Shown here in pieces: positions 1-64,000 of a stretch of DNA of 64,000 nt. Both the position numbers and the translations under genes were made by a program. The stretch comes from Streptomyces sp. DG1A-41 (lineage in GTDB: Bacteria; Actinomycetota; Actinomycetes; Streptomycetales; Streptomycetaceae): NCBI RefSeq assembly GCF_037055355.1, contig NZ_CP146350.1, positions 3,991,001-4,055,000 on the forward strand. Direction: 5' to 3'. How positions within the stretch are numbered: position 1 is the stretch's first letter; each line of letters begins with the position of its first letter. Under the pieces are notes generated by a model. It saw only the letters and a program-made list of their open reading frames with translations, had not been told where the DNA came from and made no database searches.

Positions 1-457
1 CCATGCCCTCGTCCAGGAACGGGTCGGCGCCGTCCTTCTCGCCGAGCTCCTCCAGACCCGGGATCGGGTTGCCGTACGGCGACTCCGTCGGGTGCCGCAG
101 CAGCTCCAGGACGCGGCGCTCCACGGCCTCGCTCATGACGTGCTCCCAGCGGCACGCCTCGGCGTGAACCTGCTCCCACTCCAGACCGATCACGTCGACG
201 AGCAGACACTCGGCGAGCCGGTGCTTGCGCATCACGCGCGTGGCGAGACGACGGCCCTCGTCGGTGAGCTCCAGGTGCCGGTCGCTGGCGACGGACACCA
301 GGCCGTCGCGCTCCATCCGCGCCACGGTCTGGCTGACCGTCGGCCCGCTCTGGTCCAGCCGCTCGGCGATACGGGCGCGCATGGGGACCACACCCTCTTC
401 CTCCAGCTCGAGGATGGTGCGGAGATACATCTCCGTGGTGTCGATCAGTCCGGACAT
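1..457 (-). CDS. dmdR1: DtxR-family iron-dependent repressor, C-terminus beyond window
   Basis: Iron-sensing transcriptional repressor that binds DNA when loaded with Fe(II) and controls siderophore and iron-uptake genes (family knowledge). The ATG lies at 457 and the protein opens [20 protein letters not shown], the classic DtxR/IdeR start with the metal ligand Met10. An N-terminal winged helix follows ([17 protein letters not shown]), then the dimerisation/metal segment [10 protein letters not shown] carrying the Cys, Glu and His ligands, and the NPIPGL segment. The last ~75 residues, including any SH3-like domain, lie left of position 1. It is divergent from the SIS gene. The symbol is given because N-terminus and neighbourhood match what I remember of S. 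coelicolor DmdR1; it could be a paralogue such as DmdR2. Confidence 0.92.
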
Positions 458-602
458 ACGTGCCCCTCGAATGAGATCTGCCGGAGGCTGGACGGCTCAC
501 CGGCGTGTGCGCTGGCCCTGCACCCAATTCTGCCGGATACCACCGACAACCGTGCCGCGGGAGGAAAAGCGGGGGTTATCCGGTCCCGCGGAGGGGTACG
601 AC

Positions 603-685
603 GAGCTTTTCACAGCCGTACGGAGCACTCACACGGCTCCGCCGGAGCGTGCTCCCTGCCCTACGGAGCTTCTCACGGCCGTATT
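603..685. promoter_or_regulatory. Direct-repeat pair and stem-loop in the dmdR1/SIS divergent promoter
   Basis: The 300-base gap between two divergent genes holds two near-identical 20-mers, at 603-622 (GAGCTTTTCACAGCCGTACG) and 666-685 (GAGCTTCTCACGGCCGTATT), with 16 of 20 bases shared. Between them is an inverted repeat: GGAGCAC at 622-628 pairs with GTGCTCC at 649-655 around an inner GCTCC/GGAGC stem. The arrangement suggests a paired protein-binding site for one of the two promoters. No 19-bp iron box was recognised, so DmdR1 autoregulation through this site is not supported. Confidence 0.4.
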
Positions 686-757
686 GACACCGCACTGGTC
701 CAGACCGCACCGTGATGCGCGACACTCGCCCGCGAGGCCAGCCTGAAGGGACCCCGT

Positions 758-1513
758 ATGAGCGACCGCGCGCCCGCCGGTCAGTTCCTCGACGCCGCGA
801 TCGGCCTGCTGCGGCGGGTCCGCGACGAGGAAGCCGACAGCATCGCGGCGGCCGGGACGCTCCTCGCCGACACCGTCGAGAACGGCGGCCGCCTCTTCGC
901 CTTCGGCGCGGGGCACTCCTCCCTCGCCGCGCAGGACCTCGTCTACCGCGCAGGCGGTCTCGCCCTCATGAACCTGCTCGCCGTGCCGGGCGTCGTAGGC
1001 GTCGACGTCATGCCCGCACCGCTCGGCTCCGCCCTGGAACGCGTCGACGGCCTCGCGAGCGCCGTCCTGGACTGCTCCCCGCTCCGCGAGGGCGACGCCC
1101 TGCTGATCATCTCCCTCTCGGGGCGCAACGCCCTCCCCGTGGAGATGGCCATGAACGCGCGCGCCCTGGGCGTCAAGGTCATCGGCGTGACCTCGGTGGC
1201 GTACGCCTCCGGGACGAAGTCCCGGCACGCCTCGGGGACGTACCTCAAGGACCACTGCGACCTCGTCCTCGACTCGAAGATCGCGGTCGGCGACGCGGAA
1301 CTCACCCACGACGACGTGCCCGCCCCCTTCGCCCCCGCCTCCACGGTCGTCACCTCCGCCCTCCTCCAGGCCGTCATGGCGACGACGGCCGCCACGCTCG
1401 CCGACCGAGGCGTCGAACCCCCGCTCCTGCGCTCCGGGAACGTCGACGGAGGCCACGACTGGAACGGGCGGGTGATGGAGCGGTACCGGGACCGGATCTT
1501 CTACCGGCACTGA
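758..1513 (+). CDS. SIS-domain sugar-phosphate protein
   Basis: A 251-residue protein with one SIS (sugar isomerase) fold. The phosphosugar-binding strand-loop appears as FAFGAGHSS near residue 50 and the Ser-rich loop as ISLSGRN near residue 125. A conserved tail of the UPF0309 type (GNVDGGHDWNG) follows. Family members isomerise or sense phosphosugars in the cytoplasm, and none of the residues seen here fixes the substrate. GAAGGGA sits six bases before the ATG. The gene stands alone and points away from dmdR1. It could be a phosphoheptose/GlcNAc-6-P-type isomerase or an orphan regulator of sugar phosphates. Confidence 0.85.
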   Translation: MSDRAPAGQFLDAAIGLLRRVRDEEADSIAAAGTLLADTVENGGRLFAFGAGHSSLAAQDLVYRAGGLALMNLLAVPGVVGVDVMPAPLGSALERVDGLASAVLDCSPLREGDALLIISLSGRNALPVEMAMNARALGVKVIGVTSVAYASGTKSRHASGTYLKDHCDLVLDSKIAVGDAELTHDDVPAPFAPASTVVTSALLQAVMATTAATLADRGVEPPLLRSGNVDGGHDWNGRVMERYRDRIFYRH

Positions 1514-1520
1514 CAGTCGC

Positions 1521-2918
1521 TCACTCCTCGTCCGACAACCCCGCGAGATCCAGCGCCGCGGCGATCCGTACCGCCACGTCCTCCGCGTACACCGCGTCGG
1601 ACCGCTCGAAGGCCCCGCGCCCACCGCCCCGCAGGAACGTCACGACCCCCAGCGTCCGCCCCCTGCTGCGCAGCACCGCGCACAGGGCGTGCACGGCGTC
1701 CGGCTGCCACTGGCGGGCCAGGGCCCACTCCCGGGCCTGCTCGGACGAGACCGCGCCCGCGCTCGCCCGCAGCGCGCCGACCCGCTCCACGCACTGCAAG
1801 GCCGGATGCCCCTCGGCGTACCGCACGGGCAGCCCCGCGCGGTCGGCGAGCTTGCTCGGCCCCGGCGCCCCGGAGGGCGTCGCCGCGACCCGCACCAGCC
1901 GAACCGGCCCCTCGGTCTCCGCGTCGGTGAGCGCACCCCCGGCCACCCGGTCGATCAGGGCGTGGTCGGCGAAACCGGCCAGGGCGAAGTCCAGATGGAT
2001 CGTCGCGGCCTCCGCCGGATCCTCGCACTCGGCGGCGGCCCGCGACGCCCGGTGCAGCTGCTGCGTACGGAACCGCAGCAGCGACGCCTCATGCTCGGCC
2101 CGCTTGGCCTCCGTCACGTCCTGGAACAGCCAGCCCACACCCAGCGGAACCGGCTCCTCCGCGAGCGGCGAGGCCAACCGCAGGAAACCGCTGCGCCAGC
2201 ACCGCCGCCGCTCCCCCTCCGGCGTACGCACCGTCACCCACACCTCGGCGGGCGCGGGCGGCGCACCCTCCGCCAGCACATGCTGGAGCGCGCTCTCCAG
2301 CTCCTCCACGCCCTGCGCGAGCAGCTCCCCGAGCGGCCGGCCGAGCACGGACGTACGCCCCGTGCCCAGCGCCCGGGCCGCGTGCGCGTTCACCACCGCG
2401 GGCCGCAGGTCGACGTCCACGAGCACGACACCCCAGCTGGCGTCCTCGAACAGCGCCTCGCTCAACGCGATCGACCGCTCCAGATCGATCTGCGCGTGCA
2501 CCTCGCTGAAGGCGCAGTACACACCGGCGGGCTTTCCGTCCGGGCCCCGCACCGCCGCCGACTGCGTCCGTACGAGCACCCGCCCGCCGTCCTTCGTCAG
2601 CAACGCGAACTCGTGCACCTGGCGCCCCGGCGCGTGCATCGCGGACAGCAGCCGCCCCTCGACCTCCTCGGCGTCCGCGCTGCGCACGGCCCACCCGGCC
2701 AGGCCCCGCCGCCCCACGGCCTCGTCCGCGCTCCACCCCAGGATCCGCTCGGCCTCGCGGTTCCAGTGCGTCACGACCCCGTCGGCGTCGAAGGCACACA
2801 GCGCCGCGTCCATGCCGTCCAGCAGCGCGGCAAGCAGATCCGAACCATCCGAACCATCCCGCTCGGGCTCGTCGGGCCCCAGCTCGTCGGTGGTCCCACT
2901 ACGCCGGGAAGCACTCAC
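1521..2918 (-). CDS. PAS/GAF sensory protein without a visible output domain
   Basis: A cytoplasmic sensor-like protein of about 465 residues. An N-terminal PAS domain contains ALCAFDADGVVTHWNREAE and LGWSADEAVGRRG. A second PAS domain contains GVVLVDVDLRPAVVNAHAAR and ends in a PAC-like WLFQDVTEAKRAE. The C-terminal ~180 residues look GAF-like, ending LRGGGRGAFERSDAVYAEDVAVRIAAALD. No PP2C, GGDEF or histidine-kinase catalytic core is visible, although Streptomyces PAS/GAF proteins often carry SpoIIE phosphatases. I chose the GTG at 2918 because AGGGGG lies five bases upstream; a GTG at 2954 is also in frame. It converges on the SIS gene with a seven-base gap. Confidence 0.8.
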   Translation of the reverse strand: MSASRRSGTTDELGPDEPERDGSDGSDLLAALLDGMDAALCAFDADGVVTHWNREAERILGWSADEAVGRRGLAGWAVRSADAEEVEGRLLSAMHAPGRQVHEFALLTKDGGRVLVRTQSAAVRGPDGKPAGVYCAFSEVHAQIDLERSIALSEALFEDASWGVVLVDVDLRPAVVNAHAARALGTGRTSVLGRPLGELLAQGVEELESALQHVLAEGAPPAPAEVWVTVRTPEGERRRCWRSGFLRLASPLAEEPVPLGVGWLFQDVTEAKRAEHEASLLRFRTQQLHRASRAAAECEDPAEAATIHLDFALAGFADHALIDRVAGGALTDAETEGPVRLVRVAATPSGAPGPSKLADRAGLPVRYAEGHPALQCVERVGALRASAGAVSSEQAREWALARQWQPDAVHALCAVLRSRGRTLGVVTFLRGGGRGAFERSDAVYAEDVAVRIAAALDLAGLSDEE

Positions 2919-3084
2919 CTGGACCCCCTGCAGGCTGCGTCCGCCGTACGGCACGTCGGTTCGCTACTTGCAATCATTCAACTGGAGCGTGACCCAGCAC
3001 ACACCGAGTTCCCACAACATTGCAGGAATCGTTGTACGGCGGCGATCCCCACGTCAACGCCCGGAGGACGGCCTGCCCACGCAC

Positions 3085-3260
3085 TCAGTCGATCAACGAC
3101 AAGGCCCCAGTACCACTCCCGCGCCGCGCGTACACCTCGATCTCGATCTCCGTCCGGGGATCCGCGAGGCCGCACACCAACGTCGTCGCGGGCGGCCGCA
3201 CCTCACCGAAGCACTTCCGCAGCACGCGCCAGCACGGTTCGAAGTCCTCGTGTCCGAGTG
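3085..3260 (-). pseudogene. RidA-family (YjgF) C-terminal remnant
   Basis: On the minus strand, ending at a TGA at 3085, a frame reads FEPCWRVLRKCFGEVRPPAT and then TLVCGLADPRTEIEIEVYA. This is the C-terminal third of a RidA-type enamine/imine deaminase: the RPPATT-L segment with the binding Arg, then the conserved EIE strand. Upstream of about 3260 the similarity stops and the frame becomes Arg-rich nonsense with no start codon. At least two thirds of the protein are missing. The original gene must have run toward the PAS gene; what removed its 5' end is not visible. Confidence 0.65.
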
Positions 3261-3329
3261 GTCGAACCCGGTCGTGCCCGAAAAACGGTTGATCCGAGGC
3301 GGACCGTTTCCTAGGGTTTCACGTACACG

Positions 3330-3545
3330 AGAGAGGAGGTGGTTCGGCAGATGTATGAGAACCGGACGCGTGAGGTGGCTGCGGGCTAGCGGCCCGACAC
3401 CACACACAGTGCGGTGCCGGACCAGCACGTGCGCGAAGCGTGCAGCCGGCCCAATCTCCAGCAGTCACCCGACCCGCGAGCCGCCGGTACGTCCGGCCGG
3501 CCCTCCTCCGGAGGACCAGGCTCGCGGGTCGTCTGCGTTTCGGGG
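3330..3545 (+). promoter_or_regulatory. Structured leader with mini-ORF upstream of the HIT gene
   Basis: This 200-base leader starts with a very strong Shine-Dalgarno (AGGAGGT at 3334-3340) serving a 12-codon ORF. After the mini-ORF stop comes GCACGTGCGCGAAGCGTGC near 3425, able to fold on itself. A perfect 13-bp stem follows, 3470-3482 with 3519-3531 (CGACCCGCGAGCC and its complement). It encloses two small hairpins: GCCGG-TACGT-CCGGC at 3483-3497 and the palindrome TCCTCCGGAGGA at 3504-3515. The layout resembles a three-way junction and ends 18 bases before the HIT start. Attenuation or riboswitch control is an inference from structure only. Confidence 0.5.
3351..3389 (+). CDS. Putative 12-residue leader peptide MYENRTREVAAG
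   Basis: ATG at 3351 lies ten bases after AGGAGGT, the best ribosome-binding site in the flank, and the frame closes with TAG at 3387-3389. The peptide MYENRTREVAAG has no run of one amino acid, so it is not an obvious amino-acid attenuator. The strength of its SD and its place directly before a folded leader argue that it is translated. It is too short for homology reasoning and may still be fortuitous. Confidence 0.4.
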   Translation: MYENRTREVAAG

Positions 3546-3549
3546 GGCG

Positions 3550-4026
3550 ATGGCGGTGGATGAGTGGCGCGACGATCGGATCGGCAGCGCTCTGCGGGGC
3601 GACAATCCGGCCGTGATGCGGAGACTGGACGCCGGGTTCGCGGTGATCGGCGATGCGCAGTTCCTGCCCGGCTACTCGGTGTTGCTGACCGATGATCCCG
3701 TGGTGGAGCGGCTGTCGGAGCTGCCGCGGAGCAGGCGGCTGGCGTTTTTGGGGGACATGGAACGGCTGGGTGAAGCCGTCGAGCGGGCCTGTCGGCGAGT
3801 GGAGTCGGGGTTCCGGCGGGTCAATCTGGAGATTCTCGGGAACGCCGACGGGTTCCTGCATGCGCATGTGTGGCCGCGGTACGAGTGGGAGCCCGAGGAT
3901 CTCGTACGACTGCCCGTGTGGCTCTATCCGCGGGAGATGTGGAGCGAGGAGCGGTATGCGCTCGGGGCGCGGCACGCCCCGTTGCGGGAGGCGATCGGTG
4001 AGGAGCTGGATCGGCTCACGGGGTGA
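3550..4026 (+). CDS. HIT-family hydrolase-like protein
   Basis: A 158-residue cytoplasmic protein. Near residue 110 the histidine-triad region reads GFLHAHVWPRYEWEPE, a HxHxxPR variant of the HIT motif. Upstream are the segments GYSVLLTDDPVVERLSELP and RRVNLEILGNADG, matching the usual substrate-pocket layout. HIT proteins hydrolyse nucleoside phosphoramidates or dinucleoside polyphosphates; the third His of the triad is replaced here, so activity is uncertain. ATG 3550 is only three bases after a G-run. GTG at 3556, with GGGGGG about nine bases upstream, may be the real start. The gene lies behind the structured leader and ends at a strong terminator. Confidence 0.75.
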   Translation: MAVDEWRDDRIGSALRGDNPAVMRRLDAGFAVIGDAQFLPGYSVLLTDDPVVERLSELPRSRRLAFLGDMERLGEAVERACRRVESGFRRVNLEILGNADGFLHAHVWPRYEWEPEDLVRLPVWLYPREMWSEERYALGARHAPLREAIGEELDRLTG

Positions 4027-4035
4027 GACGTGCCG

Positions 4036-4065
4036 ACGGCCTCACCCGGAGCCGGGTGAGGCCGT
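4036..4065. terminator. Bidirectional terminator between HIT gene and citrate synthase
   Basis: Between two convergent genes, ACGGCCTCACCCGG (4036-4049) pairs with CCGGGTGAGGCCGT (4052-4065), a long GC-rich stem with a very tight loop. No U-tract follows, as is usual in Streptomyces. It can serve both strands. Confidence 0.75.
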
Positions 4066-4077
4066 GTGGGAGCCCGA

Positions 4078-5178
4078 TCAGTGGACGATGTCCTCGTAGC
4101 CCTCGATCTCGCGGGGGTCGCGGGAGCCGGGGCCCGTGTAGCGGGCCGAGGGGCGGACCAGGCGGCCCGTGCGCTTCTGTTCGAGGATGTGGGCGGACCA
4201 GCCGGCCGTGCGGGCGCAGGTGAACATGGACGTGAACATGTGGGCCGGGACCTCGGCGAAGTCCAGGACGATGGCTGCCCAGAACTCGACGTTGGTGGCC
4301 AGGACCCGGTCGGGGCGGCGGGCGTGGAGTTCCGCCAGGGCCGCCTTCTCCAGGGCCTCGGCGACCTCGAAGCGGGGGGCTCCCAGATCGCGGGCCGTGC
4401 GGCGCAGGACCCTCGCCCTCGGGTCCTCGGCGCGGTAGACGCGGTGGCCGAAGCCCATGAGGCGCTCGCCCTTGTCGAGGGTCTGCTTGACGTAGGCCTC
4501 GGCGTCGCCCGTGCGCTCGATCTCCTCGATCATGTGGAGGACGCGGGAGGGGGCGCCTCCGTGGAGGGGGCCCGACATCGCGCCCACCGCGCCGGAGAGC
4601 GCGGCCGCGACGTCCGCACCGGTCGACGCGATGACCCTCGCCGTGAACGTGGACGCGTTCATGCCGTGTTCCGCGGCGCTCGTCCAGTACGCGTCCACCG
4701 CCGCCACGTGCCTGGGGTCCGGCTCGCCGCGCCAGCGGATCATGAAGCGCTCGACGACGGAGTGGGCCTTGTCGATCTCGCGCTGCGGAACCATCGGCAG
4801 GCCCTGGCCGCGGGCCGACTGGGCGACGTAGGACAGGGCCATGACGGCCGCCCGGGCCAGGTCCTCGCGGGCCTGTTCGGCGTCGATGTCCAGGAGGGGT
4901 TTCAGGCCCCAGACGGGCGCGAGCATGGCCAGGGCCGACTGGACGTCGACGCGGATGTCGCCGGAGTGGACGGGGATGGGGAATGGCTCGGCGGGCGGCA
5001 GGCCGGGGTTGAAGGCGCCGTCGACGAGCAGGCCCCAGACGTTGCCGAAGGAGACGTGCCCGACCAGGTCCTCGATGTCGACGCCCCGATAACGCAGGGC
5101 GCCGCCCTCCTTGTCCGGCTCGGCGATCTCCGTCTCGAACGCGACGACTCCCTCGAGCCCGGGTACGAAGTCGGACAT
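4078..5178 (-). CDS. Citrate synthase (short, type-2/CitA-like form)
   Basis: Condenses acetyl-CoA and oxaloacetate to citrate in the TCA cycle. The protein has 366 residues, shorter than the 430-residue GltA form. Conserved blocks are GGALRYRGVDIEDL at the N-terminus, SGPLHGGAPSRVL carrying the first active-site His near residue 220, and KGERLMGFGHRVYR carrying the second His near residue 260. The FEVAEALEKAAL segment follows and the Asp-containing region is near the C-terminus (NVEFWAAIVL). GAGGAG lies eight bases before the ATG. Divergent from pdxH and convergent with the HIT gene. A methylcitrate synthase cannot be excluded by sequence alone, but no prp genes are nearby. Confidence 0.9.
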   Translation of the reverse strand: MSDFVPGLEGVVAFETEIAEPDKEGGALRYRGVDIEDLVGHVSFGNVWGLLVDGAFNPGLPPAEPFPIPVHSGDIRVDVQSALAMLAPVWGLKPLLDIDAEQAREDLARAAVMALSYVAQSARGQGLPMVPQREIDKAHSVVERFMIRWRGEPDPRHVAAVDAYWTSAAEHGMNASTFTARVIASTGADVAAALSGAVGAMSGPLHGGAPSRVLHMIEEIERTGDAEAYVKQTLDKGERLMGFGHRVYRAEDPRARVLRRTARDLGAPRFEVAEALEKAALAELHARRPDRVLATNVEFWAAIVLDFAEVPAHMFTSMFTCARTAGWSAHILEQKRTGRLVRPSARYTGPGSRDPREIEGYEDIVH

Positions 5179-5464
5179 CAGGCGGCTCCTCGTGATGTAA
5201 GTGACAGATGGTGTGCTGTGGGGTGGGACGAACGAACCATGTGTCAGTCAGCTTGCGAAGCGGGCGGCCGTCCAGAGGATCCACGGTCGTGTGCGGCGAC
5301 TCGCGGTCCTGGCCGGTCTCCCCCTGTGATGCCCCGTGCGGCTGGCGGTCACCCAACCGGAACGGCACGGAAACGATATCCCCGAGTGCCACCGTTGGGG
5401 AGGGTTCACGGCACTCAGTGCCACTCAGTGACGAAGGACACCGTCCATACGGCAAGATGACCGG
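5179..5464. promoter_or_regulatory. Divergent promoter region, citrate synthase/pdxH
   Basis: These 286 bases separate two divergent genes. A tandem CACTCAGTG-like motif occurs twice (5410-5433, GGCACTCAGTGCCACTCAGTG), its first half also palindromic. No clear SD precedes the pdxH GTG, so pdxH may be transcribed leaderless or nearly so. No other feature was recognised. Confidence 0.4.
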
Positions 5465-6133
5465 GTGACCGACCGCGACGCCGTCCCCTTCGACCTGGCC
5501 TCGATGCGCAAGCAGTACCGAGCCGAGGGCCTCTCCGAGAACGAGCTGGCCGCCACCCCCGTCGAGCAGTTCGCGCGCTGGTTCAAACAGGCCGCGACGG
5601 ACGGCGGGCTGTTCGAGCCGAACGCCATGATCGTCTCGACGGCCGACGCCGAGGGGCGGCCCAGCTCCCGCACGGTGCTGCTGAAGCACTTCGACGAGCA
5701 GGGCTTCGTCTTCTACACGAACTACGACTCCCGCAAGGCACGTGACCTGGCGGAGAACCCGTACGTCTCCCTGCTGTTCCCCTGGCATCCGATGGCCCGG
5801 CAGGTCATCGTGACCGGGGTCGCGCGGCGCACCGGGCGGGACGAGACGGCCGCGTACTTCCGGACCCGCCCGCACGGCTCCCAGCTCGGCGCGTGGGCCA
5901 GCGCGCAGTCCTCGGTGATCGCCACCCGCGCCGACATCGACGGGGCGTACGCCGAACTGGCCGCCCGCTATCCCGAGGGCGAGCAGGTACCCGTACCGCC
6001 GAACTGGGGCGGCTTCCGGGTGGCCCCGCAGACGGTGGAGTTCTGGCAGGGCCGCGAGAACCGGCTGCACGACCGGTTGCGGTACGTGGAGCGGGCCGAC
6101 GGCAGCTGGCACGTGGAGCGGCTCAGTCCCTAA
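5465..6133 (+). CDS. pdxH: Pyridoxamine 5'-phosphate oxidase
   Basis: FMN enzyme that oxidises pyridoxamine or pyridoxine 5'-phosphate to pyridoxal 5'-phosphate, the last step of PLP synthesis and salvage. The 222-residue protein has the canonical order: [10 protein letters not shown] at the N-terminus, [20 protein letters not shown] (FMN strand), [34 protein letters not shown], and the PLP/FMN C-terminal pair [20 protein letters not shown] and NRLHDRLRY. Length and motifs are complete. The start is the GTG at 5465, with no good SD upstream. Its stop overlaps the stop of the convergent TetR gene. Confidence 0.96.
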
Positions 6134-6741
6134 CGGCTGCTGCCCAGCGTCTCCTCCAGCAGTCCCGCCCACTGGTCGACCACGCGTTTCCGGCGCGCCG
6201 TGTCGTCCGTGAGGAGGTTGGCCAGGCCCAGGCCGCGGGCCATGTCGAGCAGGCCCTGGACGGTTTCGCGGACACCGGGGACGGATTCGTCGGCGGCCAG
6301 GAGGTCGACGGCTATGCGGTGGGTCTCGCGGCCCACGCGGGATTCGAGTTCGGTGACGCGGGGGCGGAGCTGGTCCTCGTCGGAGGCTGCCACCCAGAGG
6401 TGGAGGGCAGCGCGGAACAGCGGTCCCGTGTAGAGGTCGACCAGGGCGGCGACGACCGCGTGGCGGTCTCCGGCCGCGCCCTCGGGGAACAGGGCGCGCA
6501 GGGCCGTGGAGCGTTCCTCGGCGACGTACTCGACGGCCGCCGTGAAGAGGTCCTCCCGGGTCGGGAAGTGGTGCTGGGCGGCGCCGCGGGAGACGCCGGC
6601 GCGTTCGGCGACGACGGAGACCGTGGAACCGGCCCAGCCGTGTTCGGCGAGGCAGGCCACGGCCGCTTCCAGGAGCCGCTGCCGGGTGGCCCGGCTGCGG
6701 TCCTGCTTGGGGACTCGCTCCGGCCGGTCGACCGTGCTCAC
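6130..6741 (-). CDS. TetR-family transcriptional regulator
   Basis: A repressor of about 203 residues. The N-terminal helix-turn-helix reads [20 protein letters not shown] and [20 protein letters not shown], typical TetR spacing. The C-terminal ligand domain is all-helical and not assignable. The GTG at 6741 forms a GTGA overlap with the stop of the broken gene upstream, and AAGGA lies about ten bases before it. An ATG at 6750 is in frame but only one base from that SD. The overlap shows that the regulator was once the second gene of an operon with a CoA-metabolism gene now lost, so it may be an orphan. Confidence 0.9.
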
Positions 6742-6888
6742 ACCGCCCATGTCCTTACACCACCCATGCCGGAATCCCGTCGTGCGAGGAGGGCCGTCAT
6801 CCCCTCGCGGACCTGCGGGGAGGGGAACGGCCGGGCCGACAGCGCGGTCAGGCCGGCCGCGTCCCGGTCGAAGACCTCCAGCACCCTA
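6738..6888 (-). pseudogene. Enoyl-CoA hydratase-like C-terminal remnant at island border
   Basis: A minus-strand frame ends TGA at 6738 and reads VLEVFDRDAAGLTALSARPF then PSPQVREGMTALLARRDSGM. This resembles the C-terminal helices of the enoyl-CoA hydratase/isomerase family. Similarity starts abruptly near 6888, exactly where IS-like sequence begins, so roughly 200 N-terminal residues are missing. Its stop overlaps the TetR start. The family is inferred from the short tail; another acyl-CoA enzyme is possible. It marks the left junction of the 33-kb island. Confidence 0.55.
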
Positions 6889-6892
6889 ACCG

Positions 6893-7085
6893 TGAGAGGG
6901 CGTTTGATGTAGGCGGATTGTCCCGCTTATTTCCTAGTAGGTTCCTCACCAGGTGGGTGTGGTCTCGTCCGTGATGAGCTTGGCGAAGTTGTCGAAGAAG
7001 GCGATGTGAATCAGGCTTCGGAGCTGGCGGGCAGCATCTCGTAGCCGCGGGCGAGGCGGCGTGCATCATGATCCATCCGATACTG
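6893..7085 (-). mobile_element. IS5-type transposase C-terminal remnant and probable IS end
   Basis: Minus-strand peptides read RRLARGYEMLPASSEA and, after one frameshift, LIHIAFFDNFAKLITDETTP followed by TW and a stop at 6946. Both match the C-terminal tail of IS5-family transposases (H-RRLARDYE-P-SEAMIH-A). The sequence CTAA followed by GAGAGGGCGTTTGATG at 6886-6906 resembles an IS5-type terminus with its target. Only about 45 codons survive and they are frameshifted, so the element is dead. Confidence 0.6.
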
Positions 7086-7149
7086 GCTGCCGGCTGCTCT
7101 GAGATGGGCGTCCCGCTTGAGCCGGCTCGCTTCTTGGCCATACCCCTCG

Positions 7150-7393
7150 GCCCCCGCGACGGCAACGATCTGCGCCTTGCCGACTGGCAGGACAGCACCC
7201 GGGTTGCCGGCCTGCCTCACCTGCACTCCTCGCCCGCGGCCTGTAGCAGGAACTGGACGCGGTCACCGCAGCCCTCACTCGCCCTGATCACAACGGCGGT
7301 GCCGAAGGCGTCGATCACCAGGACGAGCTGATCAAGCGCCAGATGTATGGCACAGCCGGCCTTCCCCTCCCCCGCCACCGCATCCTCCTCTGA
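7150..7393 (+). mobile_element. ISL3-family transposase C-terminal remnant
   Basis: A plus-strand frame reads GNDLRLADWQDSTRVAGLPH then LHS. After a frameshift and one TAG it continues QELDAVTAALTRPDHNGGAE, GVDHQDELIKRQMYGTAGLP and HRILL, ending at TGA 7393. This is the C-terminal signature of ISL3-type (IS204/IS1001/IS1165) transposases, where E-GV--K-KLIKRQMYGRAGF is diagnostic. The catalytic N-terminal parts are gone. It abuts the IS5-type remnant, so the left border took more than one insertion. Confidence 0.7.
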
Positions 7394-7448
7394 CGAGGTC
7401 ACCGGCAGCGGCCACCAGGCAGGACTCGGCGCATGCTCGCCTGGACCG

Positions 7449-8012
7449 CTATCCGGTCCGCATGGCAGAGGCGATCTGTCCCACCACCTCGTCGATCTGG
7501 GCCAGGCACTGATGTACATGTTCTGCAGGAGCGCCAAGAGGGTCCATCACGTCGATCTCACCGGTGTGCGCCGGCATGACACCGCGGCGAGCGGCCGCGC
7601 CCTTGACGAGGGCCGGAAACCGTGCGGCGGTATCCACCACACCTGCGGCGTCCTCTGGTCGCACCAGCTGAGCGAATTCCCGGGCGGTGAATGCACGGGA
7701 CAACGCGCGCACAGGGGACAGCCGCACAGCGGCCTCACGATGCTCCGTGGCAGCGCCCAGCACCAGGTCCGCGTTCTCCACCATCTCCTTGGTCAGGCGG
7801 CGGGAACCCGTCCCGCAGGGCTGCACGCCACGGCCGAGGAGGAAGGAGGCAACAGCAGCCGCCATGGGCGTGCCCTCAACGGCACCGGTTCCCGCGCTGC
7901 TCAGATGGAGCATACGCCGATGCTCGAACAGCCGATGCCTGAGCAGGCACTCGGCAAGCGGAGAGCGATAGACGTTGCCGGTGCACACCACGAGTACGCG
8001 GAACGGGGGCAT
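7449..8012 (-). CDS. Low-molecular-weight protein-tyrosine phosphatase (Wzb-like)
   Basis: Cytoplasmic phosphatase expected to dephosphorylate the tyrosine autokinase of the same cluster and so cycle polysaccharide chain-length control. With ATG 8012 (GGAG five bases upstream; a GTG at 8018 is also in frame) the protein is 187 residues. The P-loop CTGNVYRS (CX5R) is at residues 10-17 and the general-acid motif VMDP is near residue 155. The family usually runs 140-180 residues, so the length is normal. Its partner kinase is 27 kb away at the other end of the island. It opposes the DUF4012 gene. Confidence 0.9.
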   Translation of the reverse strand: MPPFRVLVVCTGNVYRSPLAECLLRHRLFEHRRMLHLSSAGTGAVEGTPMAAAVASFLLGRGVQPCGTGSRRLTKEMVENADLVLGAATEHREAAVRLSPVRALSRAFTAREFAQLVRPEDAAGVVDTAARFPALVKGAAARRGVMPAHTGEIDVMDPLGAPAEHVHQCLAQIDEVVGQIASAMRTG

Positions 8013-8482
8013 ACACACTCCAGAGGGACCGCCGGCGGGACTTCAAAGCCTTTCGTCCACAGCAGCGGTTGGTGCCCTGGGCATCGGAGATCTCAACACC
8101 ATCGCGCCGAAGCCGCCCGGCGAACCGCTGGCGAGAACATCGGCACAGAATAACCAATCGGAATGTGCACGTTGGCAGCGTCGCCCCTCGTGTCGGGACA
8201 GCGGGCCCCCTGGGTTATGCGGTGATTCCGGTGGTCCAGAAAACCGGCGGCGATCCGGCGATCGGCATACGCCATACAGTGCCTTATCTCCTGGACATGC
8301 TTAGCAAGCACTGTTCGTCGCTGTTCATGGACGTACCGTCCTCACGTGGCCTCCACGCTCACGGCAGCCTCCGCTGTTCCGCTCGTGATCGCAGTCGTAG
8401 GGGCGTCCTGTTCACCTCCAGCCGTATTCGCCCGAGCCCCCACCTGACCGCACCGCACCGCACCGCCGACGGAGGCGGCACC
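8013..8482. other. Divergent intergenic region, no gene recognised
   Basis: These 470 bases separate the phosphatase and the DUF4012 gene. The DUF4012 frame stays open back to 8069, but the peptide before 8483 is not protein-like and has no SD. Promoters for both genes must lie here; no confident -35/-10 or repeat was seen apart from a run of CACCGCACCG units at 8447-8464. Confidence 0.4.
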
Positions 8483-10420
8483 GTGAAGGGGATCGCCAGC
8501 GCTAAGAGTTCACTGGAAAAGGACGGTGACGTCAGCCCCATGGCTGAAGAATCACGGATCACTGATTCATTCATGCGCTTGCGACGGCGCCTCAAGCTCC
8601 CCGGAAGTGCAGGGCGGTCCGTACTCGCCGAATCGCGCCGCTTCCCGAGGCCTCGGGCCCGGCAGGTCCTGTGGGCCGCCGCCCTCCTGTGCCTCGCCGG
8701 GATGGCTTGGATCATGGCCACCGGCCTGCTTGTCCGGGCGGAGCTCATGGCTGCTCAGCGGTCGCTGGAGACGCTTCGGTCTGCGGCCATGGGGGCCGCG
8801 GGGACCGCAGACCCGGCCGCGGGGGCCGCAGCACGAGAGGCGGCGATGCGTTCCGCGGCGGCACACGCCGCCCGGGCGCATCGCCTCACCAGCGGACCGG
8901 CCTGGTACCTCCTCGCGCACACCCCGTACGTCGGTCGGCCCGCAGAAACAGTTCGCGGCATCACGAAGGCCGCCGACCGGTTGACTCACGATGTACTTCC
9001 GCCGGTCGTGGACGTCGCTTCGCACGTCGCGCGTGACTCCCGTGGAGGAGGCTTCGCAGCCCTGCTGCCCGCCTTGGGCAGCCAGGCTCCGGCTCTGGAA
9101 CGGGCGGCGAGTGTCGCCGCAGAGACGCGCGCGGAGGTCCGACAAATGCCCGGCAGCACATGGCCCCAGGCGGTCGGTCACGCACACACGCAACTCGTCC
9201 GGCTGCTCGACCGGATCGTGCCCGCCACGGCAGATGCCGCAGTGGCCGCCCGGGTACTGCCGCCGGTGCTGGGACAGCACAGCCCTCGGCGGTACTTCGT
9301 CGTCGTGCAGAACACGGCGGAAGTCCGTGGCACCGGCGGCATGCCCGGGGCCTTCGCCGTGCTCACCGCCGACCGGGGACAACTGGACTTCGAGGCCCTC
9401 GGCAACGACGACGCGGTAACGGGCGCGAACCCCAAGGTCGATCTGGGAGCCGAGTTCACCGCTCGCTACGGCCGGGCCCAGCCCACCCGGTACTGGGCCA
9501 ACTCCAACCTCAGCCCACACTTCCCCCACGCCGCCCGTATCTGGGCGGCAACCTGGCACCAGCGCAGCGGTCGGCAGGTGGACGGGGTCGTAGGCCTGGA
9601 CCCCACCGTTCTGTCCCGACTGCTCAGCGTGACAGGTCCGGGACGACTGGCCGACGGCACGCAGCTCACCGCCGGCAATGTGCTGGATCTTGCGGAACGC
9701 ACCGGCTACGCGCGCTACCCCGACGACGCGCAGCGCAAGGCGTTCCTCCTGGATGTGGCGCGCACGGCGACCGGCAGCCTGGTGAACGCCCTCCAGGACC
9801 CGCGGCGGCTCGCCGGACTGGTCAGGGCCGCTTATGGCGAGGCGGCCGAGGGACGGCTGAAGATGTGGAGTGCCCGGGAGGACGAGCAGCGTCTTCTGGC
9901 CACCCGGCCCTGGGGCGGCACGTTTCCCGACGATCCCGGTCCCTTCGCCGGACTCGTCATCAACAACGCCGCCGGCGGGAAGCTCGACTACTACCTCGAG
10001 CGGGAGCTGAGCTGGACCCCGGGCCGCTGCACGTCTCGTGGCCGGCTCGTCACCGCACGGATCACGCTCAGGAACGCGGCTCCGACGTCAGGACTTCCCG
10101 CGTACGTCACCCAGCGGGGCGACAAGCCGCCGTACAAGACCCGGCCGGGCGACAATCGGCTGCTGGTCTCCTACTACGCCAGCGTCGGCGCACACCTCAC
10201 CGGCGCGTCCCTCGACGGTCGGCCCACCAACGTGGGAAGTGGCGTGGAGCGACGGCACCCGGTCTACACGCTGGATGTGGAACTGCCCGCGCAAGGCGCC
10301 CGGATCCTCACGCTCGACCTGGTCGAGCCGATCAGCGACCGCGAACCCGTACTCTGGCGCCAGCCGCTGGTCACACCGCTGCGGGCGCATGTGGGGTCCT
10401 ACCCGGCGTGCGGCGACTGA
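8483..10420 (+). CDS. DUF4012-family membrane-anchored protein
   Basis: A 645-residue protein with a basic cytoplasmic N-terminus of about 75 residues, one transmembrane helix (VLWAAALLCLAGMAWIMATG) and a long extracellular part. The latter matches DUF4012: RYFVVVQNTAEVRGTGGMPG, then DPTVLSRLLSVTGPG and GKLDYYLERELSW. This family recurs in actinobacterial and Gram-positive polysaccharide loci but has no proven reaction, and its Asn/Thr-rich core suggests a sugar-polymer partner. The start is GTG 8483 because GGAGG at 8471-8475 is seven bases upstream; ATG 8540 is in frame with a weaker SD. It likely acts at the cell surface in export or attachment of the glycan. Confidence 0.8.
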   Translation: MKGIASAKSSLEKDGDVSPMAEESRITDSFMRLRRRLKLPGSAGRSVLAESRRFPRPRARQVLWAAALLCLAGMAWIMATGLLVRAELMAAQRSLETLRSAAMGAAGTADPAAGAAAREAAMRSAAAHAARAHRLTSGPAWYLLAHTPYVGRPAETVRGITKAADRLTHDVLPPVVDVASHVARDSRGGGFAALLPALGSQAPALERAASVAAETRAEVRQMPGSTWPQAVGHAHTQLVRLLDRIVPATADAAVAARVLPPVLGQHSPRRYFVVVQNTAEVRGTGGMPGAFAVLTADRGQLDFEALGNDDAVTGANPKVDLGAEFTARYGRAQPTRYWANSNLSPHFPHAARIWAATWHQRSGRQVDGVVGLDPTVLSRLLSVTGPGRLADGTQLTAGNVLDLAERTGYARYPDDAQRKAFLLDVARTATGSLVNALQDPRRLAGLVRAAYGEAAEGRLKMWSAREDEQRLLATRPWGGTFPDDPGPFAGLVINNAAGGKLDYYLERELSWTPGRCTSRGRLVTARITLRNAAPTSGLPAYVTQRGDKPPYKTRPGDNRLLVSYYASVGAHLTGASLDGRPTNVGSGVERRHPVYTLDVELPAQGARILTLDLVEPISDREPVLWRQPLVTPLRAHVGSYPACGD

Positions 10421-10481
10421 GGGCGGCACACCAGCGGGTCAGGGACGAAACCTGAAGGGGTCAGCCGACCTGCGCCGCTCT

Positions 10482-11602
10482 TCAGGCTGCTGCTGCCCGC
10501 CGCCTGCGAGCCCCGTCCGCCAAGGCCGCGTAGACGTCGTCGAACCATTCGGCGGTGGTGGCCACGTCCACCGAAGAGGTGTCGGCCAGCGCTCCGGCGG
10601 AGAGCGCCGCGTGCACCTCGGGACGCATGGCGCGCAGGACGGCCTCGGCCAGCCGTTGCGGGGACCCGGGCTGGACGAGGACGCCGTTGTCACCGTCGCG
10701 GACCAGGTCGGGGATGCCTCCGATCGCCGGGGCCACCACGGGCACGCCGGACGCGATGGCCTCCATGACCACCACGGGCATCGCTTCGTGGTGCGACGAC
10801 AGCACCAGGGCGTCGGCCGCCGCCACCAGCCGGCCTGCCGCACCCGACCCAGGTAGCGCACCCGGTCGCCCAGCCCCCGTCGGTCGATGTCCGCGAGCAC
10901 CTGTTCTCGCAGTGGCCCGTCCCCGGCGAGGACGAACAGCGCGTCAGGACGCCGGCTCAGCACCACTTCGGCCGCATCGAGCATCATCGGGTGGTTCTTC
11001 ACCGGGCGGAAGTTCGCGACGAATGCCAGGACGAAGGCGTCGCGGGGGATTCCGAACTCGGCCCGCACCTGGTCCGCCTGCCGGGCCCAGCCGCGCTGGA
11101 GGGCGACGTCCACGCCGTGAATGCGGGTGCGGACAGCACGGGCGCCCCGCACGGTCCTGGAAGCCGCCACCTGCGGTGAGACGGCCACTGTCAGGTCGTC
11201 CAGACGGCGGGTCGTCCGGTTGACCAGTCTGGTCAGCGGGTGACACGACACACAGTGCACCGTCGAGACCAGCGCCGGCCGCGAGCGCCTCAGATGCAGG
11301 GCCGGGCGCAGGACCGCCGCGAGCAACGGTGAGTGCACATTGACCACATCGGGAGCCAGCCGCCGCACCACTGCCACCATCCTGAGGTAGCGCCGCCACC
11401 TTGGAGAGGACCGAAGGTCGACGACCGTCACTCCGCAGTCCCGGAGTGCGTTCACCAGTTCCTCCGTCGCCGCCCGCAGGAAGACCACGGTGTAGTCGCG
11501 GCCGGTCCGCGGTGCCTGGCGCAGGCGGTTCACGAGGAGAACCTCGGCACCGCCCACGTCCAGGGTCTTGATCACTTCGCAGATCCGTGTCGTCTTCACC
11601 AC
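10482..11602 (-). pseudogene. GT4 glycosyltransferase, frameshifted near 10840
   Basis: Retaining GT-B glycosyltransferase. The N-terminal half reads CEVIKTLDVGGAEVLLVNRL and continues through LAFVANFRPVKNHPMMLDAA and LVLAGDGPL to YLGRVRQAG. The C-terminal GT4 signature then continues in another frame: LVAAADALVLSSHHEAMPVV and IASGVPVVAPAIGGIPDLV. The break is in the GC-rich run near 10835-10850. A single-base change would restore one ORF of about 372 residues, normal for GT4. It follows the WecA-like gene by 39 bases, and GGAGG precedes the GTG start (11602, or 11599). It is either an inactivated enzyme or a sequencing error. Confidence 0.85.
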
Positions 11603-11641
11603 GCCGCCCTCCCAGGCCGAGCGAACTTGTGTGATCGCCCG

Positions 11642-12841
11642 TCAGTCCCGGCTCGGGTTCGGTGCCGGCGGACCGCTGGCCGCGGGGAACATCGCGCTGG
11701 TCTTGCCGACTTCCCGACTGTGCGGTACGTCTGCCGACTGGACGCGACGCCCGGGCGTTCCGCCGCGCCTCAGTGTCCCGACCGGACGCGCCGTGCGTCC
11801 CGGAGCACTGGCCCGGGCCTCGGTGTGCTGGGGAAAGCCTGCAGTGGAGGGGACCCTGAGCAGCAGCCGCACCGCCACGGCGCCCACCAGGACGGCGCCG
11901 ACGAGCGCGCCCCCTGGAGCGACCGCCCCGTGCGTCACGAGCGCCCCGGCCAGGCAGCCCAGGGCCGCGACGAGGCAGAGGGCACGCACAACCTGCTGGA
12001 CCGTCATCCCCATCCGTCGCAGCCGGTGGGTCATGTGATCCGTGCCGCCCTGCAGCAGCGGCCTCGACTCCCGGTAGCGGGACGTCATCACCAGTACGGT
12101 GTCCACCGTCGGGATCAGAGTGACCAGCAGAAGTACGACGGGAACGGACAGGCCGTCGGCACCCCGGTGGAGCACCATCACCCCGGAGGACAACGTGAAG
12201 CCGAGAAAGAGAGAACCCGCGTCTCCGAGGAAGATGCGTGCCGGGTGCCGGTTGTGGAAGAGGAAGCCGAGACAGGCTCCGGCCAGGGCCGCCATCACTA
12301 CGCCAGGGCCGCCGGACGCGACGGTGAGGCAGACCAGTCCGCCGATGACAGCACACAGCGAGGAAGCCACGCCGTCCATGTTGTCCAGCAGGTTGAACGC
12401 GTTCGTCATGAAGACGATCCACAGGACGGCGAGCACCGCGTCGAACGCGCCGCCGAAGAGCGTCGGATGCCCCCCCACCAGGACTACCGTCGCGGCAGCC
12501 GACGTCTCGACGCACAACCGGATGCGCGGGCCGAGCTGGCGCAGATCGTCGACGAGCCCGAGGGCGCACACGATCGTCCCGCAACCGAGCAGCACCGCGA
12601 GAGCCGGGTCGAGGACACCGCGGGCGAGCGCGGCGGCCATACCCGCGGCTAGGGTGGCGACCGCGACCGCGACACCCCCCAGATAGGGCGTCGGCCGGGT
12701 GTGCGCCTTGCGGGCGGTGGGCCGGTCGGTGATCCCACGGAGCACGGCGAAGCGCCGCAAGGGCTCCGTGAGCACGAGTGCGAGCAGCAGCGCCGCAGCG
12801 CCTGCTCCCGCCGTCCAGAGCGCCGAACTCACGCCGGCCAT
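11642..12841 (-). CDS. WecA/MraY-like polyprenyl-phosphate HexNAc-1-phosphate transferase
   Basis: Integral membrane enzyme that loads the first sugar-1-phosphate, commonly GlcNAc-1-P, from a UDP-sugar onto undecaprenyl phosphate and so starts repeat-unit assembly. The family marks are clear: an N-terminal helix, ARKAHTRPTPYLGG near residue 43, VDDL at 97-100, the catalytic NAFNLLDNMDG at 147-157, IFLGDAGSLFLG near 200, and TDHMTHRL in the cytoplasmic loop. About ten hydrophobic segments are present. The ATG at 12841 lies inside the 3' end of the epimerase gene (13-base overlap), so the two are translationally coupled. The C-terminal ~70 residues are Arg/Pro-rich and unusual. Confidence 0.88.
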   Translation of the reverse strand: MAGVSSALWTAGAGAAALLLALVLTEPLRRFAVLRGITDRPTARKAHTRPTPYLGGVAVAVATLAAGMAAALARGVLDPALAVLLGCGTIVCALGLVDDLRQLGPRIRLCVETSAAATVVLVGGHPTLFGGAFDAVLAVLWIVFMTNAFNLLDNMDGVASSLCAVIGGLVCLTVASGGPGVVMAALAGACLGFLFHNRHPARIFLGDAGSLFLGFTLSSGVMVLHRGADGLSVPVVLLLVTLIPTVDTVLVMTSRYRESRPLLQGGTDHMTHRLRRMGMTVQQVVRALCLVAALGCLAGALVTHGAVAPGGALVGAVLVGAVAVRLLLRVPSTAGFPQHTEARASAPGRTARPVGTLRRGGTPGRRVQSADVPHSREVGKTSAMFPAASGPPAPNPSRD

Positions 12842-13917
12842 GGTGCTGCCAGGGCGGTCTCGGAAACGAGTGTGCCGGCCGCCGGGACACGCTGTCCCGA
12901 GTGCTCCAAGGCCGCCGGTACGGGCGCCGGCAGGTTGCCGTGCCATTCGGCACGGGCATCCGCGATCGCGTCCGAGAGGATGTCGGAGAGCGTGCGCCGA
13001 GGCCGCCAGCCGGTCAGGACGCGGAGCTTCGTGGTGTCCGGGACTCGGCGTTCCATGTCCTCGAAACCTGGTCCGTACGCTTCGTCGTACGACAGATGCT
13101 CCACCGGGGAAGGGCTCTTGGCCTGAGTGATGATCAGGTCGGCGAGCTCCCGGATGCTGATCTCGTCGTCCGCGCCGATGTTGAAGATCTCTCCTTCCGT
13201 GCCCGGGCGTTCCAGCAGGAGCAGCAGAGCCGCGACGGCGTCGGCGACATGCAGGAAGCAGCGTCTTTGACGGCCGCTCGCATGGATCGTGAGGGGCTCC
13301 CCTCGGACCGCCTGCCGGGCGAAGCGCGGGATGACCATTCCGTACGCCGGACTCTGGCGGGGCCCCACGGTGTTGAAGAACCGGACCACGGTCGACCGCA
13401 GCCCTCGCTCACGGTGGTAGAGACAGGCCATGATCTCGTCCACTGCCTTGGCTGTGCTGTACGACCAACGGGCCACGGAAGGGCTGCCCAGGATGCGGTC
13501 GGAGGTCTCGGTGAGCCGTCCGGAGGAATTCTTTCCGTAGATTTCCGAGGTGCTCGCGATCAGGATCCTGCGTTCATGGCGGTACGCGGACTCGATGACC
13601 GTTTCAGTGCCCTTCGTGTTCGTGATGAAGGATGTCAACGGCTGTTCGACAATGAGTTTGACCCCTACGGCGGCAGCCAAATGAATGACAGAATCGCACT
13701 CCTGCACCAGCCTGTCGACGAGCGGCGCGTCCAGAACGGAGCCGCGCACGAAGCTGAAAAGCGGATTCGCCTCCGCCCGGGCGATGTTTCCCGGTTGCCC
13801 GGTGGAGAGGTCGTCGAGGACCACCACGCGGTGCCCCTCGGCCAGCAGCGCGTCGACGAGATGGGAGCCGATGAAGCCAGCCCCGCCGGTAACCAGGTAT
13901 TTCGAACAATGATCCAT
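12829..13917 (-). CDS. NAD-dependent sugar-nucleotide epimerase/dehydratase (SDR)
   Basis: Extended SDR of 362 residues. The Rossmann motif TGGAGFIGSHL is at residues 10-20. The substrate motif is IASTSEIYGKNSSG, the catalytic pair is YSTAK, and VVRFFNTVGPRQ and RRCFLHVADAVAALL match UDP-sugar epimerases/decarboxylases. It probably converts a UDP-hexose or UDP-uronic acid into a repeat-unit precursor; C4-epimerase and UDP-glucuronate decarboxylase activities cannot be separated by eye. First gene of a three-gene minus-strand operon with the WecA-like and GT4 genes, divergent from the UDP-sugar dehydrogenase, which may supply its substrate. Confidence 0.87.
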   Translation of the reverse strand: MDHCSKYLVTGGAGFIGSHLVDALLAEGHRVVVLDDLSTGQPGNIARAEANPLFSFVRGSVLDAPLVDRLVQECDSVIHLAAAVGVKLIVEQPLTSFITNTKGTETVIESAYRHERRILIASTSEIYGKNSSGRLTETSDRILGSPSVARWSYSTAKAVDEIMACLYHRERGLRSTVVRFFNTVGPRQSPAYGMVIPRFARQAVRGEPLTIHASGRQRRCFLHVADAVAALLLLLERPGTEGEIFNIGADDEISIRELADLIITQAKSPSPVEHLSYDEAYGPGFEDMERRVPDTTKLRVLTGWRPRRTLSDILSDAIADARAEWHGNLPAPVPAALEHSGQRVPAAGTLVSETALAAPWPA

Positions 13918-14177
13918 GCGCCGTCACTCCGGTTCGGATGGTGGGTCTCGGTTCCCATGGCATGGCTCGGCCACATCACCGCGCCAACGTTCAGCTATGC
14001 GGTCGGCAGCCGCAATTGAAACATCGTCACGCCCTGTTGACGCCCTTCGGCACGTCTTGTCGTTACGGAATTAGAGTGATGCGAGCCAGACATGTACCGC
14101 AGATACCGATCGAAGTGGCCGTATGCGTATCAAATTGGCTTGACATAATGGCGGTTGCAAAAAAATCGGAGTGATGA
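13918..14177. promoter_or_regulatory. AT-richer divergent promoter region of the repeat-unit genes
   Basis: These 260 bases between divergent sugar-nucleotide genes are clearly lower in GC than their surroundings, especially 14125-14170. TTGACA occurs at 14140-14145 and the overlapping CATAAT at 14144-14149 could be a -10 element. GGAG at 14168-14171 is the SD for the dehydrogenase. It probably drives both arms of the cluster. No operator was identified. Confidence 0.4.
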
Positions 14178-15458
14178 GTGCGTCAGAGCAGCCGTACGAG
14201 CGAGAGCAAGCTGGTCGTTGTCGGCCTGGGATACGTGGGTCTGCCACTGGCCATGCGGGCCGTCGAAGCCGGCTTTTCCGTCATCGGTGTGGACACTGAT
14301 GAGTTGCGTGTCAAGCGCCTGGGCGCCTGCGACTCCTACATCGAGGGCGTCGACGGCGCGAGCCTTGTGGCCGCGGCGGACAGCGGCCGCTTCCGCGCCA
14401 CCACCGACTACAAAACGATCGACGCTCTCGACGTTTGCGTCATCACCGTGCCGACCCCGCTGCGCGAGGGCGCACCCGATCTGGGCTTTGTGGAGTGCGC
14501 CGGTCGGAGCATCGCCCCCCACCTCAGCCCCGGCTCCACCGTGATCCTGGAGTCCACCACGTATCCCGGGACGACCGAGTGCCTGCTGCGGCCGCTGCTG
14601 GAGGCGGGCAGCGGGCTGGAGGCCGGTCAGGACTTCCACCTCGGCTACTCCCCTGAGCGCATCGACCCCGGGAACCCCGACTGGCACCTGGAGAACACGC
14701 CCAAGGTGATCTCGGGGATCGACGAGGCCTCGCTCGGTAGCATCGAGCGCTTCTACGCCTCCATCGTGGAGCGCACCGTGCCCGTGAGCTCCTGCCGCAC
14801 CGCCGAGCTGACCAAGCTGCTGGAGAACACCTTCCGGCACGTCAACATCGCGTTGGTCAACGAGATGGCCATGATCTCGCGGCAGTTGGGGGCGGACATC
14901 TGGGAGGCGGTCGAGGCCGCGAGTACCAAGCCGTTCGGTTTCATGCCGTTCAGGCCCGGGCCGGGGGTGGGCGGCCACTGTCTGCCCGTGGACCCCTCCT
15001 ATCTGTCGTGGCAGGTCAAGAGACTGCTGAGGCAGGACGTCCGGTTCGTCACGCTGGCCAATGAGATCAACGATCACATGCCCGACCACGTCGTCCGGCG
15101 GATCACCCACGGTCTGAACAAGCGCGGCAAGTCGGTCAATGGCTCCCGCGTGCTGCAACTCGGCCTGTCCTACAAGAAGAACACCGGCGACATCCGAGAG
15201 TCGCCCGCTCTTGTCATCGCCCGGTCGCTACTCGCTCTCGGCGCCCAACTGGTCGTGGCCGAGCCGCTTACCGACTCGTATCTCCTTCCCCCGGACATCA
15301 CCCGGGTGGAGCTCACCGAGGCGGAGGTCCGGACCGCCGACGTGGTCCTGGTGACGACCGACCACGACGCCTTCGACTACGCGCTCGTCGAGGAGGCCGC
15401 CTCCTACGTGCTGGACACTCGCAACCGCTGCCGGGGCGAGCGTGTGGAAGTCCTCTGA
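14178..15458 (+). CDS. UDP-sugar (UDP-HexNAc/glucose) 6-dehydrogenase
   Basis: Oxidises the C6 hydroxyl of a UDP-sugar to the uronic acid with two NAD+. The 426-residue protein has the Rossmann motif VVVGLGYVGLPLA at 13-25, the FHLGYSPERIDPGN block near 155, the central-domain Lys in LTKLLENTFRHVNIAL, and the nucleophile Cys268 in GPGVGGHCLPVDP. The spacing favours the WbpA/WecC-type (HexNAc) branch over UDP-glucose dehydrogenase, but the substrate is not proven. The GTG start at 14178 has GGAG six bases upstream. It makes the likely acidic sugar of the polymer. Confidence 0.92.
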   Translation: MRQSSRTSESKLVVVGLGYVGLPLAMRAVEAGFSVIGVDTDELRVKRLGACDSYIEGVDGASLVAAADSGRFRATTDYKTIDALDVCVITVPTPLREGAPDLGFVECAGRSIAPHLSPGSTVILESTTYPGTTECLLRPLLEAGSGLEAGQDFHLGYSPERIDPGNPDWHLENTPKVISGIDEASLGSIERFYASIVERTVPVSSCRTAELTKLLENTFRHVNIALVNEMAMISRQLGADIWEAVEAASTKPFGFMPFRPGPGVGGHCLPVDPSYLSWQVKRLLRQDVRFVTLANEINDHMPDHVVRRITHGLNKRGKSVNGSRVLQLGLSYKKNTGDIRESPALVIARSLLALGAQLVVAEPLTDSYLLPPDITRVELTEAEVRTADVVLVTTDHDAFDYALVEEAASYVLDTRNRCRGERVEVL

Positions 15459-15727
15459 CCGTCCCCCCGCGCGCCCTGCCCGAGCCGGGAAGGTTCCAGC
15501 GGACAGGCTCCACGGTCGTCTGCTGCGGTCCTCGGCAGCCTGCCAGCTCGGCGGCGATGCGATCGCGGTGGCAGGTCACGGCGGCATTCGCGACACGCTC
15601 TGATTGACAGGGAGACGCAGCCGCGGATGAGCGGTCCACCGTCAGCGGAGGTGCCGCCGGATTTCCCAGGCACCGGAGAAAGATCAGCCAACGGACACCA
15701 AGCCGGACAGGCATCGCTGGAGGCGTG
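15459..15727. other. Intergenic gap, nothing recognised
   Basis: About 270 bases between the dehydrogenase and the flippase, both on the plus strand. No convincing hairpin terminator or relic gene was found, apart from GGAGG at 15719-15723 that serves the flippase start. A separate flippase promoter is likely given the distance. Confidence 0.35.
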
Positions 15728-17128
15728 ATGCACGGGGAGCACGCCCGGCCCAAGGGCAGGTCATGGGTCAAGCGCCGGGGAAAGCGTCATCACTGGCAAA
15801 GGCATTTGAGGACCTTCGGCTCACTGACCGCCGCCAGTCAGGTCGAGTCGGCACTGTCATTCGTCACGACTGCCATGCTGGTCCGGCTATTTGGCAGCAC
15901 GGAGACGGGACAGGTGCTCTTGGCGCAGTCCATGGCGACGGTCTGGTTCGTGCTGTGGGATCCACGCTTCGAAGACGCGCTTCAGCGATTTGTCCCCGCC
16001 GAGCAACTTCGCTCCCCTGGTCGGGGCACACGACTGTACTGTCGGCTTGTCAGGCTGGACATCGTGGCCGGGCTGCTGGCCACGATCCTGGGCGTGGCGT
16101 TGGCGGTGGCTGCCGCCACTGTCGGCTGGATCTCAGCCGAACAGCTGTCCCTGCTGGTGCCCGCCGTAATGGCGGCGGGAGCGGCCACGCCTTCGGGCAG
16201 CGCTTCGGCCGGGTTTGCGATCGCCGGCCAGCTCTCCCGGCTCGGCGTCATCCGATTGGCCCTCTCAGGCGTCGGATGCCTGGTGACACTGACGGCTCTG
16301 CTGGTCACCGGCCCGGTCGGCTACCTGGTGGCGACAGTGATCACCGGCCTGGTCTCCACCGTGACACTCACGGTGAGTGCCTCTCGGCAGGTGCATCGGG
16401 TGTGCGGTGCACCGTGCGAAAACTCCATTCCGATGCCACCAGGTCTGCTGCCCTTCCTGGTGAAGAGTTCGGCCACCGGATCCGTCGCTGCGGCATCGGA
16501 CAGCGGCCTCTCCCTCGTGGCCGGGCTGCTCGGTGGCCCCACACTGGTGACGTACTTGAAAATCGCCGCCGCACCGGGTCGCCTCTTCGCAGGGTTCCTC
16601 AGCCCTGTGCCGGCACAGCTCTACCCGCGTCTGGCCATGGCCGGAGCCGAAGGGCGCCGTGGAGCGGTGATGCGCGACGTCCTCCGCGCCAGTGCACTCA
16701 CCGGAGGCATCGGAGTGATCGCTGTGGTTACCGCGGCCTCTCTTCTCAGTCTGTTCCTGGGTTTGGTGTACGGCCCCGAGTACACGATGTTGTCGGCGTC
16801 GGCAGTGGTGATGCTGGCGGGAGCTGCGCTGCGCGGCACGGTGATCTGGGCGAAAGTGCTGCCCCCGGCTCTGGGATTCCCCGGCGTCAGGTTGATCTTC
16901 CTGGCCGTCGAGGGGGCATGTCAGCTCGGGTGGCTGATCACCGTCACGCAGATCTGGACCGGTCCGTCGCGCATGACGCTGGCCTTCGCCTGGGGCTCGC
17001 TCGGCTTGCTGGCATTCAGCACCATCGCCTGGTTCGTCGTGCTGCGGTTCCTCACCCGGTCGGTGTTCAACTCCAGTACCCGTGCGATTCCACCTCGAAA
17101 GGAACAGACCATCGGCATCGCGCCGTAA
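15728..17128 (+). CDS. Wzx-type polysaccharide flippase (MOP superfamily)
   Basis: Polytopic membrane protein of 466 residues expected to flip undecaprenyl-linked repeat units across the membrane. It opens with a basic 28-residue tail. About twelve hydrophobic segments follow, for example ASQVESALSFVTTAMLVRLF, LVRLDIVAGLLATILGVALA and GPVGYLVATVITGLVSTV. The overall size and pattern fit Wzx/RfbX proteins. ATG 15728 has GGAGG four bases before it; GTG 15725 is also possible. A degenerate second copy of its C-terminal third lies at 20422-20506. It is a core part of the export step together with the polymerase at 22055. Confidence 0.82.
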   Translation: MHGEHARPKGRSWVKRRGKRHHWQRHLRTFGSLTAASQVESALSFVTTAMLVRLFGSTETGQVLLAQSMATVWFVLWDPRFEDALQRFVPAEQLRSPGRGTRLYCRLVRLDIVAGLLATILGVALAVAAATVGWISAEQLSLLVPAVMAAGAATPSGSASAGFAIAGQLSRLGVIRLALSGVGCLVTLTALLVTGPVGYLVATVITGLVSTVTLTVSASRQVHRVCGAPCENSIPMPPGLLPFLVKSSATGSVAAASDSGLSLVAGLLGGPTLVTYLKIAAAPGRLFAGFLSPVPAQLYPRLAMAGAEGRRGAVMRDVLRASALTGGIGVIAVVTAASLLSLFLGLVYGPEYTMLSASAVVMLAGAALRGTVIWAKVLPPALGFPGVRLIFLAVEGACQLGWLITVTQIWTGPSRMTLAFAWGSLGLLAFSTIAWFVVLRFLTRSVFNSSTRAIPPRKEQTIGIAP

Positions 17129-17177
17129 GAGGGCGCCACCACGTCGAAGGCGGCAGGAGTAATTGCCGATTCCTGGA

Positions 17178-17519
17178 TCAGTTGAGCTGCTCGGGCTGAC
17201 GATTCTCGAGCTCGTCGGGCTTGCTGATGCCGCGGCGGGCCAGCATCCATCGCTGCCGGATCGGCTCATCGCCATCGAACTCGGTCACGGCGGGCGTACG
17301 AGCGGCGGCCCAGTCGTAGAACCGTTCGCCCTTGGCCCCCGACCCCGCTGCGAAGCCGGTGTCGTCGGGGATAAACACGCCGCCTGACTGGCCGAGTTGT
17401 TCGGCCACGTAGTCCCGCATCCGCCGCCGGGCCTCCACACGGCAAAAGCGGGCTCCGGTTCGCAGGAAGAGTTCTTCGAGTTCCAGGTCCCAGGCGTTCG
17501 TCGGTACGTCGTGCATCAC
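17178..17519 (-). mobile_element. IS701-type transposase remnant with in-frame internal deletions
   Basis: The minus-strand ORF joins pieces that are normally far apart in IS701-type DDE transposases: LELEELFLRTGARFCRVEAR (N-terminus), RDYVAEQLGQSGGVFIPDDT then GF (first catalytic Asp region), and FYDWAAARTPAVTEFDGDEP with RWMLARRGISKPDEL (central region). The pieces are in order, but about 60 and 100 residues appear to be missing between them, and the C-terminal catalytic Glu region is absent. It cannot be active. The family is recognised by motif; exact element unknown. Confidence 0.6.
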
Positions 17520-18027
17520 GACAAGGCACTGCTCGTCGCCCAGTCACTGCATGCGGGGCAGCCACACGTTGGTGAGACAGCCGGCCCAAGACCGTCCCGC
17601 GCATGCCAAACCCCCGCTACACTCCCCACCGCCAAGCCGTTTGACCAGGCAAAATTACAGAAGTCCGGCTGGAGCACCGAGCCCGTCTCCAGCGCCACCT
17701 CGTGCCTGAGCAGCCGGGTCAGGAAGTGGAGAAGTTCGTGGGAACCGCCGCCGCCAAGGTCGACGCCCCTGGAGGCCGCATTCAAGGCAACCGAAGCAAG
17801 CCCACGTCGCCGCGTCGTAGACATTCCATGTCCGGAACCAGGCCGAGTTACATCGCCTGGACCAGCCTGAACGCCACCATGCAATCCATGTCGACGTAAC
17901 CACCAGGCGGATTGCTGAATTTCTTTCACAGTCAGTGAAAGCCTGGATTTTCGTTGCGGGTTCAGAGATGGCAAACGATCATATGTCTGCCCTTGGCCGA
18001 TACCATGCCGGTGATCGCGCAGATCGC
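17520..18027. other. Decayed DNA between IS701 remnant and epimerase
   Basis: No intact gene. On the minus strand, short protein-like stretches (HELLHFLTRLLRHEVALETG near 17730 and VDMDCMVAFRLVQAM near 17880) are interrupted by stops and sit in different frames. They may be pieces of a lost gene or of the upstream part of the IS. I do not recognise the family. GC content drops near 17890-17960. Confidence 0.35.
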
Positions 18028-18966
18028 CTACGCATATTCCGGCAGCGAGCGGAACCACCGGACGGTCTCGGCCAGTCCCTGTTCCAGAGGAACCGGCCGG
18101 AGCCCGGTGAACAGACTGCGCAGCAGGCCGTCGTCGGCCTGGGAGACTCGCACCTCGCCGGAACGGGTCGGCTCGTGTCGGACCTCGACCGCCAGTTCCA
18201 GCGTCTTGGCGAGGTGATGCGCGAGTTCCAGGACGCTGACCCGGGTACCGAAGGCCAGATTGATCGGGCTGGCACAGGTGACCCTGCGCTCGGTGGCATC
18301 GGCGAGCACCTGGACGACCGTGCCAACGTACGTGAAGTCGCGGGTCTGGTGGCCGTCGCCGAACACCGTCAGCGGGTCACCGCGCAACGCCGCGTCGATG
18401 AAGGACGGAACGACCGCGGCGTAGGCGTGCCCGGCCGACTGCAGCGGGCCGTAGACGTTGAAGAAGCGGAAGACCAGGGCCGAGAGGCCGAAAGCCGACT
18501 GATGGGCGAGCACGTAGGACTCGGTGGCGACCTTGCTGGCGGCATAGGGGCTGAGCGGACGGGTCGGCAGGCCCTCGTGCTTGGGCAGGTCGGTGACGGA
18601 GCCGTACACCGACGACGACGACGCGGCCACCAGGTGCGTGTCCCCGTGGCGGCACGCCTCCAGGACACGCATCGTACCGGTGGCGTTGACCTCGTGGCTG
18701 GCAAACGGATCCGCCAGGGAACGCGGCACGGACGGCCGTGCGGCCAGGTGGACGACCGCGTCGGCCCAGGTCACCACGTCGTGGAGCAGGTCGCGGTCGA
18801 GGATGCTGCCCTCGACCAGTTCCACGTCCGTGCCCACCAGGTTGGCCGCCGAGCCGGTACTCAGGTCGTCCAGGACGACAACCTTGCCAACGGAAGGGCG
18901 CAAGGCCAGTTCACGGCACAGGTTCGCTCCGATGAACCCGGCGCCTCCGGTCACTACGACGTTCAA
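18028..18966 (-). CDS. NAD-dependent UDP-sugar epimerase (SDR)
   Basis: Extended SDR of 312 residues beginning MNVVVTGGAGFIGANLC. The body carries VVHLAARPSVPRSLADPFAS, the Ser-rich catalytic strand VAASSSSVYG, the YAASK catalytic pair, FFNVYGPLQSAGHAYAAVVP and RDFTYVGTVVQVL. These are typical of UDP-glucose/GlcNAc 4-epimerases and related enzymes. The start is TTG 18966, which overlaps the stop of the upstream glycosyltransferase (TTGA) with AGGAAGG nine bases before it. An in-frame ATG at 18999 lies inside that gene and is less likely. The coupling means epimerase and transferase are made together, hinting that the transferase uses the product sugar. Confidence 0.87.
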   Translation of the reverse strand: MNVVVTGGAGFIGANLCRELALRPSVGKVVVLDDLSTGSAANLVGTDVELVEGSILDRDLLHDVVTWADAVVHLAARPSVPRSLADPFASHEVNATGTMRVLEACRHGDTHLVAASSSSVYGSVTDLPKHEGLPTRPLSPYAASKVATESYVLAHQSAFGLSALVFRFFNVYGPLQSAGHAYAAVVPSFIDAALRGDPLTVFGDGHQTRDFTYVGTVVQVLADATERRVTCASPINLAFGTRVSVLELAHHLAKTLELAVEVRHEPTRSGEVRVSQADDGLLRSLFTGLRPVPLEQGLAETVRWFRSLPEYA

Positions 18967-20171
18967 CGGTCGACACCTTCCTGTAGGGGGGCGGGCCACC
19001 AGCCGCGCGTTACGGCGATAGACGTGTAGAGATCTTGGGTGTCCCGCACCAGGCGCTCGGCCCCGAACTGATTGGTTGTCCAGGCGCGGGCGGCTTCTCT
19101 CATCCGGCGGCGGAGACCCTCGTCGCGAAGGAGCGTGACGGTGTGGCGGGTGAGCGCGTCGGCATTCGGTGGGGCCAGCAGCCCCGTCGTCCCGTCCCGG
19201 ACCACCTCGGCCACGCTGCCCACGTTCGTGGCCACGGCCGGCACCCCGGCCAGCCCGGCCTCGATCAGGCTGACCGGCATTCCCTCGTTGTCCGAGGTGA
19301 GCAGCACCACGTCCGCGGCTGCGTAGACGGTCTCCACATCAGCGCGCCACCCCAGCAGATGGAGCGCGTCGCCGAGGTCGGCGGCCGATTCCAGGTCGCT
19401 GTGCAGATCTCCGTCACCGCACACCAGGAATCGGGTGGCCGGTACGGCGCGGCGCACCTCGCGGGCCACCGCCAGGAAGCGGTCGGGCCGCTTGATCCTG
19501 GTCACCCGCCCGACATACACCACGACAAGGCTGTCCTGCGGGACGCCGAGCCGCTCGCGCGCCTCCGCGCGCCCGGGGGCTGCGGCCGGTGTCGTGCCGG
19601 GCGGCACCACGGCGTACTGTCCGGGCCGGCCGATGCCGGCGGCCAGGAGGTCGTCCCGGACACCGCGCCCCACCGCCACGAGCCGGTCGGTGGCGGCTGC
19701 CAGATTCCGCTCGGCCTGAACCACCAGACGGGTCTTGGCAGGTGAGAAATAGCCGTGCAGGAGGTGGCCGTGGAACGTGTGCACACGTGCCGGCACCCGC
19801 GCGAGCACGGCTGCCGCCCGTCCGAGTGCTCCCGCCTTGGCGGTGTGCGTGTGCACGATGTGCGGCCGGAACCGGCGCATGGCGGCGACCAGTCCGCGCA
19901 GTGCGCGCAGGTCGTCGGCCGGCCGCACCGCGCGGCCCAGGGTGGGTACCCGGCAGACCCGCACGTCCGGGGCCCGCTGCTCCACGTAGTCGGCCTCGTC
20001 CGGGCCCACGAACCCGGCGTACAGCCGGTGGTCGAACAACTCGGTGTCCAGTCCGCGCATCAGTGTGGATACCTGGAGGGCCGGACCGCCCACGTTCATC
20101 CTCGCGATGACTCTCATCACCCGGATCCGCGAGGGGGCGGCGCAATCGGCGCTACGTCGGGCAATCACCAT
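18963..20171 (-). CDS. GT4 glycosyltransferase
   Basis: A 402-residue GT-B enzyme adding one sugar of the repeat unit at the cytoplasmic face of the membrane. The acceptor half starts VIARMNVGGPALQVSTLMRG and has VHTHTAKAGALGRAAAVLA and VHTFHGHLLHGYFSP. The donor half has VVVYVGRVTRIKRPDRFLAV, GDGDL, and the EX7E-type motif LLTSDNEGMPVSLIEAGLAG. Intact and of normal length. ATG 20171 has GAGG four bases upstream; ATG 20117, immediately before the conserved block, is a good alternative. Coupled to the downstream epimerase. Confidence 0.9.
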   Translation of the reverse strand: MVIARRSADCAAPSRIRVMRVIARMNVGGPALQVSTLMRGLDTELFDHRLYAGFVGPDEADYVEQRAPDVRVCRVPTLGRAVRPADDLRALRGLVAAMRRFRPHIVHTHTAKAGALGRAAAVLARVPARVHTFHGHLLHGYFSPAKTRLVVQAERNLAAATDRLVAVGRGVRDDLLAAGIGRPGQYAVVPPGTTPAAAPGRAEARERLGVPQDSLVVVYVGRVTRIKRPDRFLAVAREVRRAVPATRFLVCGDGDLHSDLESAADLGDALHLLGWRADVETVYAAADVVLLTSDNEGMPVSLIEAGLAGVPAVATNVGSVAEVVRDGTTGLLAPPNADALTRHTVTLLRDEGLRRRMREAARAWTTNQFGAERLVRDTQDLYTSIAVTRGWWPAPLQEGVDR

Positions 20172-20689
20172 GCAGCCTCACCGGGTTCCTGGCCGACCGG
20201 TGGGTCGGGTACCGATACCCGCCCACGACGAGCGCTCATGGTGACCCGCCGGGAACGACCGGGTGACTCCGACACGCCGCCCGCCGGGACAGCGGCCACA
20301 CCTACGGCGCACCCGTCGCGCCCGGCTGCCTCGAGCTGCGGGCGCGCTGCTTCCAACCCCGGCCCCGCCGGGCGGCCGAGCCCATGCCCGCGCGGACGAA
20401 GAATGAACGATTACTCCCCACTATGTGGGCCAAAGTGCTGCCGCAAGCCCTCGCAGTTCCCCGGCGTGCAGCTTGTTCCCTGAGCGTCGAGGGCTTCTGC
20501 CACTCGGCGATGAGGTGCGCTGTTCGGAGTGCATCGTCGCTTCGCGGACCGTGTCAACGGGTGAAAATCTGCTCCGCCTGTTATCCCTGGGAGCGGATGA
20601 ACGCCGCGGCCTCCATCAAGCCGAGTGATTCGCGGCAGGGAGTTTCGGCATCCGTGGCTGGCCCTGGCGACAACAGAGAGGTGAACACC
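20172..20689. other. Intergenic stretch with flippase relic
   Basis: Divergent region between the GT4 and FkbM genes. Apart from the relic at 20422-20506 and the SD of the FkbM gene (GAGAGG, 20676-20681), I see no gene. It must hold promoters for both directions. Confidence 0.4.
20422..20506 (+). pseudogene. Relic of a second flippase gene
   Basis: The sequence from ATGTGGGCCAAAGTGCTGCC through TTCCCCGGCGT to GCGTCGAGGGC matches, with small indels, 16843-16930 of the intact flippase (ATCTGGGCGAAAGTGCTGCC, TTCCCCGGCGT, GCCGTCGAGGG). The match keeps the order and codes for the WAKVLP segment of the Wzx C-terminal third. It is about 85 bases long and roughly 70 percent alike by eye, on the same strand. 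It is too diverged for a recent duplication, so it is probably what is left of a paralogous flippase. Confidence 0.55.
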
Positions 20690-21511
20690 GTGCGTATCTT
20701 CCTCGACGTCGGGGCGCACTACGGTGAGTCCCTGGACGTAGCGCTCGACCCCAGATGGGGATTCGACAAGATCTACTCCTTCGAGCCCGCACACTCCTGC
20801 CAGCGCGTGCTGCGAGGATTTCGCGACAAGCGAGTCCGGGTGGTCCCGGCAGGCCTCTCCCGCGCGACCGGGTCTACGACCCTGTTCGGAGCGGGATCGC
20901 TCGGAGCCAGCGTTTACGCCGACAAGGTGAATCTGGGAAGTGACGTCGGGCAGGAGACGATCTCCCTGGTGCGCGCCACGGATTGGGTGTTTGCGCATAC
21001 ATCCGCCGATGACGAGATCTATGTGAAGCTCAACTGCGAAGGTAGCGAGTGCGACGTTCTCGATGACCTGCTCGACAGCGGTGCCATCAGCCGGATCACC
21101 AGCATCTATGTTGACTTCGACGTGCGGAAGATCCCGAGCCAGGCTCATCGGCAGGGAACTGTGGAAGAACGCCTGCGCGAGCAGCGCCGGCACTTCGTCA
21201 CCCGTGACGGGCTGAGCGGCCTGGCAGGTCCTCCGGCGGTGAGGGAGTGGCTCACGATGGTGAGCGGTCACCAGCCTTCCGGGGCCAGCAGGCTTCGCTA
21301 TCGACTCGGCCTCCACCGACCGCCCTCTGTCTGGCTGACCGTGGTGGCCAACCGGCTGACCTCGGTCGCGAAGACCGTACTGCCGCGGGCGGTGCTGCGG
21401 GCGGCGCGGCCTGTCCGCGAGCAGATGCGGCACCGCCGTACGGGTCACACCGGCCAATCCGCTGCCCACGTCCAGGCGGACCGGCCGTCTGGCTCCCTAC
21501 AGGCGAAGTGA
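20690..21511 (+). CDS. FkbM-family methyltransferase
   Basis: SAM-dependent O-methyltransferase, predicted to methylate a sugar hydroxyl of the glycan. With GTG 20690 (GAGAGG eight bases upstream) the protein is 273 residues. Motif I is IFLDVGAHYGES at residues 2-13, followed by IYSFEPAHSCQRVL, and the FkbM signature is VKLNCEGSECDVLDDLL near residue 105, where most family members read DVEGAE-VL. A basic C-terminal tail of about 90 residues could touch the membrane. GTG 20681 is an alternative start. A different FkbM protein is at 31977. Confidence 0.83.
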   Translation: MRIFLDVGAHYGESLDVALDPRWGFDKIYSFEPAHSCQRVLRGFRDKRVRVVPAGLSRATGSTTLFGAGSLGASVYADKVNLGSDVGQETISLVRATDWVFAHTSADDEIYVKLNCEGSECDVLDDLLDSGAISRITSIYVDFDVRKIPSQAHRQGTVEERLREQRRHFVTRDGLSGLAGPPAVREWLTMVSGHQPSGASRLRYRLGLHRPPSVWLTVVANRLTSVAKTVLPRAVLRAARPVREQMRHRRTGHTGQSAAHVQADRPSGSLQAK

Positions 21512-21739
21512 GAGTTGCTGGGACACAGCACCACACGAGGCACTGCGGTGCCTCCATGTGTGTGATCGGCCGTGTCACCTGCCGCCGCGGCGGTTTCGAC
21601 ACCCACTGGAAGTCGTCGCCCTGTACCAAGGATGGAGACCGGGATGATGATGCCGACCACGCTGGCCGGAAAGAGCGCATGTGCACGCGTGACCGTCGGT
21701 CCCGGTCACCGGCGCTCAGGCCAGGTCGGCCAGTGCGGT

Positions 21740-21838
21740 CAGCCAGCGCGGCCCAGGTGCGGAAGTCCTTGGAATCGTCGACGTCCGGCTGCCGCACCCC
21801 CGAGAAGGTCACGACGGTGATCTGGGGCTGCGTCGCCG
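21740..21838 (-). pseudogene. Inverted relic of a glycosyltransferase N-terminus
   Basis: On the minus strand the frame reads ATQPQITVVTFSGVRQPDVD then DSKDFRTWAALADRTG. The intact GT4 at 26802 starts ATQPIGLTAVTISGVRQADV then DDSADFRTWAALAGRLG. The DNA match covers about 100 bases, including GACTTCCGCACCTGGGCCGC in both. Downstream of the match the frame runs on as unrelated sequence, so only the first ~33 codons remain. It lies in opposite orientation and 5 kb away from the intact gene. Confidence 0.65.
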
Positions 21839-22054
21839 CGGCAGCGGCGGGTTTGCGTCGGAAAGCCCCTCCGCATGGAACCGGCGTCAACGTGTTCCCT
21901 CGGCCTCGCACCGCAGAAGCATGACAAGGGCACCACCGAGCAGCCTGGGAAGCCCCGACGGTGTATTCGCCAGGTCCGGGTCGATGACCCGGCTGTGGTA
22001 CCGGCCCGGCGTGCCGGACTCGTCATCGTCTGCCACACGGACAGACTCGGTCTG
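21839..22054. other. Intergenic, nothing else recognised
   Basis: Together with the relic beside it, the 540-base stretch 21512-22054 between the FkbM and polymerase genes contains no intact gene. The polymerase frame stays open upstream to 21875, but the encoded peptide is not hydrophobic or conserved-looking. Confidence 0.35.
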
Positions 22055-23353
22055 GTGACGAGTAAGAGAACGCCAGCTCATTCGGTGCAGCCGAACGCCC
22101 TCACCCGGGGATCGCTTCGTGATCTCGCCGCCCACGTCAAGGCGCCGCCACCGCCCGGCTCTGTTGCCTCTGCGGTCATGCTGGCCGGCGCAATCGTGCT
22201 GGTCCATGGGCTCGGCATCGCCAGCCTCCAAGCCCCGGTGGTGCGGCCGCTGTTGATCAGCGATGTGCTCTTGCTCGCCTACCTGCTGTGGGCCCTGGCG
22301 CAGCGGCCCGCCGGGAGAGCTGCGCCCATCGGCTTCGTGGCCCTGTCCCTTGGCCTGTTCTTGGCCTGGTCGTTTCTGGCCACCGCTCACGCAGACGCAT
22401 CTATCACGCCATTGCTCCGGATCGCCGTCTACGGTGCGGTGTTCCTGGTCCTCTCGCGGCGCGGGACGGACCGGAGTCTCTTCTACGGCATCGTCCTGTG
22501 CTATGCCCTGGTCAATCTTGTCGGCGGAGTATTGCAGGGTCAGACACGGCTCATCGGGCTGGACATCGGCGACCCCGGGCAGACTGGGGCGCTCCTGGTG
22601 GCTGCGCTGTGCCCCCTCTTGACCGCAGAACTGCGGTTCCCGGGCCGGTGGATCGTCGGCGCCGTGCTGCTGGGCGGGATCTTCCTGACGCATACCCGCA
22701 GCGTATGGTTCGCCACCATCGTCGTGCTCGTCGTCTGGGCTCAGAAGAGGCTGTCACTGTCCAGACTCATCGTCATCTTTCTGCTGTTCACCGCGCTGGG
22801 GCTGATGACCGTCAGCTGGGTCACCCAGCAGTTTGGCCTCAACGAGTACAGCGCTCACCTCCGAGACCAGAGCATTGCCAACGGTATCCACAACGGCTTG
22901 GAGCACCCCCTCCTCGGTAGCGGATGGGCGGAGGTTGCGTCCATGGGCCACTTCCAGCAATTCACCGAAGAAGCCGTGGACTCGGTCTACCCCTACAACC
23001 TGTTCATCGCCGTGTTCAGCTTTACGGGCGTTCCTGGTCTGCTGATGCTGGTGCTGTTCCTTGGCGGGCTGCTCCGGCACCTGGTGCGCAGACGCCAAGC
23101 CCCCTTGTTGATCACTCTGGATCTCCTCGCACACTCGGTCACGGAAATGCCCCTGTATGCCGCCTCGATGCAGACGCTACTGTTCTTCATCTGCGCAGGT
23201 ATGGGGCTCGCACCGGCCGGCAGTGCTGCTCAGCCATCGCAAGATCCGCACCAGGACGAAGCCGTTCCGGCAGCCCCGCCGCCGAAGAAAGCAGTGCTCA
23301 TGCCTTGTGGCTCGGCCTCGGGTTGGACACGAAGGGCGTACCTTTCCCGGTGA
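22055..23353 (+). CDS. Wzy/O-antigen ligase-like polysaccharide polymerase
   Basis: Polytopic membrane protein of about 430 residues with roughly eleven hydrophobic helices, for example VASAVMLAGAIVLVHGLGIA, LLRIAVYGAVFLVLSRRG and LIVIFLLFTALGLMTVSWV. Between late helices is a large loop with the Wzy_C-like hallmark HNGLEHPLLGSGWAEV and a PYNLFIAVFSFTGVPGLLML segment. Such proteins polymerise lipid-linked repeats or ligate glycans outside the membrane. The start is uncertain: GTG 22055 is in frame but lacks a good SD, and the first helix begins only near 22170. The C-terminal ~45 residues are hydrophilic and run into IS256-remnant DNA, so the natural end may have been altered. Confidence 0.8.
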   Translation: MTSKRTPAHSVQPNALTRGSLRDLAAHVKAPPPPGSVASAVMLAGAIVLVHGLGIASLQAPVVRPLLISDVLLLAYLLWALAQRPAGRAAPIGFVALSLGLFLAWSFLATAHADASITPLLRIAVYGAVFLVLSRRGTDRSLFYGIVLCYALVNLVGGVLQGQTRLIGLDIGDPGQTGALLVAALCPLLTAELRFPGRWIVGAVLLGGIFLTHTRSVWFATIVVLVVWAQKRLSLSRLIVIFLLFTALGLMTVSWVTQQFGLNEYSAHLRDQSIANGIHNGLEHPLLGSGWAEVASMGHFQQFTEEAVDSVYPYNLFIAVFSFTGVPGLLMLVLFLGGLLRHLVRRRQAPLLITLDLLAHSVTEMPLYAASMQTLLFFICAGMGLAPAGSAAQPSQDPHQDEAVPAAPPPKKAVLMPCGSASGWTRRAYLSR

Positions 23354-23422
23354 TCGACTTCTGGCCATCGAGTAGGCCGACGTTGCGCCGTCGGCAGGGA
23401 AGGCACGCTCGTTCTCAGCGTA

Positions 23423-24460
23423 GTGAATGCCGACGGTTCCACCGAGACCGGCTTCTTGATCGACGACATCGTCCGCGAGGGCGCGACGGCAAGGCTGGCC
23501 GCTGCGCTGGAGGCCGAAGTCAACGCCCGCACAGCCGAGTTGGACGACCAGTGCGACGAGGCGGCTCGGCGTCTGGTGGTCCGCGACGGCTACCACCGCA
23601 AGCGGTCGGTGACCACGGCCGCCGGCTCCATCGAGGTCAAGGCGCCGCGACTGAATGGCCGGCGCATCGACGAGGTCACCGGCGAGCGCAAGCGGTTCTC
23701 CTCGAAGATCCTGCCGCCGTGGTGCCGCAAGTCGCCGAGGGTCTCCGAGTGCTGCCGCTGCTCTACCCGCACGGACTGTCGTCCGGGGACATCGTGCCCG
23801 CGCTGGAACAGTTCCCGGGCAGCTGGGCGGCTGTGGCCGACCACCGTGACGAGGCTGATCAGGCAGCGGCAGGACCCGACCACGCCGCCTTCCAGCATTG
23901 CGACCTGTCGCAGTCCGACTACGTGTACGTGTGGGCTGACGGGTGCACCCCGAGGTCCGCCTGGGCCAGGCCCGCTCCTGTGTCCTGGTGCTGATGGGCG
24001 TGCGCACCGACGGCTCCAAGAGCTGATCACTCTGGCGGAGGGACTGCGGGCGTCGGCCGGGTCGTGGGCCGACCTGCTGCGCGGCTGCCGTCGGCGCGGC
24101 ATGCGCGATCCGGCGCTGGTGGCCGGGGACAGCGCGATGGGCCTGTAAAAGATCACCGCCGAGGTCGACGAGCTGCTGGCGTTCTACGACTTCCCCCGCC
24201 GAGCACTGGATCCACCTGCGGACCACCAACGGTGAAACTCCGTACGAAGGTCACCCGCGGCGCGGGCAGCCCGGCCGCCGCACTGGCGATGGTGTTCAAG
24301 CTTGTCGAGTCCGCCCGGGCTCACTGGCGCGCTGTGACCGCACCCCACCTCGTCGCCCTCCTCCGGGGCCAGCGCCGGCTTCGAGAACGGTCACCTCTTC
24401 GAACGCCTAGCGGAACCCGTCAACAGCGTGACACATCTCGACCGGCCCACAACTCCTGAC
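23423..24460 (+). mobile_element. IS256-family transposase, multiply frameshifted
   Basis: From GTG 23423 a frame reads EVNARTAELDDQCDEAARRL, VRDGYHRKRSVTTAAGSIEV and KAPRLNGRRIDEVTGERKRF, the N-terminus of IS256-type transposases. It then shifts frame: VLPLLYPHGLSSGDIVPALE follows, then ELITLAEGLRASAGSWADLL, an in-frame TAA at 24146, and further pieces TVKLRTKVTRGAGSPAAALA and MVFKLVESARAHWRAV. All sections are in the correct order, so this is one decayed element of about 1 kb with at least three frameshifts or stops. It separates the polymerase from the GNAT/PIG-L operon. Confidence 0.8.
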
Positions 24461-24914
24461 AGTTGCTCGCGCACCCACCAGCGGGGGCCCGCAGGGCGGC
24501 GATGCCGAGCCATGCCCCAGGGCGCAGACCAGCACGAGTGCGGGCCACAGCAGCACCCCCGGCATGGTCAGGGACGACAAGCGCCGCTGCCGCAAGCCAG
24601 GCCGAGCCATGTGTGCCCAGCAGCACGGCGGTCACAGGTACGGAGACCGCGGCGGCGGCCATGAGCGCGACGGACCACCCGGGCAGGGCCCCGGTGCCGT
24701 GCTGTTGTCAGCGGGGCGGCCGCCGCTTCGTCCTCGGCAATGTCACCGGGCTCAGTGTGGTCGCGGGGCACGCGAGCGGGTGTCCGGCACGTGGGAAGGC
24801 CGCACCCCGTGTACGCCGTTGGAGCGTACCGGTTCCCGCCGGTCGGCCAGCCGACGCCGGCTGCTGTCCCCGCCTTGCGAGACTCGGGTGAGCACCGCGA
24901 CTCAGGGGGCCTCG
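24461..24914. other. Gap with unidentified hydrophobic minus-strand reading frame
   Basis: The 450 bases after the IS256 remnant hold no convincing gene. A minus-strand frame (24420-24662) begins MAAAAVSVPVTAVLLGTHGS and is hydrophobic for about 40 residues, like the end of a membrane protein, but it overlaps the IS remnant and has no homology I recognise. SD GGGGG at 24905-24909 belongs to the GNAT gene. Confidence 0.35.
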
Positions 24915-25418
24915 ATGCGCAGTTCGGACTGGACGCACAGCACGGAGACGACGGCCGCGGTCCCGCAGCCGGTCCACGAGCTGCGCCGCTTCGGCGATGT
25001 CGTGGACGAACTGCTCGATGAGCTCGTGGAGTTGGAGCAGCACGCGCACGAGGCGAGCGACCACTACGACACCGGGCCGTGGCAGCGCGAGAACTTCGTT
25101 CGGGACCTTCCCGGCAAGCGGGAGCTGAGCCTCGTCGCGACCGTGTCGGGGACACCGGCCGGATTCCTGATCGCCTCCCGGCGGCCCGACGGCGCGCATC
25201 TGCACCGTGTGGCGACCGACCCCCGACACCGGCGTACCGGTGTCGCCTCCGGGCTGGTCGCCGCTTTCCTGGCGCGGACGCCCGGCGTCGTCACCCTCGT
25301 CTGCGACCCCGCCAACCGGCCCGCGCTCGCTCTCTACACGCGTGCGGGTTTCCGGGTCACCGGTACCACTCCGGAAGGCAAATTGTCCCTGGCGACCGGC
25401 ACCACGCCCCATCGGTGA
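24915..25418 (+). CDS. GNAT-family N-acetyltransferase
   Basis: A 167-residue acyltransferase. The acetyl-CoA-binding motif A is LHRVATDPRHRRTGVASGLV near residue 100 (the R/Q-x-x-G-x-G/A variant), followed by LVCDPANRPALALYTRAGF (motif B). N-terminal helices read VDELLDELVELEQHAHEASD. ATG 24915 has GGGGG about six bases upstream. It is 23 bases before the PIG-L deacetylase gene, with WbqC and GT4 genes following by overlapping stops and starts, so a role in re-acylating an amino-sugar is plausible. Acetylation of a protein or small molecule is not excluded. Confidence 0.8.
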   Translation: MRSSDWTHSTETTAAVPQPVHELRRFGDVVDELLDELVELEQHAHEASDHYDTGPWQRENFVRDLPGKRELSLVATVSGTPAGFLIASRRPDGAHLHRVATDPRHRRTGVASGLVAAFLARTPGVVTLVCDPANRPALALYTRAGFRVTGTTPEGKLSLATGTTPHR

Positions 25419-25441
25419 CCGTTGCCGGAGAGGAAGACGTG

Positions 25442-26110
25442 ATGTTCTGCAGCAACCCGATGTTCGAGCGCAGCCTGTTCGTGGGGGCTCACCTCGACGA
25501 CATCGAGCTGGCGGCCGGAGGCACCGCCGCCCGTCTCGTCGAGGCGGGGGCCGTGGTGCGCTTCCTCGTGATGAGCCCCTCGGACTACACCAGTTACGAC
25601 GGAAGCCACTTCCGTGACGCCGAGGTGGCGGTGACCGAGGGCAGGGAAGCCGCCGCGACCCTCGGGGTGAAGGAGATCGACGTCCTGTCGTTCCCGGCCA
25701 AGGACGTGGAGAACCACTCGACCGTCGTGGAATCGATCAACAGGGTCGTCGACGAGTTCCGTCCGACGATGGTCTTCACGCACTGGCCGTTCGACACCCA
25801 CCGGTCCCATGCCAACACCGCGCTCGCCACCATCGCGGCGAGCCGGTACTACAACTCCGTCCTGATGTACGAGCCCATCACGCCGTCGGGGCGCTCTTAC
25901 GTCGGCTTCCGCCCGCAGCTGTACATCAACATCGACGACACCATCGACAAGAAACTGCGGGCACTGCGCCAGCACGAGTCGGAGTACGCCAAGTACGGCG
26001 AGCAGTGGATCGAGGGCGTCGAGGCCCGCTCGAGGTACCGCGGCTATGAGATGCGTGCCCGGTACGGCGAGGCGTTCGAGGTGTCCCGGCTGGAAGGCGT
26101 GCTCGCATGA
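25442..26110 (+). CDS. PIG-L/LmbE-family deacetylase
   Basis: Zinc-dependent N-deacetylase acting on GlcNAc-type substrates. The 222-residue protein has the first metal motif GAHLDDIELAAGG at 14-26 (AHPDDE in most members) and the second, WPFDTHRSHANTALATIAAS, near 115-135. The His and two Asp/Glu positions are kept. The start is ATG 25442 with GGAGAGGAAG upstream; GTG 25439 is adjacent. It overlaps the WbqC gene by ATGA. In this setting it could remove an acetyl from a nucleotide-linked or lipid-linked HexNAc before the GNAT adds another acyl group. Confidence 0.9.
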   Translation: MFCSNPMFERSLFVGAHLDDIELAAGGTAARLVEAGAVVRFLVMSPSDYTSYDGSHFRDAEVAVTEGREAAATLGVKEIDVLSFPAKDVENHSTVVESINRVVDEFRPTMVFTHWPFDTHRSHANTALATIAASRYYNSVLMYEPITPSGRSYVGFRPQLYINIDDTIDKKLRALRQHESEYAKYGEQWIEGVEARSRYRGYEMRARYGEAFEVSRLEGVLA

Positions 26111-26805
26111 GGGTCGCCGTCCACCAGCCCGAGCACCTGCCGTGGCTCGGTCTCCTGGCCAAGGTCGCCGCGTCCGACCTGTGGATCGTCCTCGACTCGG
26201 TGCCGTACCGGAAGAACTACTTCCAGAACCGCAACCGGGTCCTGGTCAACGGGCAGTCCTCCTGGCTAACCGTGCCGGTGACCTCGCCGTTCGGTACGCG
26301 AATCCGCGATGTGCGAATCTGTGAGGTGCCCTTCTGGCGCCGGCGTTACCGCGGACGTCTGGTCCAGGCGGTGTCGGGAACCCGGGCTGTCAACCGGGTC
26401 GAGGACCTGCTGTCGGTGATCGACGCGGCACCGCCCGCCGGCTCGCTGGCCGACCTCAATCTCGAGCTCGCCGACTATCTGCTGGCGCAGTTCGACGTCA
26501 AGGTGCCGATGGTTCGCTCGTCCGAGCTGGCCGTCACCGGAAGCAAGTCCGAACTGATCGCCGGTCTCTGCCGGGCGGCAGGCGCCGACGAATACCTGGC
26601 GGGACCGTCGGGGCGCGACTACCTGGACCTCGACGCCTTCGCCGACCACGGGATCACGGTCCGGTTCTTCGACTTCGACCACCCGACATACGCCCAGGGC
26701 CACGAGCCCTTCGTACCGTGCCTGTCGGCCGTCGACGCGTGGTCGCGGCTGGAGCCCGCCGAGCTGCCGCCGTTGCTGTCCGGCTACCGGCTCAGTGCGT
26801 CATGA
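26107..26805 (+). CDS. WbqC-family protein
   Basis: A 232-residue cytoplasmic protein with the WbqC start MRVAVHQPEHLPWLGLLAKV and the conserved VLDSVPYRKNYFQNRNRVLV. Then come LTVPVTSPFGTRIRDVRI, the C-terminal TGSKSELIAGLCRAAGADEY, and IDF-like repeats ending HPTYAQG-EPFVPCLSAVD. The family occurs in O-antigen and capsule loci; its enzymology is not settled to my knowledge. ATGA overlaps on both sides tie it to the PIG-L deacetylase upstream and the GT4 downstream, so all four products of this mini-operon probably act on one sugar. Confidence 0.9.
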   Translation: MRVAVHQPEHLPWLGLLAKVAASDLWIVLDSVPYRKNYFQNRNRVLVNGQSSWLTVPVTSPFGTRIRDVRICEVPFWRRRYRGRLVQAVSGTRAVNRVEDLLSVIDAAPPAGSLADLNLELADYLLAQFDVKVPMVRSSELAVTGSKSELIAGLCRAAGADEYLAGPSGRDYLDLDAFADHGITVRFFDFDHPTYAQGHEPFVPCLSAVDAWSRLEPAELPPLLSGYRLSAS

Positions 26806-27947
26806 CGACCGCCACGCAGCCCATCGGGCTCACCGCCGTGACGATCTCGGGGGTCCGGCAGGCGGACGTCGACGACTCCGCCGACTTCCGCACCTGGGCC
26901 GCGCTGGCGGGCCGACTCGGCCGCGCCGAGTGCGTCTGGGCCGGCCCGCGTCTGGAGTGCCGACGAGGGCCGCTGCACGTCCACAGGCGACTGCGGCGCC
27001 CCGGCCCGCGGTCGCTGATCTGGGTGGCGGGATCGGTACGGATCGGTGTACGGCTGGCACGGGCTGCCCAGCGCCGCGGTGAGACCGTCGTGGTCAATGG
27101 CACCGAACCCTGGGGCTGGCTCTCCGCCTGGCTCGTCTCGCGGCTTGTGGGAAGTCCCTGGCTCATGGACGTGCACGGCGACTACCTCGCCCTGCCGGTG
27201 GCTTCCCTCGGCCGCGGGCGCCGGGCCGTCCTGCGCCGGGCCGTCATCTTCTTCGCCCGTCGAGCCGACACCCGCCGGGCCGTGTCCCGTTCCATCTCCG
27301 ACTCGCTGGCCGGACGGGGCCTTCCTTGCGCCGAGGTCCCGCCGCGGCTGCTCCCGGTATGGGAAGAGCCGCTCAAGCGTGCACGGCCCCCGCTGGAGTC
27401 ACCGTCCCTTCAGCTTCTGGCGGTTGGCCGGCTCGTGGCCTCGAAGGGCTTCGACCTCCTGCTTGCGGCTGTGGCCGAGCTCGTGCGGACCGAACCCGCT
27501 GTCCGCCTGCGCATCGTGGGCGACGGGCCGCTGCGAAACCATCTCACTGACGAGGCCGCACGGCTCGGTCTGTCGCCGCACGTGGAGTTCCTCGGGACCC
27601 GCGATGTCGACGAGATCCGTGCGGAGCTCTCCCGGGCGGACCTCTTCGTCATTTCCTCCCGGGACGAAGGGCTGCCCCGGACGCTGCTGGAGGCCACGGC
27701 CGCGGGCGTACCGGTGGTCGCCACCTCGGTCGGCGGGATTCCCGCGGTCGCGACCGGGTGGGACAGCGTCCGGCTCGTCCCGGTCGATGCCGCCGCGATC
27801 GCGTCAGGTGTACGTCAGGTTCTCGCCTCCCCGCCCGGCGCGGAGCAGCTGTCTTCCGTACGCCACCACGTTCTGGACGCCTACGGCTTCGAGAACAACA
27901 TCGACATGTTGACCGACCTTTTCCAATCGGTCACACCCAGAAAATGA
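26802..27947 (+). CDS. GT4 glycosyltransferase
   Basis: A 381-residue GT-B enzyme. The N-terminus TTATQPIGLTAVTISGVRQA is unusual for GT4 and reappears as a relic at 21740-21838. Central parts include GTEPWGWLSAWLVSRLVGSP and WLMDVHGDYLALPV. The donor domain has LLAVGRLVASKGFDLLLAAV, LRIVGDGPLRNHL, and SSRDEGLPRTLLEATAAGVP with the EX7E-type motif. Start ATG 26802 overlaps the WbqC stop (ATGA). Intact and of family length. It should add the sugar modified by the PIG-L/GNAT/WbqC set, which is inference from operon order. Confidence 0.9.
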   Translation: MTTATQPIGLTAVTISGVRQADVDDSADFRTWAALAGRLGRAECVWAGPRLECRRGPLHVHRRLRRPGPRSLIWVAGSVRIGVRLARAAQRRGETVVVNGTEPWGWLSAWLVSRLVGSPWLMDVHGDYLALPVASLGRGRRAVLRRAVIFFARRADTRRAVSRSISDSLAGRGLPCAEVPPRLLPVWEEPLKRARPPLESPSLQLLAVGRLVASKGFDLLLAAVAELVRTEPAVRLRIVGDGPLRNHLTDEAARLGLSPHVEFLGTRDVDEIRAELSRADLFVISSRDEGLPRTLLEATAAGVPVVATSVGGIPAVATGWDSVRLVPVDAAAIASGVRQVLASPPGAEQLSSVRHHVLDAYGFENNIDMLTDLFQSVTPRK

Positions 27948-28024
27948 CTATGAGCCGCCCTGATACGCGGCGGTGAATCAAGAATGCATCGCCAAGCAAG
28001 AATCAGCCAAGAAAACAAACCGAA

Positions 28025-28864
28025 ATGGAGACTTCCATGGGACGAGCGTCGACTGTTCGTCGTTGGGTAAGGCACTCCGGCGTGGCGCCTGTGGCATCGG
28101 TGTTGGGCGGGTACGTCGCCATGCGCACACTGGGAACCGGCATCCGGCGCTACACGGAGCCGAGCATTCGGGATTTCACCCTGTCCGGGGGCAGGCTCGC
28201 CACCTCGGCAGCCGACTTCCTCGGGGAACTGGGGTGGCAGCCCGCCGAGATCGAGCTCGTGCTCGGCGAGTACCAGGAGGTCGCCGAAAAACTCGCCGAC
28301 CGCTACGCGGACACGCAGCTCCACTATCCCCGCACGCACGGCGTGGAAGTGGAGACCAGCGCCGCACTGTACGGGCTCAGCCGGCTGCTCAGGCCCCAGT
28401 CGGTGGTGGAGACCGGGGTGGCCGACGGCCGGTCCTCCTGGCTGATCCTCGCCGCACTCGAGCGCAACGGTTCAGGGCTGCTGCACAGCTTCGACATCAA
28501 CCACACCGCCGGTCGGCTGGTGGGCGAACACGCGCAGTGGCGGCTGGAGATCCTTGACCCCAAGGAGCCCGAGGCGTGCTTCAGCCGGGCTTTGGAGCGC
28601 GTGGGGACCATCGACCTGTTCTTCCACGACAGCGACCATCTCTATCTGCCGCAGCTGTTCGAGTACAGGCAGGCCTGGCCCAGAATGACCGAGGGCGGTG
28701 TCTTCGCCAGTGACGACGTCAACTCCAGCCGGGCCTTCCTGGACTTCTGCGGGCGGCACGGTCAGCGCCCCGCGTTCCTCTTCGACTCGCGCAAGATCAC
28801 CGGAGCGGTGCGCCGACTCGGCGCCGGCGTGGGGGCCGGTGCACCGGCCCAGCGGGTGGGTTAG
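28025..28864 (+). CDS. Class I SAM-dependent methyltransferase (Methyltransf_24-like)
   Basis: A 279-residue protein. After about 100 N-terminal residues comes SVVETGVADGRSSWLILAAL (motif I, with T-G-V-ADG in place of GxGxG), then LLHSFDINHTAGRLVG, and IDLFFHDSDHLYLPQLFEY with the HDSDH metal/SAM-type motif seen in Methyltransf_24 and cephalosporin-hydroxylase-like families. ATG 28025 or 28037 may be used. It lies 78 bases after the GT4 and one base before the next GT4 gene (TAGATG), so they share a transcript. Probable sugar O-methyltransferase. Confidence 0.82.
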   Translation: METSMGRASTVRRWVRHSGVAPVASVLGGYVAMRTLGTGIRRYTEPSIRDFTLSGGRLATSAADFLGELGWQPAEIELVLGEYQEVAEKLADRYADTQLHYPRTHGVEVETSAALYGLSRLLRPQSVVETGVADGRSSWLILAALERNGSGLLHSFDINHTAGRLVGEHAQWRLEILDPKEPEACFSRALERVGTIDLFFHDSDHLYLPQLFEYRQAWPRMTEGGVFASDDVNSSRAFLDFCGRHGQRPAFLFDSRKITGAVRRLGAGVGAGAPAQRVG

Positions 28865-30067
28865 ATGGTCGGCACGAGGCGGGACCGCGGATCCGGCGCG
28901 GCGGTCACCGCCGCGCCGGATGCGCGTCCGAGGCTGGTCTATGTCGTCCCCCATCTGTCGGAGAACGAATCCGAGCACTTCGCGCACATTCCGGCGCTGC
29001 TCGCGGCGCTGGGGTCACGCGTCGACCTCGCGGCCGCCGTCGAGCGGGGCAGCCCGCCGACGCGACTGGCGGGCGTCCGTCTCCTGCTGCGCGTGCCCGG
29101 CCGAAGCAGACTCGGCCGGGTCCTGGGCACGGCGCTCACCATCCACCGGTGCGCTCGCGCCGGCTACCGAACCTACTTTCTGCGCTACTCGACCCTGTTC
29201 GTGACCGTGCTGATCCTCACGTATCCGCTGTACCGCCACCGCATCCTGCTGTGGCGCAGCGGCCTGCCAGACGTGCGGGAGCCGGAGCGACGCAAGTCGC
29301 TGCGGCACAGGCTGCAGGACGTCCTCAACCGGGTGACTGCGCGATCGGTGCACTGCCTCGTCACCGGGCCGGAGACCATGGTCCCCATCATGGCCGGCCT
29401 GTGGGGGGTGCCCAGGCACCGGATGCGACTGCTGTACAACGACGTCGACGCCGGCCGGTTCGCTCCGCTGGACGCGGAGGCGCGCCACACGGCGCGCAAG
29501 CGATTCGGCTGGAACGGTGACGAGTTCGTCATGCTCTTCGTGCACCGGCTGTCGTACCGCAAGGGCGCGCGTCTGCTCGCTCCGCTGCTCGCCGAGGTCA
29601 GCCGAGTCGTGGAAGCCGCGGATCCGGATGTACGCGTCCGACTCGTCGTCGCAGGGGACGGCCCGGAGCGGCCGCGCCTGGAGCGCGAGGCCTCGGATCC
29701 CGCCCTGGGCGGGAGAATGCAGTTGCTCGGGGCGGTCCCCAACCACGACCTGCCCGAGCTGTACGCGGCGGCAGACTGCGTCGTGATGCCCAGCTATGAG
29801 GAGGGCTTCCCGCGGGTTCTGCTGGAGGCCATGGCCTGCGGCACACCAGTCGTGACGACGGACGCGGGCGGTTCGCGGGACGTGGTGGGAGCCGGCTATC
29901 CGTATGTGGCCCGGGTCGGTGATCTGGACGGGCTGGTGGCTCACCTGCGAAGCCTGGCAGTCATGCCGCCCGAGGAGCGGTGCGCGCTGGGGCCGCGGCT
30001 GCGGCGCCGGGCGCAGGAGAAGTTCTCACCACAGCGAGCGGCCGAGATGATCGAGGCGATGCTCTGA
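28865..30067 (+). CDS. GT4 glycosyltransferase
   Basis: A 400-residue GT-B enzyme, last gene of the plus-strand run that begins with GNAT. The N-terminal half contains RLVYVVPHLSENESEHFAHI and a hydrophobic patch FLRYSTLFVTVLILTYPLYR that may anchor it to the membrane. The donor half contains VMLFVHRLSYRKGARLLAPL, VVAGDGPERPRLERE, and MPSYEEGFPRVLLEAMACGT (EX7E region). Start ATG 28865 follows the methyltransferase stop directly. A strong terminator lies 36 bases after its stop. Confidence 0.9.
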   Translation: MVGTRRDRGSGAAVTAAPDARPRLVYVVPHLSENESEHFAHIPALLAALGSRVDLAAAVERGSPPTRLAGVRLLLRVPGRSRLGRVLGTALTIHRCARAGYRTYFLRYSTLFVTVLILTYPLYRHRILLWRSGLPDVREPERRKSLRHRLQDVLNRVTARSVHCLVTGPETMVPIMAGLWGVPRHRMRLLYNDVDAGRFAPLDAEARHTARKRFGWNGDEFVMLFVHRLSYRKGARLLAPLLAEVSRVVEAADPDVRVRLVVAGDGPERPRLEREASDPALGGRMQLLGAVPNHDLPELYAAADCVVMPSYEEGFPRVLLEAMACGTPVVTTDAGGSRDVVGAGYPYVARVGDLDGLVAHLRSLAVMPPEERCALGPRLRRRAQEKFSPQRAAEMIEAML

Positions 30068-30102
30068 GCGGATCCCCGGTCGGATTCCCCGGCGCCCGCG
30101 GT

Positions 30103-30141
30103 CCCGGCGTCGAGTGCGAGGAGATCGCACTCGACGCCGGG
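30103..30141. terminator. Strong bidirectional terminator, perfect 17-bp stem
   Basis: CCCGGCGTCGAGTGCGA (30103-30119), loop GGAGA (30120-30124) and the exact complement at 30125-30141. It sits between convergent GT4 and methyltransferase genes and divides the cluster into two transcription units. Confidence 0.9.
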
Positions 30142-30147
30142 AGCGGG

Positions 30148-30777
30148 TTACGAACAGGGCTGAAGGCGCACCAGATAGGTCGCGCAGAGGAGATTCGGCC
30201 ACCGGCACACGGCCCGTCCGATGCGCTGACGCCTGGGCCCGAGCAGCGCCCGTTCGTCCGTCACCCGCCAGCCGTGCCGACTGGACGCGCTGCGTACGAA
30301 GCCCCGCGCGTCTTCCAGGGAGAAGAACCAGCGGTGCCGGTCCGCGGGCGGTGAGGTGGGCAGTCCGTACTTCGCGGAGATGGGCTTGCCGCGAAGGTGC
30401 CTGACCCTGGTGCCCACCTCGTAGCAGTTGGGAAGGGTGATCACGACGTGTTCGCGGGCGACCCGGCACAATTCGGAGAAGCCCCGGTGGATGTCGTCGG
30501 TGTGCTCCAGGACGTCGAAGGCGGTCACCACCTCTACCGACCGGTCCTCGAACGGCAGACGGTCACCAAGGTCGGCCACGACCTCGGCCGCCGGGTCGAG
30601 GTCGACGCCCACGTAGCGCACTTGGCGACCGCTCAGCGCCGCCTCGAGTTCGCGGGTACGGCAACCGACGTCCACCACCGTGCCCTGCCAGATGGAAGGA
30701 TACGTACGAACGATTCCGGACACCTTCTGCATCGCCGTGCCTCCGTCGACCTTCGCGACGTTCATCTCCTCGTGCAC
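30148..30777 (-). CDS. Class I SAM-dependent methyltransferase
   Basis: A protein of about 209 residues of the Methyltransf_11 type. Motif I is GTVVDVGCRTRELEAALSG, then VRYVGVDLDPAAEVVADLGD, LPFEDRSVEVVTAFDVLEHT (motif II/III) and VAREHVVITLPNCYEVGTRV. The GxG core is changed to GCR, which may weaken SAM binding or reflect a specialised fold. I chose GTG 30777 because AGGAGGG lies four bases before it; GTG 30819 is in frame and would overlap the epimerase stop. Together with the upstream epimerase it suggests methylation of a sugar or sugar acid. Confidence 0.78.
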   Translation of the reverse strand: MHEEMNVAKVDGGTAMQKVSGIVRTYPSIWQGTVVDVGCRTRELEAALSGRQVRYVGVDLDPAAEVVADLGDRLPFEDRSVEVVTAFDVLEHTDDIHRGFSELCRVAREHVVITLPNCYEVGTRVRHLRGKPISAKYGLPTSPPADRHRWFFSLEDARGFVRSASSRHGWRVTDERALLGPRRQRIGRAVCRWPNLLCATYLVRLQPCS

Positions 30778-30805
30778 CAGCCCTCCTTCGACTCCATCTT
30801 CGCGG

Positions 30806-31789
30806 TCACCGTTCCGCACGGTGAGTCGCGGCGGCGGTCAGCGACCGCCACTGGCGCTCGATGCCCTCGCTCAGCGTGACCGAGGGTTTGTAGCCGAGCA
30901 GTTCACGCGCCTTCGTGAGGTCCGCTTCGGTCACCTGTACGTCGCCCGGCTGATGACTGTCGTCGCGCACCGGAACCTCGGCGCCGGTGATCTCGGCGAT
31001 GCGGCTCAGCACGTCGAGCACGGAAACGCTGTCCCCGCCGCCGACGTTGACCGCCTCCGCGGTCGCCTCCGCGGTCGCCGCGGCAACGGTGGCCGCGACG
31101 GCGTCCGCAACGTAGGTGAAGTCCCGGCGCTGGCGGCCGTCCCCGTAGAGGCGCAGTGGCTGTCCGGTGCGGACCGCGCGCAGCATCCGGCCGATGGCCA
31201 TGTCCGGCCGCTGGCGTGGGCCGTACACCGTGAAGTAACGCAGTGCGACCACGCTGGTGGCGCTTGCCGGAGCGAGCGCGTAGGCGAGAGCGAGACGTTC
31301 GGCCGCGAGCTTGGTGACCCCGTACGGTGACAGTGGAGCTGTGAGGCACTCCTCGTGCAGGGGCCCCCTGCCCGTCGCGTCCCCGTACACGCTGGAGGAG
31401 GAGGCGAGGACCAGGCGGCGGACGCCGGAGGACACGCATGCGTCCAGCAGGCGTTGTGTCGCCAGCACGTTGCACGCGACGTATTCGCCGAAACCGTCCC
31501 CCCAGGAAGGTCGGACGCCCGGGATGGCGGCGAGATGGAAGACGGCGTCCGCGCCGTCGACCCAGGGCTTGATCTCGTCCGTGACGAGGTCGCCCTGAAC
31601 CAGCCGGAAGCCCGGGTGGCCCAGCGCGCTCGCGAGGTTCTCCGCCGCCATGGCGTTGTCACGGGGTGAGCGCCGGTCGACTCCCAGAACGGTGGTCCCG
31701 CGTTGCAGCAGGGTGTCCACGAGGTGGGAGCCGATGAAGCCCGCCGCCCCGGTCACAACAGCACGTTCGACGCAGTGCGCCGTACTCAT
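30806..31789 (-). CDS. NAD-dependent UDP-sugar epimerase (SDR)
   Basis: Third extended SDR of the island, 327 residues from ATG 31789 (AAGGGG eight bases upstream). Motifs are AVVTGAAGFIGSHLVDTLLQ at the N-terminus, VFHLAAIPGVRPSWGDGFGE, LASSSSVYG, the catalytic YGVTK, RYFTVYGPRQRPDMAIGRML, and RRDFTYVADAVAATVAAA. The YGPRQRPDMA block is common in UDP-glucuronate 4-epimerases and GalE-like proteins. Its likely substrate is the UDP-uronate or UDP-HexNAc made by the dehydrogenase at 14178. It is followed on the same strand by the methyltransferase. Confidence 0.88.
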   Translation of the reverse strand: MSTAHCVERAVVTGAAGFIGSHLVDTLLQRGTTVLGVDRRSPRDNAMAAENLASALGHPGFRLVQGDLVTDEIKPWVDGADAVFHLAAIPGVRPSWGDGFGEYVACNVLATQRLLDACVSSGVRRLVLASSSSVYGDATGRGPLHEECLTAPLSPYGVTKLAAERLALAYALAPASATSVVALRYFTVYGPRQRPDMAIGRMLRAVRTGQPLRLYGDGRQRRDFTYVADAVAATVAAATAEATAEAVNVGGGDSVSVLDVLSRIAEITGAEVPVRDDSHQPGDVQVTEADLTKARELLGYKPSVTLSEGIERQWRSLTAAATHRAER

Positions 31790-31976
31790 CACGGATCCCC
31801 TTCCGTCGGCACAGCCCGCGCCGCACATCAGCGGTCGCGGACTGTCGCCAGTGAACCGAACGCCACATTCTTACCGAATTGGGCGATATTTACGGTTCAG
31901 ACATTCTGGACACTTCCGTGATTGCGCCCGCAGGTGGGAGCCGAGGGTCGGCATCGGCTTCGCTTTCCGTCCGCCG

Positions 31977-32858
31977 TCAGACCGTCTCGGCGAGCCGCGC
32001 TTCCACTTCCCGGCGCCGCTGACGGCACACGGCCAGTACGTCGGCCTGCCCCGGGCGAAGCGGATCCGGGGCCGCGACAAGCCTGTTGCTGTGCGGGTCG
32101 TAGAGCACCACGTCGTAACCGTGGTCACCGAGCCACCGCCGGACCTCACGCGCCGTGGAGCCGAAGCGGTGGAGGAACCTGTCGACGAGTTCGAGCATCC
32201 ACACCGCCGGCTCACTCCGGGCGACGAAGCGATCCGCGCCGCGCAGCGCCAGGTGCTCCGCACCCTCGACATCGAGCTTGCCCATGGCGAAGGGACGCTC
32301 GGGCAGGGTGTCGTCGAGTCGGCCGAGCCTCACCCGCACGGTGTTGCCGCTGTCGGCATCCGTCCTGATGCGCGAGCCCGTACCCCTGATGACGAACGAC
32401 GTCGTACCCGGTTCCGCTCCGATCGCCATTTCGTGGACGGTCACACACCCGAGGGAATTCGCATCTACGTTGTCCCGCAGCCGTTGGGCGAACGCGGGGA
32501 CGGCCTCGAAGGAGTGCACGGCTCCGCTCGGACCCACGAGTTGTGCGGCGAGCAAGGTAAACATTCCCTCGTTGGCGCCGCCGTCGATGAATCCGTCCCC
32601 TGGACGGAGATAGCGCTTCATGAAGGTCATTTCCTCGTAGTCGGGAAGTCCCCCGAAGTAGACGAAACGACCCGGCTGCGTGCTGTCGGGGTAGGCACGG
32701 AACGACAAGTCGCCGTACACCGACAAGTCGACCGGCCGCCGGACCAGTCGCTTCCATGCCTGCCACCCGGCCATGCCGGCCAGGGCCCGGGCCCGCCGCC
32801 CACGGTTGGCGGGATGTTCCCAGGCCAGTCTGACCATCCCAGGAATGGTTGTCGGCAA
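31977..32858 (-). CDS. FkbM-family methyltransferase
   Basis: A 293-residue protein with a basic N-terminus. Motif I reads GDGFIDGGANEGMFTLLAAQ near residue 90, then VHSFEAVPAFAQRLRDNVD and the FkbM core MGKLDVEGAEHLALRGADRF near 195. Both Asp and Glu of DVEGAE are present, unlike in the FkbM protein at 20690. Predicted sugar O-methyltransferase. The start is TTG 32858 with GAGGAG six bases upstream, only 12 bases after the stop of the frameshifted glycosyltransferase, so the two form an operon. Confidence 0.88.
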   Translation of the reverse strand: MPTTIPGMVRLAWEHPANRGRRARALAGMAGWQAWKRLVRRPVDLSVYGDLSFRAYPDSTQPGRFVYFGGLPDYEEMTFMKRYLRPGDGFIDGGANEGMFTLLAAQLVGPSGAVHSFEAVPAFAQRLRDNVDANSLGCVTVHEMAIGAEPGTTSFVIRGTGSRIRTDADSGNTVRVRLGRLDDTLPERPFAMGKLDVEGAEHLALRGADRFVARSEPAVWMLELVDRFLHRFGSTAREVRRWLGDHGYDVVLYDPHSNRLVAAPDPLRPGQADVLAVCRQRRREVEARLAETV

Positions 32859-32870
32859 GGTCTGCTCCTC

Positions 32871-34000
32871 TCAGTGTCCGGCGAGGGCACGCCGCCGTCC
32901 CAGCGCCGCCTGGTACCACTCGTCCACGCGCCGGGCGACCCGGGGCCAGTCCAGTTCCGTGGCCGCGCGCAGCCCGAGTTCAGTCATCCGGTGACGGCCC
33001 GCCTCGTCGTCGAGCACGGTTCTCAGGGCGTTCACCAGGTCCGCCTTCGACCCGGACGGAAAAACCCGGTACGCCTCGCGGACGGACACCACGGGATCCA
33101 GCAGGGCGTCCGAGGACACCACCACGGGCGTTCCGAGCGCCAGCGCCTCCAGAGCCGCCGTGGGCACGCCCTCGCCCTTTCCGGGGAGTCTTCGTGAGGC
33201 GAGTACGAACACCTCGGCTCGCCGGACCAGGTCGTAGACCTCCTGCCGGGGCAGGGCGCCGAGGAGTTCGACGCCCGGACCCGCTGCCGCGAGCCGGCGA
33301 GGCGGTCACGCTCCGGCCCTTCGCCTGCGATGACGAGTCGCGCCTCCGGTCGGCTGCTCGCCAGTTCGTGGAACGCCTCGATGAGCAGACCGTGGTTCTT
33401 CATCGGGTTCAACGCGCCGACGCTGACGATCAGACCCCGCTCACGAGCCCGGACGTCGACGGAAGGCGGCATGGCGGACAGCTCAAGGCCGCTGGACATG
33501 GTGAGGATGCGTCTCGGGTCCACGCCACGCGCCACGAGGTCGGCAGCGGTCGCCGACCCCAGCGCGATGAACGCCTCCACACTGCGGAAAGCACGCCGGG
33601 CTAGCCACTGGTGCCGGCCGGCGAGTGCCGCGTGGACCGTCAGGAACAGCGGGATTCCCAGCCGTCGGCAGACGGGCCCCAGCCAGGCGGCCTCAACGTA
33701 GTCGCCGTGAAGGTGCACGAGGTCCACGGCGCGTCGTGTCGAGCCGGCGCAGAGGTCCGTGATCGCGGCAGCCGTTGCCGCCGAGAACGCGAGCCGGTCG
33801 GACGCCGGCGCCAGCACCCGGGACGGGGTGGTCCTTTGCAGCGGCAGCCGCGTGGCGCCCACCGGTACCGCTGCACCATGCCGGAACGAGAGCGTCACCC
33901 GGTTTCCGCCACGTACCTGATGGTGCGTCAGGCTCTCGACGTGACGCTCCATTCCGCCCTGCATGGGAGGGATCCGGTAGCTTACCCGCACGATGTGCAT
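32871..34000 (-). pseudogene. GT4 glycosyltransferase, frameshifted near 33300
   Basis: The 5' part from ATG 34000 reads MHIVRVSYRIPPMQGGMERH, VDLVHLHGDYVEAAWLGPVC, VSVGALNPMKNHGLLIEAFH and LVIAGEGPERDRLAG. Then the frame changes, and the GT4 C-terminus continues as VFVLASRRLPGKGEGVPTAA then LEALALGTPVVVSSDALLDP in another frame to the stop at 32871. The break lies in the repetitive GGCTCGCGGCAGCGGG near 33290-33305. One base would restore a protein of about 375 residues. Codon use on both sides is normal, so the event is recent or an artefact. Confidence 0.85.
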
Positions 34001-34105
34001 CGTCGCGTTGCTCCACCTTGTGTGAATCGGACACACTGAAGGATCGCGATGTTTCGTGCTTTATCGCGCCCGCCCCGCCGATCTTCACTGGAACGGAAGA
34101 GCCGT

Positions 34106-34972
34106 TCAGCCCTCGGAGTCGCCGGTGCGCCCGGCCGGAACCAAGGTCACGCGGAACGTCTTGGGCCAGAGCTTGCCGGTGATCAGGAACTGGTCGGTGC
34201 CAGGGACGGCCGCGATACCGTTCAGCGCGGATCCGTGCACACGTTCGCCCTTGCGAAGCAGGCCCGAGGCGTCGATGCTCGCCGTCACCGCACCGGTGGC
34301 GGAGTCGATGCGCACGATGCGATCGGTGAACAGGACGTTGGCGTACACCGCCTCGCCGACACACTCGAGTTCGTTCAGCTTCGTCACCGGTCGGCCGCCC
34401 TGGGTGACGTTGATGTCGCCTGTCCTCGCAAGTGTCCTCGGATCCCGGTAGGTCAGCCGCGATGATCCGTCGCTCGTCACCAGCCGGTCTCCGGACCGCT
34501 GGTAGCACACGCCCCAGCCCTCGTCGGGGTACGGGACACGACGCACCTCCGACAGCGTCCTGGCGTCGCGTTCGATGGCGAGGCGGTTCCGCCAGGTGAG
34601 CTGCCACAGCTTCCTGCCGACCACGGTGATGCCCTCCCCGAACAGCGGTGCTGGCAGCGCCTTCTGGAGTGTCGGGTGCCGTCCGGGCGGACCCGCCCGC
34701 ACCGAGGAACGACCGACCAGGCCAGTGCTCTCGTACAACGTGCCGCCGGCCACCTCCAACCCCTGAGTGAAGGCCCGCGGGTCGTGCGGAAGAACCTCGA
34801 GCACCATGACCCTCAACTGCTCCACGCCGCCGGAAACCGACTCGCCCTTCGCTGCCCTGGTCCCGGCGACCGCGCCGGACGCGGGGTGTTTTCTCGCTTC
34901 CTCCGCCGCGCAGGAGGCGAGCAGCGCGCCCGAGAGCACGGCTACCACTGCGCATCGCAGACGTTCGGACAC
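34106..34972 (-). CDS. Glutaminyl-peptide cyclotransferase-like lipoprotein
   Basis: Resembles bacterial/plant-type glutaminyl cyclases, secreted beta-propellers that turn N-terminal Gln into pyroglutamate. With GTG 34972 (GAGGAG eight bases upstream) the 288-residue protein starts with a signal peptide ending in lipobox LLASC, so it should be lipid-anchored outside the membrane. Family marks are DPRAFTQGLEVAGGTLYEST with GLVGRSSVR, LFGEGITVVGRKLWQLTW, and LNELECVGEAVYANVLFTDR. The enzyme is divergent from the tyrosine-kinase gene within a polysaccharide cluster, an unusual setting. It could have a non-enzymatic sugar- or protein-binding role. Confidence 0.83.
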   Translation of the reverse strand: MSERLRCAVVAVLSGALLASCAAEEARKHPASGAVAGTRAAKGESVSGGVEQLRVMVLEVLPHDPRAFTQGLEVAGGTLYESTGLVGRSSVRAGPPGRHPTLQKALPAPLFGEGITVVGRKLWQLTWRNRLAIERDARTLSEVRRVPYPDEGWGVCYQRSGDRLVTSDGSSRLTYRDPRTLARTGDINVTQGGRPVTKLNELECVGEAVYANVLFTDRIVRIDSATGAVTASIDASGLLRKGERVHGSALNGIAAVPGTDQFLITGKLWPKTFRVTLVPAGRTGDSEG

Positions 34973-35282
34973 GGCAGAAACTCCTCGCTTCACGGTGACC
35001 TTGAGCGGCGGCCTCTGACCAAGAGTGCTTACACCGGCGAACAGTGAGCATGACTGTCGAACCGTGCGGCCCTGCGGAAAAGCCACCAGATGGTGCAGCG
35101 CCCGGTCGGCACGGTGGACCAGGCGCCCTCAACCGACAGGTGTCTGCCTACAGGGCTGTTTGTCGGGCCGACATTGGGGTGGCTACACCGGCTGAGGTGT
35201 TCGATCCCCTACCTTCGCCACTACGTAAAGGGAACAATGTGCCACCTTCGGGCGATTCGCCTGGTTCTATGAGAGGTGCAGT
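34973..35282. promoter_or_regulatory. Divergent promoter region, cyclase/tyrosine kinase
   Basis: These 310 bases separate the two divergent genes. GAGAGG at 35271-35276 is the SD for the TTG start of the kinase. The sequence is somewhat richer in A/T near 35205-35240. No operator or terminator was recognised. Confidence 0.4.
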
Positions 35283-36743
35283 TTGGATCTCCGAGGATTT
35301 TTGAAGGCTCTTGCCAGACGTTGGCCGACTGCCGTGGTCTGTCTGGTCCTCGCTGTCGGCGCCGCGTGCGCCGCCACCGGCTTGAGCACCCCCACCTACG
35401 AGGCGCGCACTCAGCTCTTCGTCGCCACCCGCAGTGGCGAGGACATGGTTCAGCTGACGCAGGGGCAGAGCTTCTCCCAGGCGCGTGTGCAGTCGTACGC
35501 CTCGATCGTCACCACCAGCCAGGTGACCCAGCCCGTGGTACGTAAGCTGAGGCTGCGCACCACACCGGAGGAACTGGCGTCTCGGATCACCGCCGAAGCC
35601 CCGCTCAACACCGTGCTCATCAACATCAACGTCCGGGATACCGTTCCCAAGCGTGCCGCGAGCATCGCCAACGCCGTCGCGGAGCGTTTCACCGTCGTCG
35701 TCGAGCAACTGGAAACACCACCCAGGCCGGCACCCCCGAAGCCGACCGGCGCGCGACAGTCGGTACCTCCTCCGCCCGTCTCGCCCGTCGCGCTGGGCAT
35801 CACCCAGAAGGCGACCACGCCCGCCGCCCCGGTCTCGCCACGTCCGTTGCTCAACCTGGCCGTCGGAGTGCTCGGTGGCCTGCTGGTCGGGGCCGGGCTG
35901 GTGGTCCTGCGTGAAACTCTCGACACCACCCTGAAGACCAGTCGGGCGCTCACCGAGTTCTCCGGGTTGCCGGGCCTGGGATCCATCCCGTACGACAAGC
36001 AGGCACCCAGACGGCCGCTCGTGACCACAGCGGGGCAACACTCCCCGCGCGCCGAGGCGTTCCGGAAGCTGCGCACGAACCTGCAGTTCGCCCAGGTCGA
36101 CGATCGTCCCCGGATCATCATGGTGACCAGTTCGGTGCCTGGCGAGGGCAAGACCAACACCGCGGCGAACCTGGCTCTCTCCCTCGCGGAGGCGGGCGCC
36201 TCCACCTGCCTGGTGGACTGCGATCTGCGCCGCCCCTGCGTGGCCAAGACCTTCGGCCTCGTCCAGGACGCCGGACTGACCACCGTGCTGATCGGGCAGG
36301 CCCGCGTCGGGGACGTCATCCAGCAAGCCGACGATCGGCTCGCGGTGCTCGCCAGTGGCCCGAAGCCACCGAACCCCACCGAGTTGCTCGGCTCGACCCG
36401 TATGAGCGAACTGCTGAGTGAGCTAACGAGCACCTACGACGTGGTGATCATCGATACGGCGCCGCTGCTGCCGGTCGCCGATACCCTCGGACTCGCTCCG
36501 CTGGCCCAGGGCACGCTGCTCGTCGTCCGCGCCTCGAAAACCAGCCGTGACCAGGTCCGTGCCTCCGTCGAGGCCCTGGAACGCGTGGGCAGTCGCGCCC
36601 TGGGCACCGTCTTCAGCATGGCCGCGGCACCGAAAGGCGCCGGCTACGACACCTACAGGGGCTACGGCGAACTGCCCGCACCGCGCATGTCGGCCCACCT
36701 GGACGAGAGCGGCGCGCCTGCGGCGACAGCAGGTGAGAAGTGA
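35283..36743 (+). CDS. Wzc-like polysaccharide co-polymerase/tyrosine autokinase
   Basis: Membrane protein controlling chain length and export of the polysaccharide. In its 486 residues, a Wzz domain is framed by transmembrane helices at about 14-33 and 189-208, with a Pro-rich stretch at 146-187. The BY-kinase follows: Walker A SSVPGEGKT (283-291), Walker A' LVDCDLRRP (310-318) and Walker B VVIIDTAP (387-394). The Tyr cluster after 450 is short (Tyr455, 458, 461), far fewer than in E. coli Wzc. The start is TTG 35283 with GAGAGG six bases before it. Both domains are fused in one chain, as in other actinobacteria. The cognate phosphatase is at 7449. Confidence 0.92.
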   Translation: MDLRGFLKALARRWPTAVVCLVLAVGAACAATGLSTPTYEARTQLFVATRSGEDMVQLTQGQSFSQARVQSYASIVTTSQVTQPVVRKLRLRTTPEELASRITAEAPLNTVLININVRDTVPKRAASIANAVAERFTVVVEQLETPPRPAPPKPTGARQSVPPPPVSPVALGITQKATTPAAPVSPRPLLNLAVGVLGGLLVGAGLVVLRETLDTTLKTSRALTEFSGLPGLGSIPYDKQAPRRPLVTTAGQHSPRAEAFRKLRTNLQFAQVDDRPRIIMVTSSVPGEGKTNTAANLALSLAEAGASTCLVDCDLRRPCVAKTFGLVQDAGLTTVLIGQARVGDVIQQADDRLAVLASGPKPPNPTELLGSTRMSELLSELTSTYDVVIIDTAPLLPVADTLGLAPLAQGTLLVVRASKTSRDQVRASVEALERVGSRALGTVFSMAAAPKGAGYDTYRGYGELPAPRMSAHLDESGAPAATAGEK

Positions 36744-37094
36744 GGCGAGAGAAAAGAAGCGCTCGGTTCGCCCAAAGGGAGCACGGGAACGGGTGGAGGT
36801 GCGCAGTCGCACACGGCTTCGCCTGCCGGCACCGCCACCCAGCGGTCTGGCAACTGACGGCCACGCTTGCGGCGCACTGACGGGGCGGGTAGCGGTCGAG
36901 GACGGCCGCCGCAGTGTGGATCTCCGGATCCTTCTGCGTCCGCGACCTGTTCGAAGCAGGGCAGCAGTCCGGTGACCCCGACCCAGGCGGCGCGGGCCAA
37001 GGGAAGCGCAGCTGCGGTCAGCGGCGCTTCCCGGGCTCCGTGGCACGGTTCCGGCATCGGGGTCACCGGACGACGGTGTGTACCTGCCCCTCCG
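36744..37094. other. Convergent gap, no gene recognised
   Basis: These 350 bases lie between the kinase stop and the stop of the LAXTG protein. Frames are open on both strands because of high GC, but none shows motifs or an SD. No strong terminator hairpin was found. Confidence 0.35.
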
Positions 37095-37679
37095 TCAGGA
37101 CCTGCGGCGACGGCGCATGGCGAGCATCGTCCCTCCACCGACTGCGGCCAGTCCGGCCGCCGCACCACCCAGCATCATCAGCGTCTCGTCGTTGCCCGTG
37201 TCCGCAAGCCGGCCATGATGGCCGCGGTGGTCCCCTCTGCCGTCGTGGCCGTAGTGGTCGTCGCGACCGTCGTCGCCGGGACAGTCGACATCGCCCGCGG
37301 GGGGCAGTACCTCGAGGGGCGCACGAAGGATCAGATCGGGGTCGTGCGCGAACAGCTTGAAGGTGTGAGGGCCGGGCGGGGTGCACTCGGGGATGGTCAC
37401 CGTGCCCTCGACAACTCCCTGCCTGTCGGCTTGGAACCGGCCGAGCACGACCTTCTTCGAGAACAGCACCGCCGTGACGGGGGCCTGGTTGGGGGCGAAG
37501 CCCGTTCCTGTGAAGCTGACGTCTTCTCCGGCCTCCACCGTGTCCGAGGAGAGAGTCAGGCCTGGACCAGGGGGCGGGTACTGGGCGTGGGCTGTGCCTG
37601 CGCCGACCAGCGGCGCGGCGATGACAGCAGCGGATGCCGCCGACGCCAGGGCAACCCGCCACAGCGGTGAGTTTTTCAT
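37095..37679 (-). CDS. LAXTG sortase-anchored surface protein
   Basis: A 194-residue secreted protein. The signal peptide ends near AHAQ (residue 33). An Ig-like/IPT-type segment follows (LTLSSDTVEAGEDVSFTGTG, VTIPECTPPGPHTFKLFAHD). Residues 129-156 are dominated by Asp, Gly and His (DDGRDDHYGHDG). The sorting signal is LADTG at 158-162, with a hydrophobic segment and an Arg-rich tail. LAXTG is the motif of actinobacterial class E sortases, so it should be covalently attached to the cell wall. ATG 37679 has GAAAGG eight bases upstream; ATG 37688 is less likely. It may link to or support the surface polymer. Confidence 0.87.
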   Translation of the reverse strand: MKNSPLWRVALASAASAAVIAAPLVGAGTAHAQYPPPGPGLTLSSDTVEAGEDVSFTGTGFAPNQAPVTAVLFSKKVVLGRFQADRQGVVEGTVTIPECTPPGPHTFKLFAHDPDLILRAPLEVLPPAGDVDCPGDDGRDDHYGHDGRGDHRGHHGRLADTGNDETLMMLGGAAAGLAAVGGGTMLAMRRRRRS

Positions 37680-37744
37680 TTTCTGCACCTTTCAGGATTG
37701 AGGTCAGGTGGGGTAACGCAACGTCGGCCTCACATCAAGACCTG

Positions 37745-37767
37745 TATACATGGATAAATGGTGTATA
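37745..37767. promoter_or_regulatory. AT-rich inverted repeat upstream of LAXTG gene
   Basis: TATACA (37745-37750) and TGTATA (37762-37767) are separated by 11 bases (TGGATAAATGG). It lies 66 bases upstream of the LAXTG start in strikingly A/T-rich DNA for this genome. It looks like a repressor or activator site or a divergent promoter. Confidence 0.4.
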
Positions 37768-37854
37768 TCGATCCGTCACAGCTTGAGCTCGACCAGAAGT
37801 CACCGGATGGTGTGGCGCTCGCTGGTCCGTCTTGCGCATGCCTGTCGCCTGACG

Positions 37855-38307
37855 ATGGATCGTGCGACGACCGAGTTGGTAGCCGCTCCGGCAGCGACGG
37901 GAGGATCCACCTGGTCCGGTCCCTTCGGGGCGGACACCGAGGTCGCCCGCTCCGGCTGCTACGCCCGGGTCACCGGTAAGCGGCCGAGTGCCGCTCACGA
38001 CGACCGGCTGCCCGTCGAGGGCGTGTCGTGGTGGGACGCGGTAAAATTCTGTGACGCGCTGTCCAGGGCGGATGGACTGACGCCCGCGTATCACCTGGGC
38101 GATGACTCCGAGTCGGTCGACTGGGACGTCTCCGGTGACGGGTACCGGCTGCCGACCGAGTCCGAGTGGGAGCACGCCGGTCGGGCCGGCAGCAGCGGGC
38201 CGCGGTCGGGGCGGCTCGATGAGATCGCCTGGTATCGCGGCAACTCGGAGGAGCGGATCCGTCCCGTGGGCGGCAGGCAGGCCAACGCGTGGGGCCTCTA
38301 CGGATGA
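37855..38307 (+). pseudogene. Truncated FGE/sulfatase-modifying-factor domain
   Basis: From about 37976 the frame reads DRLPVEGVSWWDAVKFCDAL, SGDGYRLPTESEWEHAGRAG and RPVGGRQANAWGLYG and then stops. These are consecutive FGE-sulfatase (SUMF1) motifs. The normal continuation (G-L-DM-GNV-EWC with the catalytic Cys region) is absent, and the N-terminal core is also short: intact proteins run 250-350 residues. Downstream DNA reads DDYDSVPKHGN in another frame, hinting at an internal deletion. It is probably a dead relic of a formylglycine-generating-like or glycan-binding enzyme. Confidence 0.65.
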
Positions 38308-38575
38308 CTACGACTCCGTACCGAAGCACGGCAACTCCAGTGCCCGTCGGCCCAGCCACCGCCCCGCAACACCCGAGGTCATGCTGGGCACGGTCGCCTG
38401 TCTCCGGAACGCCTCGGGAACACCGGTGGCCGACGCCGGGCCGGGTGAGGCGGCCAGGACTGTGACGGTGCCTGTCGCGAAGGCCCCTATGGGACACGCC
38501 CCCGGTCCGGCGGCAGCGAGCACCGCCTCCGACAGTGGTCGGCAGATCAAGATCTGTGGGCGAGTCTCTGTGCGT

Positions 38576-39802
38576 TCAGGACCGCTCCTCGCAGTCCGGA
38601 CCGGTGAGGCGCTCGGCGAATCGTGACCCTACTGCCAGGACCATGAGCACCGCGGTGCAACCTCCCAGCAGCATGACCGCGGACGGAGAGGTGCGGTCCA
38701 GGGTGACTCCCCCTACGAGTGCACCGAAAGAGATTGTTGCCTGGAAGGAGGCGGTGAACAGGACCGATGCCGCTTCTGGGGCATGCGGCGCACTCTTGGA
38801 GAACCACGTCTGGGACGCAACTGGTACGGCGCCATACGCGATGCCCCACACGATCAGCAGCATCACTGCGCCCGTCTCCCAACGGCCCAACGCTGGAAGC
38901 AGAAGGGTCACCGCGGCGATCAGGCCGGCCGCGAGCCCGAAGACGGTCCGCGGATACCGGGCCACCCAGGCGCCGCCCAGGAAGTTGCCGAGGATGCCAG
39001 CGGCACCGTAGAGCAGCAGGAATGTAGTGATCAGACCGGCGCCGGCGTGGGTGACCTGTTCCAGGAATGGTGTCACGTAGGTGTAGGTACCGAAGTGAGC
39101 CAGCACAACGACGAACGTCAGCAGGAGTGCAAAGCGGGTACTGGCGCTGCGGAGCATGCCGCCGAGGACGCTCAGTCGGGTGGCCCGGACCGGAGGAAGC
39201 GGCGGCACGAACAAGAGCAGCATGACCAGTACGCCGACCGTCAGAGCTCCCATGACGGTGAAGGCCGTTCGCCATCCGGCGAGATCTCCGATGAGGGTGC
39301 CCGTCGGCACGCCGAGGACGGATCCCAGCGGGACGGCGGAGAAGATCACAGCAGTTGCCCTGCCGACCGAGGCCGGCGGCACCAGTCGTTCCGCCAACCC
39401 GGCTCCGATCGACCAGAAGCCGCCGATCGCGATCCCGACCATGATCCGGGAGGTCAGTACGAGCCAGTAGTCGGGTGCCGCGGCGGCAAGGAAGTTCGCC
39501 AGTGCCAGCAGGAGCATGAAGACGCAGAGCATCAGTCGGCGGTCGAAGCGTGCCGTGGCCGCGGTGACCAGTGGAGCGGCGATCGCCGCCAGGAAACCGG
39601 GCATGGTCATCATCAGTCCAGCCATCCCGTCCGAGACGGTGAAACTGGATCCGATCGAGGTCAGCAGACCGATCGGCAGGATTTCGGTGGTGACGATGAC
39701 GAAGATTCCCAGCATCACCGAGACCACGGCCAGCCACCCCATCAGCGGGGATCGAGAGGATAAGAGTTGGCCGTTGACTGAAGCGGCGGTGGTTGCCGAC
39801 AT
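38576..39802 (-). CDS. MFS efflux transporter (DHA1/AraJ-like)
   Basis: A 408-residue protein with twelve hydrophobic segments. The family motif A lies after helix 2 as ATARFDRRLMLCVFMLL (G/A-x-x-x-D-R-R). Helix 4 reads LVLTSRIMVGIAIGGFWSIG and helix 5 carries FSAVPLGSVLGVPTGTLIGD, the antiporter motif C-like region of DHA1 drug/sugar exporters. ATG 39802 has AGGACGGGA upstream. It stands alone near the right island border and has no obvious tie to glycan synthesis; drug, purine or sugar efflux are possible. Confidence 0.88.
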   Translation of the reverse strand: MSATTAASVNGQLLSSRSPLMGWLAVVSVMLGIFVIVTTEILPIGLLTSIGSSFTVSDGMAGLMMTMPGFLAAIAAPLVTAATARFDRRLMLCVFMLLLALANFLAAAAPDYWLVLTSRIMVGIAIGGFWSIGAGLAERLVPPASVGRATAVIFSAVPLGSVLGVPTGTLIGDLAGWRTAFTVMGALTVGVLVMLLLFVPPLPPVRATRLSVLGGMLRSASTRFALLLTFVVVLAHFGTYTYVTPFLEQVTHAGAGLITTFLLLYGAAGILGNFLGGAWVARYPRTVFGLAAGLIAAVTLLLPALGRWETGAVMLLIVWGIAYGAVPVASQTWFSKSAPHAPEAASVLFTASFQATISFGALVGGVTLDRTSPSAVMLLGGCTAVLMVLAVGSRFAERLTGPDCEERS

Positions 39803-39974
39803 GGCGTCCCGTCCTGTGAAAGGCAGCGCGTTTCGCGATCAGTCCAGCAGACCTCATCGAGGGGTGGCTGGCAGATCTGCAACCGCACCCTTGCCCTTCA
39901 CGGGTGATGTCGCCTTTCCGCCGACAACGGTGAACGCGATGACTACCGCATCGCGGCTCGACTGGTCGCGTCAC
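39803..39974. other. Intergenic region left of IS remnant
   Basis: Upstream region of the MFS gene, reading away from it. Plus-strand DNA from about 39905 may already belong to the transposase (frame with stops). Nothing else is seen. Confidence 0.3.
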
Positions 39975-40240
39975 TGACGGGCACGGCACCCCGCTCGCGG
40001 TCATTCTCATCAAAGGCAACCGCAACGACGTTACCCAGGTGATGCCACTGCTGGACGCCGCCCCACCAGTTCGCGGCCGGGTCGGTCGTCCCCGCCGCAA
40101 CCCTGGCTCCATGCTCGCCGACCGCGGCTACTACCACGGCATCTGCCGCGACAAGGTCCGTGTCCGCCGGATCGTGAAACAACCGAGCCGACATCCATGA
40201 GGCGTCCCTGAAACTCGCCTGCTGCCTCGCCACCCATCGG
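39975..40240 (+). mobile_element. IS5-family transposase remnant at right island border
   Basis: Plus-strand peptides read GNRNDVTQVMPLLDAAPPVR then GRVGRPRRNPGSMLADRGYY, a highly typical IS5-type block containing the second catalytic Asp (LADRGY). After a frame change come RRIVKQ and DIHEASLKLACCLATHRQL, the C-terminal end of such transposases with the segment around the catalytic Glu deleted. The remnant ends about 28 bases before the stop of the core EamA gene, so it marks the right junction of the island. Confidence 0.75.
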
Positions 40241-40267
40241 CAACTCAGCTCAACGTGTCAGCCCTTG

Positions 40268-41236
40268 TCAGCCCTCCAGCCCCGCGCCCTCCAGCGCCGC
40301 CGTCTTCCGGCGGTCGCGGCCGCGGCCGACCTGCGTCCGTACCGCCCCCATGCTCGCCGCGATGACGAGGGCGATCGCGGCGGCCTCCATGGCGGTGAGG
40401 GCCTGGTCGAGGAGGAGGAAGCCGGCCGTCGCGGCGATGGCCGGTTCCAGGCTCATGAGGATCGCGAAGGTGGAGGCGGGCAGGCGGCGCAGGGCGAGCA
40501 GTTCGAGGGTGTAGGGCAGGACCGAGGAGAGCAGGGCCACCGCCGCGCCCAGGCACAGCGTCACCGGGTCGACCAGCTTCGCTCCCGACTCGGCGATGCC
40601 CAGGGGCAGGAACAGCACCGCCCCCACCGCCATCGCCAGCGCCAGACCGTCCGCCTGCGGGAAGCGGCGGCCCGTACGGGCGCTGAAGATGATGTAGGCC
40701 GCCCACATGGCGCCGGCGCCCAGGGCGAAGGCCGCTCCTATGGGGTCGAGGCTGCTGAAGCCTCCGCCGCCGAGCAGGAAGACACCGGCCAGGGCGAGCG
40801 CCGCCCACACCACATTGATCGCGCGGCGGGACGCCAGGACCGAGAGGGCGAGCGGCCCGAGGACCTCCAGGGTGACCGCGGGGCCCAGCGGGATGCGGGC
40901 GACGGCCTGGTAGAAGAGGCCGTTCAGCGCGGCCATGGTGATGCCGAAGACGACGACCGTGCCCCAGTCGGTGCGCGAGTGGCCGCGCAGCCGCGGTCGG
41001 CAGACCAGCAGCAGGACGACCGCAGCCACGAGCAGACGGAGCGCCACCACCCCGAGGGCGCCCGCCCTCGGCATCAGCATCACGGCCAGCGCACCGCCGA
41101 ATTGCACCGAGATCCCGCCCGCGAACACCAGGGCCACCGGCCCGAGGGAGCCCAGCCGACCCGGCCCGGCGGCCGGTGCGGCGGCAGCGGCGGTTGTCGC
41201 GGGTTGGTGCGTGGTGGCGCTGTCGGGGGTTGTCAC
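40268..41236 (-). CDS. EamA-family exporter (RhtA-like)
   Basis: Inner-membrane protein of 322 residues with ten hydrophobic helices in two EamA repeats. The first contains GPVALVFAGGISVQFGGALA, LGVVALRLLVAAVVLLLVC and LNGLFYQAVARIPLGPAVTL with EVLGPLAL. The second contains GAAFALGAGAMWAAYIIFSA and SSVLPYTLELLALRRLPAST with FAILMSLEPAIAA. This pattern matches RhtA-type threonine/homoserine exporters. The start is GTG 41236 with AGGA six bases upstream. The N-terminus has a 35-residue Ala/Pro-rich lead. Confidence 0.87.
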   Translation of the reverse strand: MTTPDSATTHQPATTAAAAAPAAGPGRLGSLGPVALVFAGGISVQFGGALAVMLMPRAGALGVVALRLLVAAVVLLLVCRPRLRGHSRTDWGTVVVFGITMAALNGLFYQAVARIPLGPAVTLEVLGPLALSVLASRRAINVVWAALALAGVFLLGGGGFSSLDPIGAAFALGAGAMWAAYIIFSARTGRRFPQADGLALAMAVGAVLFLPLGIAESGAKLVDPVTLCLGAAVALLSSVLPYTLELLALRRLPASTFAILMSLEPAIAATAGFLLLDQALTAMEAAAIALVIAASMGAVRTQVGRGRDRRKTAALEGAGLEG

Positions 41237-41517
41237 GGGCGGTCCTGTGCTCGTCGGCGCTGATCGGAGGCTGTGCCGGCCGTGCCGGCCGTTCGCACCT
41301 CGGCATGCACTCCACGTACACCCCGATGTACTGCACAGTCCAGGGTAATGGACCCTGTCAGGGGCGTGAACCTCTTTTGCCTCTGTCTCGGTCAGTGAGA
41401 TGACGGGCCGACCGGATGGGCCGGGTACTCCGCGAACAGCGGCATTCGCAGTTCGCCCGTCGGCGACCCGGCCCTCCGTGCCACCTCTTTCCGTTCGGGT
41501 TTCGGGAAGTGGCTCGC
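41237..41517. promoter_or_regulatory. Upstream region of EamA exporter with inverted repeat
   Basis: These 281 bases lie between two minus-strand genes. CAGGGT (41341-41346) and ACCCTG (41352-41357) form a perfect 6-bp inverted repeat with a 5-base spacer, about 105 bases upstream of the exporter GTG. It could be an operator. A terminator for the FemAB gene is less likely given its short stem. Confidence 0.35.
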
Positions 41518-42654
41518 TCAGCGCCGGGCGAGGTAGAGACTGAACGCCTTGTACAGCAGCCCGTTGAGCGGGTAGTCCCATTCGCCGAGGTATTCGACGG
41601 CCTCACCGCCGGTGCCCACCTTGAAGCGGAGCAGGCCCACCAGATCGCTGGACTCCTCCAGGGTGTCGGTGATGCCGCGCAGGTCGTAGACGGCGGCGCC
41701 GAGTTCGTGGGCGTCGCACATCATGCGCCACTGCACGGCGCTGCTCGGCTGGACCTCGCGCCGGCGGTCGGCGGAGGCGCCGTAGGAGTACCAGGCGTGG
41801 TCGCCGACGCTCAGCATGGTGGCGGCGGCGAGCGCCTCGCCGTCGTGGTACGCGAGGTAGAGCCGCATCCGGTCCGGGTGTTCGGCGGTGAGCGCGCTCC
41901 ACATGCGCTGGAAGTACGGCAGCGGGCGCGGGAGGAAACCATCCCGCTCGGCGGTCTCGGTGTACAGCTCGTGGAAAACCGGCAGGTCCTCCAGAGCACC
42001 ACGCACGACCTTCACGCCGGCCTTCTCCGCCTTCTTGATGTTGCGCCGCCACTGCTGGTTCAGGCCGTTGTGGATGTCCTCCAGCGACCGTCCGGCGAAC
42101 GGCACCTGGAAGACGTACCGGGGCTGACCGGCGGCGAAGCCGTCCTCGCCGCCGGGTGCGGTCTGCCGCCAGCCCATGCGGCGCAGGCTGTCCGCGACCT
42201 GGCCGGCGCGGGGTTCGTACGACGTCGCCCGCACGTCGCGCAGCCGCCGGGCGGCCGGGTCCGCGATCGCCGCCTTGACCGTCTCGGCGCTCCAGCGGCG
42301 CACCACGACCGGCGGGCCCATCCGCACCGCGAAGGCGCCCCGTCTCCCGAGGTGGGCGACCATCGGCTCCAGCAGGCGTTCGAGACCGGGCTCGTGCCAG
42401 TCGAGGAGCGGGCCTTCGGGCAGGTACGCGAGGTACCGCGGCAGTCCGGGCAGCCGTGGCCCGGGCAGGGGCCGCAGCAGCACCAGTCCCGCGCCGACGA
42501 GCTGCCCGCCCTGGTCGAACCAGCCGAGGCTCTCGGCCTGCCAGTCGGGCTTCACCTCACCCCAGGAGGGGACCTGGGTATGGCTGGCGGAGGGGCGGGC
42601 CGTGACGAACGCGAGGTGCTCGTCGCGGGTGATCGGCTGGACGCGGACGCTCAT
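41518..42654 (-). CDS. FemAB-family peptidyltransferase-like protein (FemX type)
   Basis: A 378-residue protein with two GNAT-like halves. Family segments are ASHTQVPSWGEVKPDWQAES, GPRLPGLPRYLAYLPEGPLL with DW, RYVFQVPFAGRSLEDIHNGL, NQQWRRNIKKAEKAGVKVVR and the C-terminal VYDLRGITDTLEESSDLVGL followed by LRFKVGTGGE. These are the hallmarks of Fem transferases that add Gly from tRNA to lipid II in Streptomyces. A paralogue acting on another peptide is possible. Third gene of a minus-strand run with the FAD protein and the phosphoesterase. Confidence 0.87.
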   Translation of the reverse strand: MSVRVQPITRDEHLAFVTARPSASHTQVPSWGEVKPDWQAESLGWFDQGGQLVGAGLVLLRPLPGPRLPGLPRYLAYLPEGPLLDWHEPGLERLLEPMVAHLGRRGAFAVRMGPPVVVRRWSAETVKAAIADPAARRLRDVRATSYEPRAGQVADSLRRMGWRQTAPGGEDGFAAGQPRYVFQVPFAGRSLEDIHNGLNQQWRRNIKKAEKAGVKVVRGALEDLPVFHELYTETAERDGFLPRPLPYFQRMWSALTAEHPDRMRLYLAYHDGEALAAATMLSVGDHAWYSYGASADRRREVQPSSAVQWRMMCDAHELGAAVYDLRGITDTLEESSDLVGLLRFKVGTGGEAVEYLGEWDYPLNGLLYKAFSLYLARR

Positions 42655-42708
42655 GAGCGGGCTCCTTCGAGCAGCGGCCCTCGGCGGGCGGTGGCTGGTC
42701 CCGCGAGC

Positions 42709-43518
42709 CTAGGAGCGGCTCCGTCCCTCCCCCGGTTCAGACACTCGGGTCCGCCCGTCCCGTGGCCCGAACGCCTCAAGCGCGTCCTCGTCGCTCGCGC
42801 GGGCGTTGAGGTGGTAGCCGGCCCAGTCGGCGATGTCCGGGTACGCGCACTCGGCGATCAGCCGCGCGGTCGCGGCCGGGATGTCGTACGGCGTGACGCG
42901 CAGGTCGGTGCCCGGGCCCAGCAGGCACCAGTGGGCGCCGGGACGGCCGTACGGCATGCCGACGCTGCCCGGGTTGACCACCAGGCGGCCGTGGGCCAGA
43001 CGGGCGTAGGGCATGTGGGTGTGGCCGCACACCACGGTGCGGATGTCTTCGTCCAGGTCGGCGAACACCTCGGTCCAGCGGGCCGGGCGGGAGTCGACCA
43101 GGACGATCTCCTCGTCGTCGCGGGGTGTGGCGTGGCAGAAGAAGACCTTGCCGTGGCCGGGGACGGTGAGGGTCAGGGACGTGGGCAGGGAGTCGAGGAA
43201 GTCGACCTGGCCGGGGGTCAGTTGCCGTGCCGCGTACGGGCTGATCGCATCGGGGAACCGGGTCCGCTCTCCCCTGCGGATCTCGACCAGCTCGCGGTCG
43301 GCGTTCCCGGCGACCCACAGCACACGGTCGCCCTGCGCCCGCAGCAGCTCGACGACCTCCCGCGGTTGCGGGCCGGCCGCGATGTCGCCGGTGAGCACGA
43401 TGCGTTCGGCAGCGGCGACGTCCGGCTCGGCGAGCACGGCCTCCAGGGCGGGGAGAACGCCGTGGATGTCGGACAGTACGGCCACCCGCCCCGGTTCACC
43501 GCTCGGCCTCCCGTTCAC
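42709..43518 (-). CDS. Calcineurin-like metallophosphoesterase
   Basis: A 269-residue enzyme with the complete dimetal motif set: VAVLSDIHGVLPALEAVL (D-H), VLTGDIAAGP (GD), WVAGNADRE (GN-D), FFCHATPRDDEE (H) and VVCGHTHMPYAR (GHTH). This is the YfcE/MJ0936-type phosphodiesterase fold; the substrate is unknown. GTG 43518 has GGAGG about nine bases upstream and overlaps the 3' end of the FAD/Fe-S gene by 23 bases; GTG 43485 is a shorter alternative. Cytoplasmic. Confidence 0.9.
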   Translation of the reverse strand: MNGRPSGEPGRVAVLSDIHGVLPALEAVLAEPDVAAAERIVLTGDIAAGPQPREVVELLRAQGDRVLWVAGNADRELVEIRRGERTRFPDAISPYAARQLTPGQVDFLDSLPTSLTLTVPGHGKVFFCHATPRDDEEIVLVDSRPARWTEVFADLDEDIRTVVCGHTHMPYARLAHGRLVVNPGSVGMPYGRPGAHWCLLGPGTDLRVTPYDIPAATARLIAECAYPDIADWAGYHLNARASDEDALEAFGPRDGRTRVSEPGEGRSRS

Positions 43519-46423
43519 TGCCTGCTCCCTCCAGCGCCGCCGCCAGCACCTGAGCCAGATGCCTCCCCCGCACCCCCGCCAGCTGCTCCAGCTGCGTCCG
43601 GCAGGAGAAGCCGTCCGCCAGGACCACCGTGCCGTCCGGGGCGCCCCGTACCGACGGCAGGAGCTGTTCCTCCGCGCAGGCCGCGGACACCTCGTAGTGG
43701 CCCTTCTCGAAGCCGAAGTTTCCCGCGAGACCGCAGCAGCCGCCGCTCAGTTCGCCGGAGAGCGAAGCGGCTTGACGCAGCCGGCGGTCGGCGGCGTCGC
43801 CCAGCACCGCGTGCTGGTGGCAGTGGGTCTGGCCGGCCACCGGGCGGTCCACGCGCGGCGGGGTCCAGCCGGGGGCATGGCGCTCCAGCGTCTGAGCGAA
43901 GGTGAGGACCTTGGCGGCGAGGCGGGCCGCGCGCGGGTCGTCGTGCAGCAGCTCCGGGACGTCCGTGCGCAGGGCGGCGGCGCAGCTCGGCTCCAGGACC
44001 ACGACCGGGGCGTCGGTCTCCAGCACCGGCTCCATCAGGTCGAGCGTGCGCCGCATGACGGCCCGGGCGCGGTCCAGCTGCCCCGTCGACACGTACGTCA
44101 GCCCGCAGCAGACCCGGCCCCGGCCCCGCAGCAGGGACAGCGGGTCGAGGGCGACCGTCCTGCCGTCGCCCACCGGCGGTTTCGCCAGGTGCACGGTCGG
44201 CGGCAGCGCCACGCGCAGCCCGGCCGCCTCCAGCACGCGGACGGCGGCCTGTCCGACGGAGGGCGAGAGGTACTCGGTGAAGGTGTCGGGCCACAACACG
44301 ACGAGACGGCCACGCCCGGCGGCAGCCACCTCGCCCCGCCTGCGCTCCCACCACCGGCTGAACGTCCGTGTCGCCACCCGGGGGAGCTCCCGCTCGGGGG
44401 CGATCCCGCCCAGCCGTTTCGCGGCCCAGGCGAAGGGCCGCATCCGGGCGAGGGCGTTGACCAGCGGCGCCGTGTGCGTGCGGGTCACGGCCCGGAGCCA
44501 CACCGGCAGCCGGCCCATCGCGTAGTGCGCGGCCGGGCGGCGCCGGCCGGCGTAGTGGTGATGCAGGAACTCCGCCTTGTACGTGGCCATGTCGACCTCC
44601 ACCGGGCAGTCCGAGCGGCAGCCCTTGCAGGACAAACACAGGTCCAGCGCGTCCCGCACCTCGGTGGAGCGCCAGCCGTCGGTCACCACCTCACCGGCGA
44701 GCATCTCGTGCAGCAGCCGGGCACGCCCGCGCGTGGAGTGCTGCTCCGCGCCGGTCGCCCGGAAGGACGGGCACATGACGGAGGAGCCGGAGACCGACGT
44801 CGTACGGCACTTGGCGACGCCCACGCAGCGCCGCACCGCCGCCGAGAAGTCACCGCCGTCCAAGGGGTAGCCGAAGGCGACGTCGACGGGCTCGCGGGGG
44901 AGGACGGAGAAGCGCAGGCCGGCGTCCAGGGGCGCGGGGCGGACCAGCATGCCGGGGTTGAGGAGGTCGTCGGGGTCCCACACCCCTTTCACCCGCTCGA
45001 ACAGGCCCACCATCTGCTGCCCGTACATCGTGGGCAGCAGCTCCGCCCGCGCCTGCCCGTCCCCGTGCTCCCCGGACAGCGAACCGCCGTGCGCCATCAC
45101 CAGCTCCGCGAGCTCCTCCGAGAAGCGGCGGAAACGGGCGATGCCGGGCTCCGTCAGCAGGTCGAAGTCGATACGGACGTGGATGCAGCCGTCCCCGAAG
45201 TGCCCGTACGGCGTGCCGCGCAGCCCGTGCGCGCCGAGCAGCGCCCGGAAGTCCCGCAGATACGCCCCGAGCCGGGCGGGCGGCACCGCGCAGTCCTCCC
45301 ACCCCGGCCAGGCTTCGCTCCCGTCGGGCATCCGCGTCGCCGTACCGCTCGCGTCCTCCCGGATGCGCCACAGCGCGCGCTGCCCAGCCGGTTCGGTGAC
45401 CACCAGGGAGTCCACGACATCGGCCGCCCGTACGATCGCCTCCGCACGCGCGCGTGACTCCTCGGCCGACTCCCCGCCGGTCTCCACGAACAGCCAGGCC
45501 CCGCCCCGCGGCAGCGTGGCCGCGGGCGGCACCAGGTCCGCCGCCATGCCCTCCACCGTCAGCGGCCCGAACGGCAGCAGCCCGGCAGCGGCCTCGGCCG
45601 CCGCGCTCTCGTCGGCGTAGCCCAGCACGGCCAGCGCACGCGCGCGTGGTGCCTCGACCAGTCGTACGACCGCCTCCGTCAGGACGCCCAGCGTGCCCTC
45701 GGAACCGCAGAAGGAGCGGGCCACGTCGGCGCCCCGCTCGGGCAGCAGAGCGTCCAGCGCGTACCCGGAGATACGGCGGGGCAGCTCCGGGAAGCCCGTG
45801 CGCAACCGTGCCAGTTCGCCGTCCACCAGCTCCCGCAGGCCGTCCGGGGCGCCGGCCCAGTCCGGCCCGAGCCGCAGCCGCCTCCCGCGCCCGGTGACCA
45901 CGTCCAGCTCGCGCACGCTGTCCGCGGTCGTCCCCCATGCCACCGAGTGCGAGCCGCACGAGTTGTTGCCGATCATGCCGCCGAGCGTGCACCGGCTGTG
46001 GGTGGACGGATCCGGCCCGAACCGCAGCCCGTGCGGGGCCGCCGCCTCCTGGAGCCGGTCGAGCACCAGCCCCGGCTGCACGACGGCCGTGCGCGCCTCG
46101 GGATCCAGCGACACGAGCCCGTTCATGTACCGGGTGAAGTCCAGCACCACGCCCGTACCGGTCGCCTGCCCCGCGATGGACGTGCCGCCGCCTCTCGCCA
46201 CGACCGGCACCCCCCGCTGCCGGCACACCTCCAGGACGGCCGCCACGTCGTCGGCGTCACGGGGAGCGACCACACCCAGCGGCACCCGCCGGTAGTTGGA
46301 GGCGTCCATGGTGACCAGCGCCCGGGAGGTGACGTCGAAACCCACGTCACCCCGGACGACCCCGCGCAGCTCCGCCTCAAAGGCTGCCAGATCCCCGACA
46401 TCCGTCATGCCTCCAGCATGCAC
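43496..46423 (-). CDS. FAD-binding and (Fe-S)-binding fusion oxidoreductase (D-lactate dehydrogenase-like)
   Basis: A large fusion of 975 residues. The N-terminal FAD_binding_4 domain has VPVVARGGGTSIAGQATGTG near 65 and GGMIGNNSCGSHSVAWGTTA near 145. The GlcD-type FAD-oxidase C-domain has GTPYGHFGDGCIHVRIDFDL and SLSGEHGDGQARAELLPTMY. An Fe-S module has CLSCKGCRSDCPVEV near 605, and a CCG-type domain has HCHQHAVL and GGCCGLAGNFGFEKGHYEVS near the end. Such proteins oxidise D-lactate, glycolate or other 2-hydroxyacids and pass electrons to the membrane. ATG 46423 and ATG 46408 are both possible. Only one CxxCxxxC ferredoxin motif is visible. Confidence 0.92.
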   Translation of the reverse strand: MHAGGMTDVGDLAAFEAELRGVVRGDVGFDVTSRALVTMDASNYRRVPLGVVAPRDADDVAAVLEVCRQRGVPVVARGGGTSIAGQATGTGVVLDFTRYMNGLVSLDPEARTAVVQPGLVLDRLQEAAAPHGLRFGPDPSTHSRCTLGGMIGNNSCGSHSVAWGTTADSVRELDVVTGRGRRLRLGPDWAGAPDGLRELVDGELARLRTGFPELPRRISGYALDALLPERGADVARSFCGSEGTLGVLTEAVVRLVEAPRARALAVLGYADESAAAEAAAGLLPFGPLTVEGMAADLVPPAATLPRGGAWLFVETGGESAEESRARAEAIVRAADVVDSLVVTEPAGQRALWRIREDASGTATRMPDGSEAWPGWEDCAVPPARLGAYLRDFRALLGAHGLRGTPYGHFGDGCIHVRIDFDLLTEPGIARFRRFSEELAELVMAHGGSLSGEHGDGQARAELLPTMYGQQMVGLFERVKGVWDPDDLLNPGMLVRPAPLDAGLRFSVLPREPVDVAFGYPLDGGDFSAAVRRCVGVAKCRTTSVSGSSVMCPSFRATGAEQHSTRGRARLLHEMLAGEVVTDGWRSTEVRDALDLCLSCKGCRSDCPVEVDMATYKAEFLHHHYAGRRRPAAHYAMGRLPVWLRAVTRTHTAPLVNALARMRPFAWAAKRLGGIAPERELPRVATRTFSRWWERRRGEVAAAGRGRLVVLWPDTFTEYLSPSVGQAAVRVLEAAGLRVALPPTVHLAKPPVGDGRTVALDPLSLLRGRGRVCCGLTYVSTGQLDRARAVMRRTLDLMEPVLETDAPVVVLEPSCAAALRTDVPELLHDDPRAARLAAKVLTFAQTLERHAPGWTPPRVDRPVAGQTHCHQHAVLGDAADRRLRQAASLSGELSGGCCGLAGNFGFEKGHYEVSAACAEEQLLPSVRGAPDGTVVLADGFSCRTQLEQLAGVRGRHLAQVLAAALEGAGSEREAER

Positions 46424-46468
46424 CCGGCCACTGACAGTGACGGGCCGGGGCGATGCTCGCCCGAGGTG

Positions 46469-47311
46469 TCAGCCCTTGACGGCGGAGCTGGCCACGCCCT
46501 CGACGAACCAGCGCTGGAAGAACGCGAAGACGATCAGCACGGGCAGCACCAGCAGCACACCGAAGGCGAAAATCTGGCCCCAGTCCGGGGGCTGCTGCCC
46601 CTGGAAGACGCTCATCTCCAGGGGAAGGGGACGCACCGACGGGTCGGACACCATCAGCACCGGCCAAAGGAAGGAGCCCCACTGGATGAGGAAGGTGAGG
46701 ATCGCGACCGAGGCGAAGACCGGCCTGGACATCGGCACGATGATCGCGAAGAAGGTCCGCCAGGGGCCCGCGCCGTCCAGCCGGGCCGCCTCCTCGATGC
46801 TCGGCGGGATCTTCCGGAAGAACGTGTGGAACTGGTAGACGGCGAAGGCGTTGGCGACGAACGGCAGCGCCTGGATGAACAGGGTGTTGCGCTGGCCGTT
46901 GAACATGTAGAACAGCGGCACCGCCACCGACTCGAACGGGATCAGCATCAGCAGCAGGACCAGGGTGAACACCGCGTTCCGGCCTCGCCACTTCAGCCGC
47001 GTCAGCCCGTACGCAGCCATCGAGTTGACGATCAGTCCGCCCGTCACCACCACGAACGACAGCAGCACCGACACGCCCATGAACTGCCAGAAGTAGCCGG
47101 TGCTGTCGGAGTTGAGGCTGTCGAGGACGGCGGTGTAGTTGTCGAAGGAGAGGTGGGTGGGCAGAAAGCCGGACAGGCCGTTCAGGACCTCGTCGGACGG
47201 CTTGAGGCTGCCGAGGAAGAGGTAGAGCGCGGGGAGGGCGAAGACGAACGCCAGGACGCTCAGGACGGTGTAGTCGAGGACGCGGCGTACGGGCGTACGG
47301 GGCATGGACAT
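46469..47311 (-). CDS. Carbohydrate ABC transporter permease (MalG type)
   Basis: A 280-residue inner-membrane permease with six hydrophobic helices. The cytoplasmic EAA loop that docks the ATPase reads EEAARLDGAGPWRTFFAIIV. It begins eight bases after its partner permease stops. The operon has no ATPase gene; Streptomyces sugar importers commonly share MsiK, encoded elsewhere (family knowledge). Substrate is probably a fructan or sucrose-type oligosaccharide, judged from the GH32 gene and LacI regulator nearby. Confidence 0.92.
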   Translation of the reverse strand: MSMPRTPVRRVLDYTVLSVLAFVFALPALYLFLGSLKPSDEVLNGLSGFLPTHLSFDNYTAVLDSLNSDSTGYFWQFMGVSVLLSFVVVTGGLIVNSMAAYGLTRLKWRGRNAVFTLVLLLMLIPFESVAVPLFYMFNGQRNTLFIQALPFVANAFAVYQFHTFFRKIPPSIEEAARLDGAGPWRTFFAIIVPMSRPVFASVAILTFLIQWGSFLWPVLMVSDPSVRPLPLEMSVFQGQQPPDWGQIFAFGVLLVLPVLIVFAFFQRWFVEGVASSAVKG

Positions 47312-47318
47312 GGTGGAG

Positions 47319-48311
47319 TCAGTCCTCGTTGTCGGGCCGGACGACGCGGCGCTGGACGATCGTCAGGGCGACGACGATCAGGAAGAACACCACCGTGACG
47401 GCTGAGGCCTGGCCGATGTTGTTCTGGTCGAAGGCCGTGGTGACGGCCTGGTACATCACGGTGCGGGTGGCGTCCTCGTCCAGGCCGCCGCCGCGGATGA
47501 GGATGTACACCTGGTCGAAGACCCGGAAGGACAGCACCGAGGTCAGCATCGCGACGAAGACGAGGGTGCCGCGGATGCCGGGCAGGGTGACGTGCCGGAA
47601 CTGCTGCCAGCGCGAGGCCCGGTCCAGTTGGGAGGCCTCGTAGAGCTCGCCCGGGATCTGCTGGAGGCCGGCCAGCAGGATGACCATCTGGAAGCCGACG
47701 CCCTGCCACACCGACAGCACGATGATCGAGCCCATCGCGGTGAGGCCGTCGCCGAGCCAGTCGAAGGCACCCCAGTTGCCGAAACTCACCGCGTCCAGCA
47801 GGGAGTTGAGCATGCCCTGCTCGCTGCGGGCGAGGATCAGCCGCCAGATCACGGCGACCAGCGCCATCGGGAAGACCACCGGCATGAAGAAGAAGGACCG
47901 GAACAGGCCGATGGCCTTCAGCTTGCGGTTGAGCAGGATCGCCAGCGCCAGCGCCAGACCCGTCTGGAGCGGTACGACGACCGCGGCGAAGGTCAGGTTG
48001 TTCAGCAGCGCCCGCAGGAACGGGCCGGACAGGTCGGGGTCGGTGAACAGCCGCCGGTAGTGCTCCACGCCGAAGAAGGTGGGCTCCAGCGGCGAGCCGA
48101 GGCGGACGTTGTAGAAGGAGAGCACCACGGCGTAGCCGAACGGGATGCCGACGAAGGCGATCAGCCCGCCGACGGCCGGGGCGGACATCAGCAGCCCGTG
48201 CAGCCAGTCGCGGTTGCCGCGCGACGGACGCGAGGGCTTCGCCAAGGGCGCGGACGAGGCGGCCTGCGCCCGGCCAGGGGCCGCGGGGTGCGCGGGTTCC
48301 ACGGTTTTCAC
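47319..48311 (-). CDS. Carbohydrate ABC transporter permease (MalF type)
   Basis: A 330-residue permease, partner of the downstream MalG-type protein. After a basic, Ala/Pro-rich N-terminal tail come six helices, for example LMSAPAVGGLIAFVGIPFGY and FFFMPVVFPMALVAVIWRLI. Its EAA loop is YEASQLDRASRWQQFRHVTL followed by PGIRG. GTG 48311 has AGAGGA upstream. Second of three transport genes behind the LacI regulator. Confidence 0.92.
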   Translation of the reverse strand: MKTVEPAHPAAPGRAQAASSAPLAKPSRPSRGNRDWLHGLLMSAPAVGGLIAFVGIPFGYAVVLSFYNVRLGSPLEPTFFGVEHYRRLFTDPDLSGPFLRALLNNLTFAAVVVPLQTGLALALAILLNRKLKAIGLFRSFFFMPVVFPMALVAVIWRLILARSEQGMLNSLLDAVSFGNWGAFDWLGDGLTAMGSIIVLSVWQGVGFQMVILLAGLQQIPGELYEASQLDRASRWQQFRHVTLPGIRGTLVFVAMLTSVLSFRVFDQVYILIRGGGLDEDATRTVMYQAVTTAFDQNNIGQASAVTVVFFLIVVALTIVQRRVVRPDNED

Positions 48312-48405
48312 GGGAGGGTCCTCTTCCCGGCGGGGCGGGCCCGGTCGGTACGTGGCTGCGTCGTCACGTCGCCGACGGCCCGCCCGGGCCGATGCGTCCT
48401 GCGGG

Positions 48406-49746
48406 TTACGGGATCTCGTAGCCGGCGTTGTCGGTGAAGTCCCGGTCGATGGCGCGGGCGGCCTTCTGCAGGGCTTCCTCGGGGTCGGCGCCGCCGTAGA
48501 TCGAGTTCAGGGCCGTGTTGAACTTGGCGGTGACCGTGGGGTATCCGGCGGTCACCGGGCGGGTGACGGCGACGCAGGAGGCGCTGATGTCGCTGTCGCC
48601 GCACGGCTTGGCCAGCTGGTCGGCGAAGAGCTGGAGCGGGCCGCCGTTCTTGTACAGCTCGCTCTTGGCGAGTGCGGACTCGGTGGCGGGCACCGCGCCG
48701 TTGGCCTTCGTCATCGCACCGACGTTGCCGTCGTTCAGCAGGTAGTCCAGGAAGGCGCCCGCGGCCTTGCCGTTCCTGCTGTCGGCGCCGATGCCCCAGG
48801 CCCACGAGCCCTGGCCCGTCTTGGGGCCCTTGCCGAAGTCAGGCAGTGGCAGGACGACGAGGTCGTCACCGAGCGCCTCGCTGTACGCGGGGTAGTTCCA
48901 GTGGCCGACCCAGCTCAGCGCCACCTTGCCCTTGGCGAAGGCGTTGCCGTCGGTGTTGGGGTCGACGTACGTCTTCCAGGACTGGAAGGTCTTCATCGCG
49001 GAGACCACGTCCGGGCTGTCGAGGGCGCCCTGCGCCTTGCCGTCCTTCAGCAGGCCGCCGCCGGCCGACCAGACGATCGGGGAGAAGCCGAAGGTGCCCC
49101 ACTCGGTGGCCAGGCCGTACTGCTCCGATATGTCGAGGACCTTGCCGTCGGAATCCTTGCCCTTGAGCGCCCCCAGCGCCTTGCCGAACTCCTCGGCCGT
49201 CCAGGCGTCGTCCACGCCCGTCGGGTACTTCACACCGGCCGCGTCCAGCAGCTTCTTGTTGGCGTACATACCGAGCCCGGCGTCGAACATGCCCAGGCCG
49301 TAGTGCTTGCCGTCGATCTCGCCCTGCGCCTTGATCGCGTCGGTGACGTTGTCGAGGGTCTTCGCGGAGACGTGGCCGTCGACCGGGGCGAGCTTGCTGT
49401 TGTAGACGAAGTTCGCCATCGTCGGGCCGTCGAACTCCAGCACGTCCGGCAGTTCCGAGGCGTCGGTGGCGGTGATGGTCTTGGTGTAGTCGTTCTCGGG
49501 GATCAGCTTCAGCTCGGCCTTGACGTCGCTCTGCGAGGAGTTGAAGGACTTCACCGCGTTCTGCAGCGCGGCCGCCTCGCTCGCCTGTCCCTGGTGGGCC
49601 CAGACGCTGATGGTGCCCTTGCCGCTGCCCTCTTCGGCGGAGGTGTCGCTGCCGCCGCCCCCGCCACAGGCGGCCAGCGCGGCCAGGGGCAGCAGAGCGA
49701 GGGCTGTCAGGCCCGTACGACGGTGTTTTCTGTGACCGGTGATCAT
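48406..49746 (-). CDS. Extracellular sugar-binding lipoprotein of ABC importer
   Basis: A 446-residue SBP_bac_1-type protein. The signal peptide ends in the lipobox LAALAAC near residue 27 and is followed by Gly/Ser-rich linker. The body reads GTISVWAHQGQASEAAALQN, VLEFDGPTMANFVYNSKLAP and WSAGGGLLKDGKAQGALDSP, with the C-terminal FNTALNSIYGGADPEEAL. It captures an oligosaccharide outside the membrane and hands it to the two permeases. GGAGG is seven bases upstream of the ATG. It follows the LacI gene by 106 bases on the same strand. Confidence 0.93.
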   Translation of the reverse strand: MITGHRKHRRTGLTALALLPLAALAACGGGGGSDTSAEEGSGKGTISVWAHQGQASEAAALQNAVKSFNSSQSDVKAELKLIPENDYTKTITATDASELPDVLEFDGPTMANFVYNSKLAPVDGHVSAKTLDNVTDAIKAQGEIDGKHYGLGMFDAGLGMYANKKLLDAAGVKYPTGVDDAWTAEEFGKALGALKGKDSDGKVLDISEQYGLATEWGTFGFSPIVWSAGGGLLKDGKAQGALDSPDVVSAMKTFQSWKTYVDPNTDGNAFAKGKVALSWVGHWNYPAYSEALGDDLVVLPLPDFGKGPKTGQGSWAWGIGADSRNGKAAGAFLDYLLNDGNVGAMTKANGAVPATESALAKSELYKNGGPLQLFADQLAKPCGDSDISASCVAVTRPVTAGYPTVTAKFNTALNSIYGGADPEEALQKAARAIDRDFTDNAGYEIP

Positions 49747-49852
49747 GGTGGTGCCTCCGTGCGGGTGTGCGGGTGGGTGCGCGGACGGTGGGGAAGGGGC
49801 CGGGGGGCTGAACGGCGCCCCTGGTGGCGGGCGGGGAGGGGGACGGGTGGAG

Positions 49853-53622
<3,770 letters not shown>

Positions 53623-53638
53623 TCCCTCTCGCGTACGT

Positions 53639-53676
53639 GACCGAGGGCGCCCCGCCAGTGCGGGGCGCCCTCGGTC
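53639..53676. terminator. Bidirectional terminator after serC
   Basis: GACCGAGGGCGCCCCGC (53639-53655), loop CAGT (53656-53659) and the perfect complement at 53660-53676. It is placed between the convergent serC and oxidoreductase genes. Confidence 0.92.
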
Positions 53677-53680
53677 GTAC

Positions 53681-54559
53681 TCAGGCAGCAACGCCCCTGC
53701 CGAATACCTCGAACAGCCTGGTCAGGCTGTCCTCCCCGTAGCCTTCCGCCGCCGCGCGCCGGAACGCCTCCAGCACCGCGGCGGGCAGCGCCGGGTCCAC
53801 GCCGGCGTCCCGCGCGGTGTGCACGACGTGCTCCATGCTCGCCACGGCCATCGAGATCCGCTCGACGTCGCCGGAGTGCCGCCCCGCCTCGATCCGCGGT
53901 GTGTAGAAGTCCAGGAACTGGCCCATCCCGCCCAGCGTCTGTGCCGCGTACGGCCCGATCTCCGAGGCGCTGATGCCGTTCGCGTCCGCCAGCGCCAGCG
54001 TGTGCAGCCAGGCGGTCAGGGTGGTCCAGAAGAGGTCCATCTGGAGCTGGTAGTAGAGCGCGGCCAGACCCGGGTCCTCGCCGCGGTAGTCGGTGCCCGT
54101 GATGACCTTCAGAACGTCCTCGTACTGCTCGAAGAGGTCCCGGGGGCCGCTGTAGAAGGTGTCGAACTCCGGCGAGCCGATGCCGGACGGCGGGGTCTGG
54201 ACGCCGCCGGTGAGGTGACGCGCCCCGTGCTTCACCGCCCAGGCCGCCCCCTCGCGGGTCCTCTCCGGGGTGTCCGAGCTGAGGTTGACCAGGACGCGGC
54301 CCGCCAGGGCCGGAGCGGCGGGCTCCAGAATGTCGTACATCGCGGCGTAGTCGGTGAGGCTGAGCACCACCACCTCGCCTGCCGCCAGCGCCTCCTCGAC
54401 GGTGCTGGCACGTACCGCGCCCCTGGCCACCAGCTCGTCGGCGCGGCTCGCGGTGCGGTTCCAGACGGTGACCTGGTGGCCGGCGTCCAGGTAGGCACCG
54501 GCCATGGCGCGGCCCATGGGGCCGAGACCGATGACGGTGACGGACAAGGCGCCGGACAA
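53681..54559 (-). CDS. Imine-reductase-like NADP-dependent oxidoreductase
   Basis: A 292-residue protein of the beta-hydroxyacid dehydrogenase/6PGDH superfamily. The Rossmann motif is VIGLGPMGRAMAGAYLDAGH at 9-28, followed by VWNRTASRADELVARG (an NADPH-type NRT). The C-terminal helical domain reads TDYRGEDPGLAALYYQLQMD then LFWTTLTAWLHTLAL, characteristic of imine reductases, with ISASEIGPYAAQTLGGMGQF. Substrate unknown. The start is TTG 54559 or TTG 54547; neither has a strong SD, and sequence immediately upstream belongs to a broken peptidase gene, so the native start region may have been replaced. Confidence 0.82.
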   Translation of the reverse strand: MSGALSVTVIGLGPMGRAMAGAYLDAGHQVTVWNRTASRADELVARGAVRASTVEEALAAGEVVVLSLTDYAAMYDILEPAAPALAGRVLVNLSSDTPERTREGAAWAVKHGARHLTGGVQTPPSGIGSPEFDTFYSGPRDLFEQYEDVLKVITGTDYRGEDPGLAALYYQLQMDLFWTTLTAWLHTLALADANGISASEIGPYAAQTLGGMGQFLDFYTPRIEAGRHSGDVERISMAVASMEHVVHTARDAGVDPALPAAVLEAFRRAAAEGYGEDSLTRLFEVFGRGVAA

Positions 54560-54878
54560 GACCGGCCAGCGTCAGACCACTGCCGCCGGGGCCGCCGGGG
54601 TTGACCACCAGCGGGCCCTGGTACTTCTTCGCGGTGTGCGGCACGCGGGGACAGCGCCAGCGTGATCTTCTTCCCCTGCGGCTTCGCGTAGTCGAGCGGC
54701 ACCTTCACCGACGCGCACTGGAGCGTCGGGGAGTTCTCCGTGCCGCACTTCTTCCACGTGACCTTCGCGGCCTGGGCGGTGTTCGCGGAGTGCGACGCGC
54801 TGGCGTGGCGGGGACGGCGGTGAGCGTCCCGGCCAGTACGACGGTCGCGCCACACAGGACGGCTGCGCTTCTTCTCAT
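54560..54878 (-). pseudogene. Truncated, frameshifted secreted tripeptidyl aminopeptidase-like gene
   Basis: From ATG 54878 the frame reads MRRSAAVLCGATVVLAGTLT, a signal peptide. After a frameshift it continues NTAQAAKVTWKKCGTENSPT then LQCASVKVPLDYAKPQGKKI. After a second shift comes KYQGPLVVNPGGPGGSGLTL followed by AG. This is the conserved N-terminus of Streptomyces alpha/beta-hydrolase peptidases (Tap/SlpD type) with the oxyanion motif NPGGPGGSG. The gene ends there: the catalytic Ser, Asp and His are all missing, and the imine-reductase-like gene begins at once. An intact SD (GAGAGAA) precedes the ATG. Confidence 0.8.
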
Positions 54879-55077
54879 GGAGTTCTCTCAGAACGGTGAG
54901 GGGGGTCAGGACCGCGTGTACGCGGTCCGTGCCGCATCGTTTCGGAAGATCGCGCCATGCGCGTGCGTATTCGACCAAGACTTGACCGATTCGAGTCGTC
55001 GCACGTGGTGATGTGCCTTCAGAGATAGGGGTGTTCTGACGATTCTCGACACGTCTCCCCCTCACCTCACTGCGCGG
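54879..55077. other. Upstream region of the broken peptidase
   Basis: About 200 bases containing the former peptidase promoter and the downstream end of the cellulase gene. No terminator stem of note was recognised. Confidence 0.3.
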
Positions 55078-56616
<1,539 letters not shown>

Positions 56617-56620
56617 TCAA

Positions 56621-56636
56621 GTGGGAGCGCTCCCAC
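56621..56636. promoter_or_regulatory. CebR operator upstream of the cellulase gene
   Basis: GTGGGAGCGCTCCCAC is a perfect 16-bp palindrome containing TGGGAGCGCTCCCA, the established CebR box of Streptomyces. It lies 35 bases upstream of the cellulase ATG, overlapping the likely promoter. CebR releases it when cellobiose or cellotriose binds. Confidence 0.92.
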
Positions 56637-56699
56637 TCCCGCACCCCCCATGGAAGCCAGATCGCAATGAGCACGTCAATACGAACGCAGGGGCGGACC

Positions 56700-57179
56700 C
56701 TGAGACCTCTGGGGACGAGGAGGCCGCGCTGCCCCGCCTGGCGCCGTTTGCGGCACTCAGTGATCCGCGTCCACGAGGAGAACAGCGCGACGCCTGTCGA
56801 CGCAACCCGAGCGCCGCGGCGGTGGCCGCGGCCTCCGTCCTCATCGTGGGCGGGCTGCCCGGCGCGGCACACGCGGCCGAGCCGGCACCTGCCACACCAG
56901 CCGCACCCGCCGTCGGACGGTTCACCGACTCGCAGCCGGGCGTGCGGCCCATCCTGGCGCGACGTTCCGTCCTTCGATCCCCAGGGCGGCTTCAACAAGT
57001 CCGCCGGGGACACGGCCGAGGTGCACTGCTCGATCCCGGGCGAGCGCGGGCCGGACGGCAACCGCATCCGGTGGCGCGTGCACGACCCGCCCCGGACGAC
57101 CCCCGAGGGCAAGGGCTACTGGGGCAGGTCGCACACCACCGAGAGCACGGTCAACGACCAGTTCGTACCGCCCTGCTGA
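56700..57179 (+). pseudogene. Broken gene for a small secreted protein
   Basis: One plus-strand frame gives a plausible signal peptide, RRNPSAAAVAAASVLIVGGL then PGAAHAAEPAPATPAAPA. Near 56960 the protein-like sequence moves to another frame: SFDPQGGFNKSAGDTAEVHC, SIPGERGPDGNRIRWRVHDP and GRSHTTESTVNDQFVPPC, ending TGA at 57179. Neither half is complete alone. I do not recognise the family. The original product was perhaps 150 residues with two Cys in the mature part. No start codon with SD could be chosen. Confidence 0.5.
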
Positions 57180-57209
57180 TCCGCCCCGAGCCGCCTGCGG
57201 AGCCGTATG

Positions 57210-58028
57210 TCAACGGCTCAGCTTCCTGAACCGCCGCACCGCCAGCGGCAGGAAGATCAGCGTCAGGATCACCGGCCATACCCCGGCCATCAGCAGCGCG
57301 TGCTGCTCGACCCAGGTGTCACCGCCGACCGGCGTGCCGAACAGCTCGCGGGTCGCCGCCGCCGTGGAGGAGATCGGGTTCCAGAGCGCCACCCAGCCCA
57401 GCCAGTCGGGCATGAGCTGGGGCGCGACGAAGATGCTGGAGATCATGGTCAGCGGGAAGGCGACCGCGAACAGGCCGCCCGCGGCCTCCGGGTTGGGCAC
57501 GAGCAGTCCGAGCCACACCCCGATCCAGATCAGCGCGAACCGCAGCCACAGCAGCAGCCCGAACGCGGCCAGGAAGCCGAGGCCGCCGTTCGGCCGCCAG
57601 CCCATGGCGAGCGCGGTGAGCATCATGATGGTCAACTCGGCGCAGGCGACGAGCAGATCGGTGACGCCGCGCCCGGCCACCACGGCGGAGGATGCCATCG
57701 GCATGGAGCGGAAGCGGTCGATGACTCCCTTGGTGGAGTCGTGGACCACGAGGGTCGCCGTGTTGATGAAGCCGAACGCCATGGTCATCGCGAACATGCC
57801 GGGCATCAGGTAGTCCGTGTAGTCCCCGCCGCCCGGCACCTTCATGGCGCTGCCGAAGACATAGCCGTAGAGCAGCACGGAGAGGATCGGGAAGCCGAGC
57901 TGCCAGGCGATGTTGACGGGCTGGCGCTGGTAGTGGGTCAGGCCGCGGCGGACGATGTTCCAGCAGTCGGCGAGCAGCCAGTACGCACCGCTCCGCGTGC
58001 TCGGGGTGCTCAGGTCGACGACACTCAC
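57210..58028 (-). CDS. ABC-2 transporter permease (DrrB-like)
   Basis: A 272-residue membrane protein with six hydrophobic helices, partner of the ATPase upstream. Family landmarks are [20 protein letters not shown] near the N-terminus, [40 protein letters not shown] and the C-terminal [19 protein letters not shown]. The start is GTG 58028 overlapping the ATPase stop (GTGA), so the two are translationally coupled. Likely exports a hydrophobic antibiotic or lipid. Confidence 0.92.
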
Positions 58029-58984
58029 GCTGCGGCCTCCTTCTCGGTCCGGTGTCCGGTCAGGCGCAGGAACACGTCGTCGAGGCTCGGCCTGCGCAAC
58101 CCGATGTCCTCGACGCGGACGCCCTCGTCCTGGAGGGTCCGCGCCACTTCGGTGAGCGCCGCGACCCGGTCGGCGACCGGAGCGTGCACGCGCAACTCGG
58201 TCTCGTCCGCCTCGGGTTCGCCGTCCGCGACCCGGGCGACCACCTTCACCACCCGCGGGATCTCGGCGCGCTCGGCGACCACGACCTCGACACGGTCGCC
58301 GCCGACCAGGTTCTTCAGCCCGTCCGGGGTGTCGTCGGCGATGGCCCGCCCCTGGTCGATGACGGTGATGCGGGAGGCGAGCTTGTCGGCCTCCTCCAGG
58401 TACTGCGTGGTCAGCAGCACGGTCGTGCCGCCCGCCACCAACGCCCGTACGGACTCCCAGACCTCCCCGCGGCTACGGGGGTCAAGGCCGGTCGTCGGCT
58501 CGTCGAGGAAGAGGACGGCCGGGGCGAGGATCATCGACGCGGCGAGGTCGAGGCGGCGCCGCATGCCGCCGCTGTACTTGCCGACACCCCGGTCGGCGGC
58601 GTCGGTCAGGTCGAACTGCTCCAGCAGTTCGGTGGCCCGGAGCCTGGCCCGCTTGCCGCCCAGGTGGAACAGCCGGCCGAACATCTCCAAATTCTGCCGC
58701 CCGGTGAGCACCTCGTCCACCGCCGCGTACTGGCCCGTGAGCCCGATCCGGGCGCGCACCTCACGCGCCTGCCGAACCACGTCACAACCGGCGACCGTCG
58801 CCCTGCCCCCGTCCAGCCGGATCAGCGTGGACAGGATGCGGACGGCGGTGGTCTTGCCCGCCCCGTTCGGCCCGAGCAGGCCGTGCACCGTGCCCTCGCG
58901 TACTGCCAGGTCGAAGCCGTCGAGGGCGCGTTTCTCGCCGTACCGCTTCTCCAGCGCCTCGGCCCGCACCGCGTATCCGTCCAT
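58025..58984 (-). CDS. ABC exporter ATPase (DrrA/daunorubicin-resistance type)
   Basis: A 319-residue ATPase. Walker A is [17 protein letters not shown] near 40, the Q-loop is [20 protein letters not shown], the signature is [12 protein letters not shown] and Walker B is [17 protein letters not shown]. The C-terminal DUF4162-type domain typical of DrrA follows ([20 protein letters not shown]). ATG 58984 has GAGGGG upstream. It is divergent from a TetR gene with palindromic operators between them, which probably silences this exporter until a substrate appears. Confidence 0.94.
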
Positions 58985-59023
58985 GCCGCCCCTCCCGTGT
59001 GCCCGTGCCCTGCGTCAGCACCT

Positions 59024-59067
59024 AACTGGGTACAGCGTACCCGGTTTCGCGTACGTCGTACCCAGTT
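59024..59067. promoter_or_regulatory. Overlapping palindromic TetR operators
   Basis: AACTGGGTAC (59024-59033) is the exact reverse complement of GTACCCAGTT (59058-59067). Inside this pair GGGTACAGCGTACCC (59028-59042) is itself a perfect 6-3-6 palindrome. Three copies of GTACCC or its complement lie within 44 bases between the divergent exporter and TetR genes, which suits cooperative binding by a TetR dimer pair covering both promoters. Confidence 0.75.
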
Positions 59068-59094
59068 TTTTACGGGGGACCTAAGCTGGGCTCC

Positions 59095-59889
59095 ATGGAG
59101 AGCGGCACGAGCAGTACGGGCGGTACGGGCAGTACGGAGACCAGCGGCAGCGGCGATATCGCCCGCACCCTCGAACTGCTGTGGGACACCGGTCGGCGTC
59201 CCAGCCGCGGTCCCAAGCCGACCCTGACCCGGGACCGGATCGTGGAAGCGGCCGTCCAGGTCGCGGACACGGAAGGTCTGGAGAGGCTCTCCATGCGCCG
59301 CGTCGCCGCCGAACTCGGCACCGGCACGATGTCGCTCTACCGGTACGTCCCCGGCAAGGGCGAGCTGCTCGACCTGATGCTGGACCGGGTCCAGCGCCCC
59401 TCGGAGAATCCGGCAGACCTGGGCGACGGCGGCTGGCGCGCCGCCCTGGAGGCCATGGCCCGTGAGACCCTCGCCCTCTACCGCCGCCATCCCTGGCTGC
59501 TCCAGGTCAACCAGTCCCGCCCGATCCTCGGCCCGAGCGCCATGGACGGCATGGAGAAGGTCCTCACCCTGATCCGCCCGATGGGGCTGACCGACCCCGA
59601 GCTCGTCTCCACGATCATCATGATCGACGGGTACGTCGTCGGGGCCGCGCGCACGCAGCTCTACCAGCAGGAGGCGGAGCGCCGGACGGGCCTGACGGAC
59701 GCGGAGTTCTGGCAGGCGCAGGTGCCGATGCTGGAGAAGGTCCTGGCGTCGGGCCGCTACCCGGTGATGGCGTCGCTCTCCGAGGACACGTTCGATCCCG
59801 ACTTCGACCACTTCGGGTTCGGACTCCAGCGGATCCTGGACGGGTTGGAGGTCCTCGTGGCGCAACGCCGTGGCGAGTCGGCCTCGTAA
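59095..59889 (+). CDS. TetR-family regulator (TetR_C_1 type) of the DrrAB exporter
   Basis: A 264-residue regulator. A Gly/Ser/Thr-rich N-terminal extension of about 38 residues precedes the HTH: LTRDRIVEAAVQVADTEGLE, RLSMRRVAAELGTGTMSLYR and YVPGKGELLDLMLD. The ligand-binding C-domain is the TetR_C_1 kind found with drug exporters (RRHPWLLQVNQSRPILGPSA, IIMIDGYVVGAARTQ). It is divergent from the DrrA/DrrB genes. No strong SD precedes ATG 59095; the transcript may be nearly leaderless. Confidence 0.93.
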   Translation: MESGTSSTGGTGSTETSGSGDIARTLELLWDTGRRPSRGPKPTLTRDRIVEAAVQVADTEGLERLSMRRVAAELGTGTMSLYRYVPGKGELLDLMLDRVQRPSENPADLGDGGWRAALEAMARETLALYRRHPWLLQVNQSRPILGPSAMDGMEKVLTLIRPMGLTDPELVSTIIMIDGYVVGAARTQLYQQEAERRTGLTDAEFWQAQVPMLEKVLASGRYPVMASLSEDTFDPDFDHFGFGLQRILDGLEVLVAQRRGESAS

Positions 59890-59932
59890 GCCGTCGCCGC
59901 CTTCGGCTGCCGGCCGCGCCACCTCCCGGTTG

Positions 59933-60907
59933 CTACCTGCGCCGCCTCAGTCCGCGCAGACCGAGCAGGGCGGCGCAGGCGACGGCCACGGCGATGGCGC
60001 CGGCCTCGAGGTTGCCACTGAGCCCGTCGCCGCTGTCGCCGTCGCCCCGCGCGGCGGAAGTCCCGCCGCCGGAAGAGGACTTGGCCCCACCGGGCGCGTC
60101 CTGCCCCTCCACCGAGCTGTCGGCCCCCTCGGCGCCGTACATGAGCCTCGTCCCGTCGGCGGTGTACGTGACGGACTCGCCCTGCCCGAGGAACGGCACG
60201 CCGAGCCGCTCCTTCCGCTTGATCTTCCCGCCGTTCCAGTCGTACGCGATCGCGCCGAAGTAGCTGCGCACGACGAGGTGTTCGCCGTCCGGGGAGAGCG
60301 TGGCGTCGGTGGCCTCCAGGTCGGGCACGGCCGCGACGGGCCGGAAGACGTTCGTGCCCGAGGCGGAGAGCGCGGCGGGCCCCTCGTACAGGTGCCCGCC
60401 CTGCTCGTTCTTGTCGACGATGTAGACACGGCCGGTCTTCGGGTGCACGACGAGGGACTCGGCGTCACGGGCCCCGTCGGAGTACTTCACGACGTACTGC
60501 GTGGCCCGGATCGTCTGGTCCTTCAGCGTCTTCGGCTCGGGCAGCTCGTAGATCCACACATGGGGCCAGCTGCCGCCGAGGTTGTCGCCGATGTCACCGA
60601 CGTAGATCCGGTTGCCCGGCCCGACGGAGATGGCCTCGACGTCCCGGGGCGTGCCGACGCCGGTGAGCGTGAGACGGGCGACGGTCTCACCCGTCCCGCT
60701 GTCGACGGCGTAGATGTAGGGGCCGTCGTCGCTGTCGTTGTGCGTCCAGTAGATGCCGGGGTGGAGACGGGATGCGGCCAGACCACTGGACTCGGTGATG
60801 CGCGGGTCCTTGATCGTGAAGTCCTCGTCGCCGTCGGCGGCTGAGGCGGGCACGGCGAAGGCACCCACGAGAAGGGCCGCGGCGAGGATGGCGAACGGTC
60901 GGCGCAT
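59933..60907 (-). CDS. Secreted, membrane-anchored beta-propeller-like protein
   Basis: A 324-residue protein with a signal peptide (MRRPFAILAAALLVGAFAVP, cleavage near ASA-AD). Repeats of a propeller type follow: IYWTHNDSDDGPYIYAVDSG, IYVGDIGDNLGGSWPHVWIY, VYIVDKNEQGG, ATLSPDGEHLVVRSY. A Ser/Gly-rich stretch then precedes a C-terminal helix (AGAIAVAVACAALLGLRG) and RRRR stop-transfer. No LAXTG motif is present, so anchoring is by the helix. The function is unknown; the GDIGDN block resembles SdiA-regulated/PE-PGRS-associated propellers but I cannot name a reaction. Confidence 0.82.
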   Translation of the reverse strand: MRRPFAILAAALLVGAFAVPASAADGDEDFTIKDPRITESSGLAASRLHPGIYWTHNDSDDGPYIYAVDSGTGETVARLTLTGVGTPRDVEAISVGPGNRIYVGDIGDNLGGSWPHVWIYELPEPKTLKDQTIRATQYVVKYSDGARDAESLVVHPKTGRVYIVDKNEQGGHLYEGPAALSASGTNVFRPVAAVPDLEATDATLSPDGEHLVVRSYFGAIAYDWNGGKIKRKERLGVPFLGQGESVTYTADGTRLMYGAEGADSSVEGQDAPGGAKSSSGGGTSAARGDGDSGDGLSGNLEAGAIAVAVACAALLGLRGLRRRR

Positions 60908-61485
60908 GCCCCCAAGCCTGCCATCCCGCTCCGCGGTTCATCGGGGTGTCGGATCACGGGCGTGACAGATCACGAGGGCCGGAGAGACACGAGCGACTGG
61001 CGGGCTTCGGTTGCCTGGCGGATCGCGGATGCGGTCTGGATCGCGGATGCGGGGCGGATTGATGCGCGGCGGCCGACGGACGGCCGGCGGCCCCCGGGGA
61101 CGCATGACGGCCAGCCAGCGGCTGGGAACATCGGCGACGGCGGACACGCGGCGGAACGCCCACGTGCGGGGTCCACGGACGCGCGACGGCTGCGGACGGG
61201 TGCCGGCCAGCGGCCGGGGAAGCCGCGGCGGCCGGCCAGCGGCTGGGGACGTTGGCGGCGCGCGGCGGAACGCCGACGTGTGGCGGCCGGGGACGCCTCG
61301 CGGACCGCAGGCGCCCAGCGGGCGGCGGACGCTTGGCAACCGCGGTGCGGGGCCGGCCGCAGTGGTCGGCCGGGTGCGCGGCATGGCGGATCACGGGTTT
61401 CCGGCCGACCAAGCACGCGCCGTCGGCCACCACGCGTGGTCCGACTCACACCCCGTCCGGCGGCTGGATCGTTCATGATGAGCGG
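60908..61485. other. Gene-free, repeat-rich intergenic region
   Basis: 578 bases without a credible gene: every frame is Arg/Pro/Gly-rich and lacks motifs. It contains degenerate repeats (see the repeat entry) and holds the promoters of the propeller gene and the SGNH hydrolase gene. Confidence 0.5.
61015..61345. repeat. Degenerate tandem repeats
   Basis: Two short copies of GCGGATCGCGGATGCGGTCT-like sequence lie at 61017-61053. Then CCAGCGGCTGGGAACATCGG (61113 on) and CCAGCGGCTGGGGACGTTGG (near 61231) start two imperfect copies, each followed by CGCGGCGGAACGCCCACGTG or CGCGGCGGAACGCCGACGTG. The unit is about 120 bases and the copies drift by small indels. Confidence 0.6.
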
Positions 61486-62160
61486 ATGCTCAGGTTCATG
61501 CCCGTCGGTGACTCCATGACGATCGGGAGCGCGGGCGAACACACGTGGCGCTATCGGATGTGGCAGCACCTGTGCCGGTCCTACGGCGGTTCCTTCACCC
61601 TCGTCGGCCCGCGCGAGACGCTTCACGACAAGCTCGCCGACGCCCCGACCTCGTACGCGTACGCGGACCCGGAGTTCCCGCGTGCCCACCTGGCCGGCTG
61701 GGGCGAGGGCTGGCTGCACATGGCGCCGCTGATCGGCGAGGCGGTGCGGTCGTGCCGCGCGGACGTCCTCCTGGTCTCCCTCGGCCTCATCGACCTGGGC
61801 TTCTACACGAACGCCGAGCAGACCGCCGAGAACGTCCGGGCCTTCGCGGCCGAGGCGCGGGCGGCGAACCGGCGGGTGCGGATGGTGTGGCTGCCGGTGA
61901 CCCCGAACGTGCGGGCCGAGTCCGACCCGGCCTTCGCCACCGAGGTCGCCCGCTTCAACGAACTGCTGGCGAAGACGGCCGCGGACCTCGACGAGCCCGG
62001 CTCACCCGTCCTCCTGGCCTCGACCCCGCCGTCGTACGACATCCACGCCGACACCTACGACGGCACCCACCCCAACGACAGCGGCGAGCACAAGATCGCG
62101 GCGGCCTTCGCGGAGGCGATGTACCAGGCCTGGGACCTGGGCGAGTCCTACGAGGAGTAA
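61486..62160 (+). CDS. SGNH/GDSL-family hydrolase
   Basis: A 224-residue esterase-like protein without a signal peptide. Block I with the nucleophile Ser is RFMPVGDSMTIGSAGE at 3-18. Block V with the Asp and His is YDGTHPNDSGEHKIAAAF near 190. Intermediate blocks appear as HLAGWGEGWLHMAPL and VLLVSLGLIDLGFYTNAEQT, where Asn of block III is replaced by Leu/Ile-Asp. Substrate unknown (ester, acyl-sugar). ATG 61486 is the first codon before the conserved start; no strong SD is seen. Its end overlaps the convergent nucleotidyltransferase gene by 13 bases. Confidence 0.87.
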   Translation: MLRFMPVGDSMTIGSAGEHTWRYRMWQHLCRSYGGSFTLVGPRETLHDKLADAPTSYAYADPEFPRAHLAGWGEGWLHMAPLIGEAVRSCRADVLLVSLGLIDLGFYTNAEQTAENVRAFAAEARAANRRVRMVWLPVTPNVRAESDPAFATEVARFNELLAKTAADLDEPGSPVLLASTPPSYDIHADTYDGTHPNDSGEHKIAAAFAEAMYQAWDLGESYEE

Positions 62161-62897
62161 CTGTCCGTGATCATCCTGGTCAGGAACTCCGCGCAGGGCC
62201 GGGGCGCCAGGTCGTCCCAGCGCTCTGCCTCCTCCCCCAGATGGACGGCCCGGGCGCGGGCGAGGGCGGGCCGGTGCTCGGCGGGGAGCCGGTCGAGCGC
62301 CCACGCGGCTGCCGCGTCCTTCGAGCGGATGGTCCCGGTGGTGAGGGTGGTCCAGATCCGGGCGAGGGTGAGCAGCACGTTGCGGGTGTCGGTGTCCAGT
62401 TCGTCCATGAGCTCCGGCACGCCGGCGACGACGGCCCGCCTGAGGTCGTCGTGCGGGACGGGGTCGAGGAGGTGGGCGGGCGGCGGCCCGTGGAGCGGGG
62501 CGCCGGCGCGCAGGACCACCGTGAGGAGTGGCGCGAGGTCGGGGCTGGGCTCGGGGGCCGGGGTCACCCCGCGCTCGTAGTCCTCGCGCAGCCAGTCGCC
62601 GTAGAGGAAGTCGCAGGTGGGTGGGTAGCGCCAGGGCCGTACGTCGTCCTGCACGACGACGATCAGCTCCACGTGCCGCCGCCCGTCCACGCCGGACACC
62701 TTGAGCAACTCCTCGACCAGCGCCCGGCGTTGGGCGCGCGTCGTGCGGTCCCGTACGACGGCCAGGACGTCGATGTCGCTGTGCGGGCGCAGGCCGCCGA
62801 GGGTGGCGGAGCCGTGCAGGTAGATGCCGAGGAGGGAGTCGCCGAGGGTGGTGCGGAGGAGCTGGACGAGGTAGTCGGTGCCGGGCTGGTCTGGCAT
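62148..62897 (-). CDS. AadA-like aminoglycoside nucleotidyltransferase family protein
   Basis: A 249-residue protein. The polymerase-beta nucleotidyltransferase core is LHGSATLGGLRPHSDIDVLA at about 28-47 (G-S-x10-D-x-D). The C-terminal DUF4111/AadA helical domain follows (LDTDTRNVLLTLARIWTTLT, GTIRSKDAAAAWALDRLPAE). This is the architecture of streptomycin/spectinomycin 3''-adenylyltransferases, but chromosomal Streptomyces members may not confer resistance. ATG 62897 has GAGGAAGA upstream. It overlaps the SGNH gene at the 3' end. Confidence 0.87.
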   Translation of the reverse strand: MPDQPGTDYLVQLLRTTLGDSLLGIYLHGSATLGGLRPHSDIDVLAVVRDRTTRAQRRALVEELLKVSGVDGRRHVELIVVVQDDVRPWRYPPTCDFLYGDWLREDYERGVTPAPEPSPDLAPLLTVVLRAGAPLHGPPPAHLLDPVPHDDLRRAVVAGVPELMDELDTDTRNVLLTLARIWTTLTTGTIRSKDAAAAWALDRLPAEHRPALARARAVHLGEEAERWDDLAPRPCAEFLTRMITDSYSS

Positions 62898-63127
62898 ATG
62901 CGCTCTTCCTCGTGTCGTAGTCACCGTGCGTATCGTTGTGCTGCGCGGCTGGCCACGTCCATGGGGTGGCCGGGGAGGAGCGCCACGATGACCGTCACCA
63001 GCACGGTAGAGGCGTGAACCGCGCGAATCGCTGAAGCTGTCACCCGATGCGGACCGGGGGCCCTCCCCACCTCCGAGGTCAACACGCGCTTGCTTGGAGC
63101 GCACTTCAACACGTTGGCTTGGGCAGC
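62898..63127. other. Divergent promoter region, nothing else seen
   Basis: These 230 bases separate the nucleotidyltransferase and aldo/keto reductase genes. No repeat or operator was recognised. ATG 63128 follows GGGCAGC without a clear SD. Confidence 0.35.
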
Positions 63128-64000
63128 ATGGAGTACACGCAGCTCGGACGTACAGGACTCAAGGTCAGCCGGCTCGTCCTCGGCACCATGAACTTCGGCC
63201 CGCAGACCGACGAGGCCGACAGCCACGCCATCATGGACGCGGCGCTGGACGCGGGCATCAACTTCTTCGACACCGCCAACGTGTACGGCTGGGGCGAGAA
63301 CAAGGGCCGTACCGAGAGCATCATCGGCAACTGGTTCGCCAAGGGCGAGGGACGGCGCGACAAGGTCGTCCTCGCCACGAAGGTGTACGGCAACATGGGC
63401 GCCGACGGACCGGCCTGGCCCAACCACGACAAGCTCTCCGCCGTCAACATCCGGCGGGCCGTGGACGCCAGCCTCAAGCGGCTCCAGACCGACTACATCG
63501 ACGTCTACCAGTTCCACCACATCGACCGGCACACGCCGTTCGAGGAGATCTGGCAGGCGATCGACGTCCTGGTCCAGCAGGGCAAGATCCTCTACGTCGG
63601 GTCGTCGAACTTCCCCGGCTACAAGATCGCCCAGGCCAACGAGATCGCCGCCCGGCGGGGCGGGACCATCGGGCTGGTCAGCGAGCAGTGCCTGTACAAC
63701 CTCGCCGAGCGGCGTGCCGAGATGGAGGTCATCCCGGCCGCTCAGGACTACGGCCTCGGCGTCATCCCCTGGTCGCCGCTGCACGGCGGTCTGCTGGGCG
63801 GTGTCCTCAAGAAGGAGGTCGAGGGCAAACGCCGCGCCTCCGGCCGCGCGGCCGACGCGCTCGCCGACCCCGCCGTCCGCGCGCAGATCCAGTCCTACGA
63901 GGACCTGCTCGACAAGCACGGCATCGAGCCCGGCGAGGCCGCGCTGGCCTGGCTGCTCACCCGCCCCGGCGTGACCGGCCCGATCGTCGGCCCGCGCACC
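63128..64000 (+). CDS. Aldo/keto reductase, 3' end beyond window
   Basis: NADPH-dependent oxidoreductase. It opens MEYTQLGRTGLKVSRLVLGT and NFGPQTDEADSHAIMDAALD. The catalytic tetrad is Asp and Tyr in NFFDTANVYGWG near 55, Lys in VVLATKVYGNMG near 85, and His in VYQFHHIDRHTPFEE near 125. Further family blocks are GKILYVGSSNFPGYKIAQAN and VIPWSPLHGGLLGG. At least 291 codons are present and the frame runs off the right edge; the cofactor-binding C-terminus is missing. Substrate unknown. Confidence 0.93.
   Translation, partial: MEYTQLGRTGLKVSRLVLGTMNFGPQTDEADSHAIMDAALDAGINFFDTANVYGWGENKGRTESIIGNWFAKGEGRRDKVVLATKVYGNMGADGPAWPNHDKLSAVNIRRAVDASLKRLQTDYIDVYQFHHIDRHTPFEEIWQAIDVLVQQGKILYVGSSNFPGYKIAQANEIAARRGGTIGLVSEQCLYNLAERRAEMEVIPAAQDYGLGVIPWSPLHGGLLGGVLKKEVEGKRRASGRAADALADPAVRAQIQSYEDLLDKHGIEPGEAALAWLLTRPGVTGPIVGPRT

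Follow-up and report, generated by a model that had tools for sequence, protein, structure and literature searches.

Exchange of a core operon for a glycan island

How did a large block of polysaccharide genes come to lie within a core locus of Streptomyces sp. DG1A-41, and what might it make? Over the window analysed here (the whole stretch of 64,000 nt), the strain appears to have lost an acyl-CoA breakdown operon of about 10 kb and to have gained, in its place, 31 kb of genes for a cell-surface sugar polymer. The flanks of the locus were searched for in 36 same-genus relatives and could be measured on one contig in 28; in 19 of these 28 they stood 9.5–12.5 kb apart, as compared to about 33 kb in DG1A-41. 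In relatives the same flanks surround a 9.9-kb acyl-CoA/AtuA operon, of which DG1A-41 retains fragments only. The first-pass annotation had described an island inserted into the core locus; with 9.9 kb of core genes absent, simple insertion was ruled out and the event was a replacement. The same gene set was found within unrelated flanks in Streptomyces sp. AC555_RSS877 and S. olindensis DAUFPE 5622; therefore, the set moves. The flank distances and these other addresses agree with the earlier view that a Wzx/Wzy-type island was acquired at a core locus and is flanked by IS scars, and we conclude that a mobile island replaced the operon there. No tRNA or tmRNA gene that might mark a tRNA integration site was found within the window.

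The extent of the mobile unit was set by collinearity with the two sister islands, over window positions 7249–37929 for AC555_RSS877 and 7340–37911 for S. olindensis, except for rearranged or missing stretches. The unit is thus 7249–37929 (~30.7 kb), which corrects the earlier bounds of 6888–40240; extension to 40240 was ruled out by homology to a relative (G009) and by the sister-island collinearity. Aligned pieces shared 72–95% nucleotide identity with the DG1A-41 island. Relative to DG1A-41, wzy is inverted in the AC555_RSS877 island, the first FkbM-type methyltransferase gene sits at another place in S. olindensis, and neither sister island matches window positions 17066–18026.

On the left, the last trace of the lost operon is a C-terminal remnant of a core enoyl-CoA hydratase gene (6738–6905, minus strand), intact in G009 (PF00378); frame reading and G009 homology, which ends at 6905, bore out its first-pass reading as an acyl-CoA enzyme remnant. 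IS5-type remnants had been proposed at both ends, and both were recovered as transposase fragments of the DUF4096/DDE_Tnp_1 type: one on the left (6893–7084, minus; 81% to the genome copy G000:C1:8876732) and one on the right (about 39982–40160, plus; about 70% to G000:C1:558845), with the ORFs of both genome copies matching PF13340/PF01609. An ISL3-type remnant, also proposed on the left, found no backing; the one transposase compared, which we take to be of ISL3 type, matched neither end. Outside the island on the right lie a fragment of a core FGE-sulfatase-like gene (37950–38302, plus; PF03781; 94% to G009) and a second, inverted piece of the same core locus (38301–38375, minus; 96% to G009, reversed). 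An MFS transporter gene (38576–39802, minus; PF07690; no match in the relatives compared) had been counted within the island. It falls outside 7249–37929 and, with the right IS5 scar, forms a separate insertion (38.4–40.2 kb), after which core homology returns at 40270, adjoining an EamA gene.

Gene content and condition of the island

Profile matches upheld most of the gene content first reported. They identified a WecA-like polyprenyl-phosphate sugar-1-phosphate transferase (11642–12841, minus; PF00953, 100.4 bits), a Wzy polymerase (22178–23353, plus; 45.4 bits, over the cut-off, to PF04932, which also spans O-antigen ligases), a Wzz/BY-kinase (polysaccharide tyrosine autokinase; 35283–36743, plus; PF02706 and PF13614; TIGR01007 164.6 bits, cut-off 108.05), a low molecular weight phosphotyrosine phosphatase (LMWPc; 7449–8018, minus; PF01451, 60.8 bits) and a single UDP-sugar (UDPG/MGDP) dehydrogenase (14178–15458, plus; PF03721, PF00984, PF03720). 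Three SDR proteins, all minus-strand and PF01370, were present (SDR1, a sugar epimerase/dehydratase, 12829–13917; SDR2, 18028–18999; SDR3, 30806–31828), as were five GT4 glycosyltransferases, including GT4_2 (18963–20171, minus), GT4_3 (26718–27947, plus) and GT4_4 (28865–30067, plus), each matching PF00534. Four methyltransferase-type ORFs were located, as first counted: three matched profiles (Methyltransf_24, 28025–28864, plus, PF13578; Methyltransf_23, 30148–30819, minus, PF13489; FkbM-type 2, 31977–32858, minus, PF05050), but the fourth, FkbM-type 1 (20384–21511, plus), fell just under the NCBIfam cut-off (TIGR01444, 36.8 bits against 37.7) and was also below cut-off in Pfam.

The candidate Wzx-like flippase (15725–17128, plus) is a multi-pass protein without a Pfam match in the profile search. 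Among 44 homologues in the database, some carry names for O-antigen/teichoic acid export or lipopolysaccharide biosynthesis and others are called hypothetical. An ORF at 15763–17199 was discarded in favour of the correct frame, and no Wzx was found on plasmid records. Based on this gene content, it is highly probable that the island encodes a Wzx/Wzy-type surface glycan; the dehydrogenase and methyltransferase genes suggest that the polymer would contain uronic acid and O-methyl groups.

Several genes were absent from the first-pass list: a GNAT acetyltransferase (24564–25418, plus; PF00583), a PIG-L-type deacetylase (25442–26110, plus; PF02585), a WbqC-like protein (26107–26805, plus; PF08889), and the DUF4012 protein, glutaminyl cyclase and LADTG surface protein described below. 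A search of viral contigs for the GNAT gene gave 18 pattern matches and no relatives. The first pass likewise omitted two transposase remnants inside the island and the frameshifted state of two GT4 genes.

These last features raise the possibility that the island is decaying in DG1A-41 and yields no polymer. GT4_1 (10482–11602, minus) has one frameshift near 10832–10838 and GT4_5 (32901–34036, minus) one near 33294, whereas both genes are intact and free of stops in both sister islands. Transposase remnants of the DDE_5 type (17208–17498, minus; within a segment that the sister islands lack) and the Mutator/IS256 type (23423–24148, plus; PF00872, 27.7 bits) lie inside the island. However, the remaining large ORFs are open, and single-base assembly errors would mimic frameshifts; we regard decay, with both frameshifts as real mutations, as somewhat doubtful.

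The DUF4012 protein, the cyclase and the LADTG protein

The DUF4012 protein (626 aa; 8540–10420, plus; PF13196) has a single hydrophobic segment, a predicted transmembrane helix at residues 47–65, which resembles the N-terminal membrane anchor of the LCP family. Structure models and fold searches gave a predicted fold matching LCP transferases, with the domain at about residues 240–456, and we consider an LCP fold very probable. A profile search returned PF13196 alone at E ≤ 0.001, with no match to PF03816 (LCP); a whole-protein Foldseek search gave no row at E ≤ 0.001, and a sequence search among solved structures found nothing. Profile comparison between DUF4012 and LCP proteins gave P 0.0012 when the LCP rows were correctly oriented; with poorer alignments it was not significant, both for a set of 9 proteins and with two LCP rows on the wrong strand (P 0.021). 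Of 296 genomes in a sample of the window's phylum, 93 carried DUF4012; it also occurred on 11 plasmid records, two of them from Streptomyces. In the literature searched, mostly open-access, no function beyond "auxiliary" was found, and LytR was not found in the part of the DUF4012-naming literature checked for it. An LCP fold gives the protein a function that can be tested.

Across genomes, DUF4012 was genetically linked to the cyclase, kinase, phosphatase and LADTG genes, and this kit was kept together in clusters whose sugar genes differ: the sugar genes vary around a recurring kit with proposed roles in anchoring and control. The glutaminyl cyclase (34106–35086, minus) is secreted, probably as a lipoprotein (lipobox identified by eye), and carries a full-length Glu_cyclase_2 domain (PF05096, 278 bits, profile positions 8–249 of 249). 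The LADTG sortase-type surface protein (37095–37688, minus) has a signal peptide, an LPXTG-type motif, a hydrophobic stretch and a basic tail; it scored 17.6 bits to TIGR01167 (cut-off 15.9) and below their own cut-offs to the actinobacterial LAETG models. In 14 of 33 genomes the gene immediately upstream of DUF4012 encodes the LADTG protein; in the DG1A-41 window the two lie 27 kb apart. The association was incomplete, with the cyclase missing in 8 of 34 DUF4012 genomes (Fisher test uncorrected for phylogeny) and DUF4012 missing in 12 of 38 cyclase genomes; at the 9 cyclase loci inspected among those 12, no island homologue was found within about 1.5 kb.

The signal peptide of the LADTG protein ends in AHA, directly before Gln. 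By a crude signal-peptide rule, Gln followed the predicted site in 58 of 78 LADTG relatives (16 of 94 had no site), as compared to 2 of 60 other secreted-looking proteins. A second rule (68 of 89) was dropped since many sites were mis-anchored. Under a third, Gln was at +1 in 76 of 87 (7 of 94 without a site); the 11 exceptions include four mis-anchored proteins (P0121–P0123 and P0214), three of which, P0121–P0123, actually read AHA followed by Gln. Against a pairing with the cyclase, Gln was retained in three of the five cyclase-negative clusters read. No paper combining cyclotransferase, Streptomyces and polysaccharide was found in the same, mostly open-access literature. Action of the cyclase on the LADTG protein is a tentative proposal with slightly less than an even chance of being correct; as a pairing of enzyme and substrate, it can be checked by mass spectrometry.

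Proposed pathway and known systems

We infer the following pathway, including the polymer structure, its transfer and acceptor, the cyclase substrate and the function of the DG1A-41 copy. The WecA-like enzyme would place a sugar phosphate on polyprenyl phosphate, and the GT4 enzymes would assemble a repeat unit that may include a uronic sugar, a re-acylated amino sugar and methyl groups. Wzx would flip the unit, and Wzy would polymerise it, with the Wzz/BY-kinase and LMW phosphatase in control. The gene set hints at the role of DUF4012, because its predicted fold is shared with enzymes that attach glycans to cell walls: anchored in the membrane with its LCP-fold domain outside, it would move the lipid-linked polymer to the wall. 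We give glycan transfer by DUF4012 an even chance. The acceptor could be the LADTG protein, though this is improbable on present evidence, and the cyclase would convert the N-terminal Gln of that protein to pyroglutamate. The model as a whole (a mobile, modular Wzx/Wzy glycan island with wall transfer by DUF4012 and a cyclase/LADTG pairing) has an even chance of being correct. Its most specific form, in which DUF4012 proteins form a divergent lineage among LCP-type transferases, devoted to Wzx/Wzy surface glycans, and link the streptomycete polymer to a pyroglutamate-capped LADTG protein, is speculative and rather improbable; if true, the island is a mobile system for making, anchoring and protecting a protein-linked capsule. 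The locus itself is a clean case of a streptomycete catabolic operon lost to a surface-glycan island.

Alternatively, the polymer could be released, with DUF4012 as an accessory for chain length or export, not a ligase, and with the cyclase and LADTG protein as passengers. WecA, Wzx, Wzy and Wzz/BY-kinase are a common exopolysaccharide gene set, the customary one for a released polymer, and the DUF4012 genomes that lack the cyclase are consistent with this reading. So is the EPS/CPS locus of Bifidobacterium longum 105-A, where, in the portion of the paper available, DUF4012 adjoins the priming transferase and wzz and is called auxiliary, without mention of a fold (PMC5412050). The predicted match to LCP transferases and the constancy of the kit among differing sugar genes argue against release, which we consider doubtful. 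In a diverse alignment of DUF4012 (A3, which leaves out the wrong-frame rows L170 and L172), E261, G266, G267, D354 and Y390 were invariant, R263, T265, D348 and N380 nearly so, and R399 was neither. That the LCP-like fold is purely structural, binding a polyprenyl-linked glycan or other ligand without catalysis, would suit the absent PF03816 match and the LCP arginines that are not plainly conserved, but is unlikely given the near invariance of E261, R263, D348 and D354 and the occurrence of DUF4012 fused to a WecA-like domain.

The island can be set beside known systems. It shares with canonical Wzx/Wzy clusters the initiating transferase, a candidate flippase, the polymerase, Wzz/BY-kinase and glycosyltransferases, and adds to them DUF4012, the glutaminyl cyclase and the LADTG protein. 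The Ebosin (ste) cluster of Streptomyces sp. 139 (PMC4347597), also an exopolysaccharide cluster, is of similar size with 27 ORFs; the likeness is by description, and the portion of its text available names no polymerase, flippase or DUF. In the B. longum locus, as far as the accessible text describes it, priming is by an undecaprenyl-phosphate galactose phosphotransferase (PMC5412050), as compared to the WecA-like enzyme of DG1A-41. In Actinomyces oris, judging from the available parts of the LcpA/GspA papers (PMC7831098, PMC6381275), an LCP-fold protein is likewise linked genetically to a sortase-anchored surface protein. DUF4012 differs in not belonging to PF03816, and its pairing with the LADTG protein is a genetic linkage; unlike the A. 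oris pair, the two genes stand at opposite ends of the island, accompanied by a cyclase gene and by all the parts of a putative Wzx/Wzy pathway.

Replacement of a core operon

The window (bases 3991001-4055000) belongs to a single-contig genome of 8.99 Mb, and the named relatives of its proteins and DNA point to a streptomycete. Both flanks were used as queries against 60 relatives, 36 of them of the same genus. The distance from the left end (TetR/enoyl-CoA hydratase tail) to EamA, about 33 kb in the window, was measurable on one contig in 28 of these 36; it was 9.5-12.5 kb in 19 and greater in nine, among them G026 (21 kb), G015 (35 kb), and G031 (359 kb). Eight core-locus stretches from seven genomes were taken for comparison. 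The closest, G009, which reaches 96% on the left flank, matches the window to 6905, at 37950-38302, inverted at 38301-38375, and again from 40270. The first-pass annotation had suggested checking whether the flanks in relatives are contiguous with an intact enoyl-CoA hydratase gene; between the flanks G009 has one, followed by acyl-CoA synthetase, acyl-CoA dehydrogenase, biotin carboxylase, carboxyl transferase, AtuA, an MDMPI_N protein, and, last, the FGE-like gene. These 9.9 kb were covered to 94-95% at 83-86% identity in L010, L011, L012, L013, and L016, to 79% at 90% identity in L014, and to 1% in L015, the second piece of G026. Their best match in the window's genome (67% identity over 2.7 kb) is read as a paralogous carboxylase. 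Since relatives keep the 9.9 kb and the window's genome has only this paralogue-level match, the operon was replaced; an island in a core locus, as originally described, is borne out by the flank spacing in relatives, but simple insertion is not.

Bounds and gene content of the island

The species-genome collection was scanned once with the methyltransferase at 28025-28864, possibly without records very near the window's own, and yielded two relatives: Streptomyces sp. AC555_RSS877, at 94%, and S. olindensis, at 82%. Their clusters are collinear with window 7249-37929 and 7340-37911, respectively, apart from rearrangements at about 20.4-24.5 kb and an unmatched stretch at 17066-18026. This collinearity places the island at 7249-37929, rather than the 6888..40240 first assigned. 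The flanks of the sister islands, compared over about 2.5 and 12.4 kb for AC555_RSS877 and about 16 and 15 kb for S. olindensis, gave no match to the window or to the empty-site loci.

An IS5-family fragment (6893-7084) lies to the left of the island; its second match in the genome (L187, G000:C1:1282800-1285000) overlaps an APH-family phosphotransferase ORF instead of a transposase ORF. To the right come a core FGE remnant, an MFS gene, and, last, an IS5-type fragment (39982-40160). The 75-base core piece at 38301-38375, inverted relative to G026 as well as G009, adjoins this separate MFS/IS5 insertion. The placement of FkbM1 and Wzy (20384-24470) differs in the two sister islands, and next to Wzy the window has an IS256/Mutator-type remnant; the rearrangement is possibly transposon-linked. 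DUF4012 homologues occur on two large Streptomyces plasmids (NZ_CP108391.1 and NZ_CP107895.1), and a Wzx homologue, P0227, is named as on a 60.7-kb plasmid; such plasmids may be vehicles for islands of this kind.

The island encodes a WecA-like transferase, Wzy, Wzz/BY-kinase, LMW phosphatase, UDP-sugar dehydrogenase, PIG-L, WbqC, GNAT, five GT4, three SDR, and four ORFs of methyltransferase type, one of them weak. A multi-pass protein with no Pfam match is the flippase candidate; part of its 44 homologues bear names for O-antigen/teichoic acid export or lipopolysaccharide biosynthesis. Residue identities in the polymer repeat unit are putative ones that we infer. GT4_1 and GT4_5 each carry one frame break in the window, and their orthologues in both sister islands are uninterrupted and stop-free; the breaks may be either sequencing error or decay.

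Linkage of the accessory genes

DUF4012 was found in 34 of 295 Streptomyces genomes (33 besides the window's) and the glutaminyl cyclase (PF05096) in 38. They co-occur in 26, against about 4.4 expected (Fisher 2.6e-21, and 1.6e-20 when the window's genome is left out, both uncorrected for phylogeny), and in 22 of these the two lie <=40 kb apart. Across 33 genomes, the 10 kb around DUF4012 contained the phosphatase (23), BY-kinase (21), LADTG surface protein (18), and cyclase (13); in 14 the LADTG gene was immediately upstream, on the same strand. The same queries matched nothing but the FGE gene in eight core loci. Thirty cyclase loci were compared with about 1.5 kb of flank: of the 21 from genomes with DUF4012, which include the window's, 18 have another island homologue beside the cyclase, and of the 9 from cyclase-only genomes none does.

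Ten clusters from the 33 genomes were compared at 40 kb. In that of G129 most of the sugar genes recur, reordered (Wzx 56%, Wzy 55%, PIG-L 80%, GT4_4 78%). G297, G206, and G314 have WecA, SDR1, UGD, SDR2, and GT4_2 in common with the window besides the accessory genes; the remaining six share mainly DUF4012 and the kinase, with phosphatase, cyclase, and LADTG genes variably present. G009, for its part, has a different DUF4012 cluster about 2 Mb from the locus. A single 904-aa ORF in G418 (L165, 55-2766) fuses a WecA-like domain (PF00953) to DUF4012; ORFs near 904 aa in length also occur in G438 and G479.

The LADTG protein and known systems

The signal peptide of the LADTG protein ends in AHA, followed by Gln. 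In the 87 of 94 homologues with an anchored site, which are not independent draws, the +1 residue was Gln in 76, Glu in 4, Ala in 5, and others in 2; entropy there was 0.76 bits, as compared to 1.6-3.0 at +2 to +12. Where this N-terminus was read, Gln was present in 9 of 10 cyclase-positive genomes (G314 was ambiguous) and in three of the five genomes without the cyclase (Gln in G206, G217, and G268; Asp in G165; Thr in G201). The clusters read are only suggestive of +1 Gln going with cyclase presence. Some 4-5 kb to the left of the S. olindensis island (L182-L184 joined, 11317-12000) is a further protein, which carries Asp-Gly-Tyr repeats and a C-terminus of LAETG type, and G206 has a similar one.

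DUF4012 is termed an auxiliary protein in a paper on a Bifidobacterium EPS locus (PMC5412050), is cited as such in a CPR survey (PMC6744442), and appears as a hub gene in a biofilm transcriptome study (PMC7917626). The possible transfer of glycan to the LADTG protein is modelled on Actinomyces oris, where, according to a review (PMC7831098), LcpA is genetically linked to the sortase-anchored GspA that it glycosylates.
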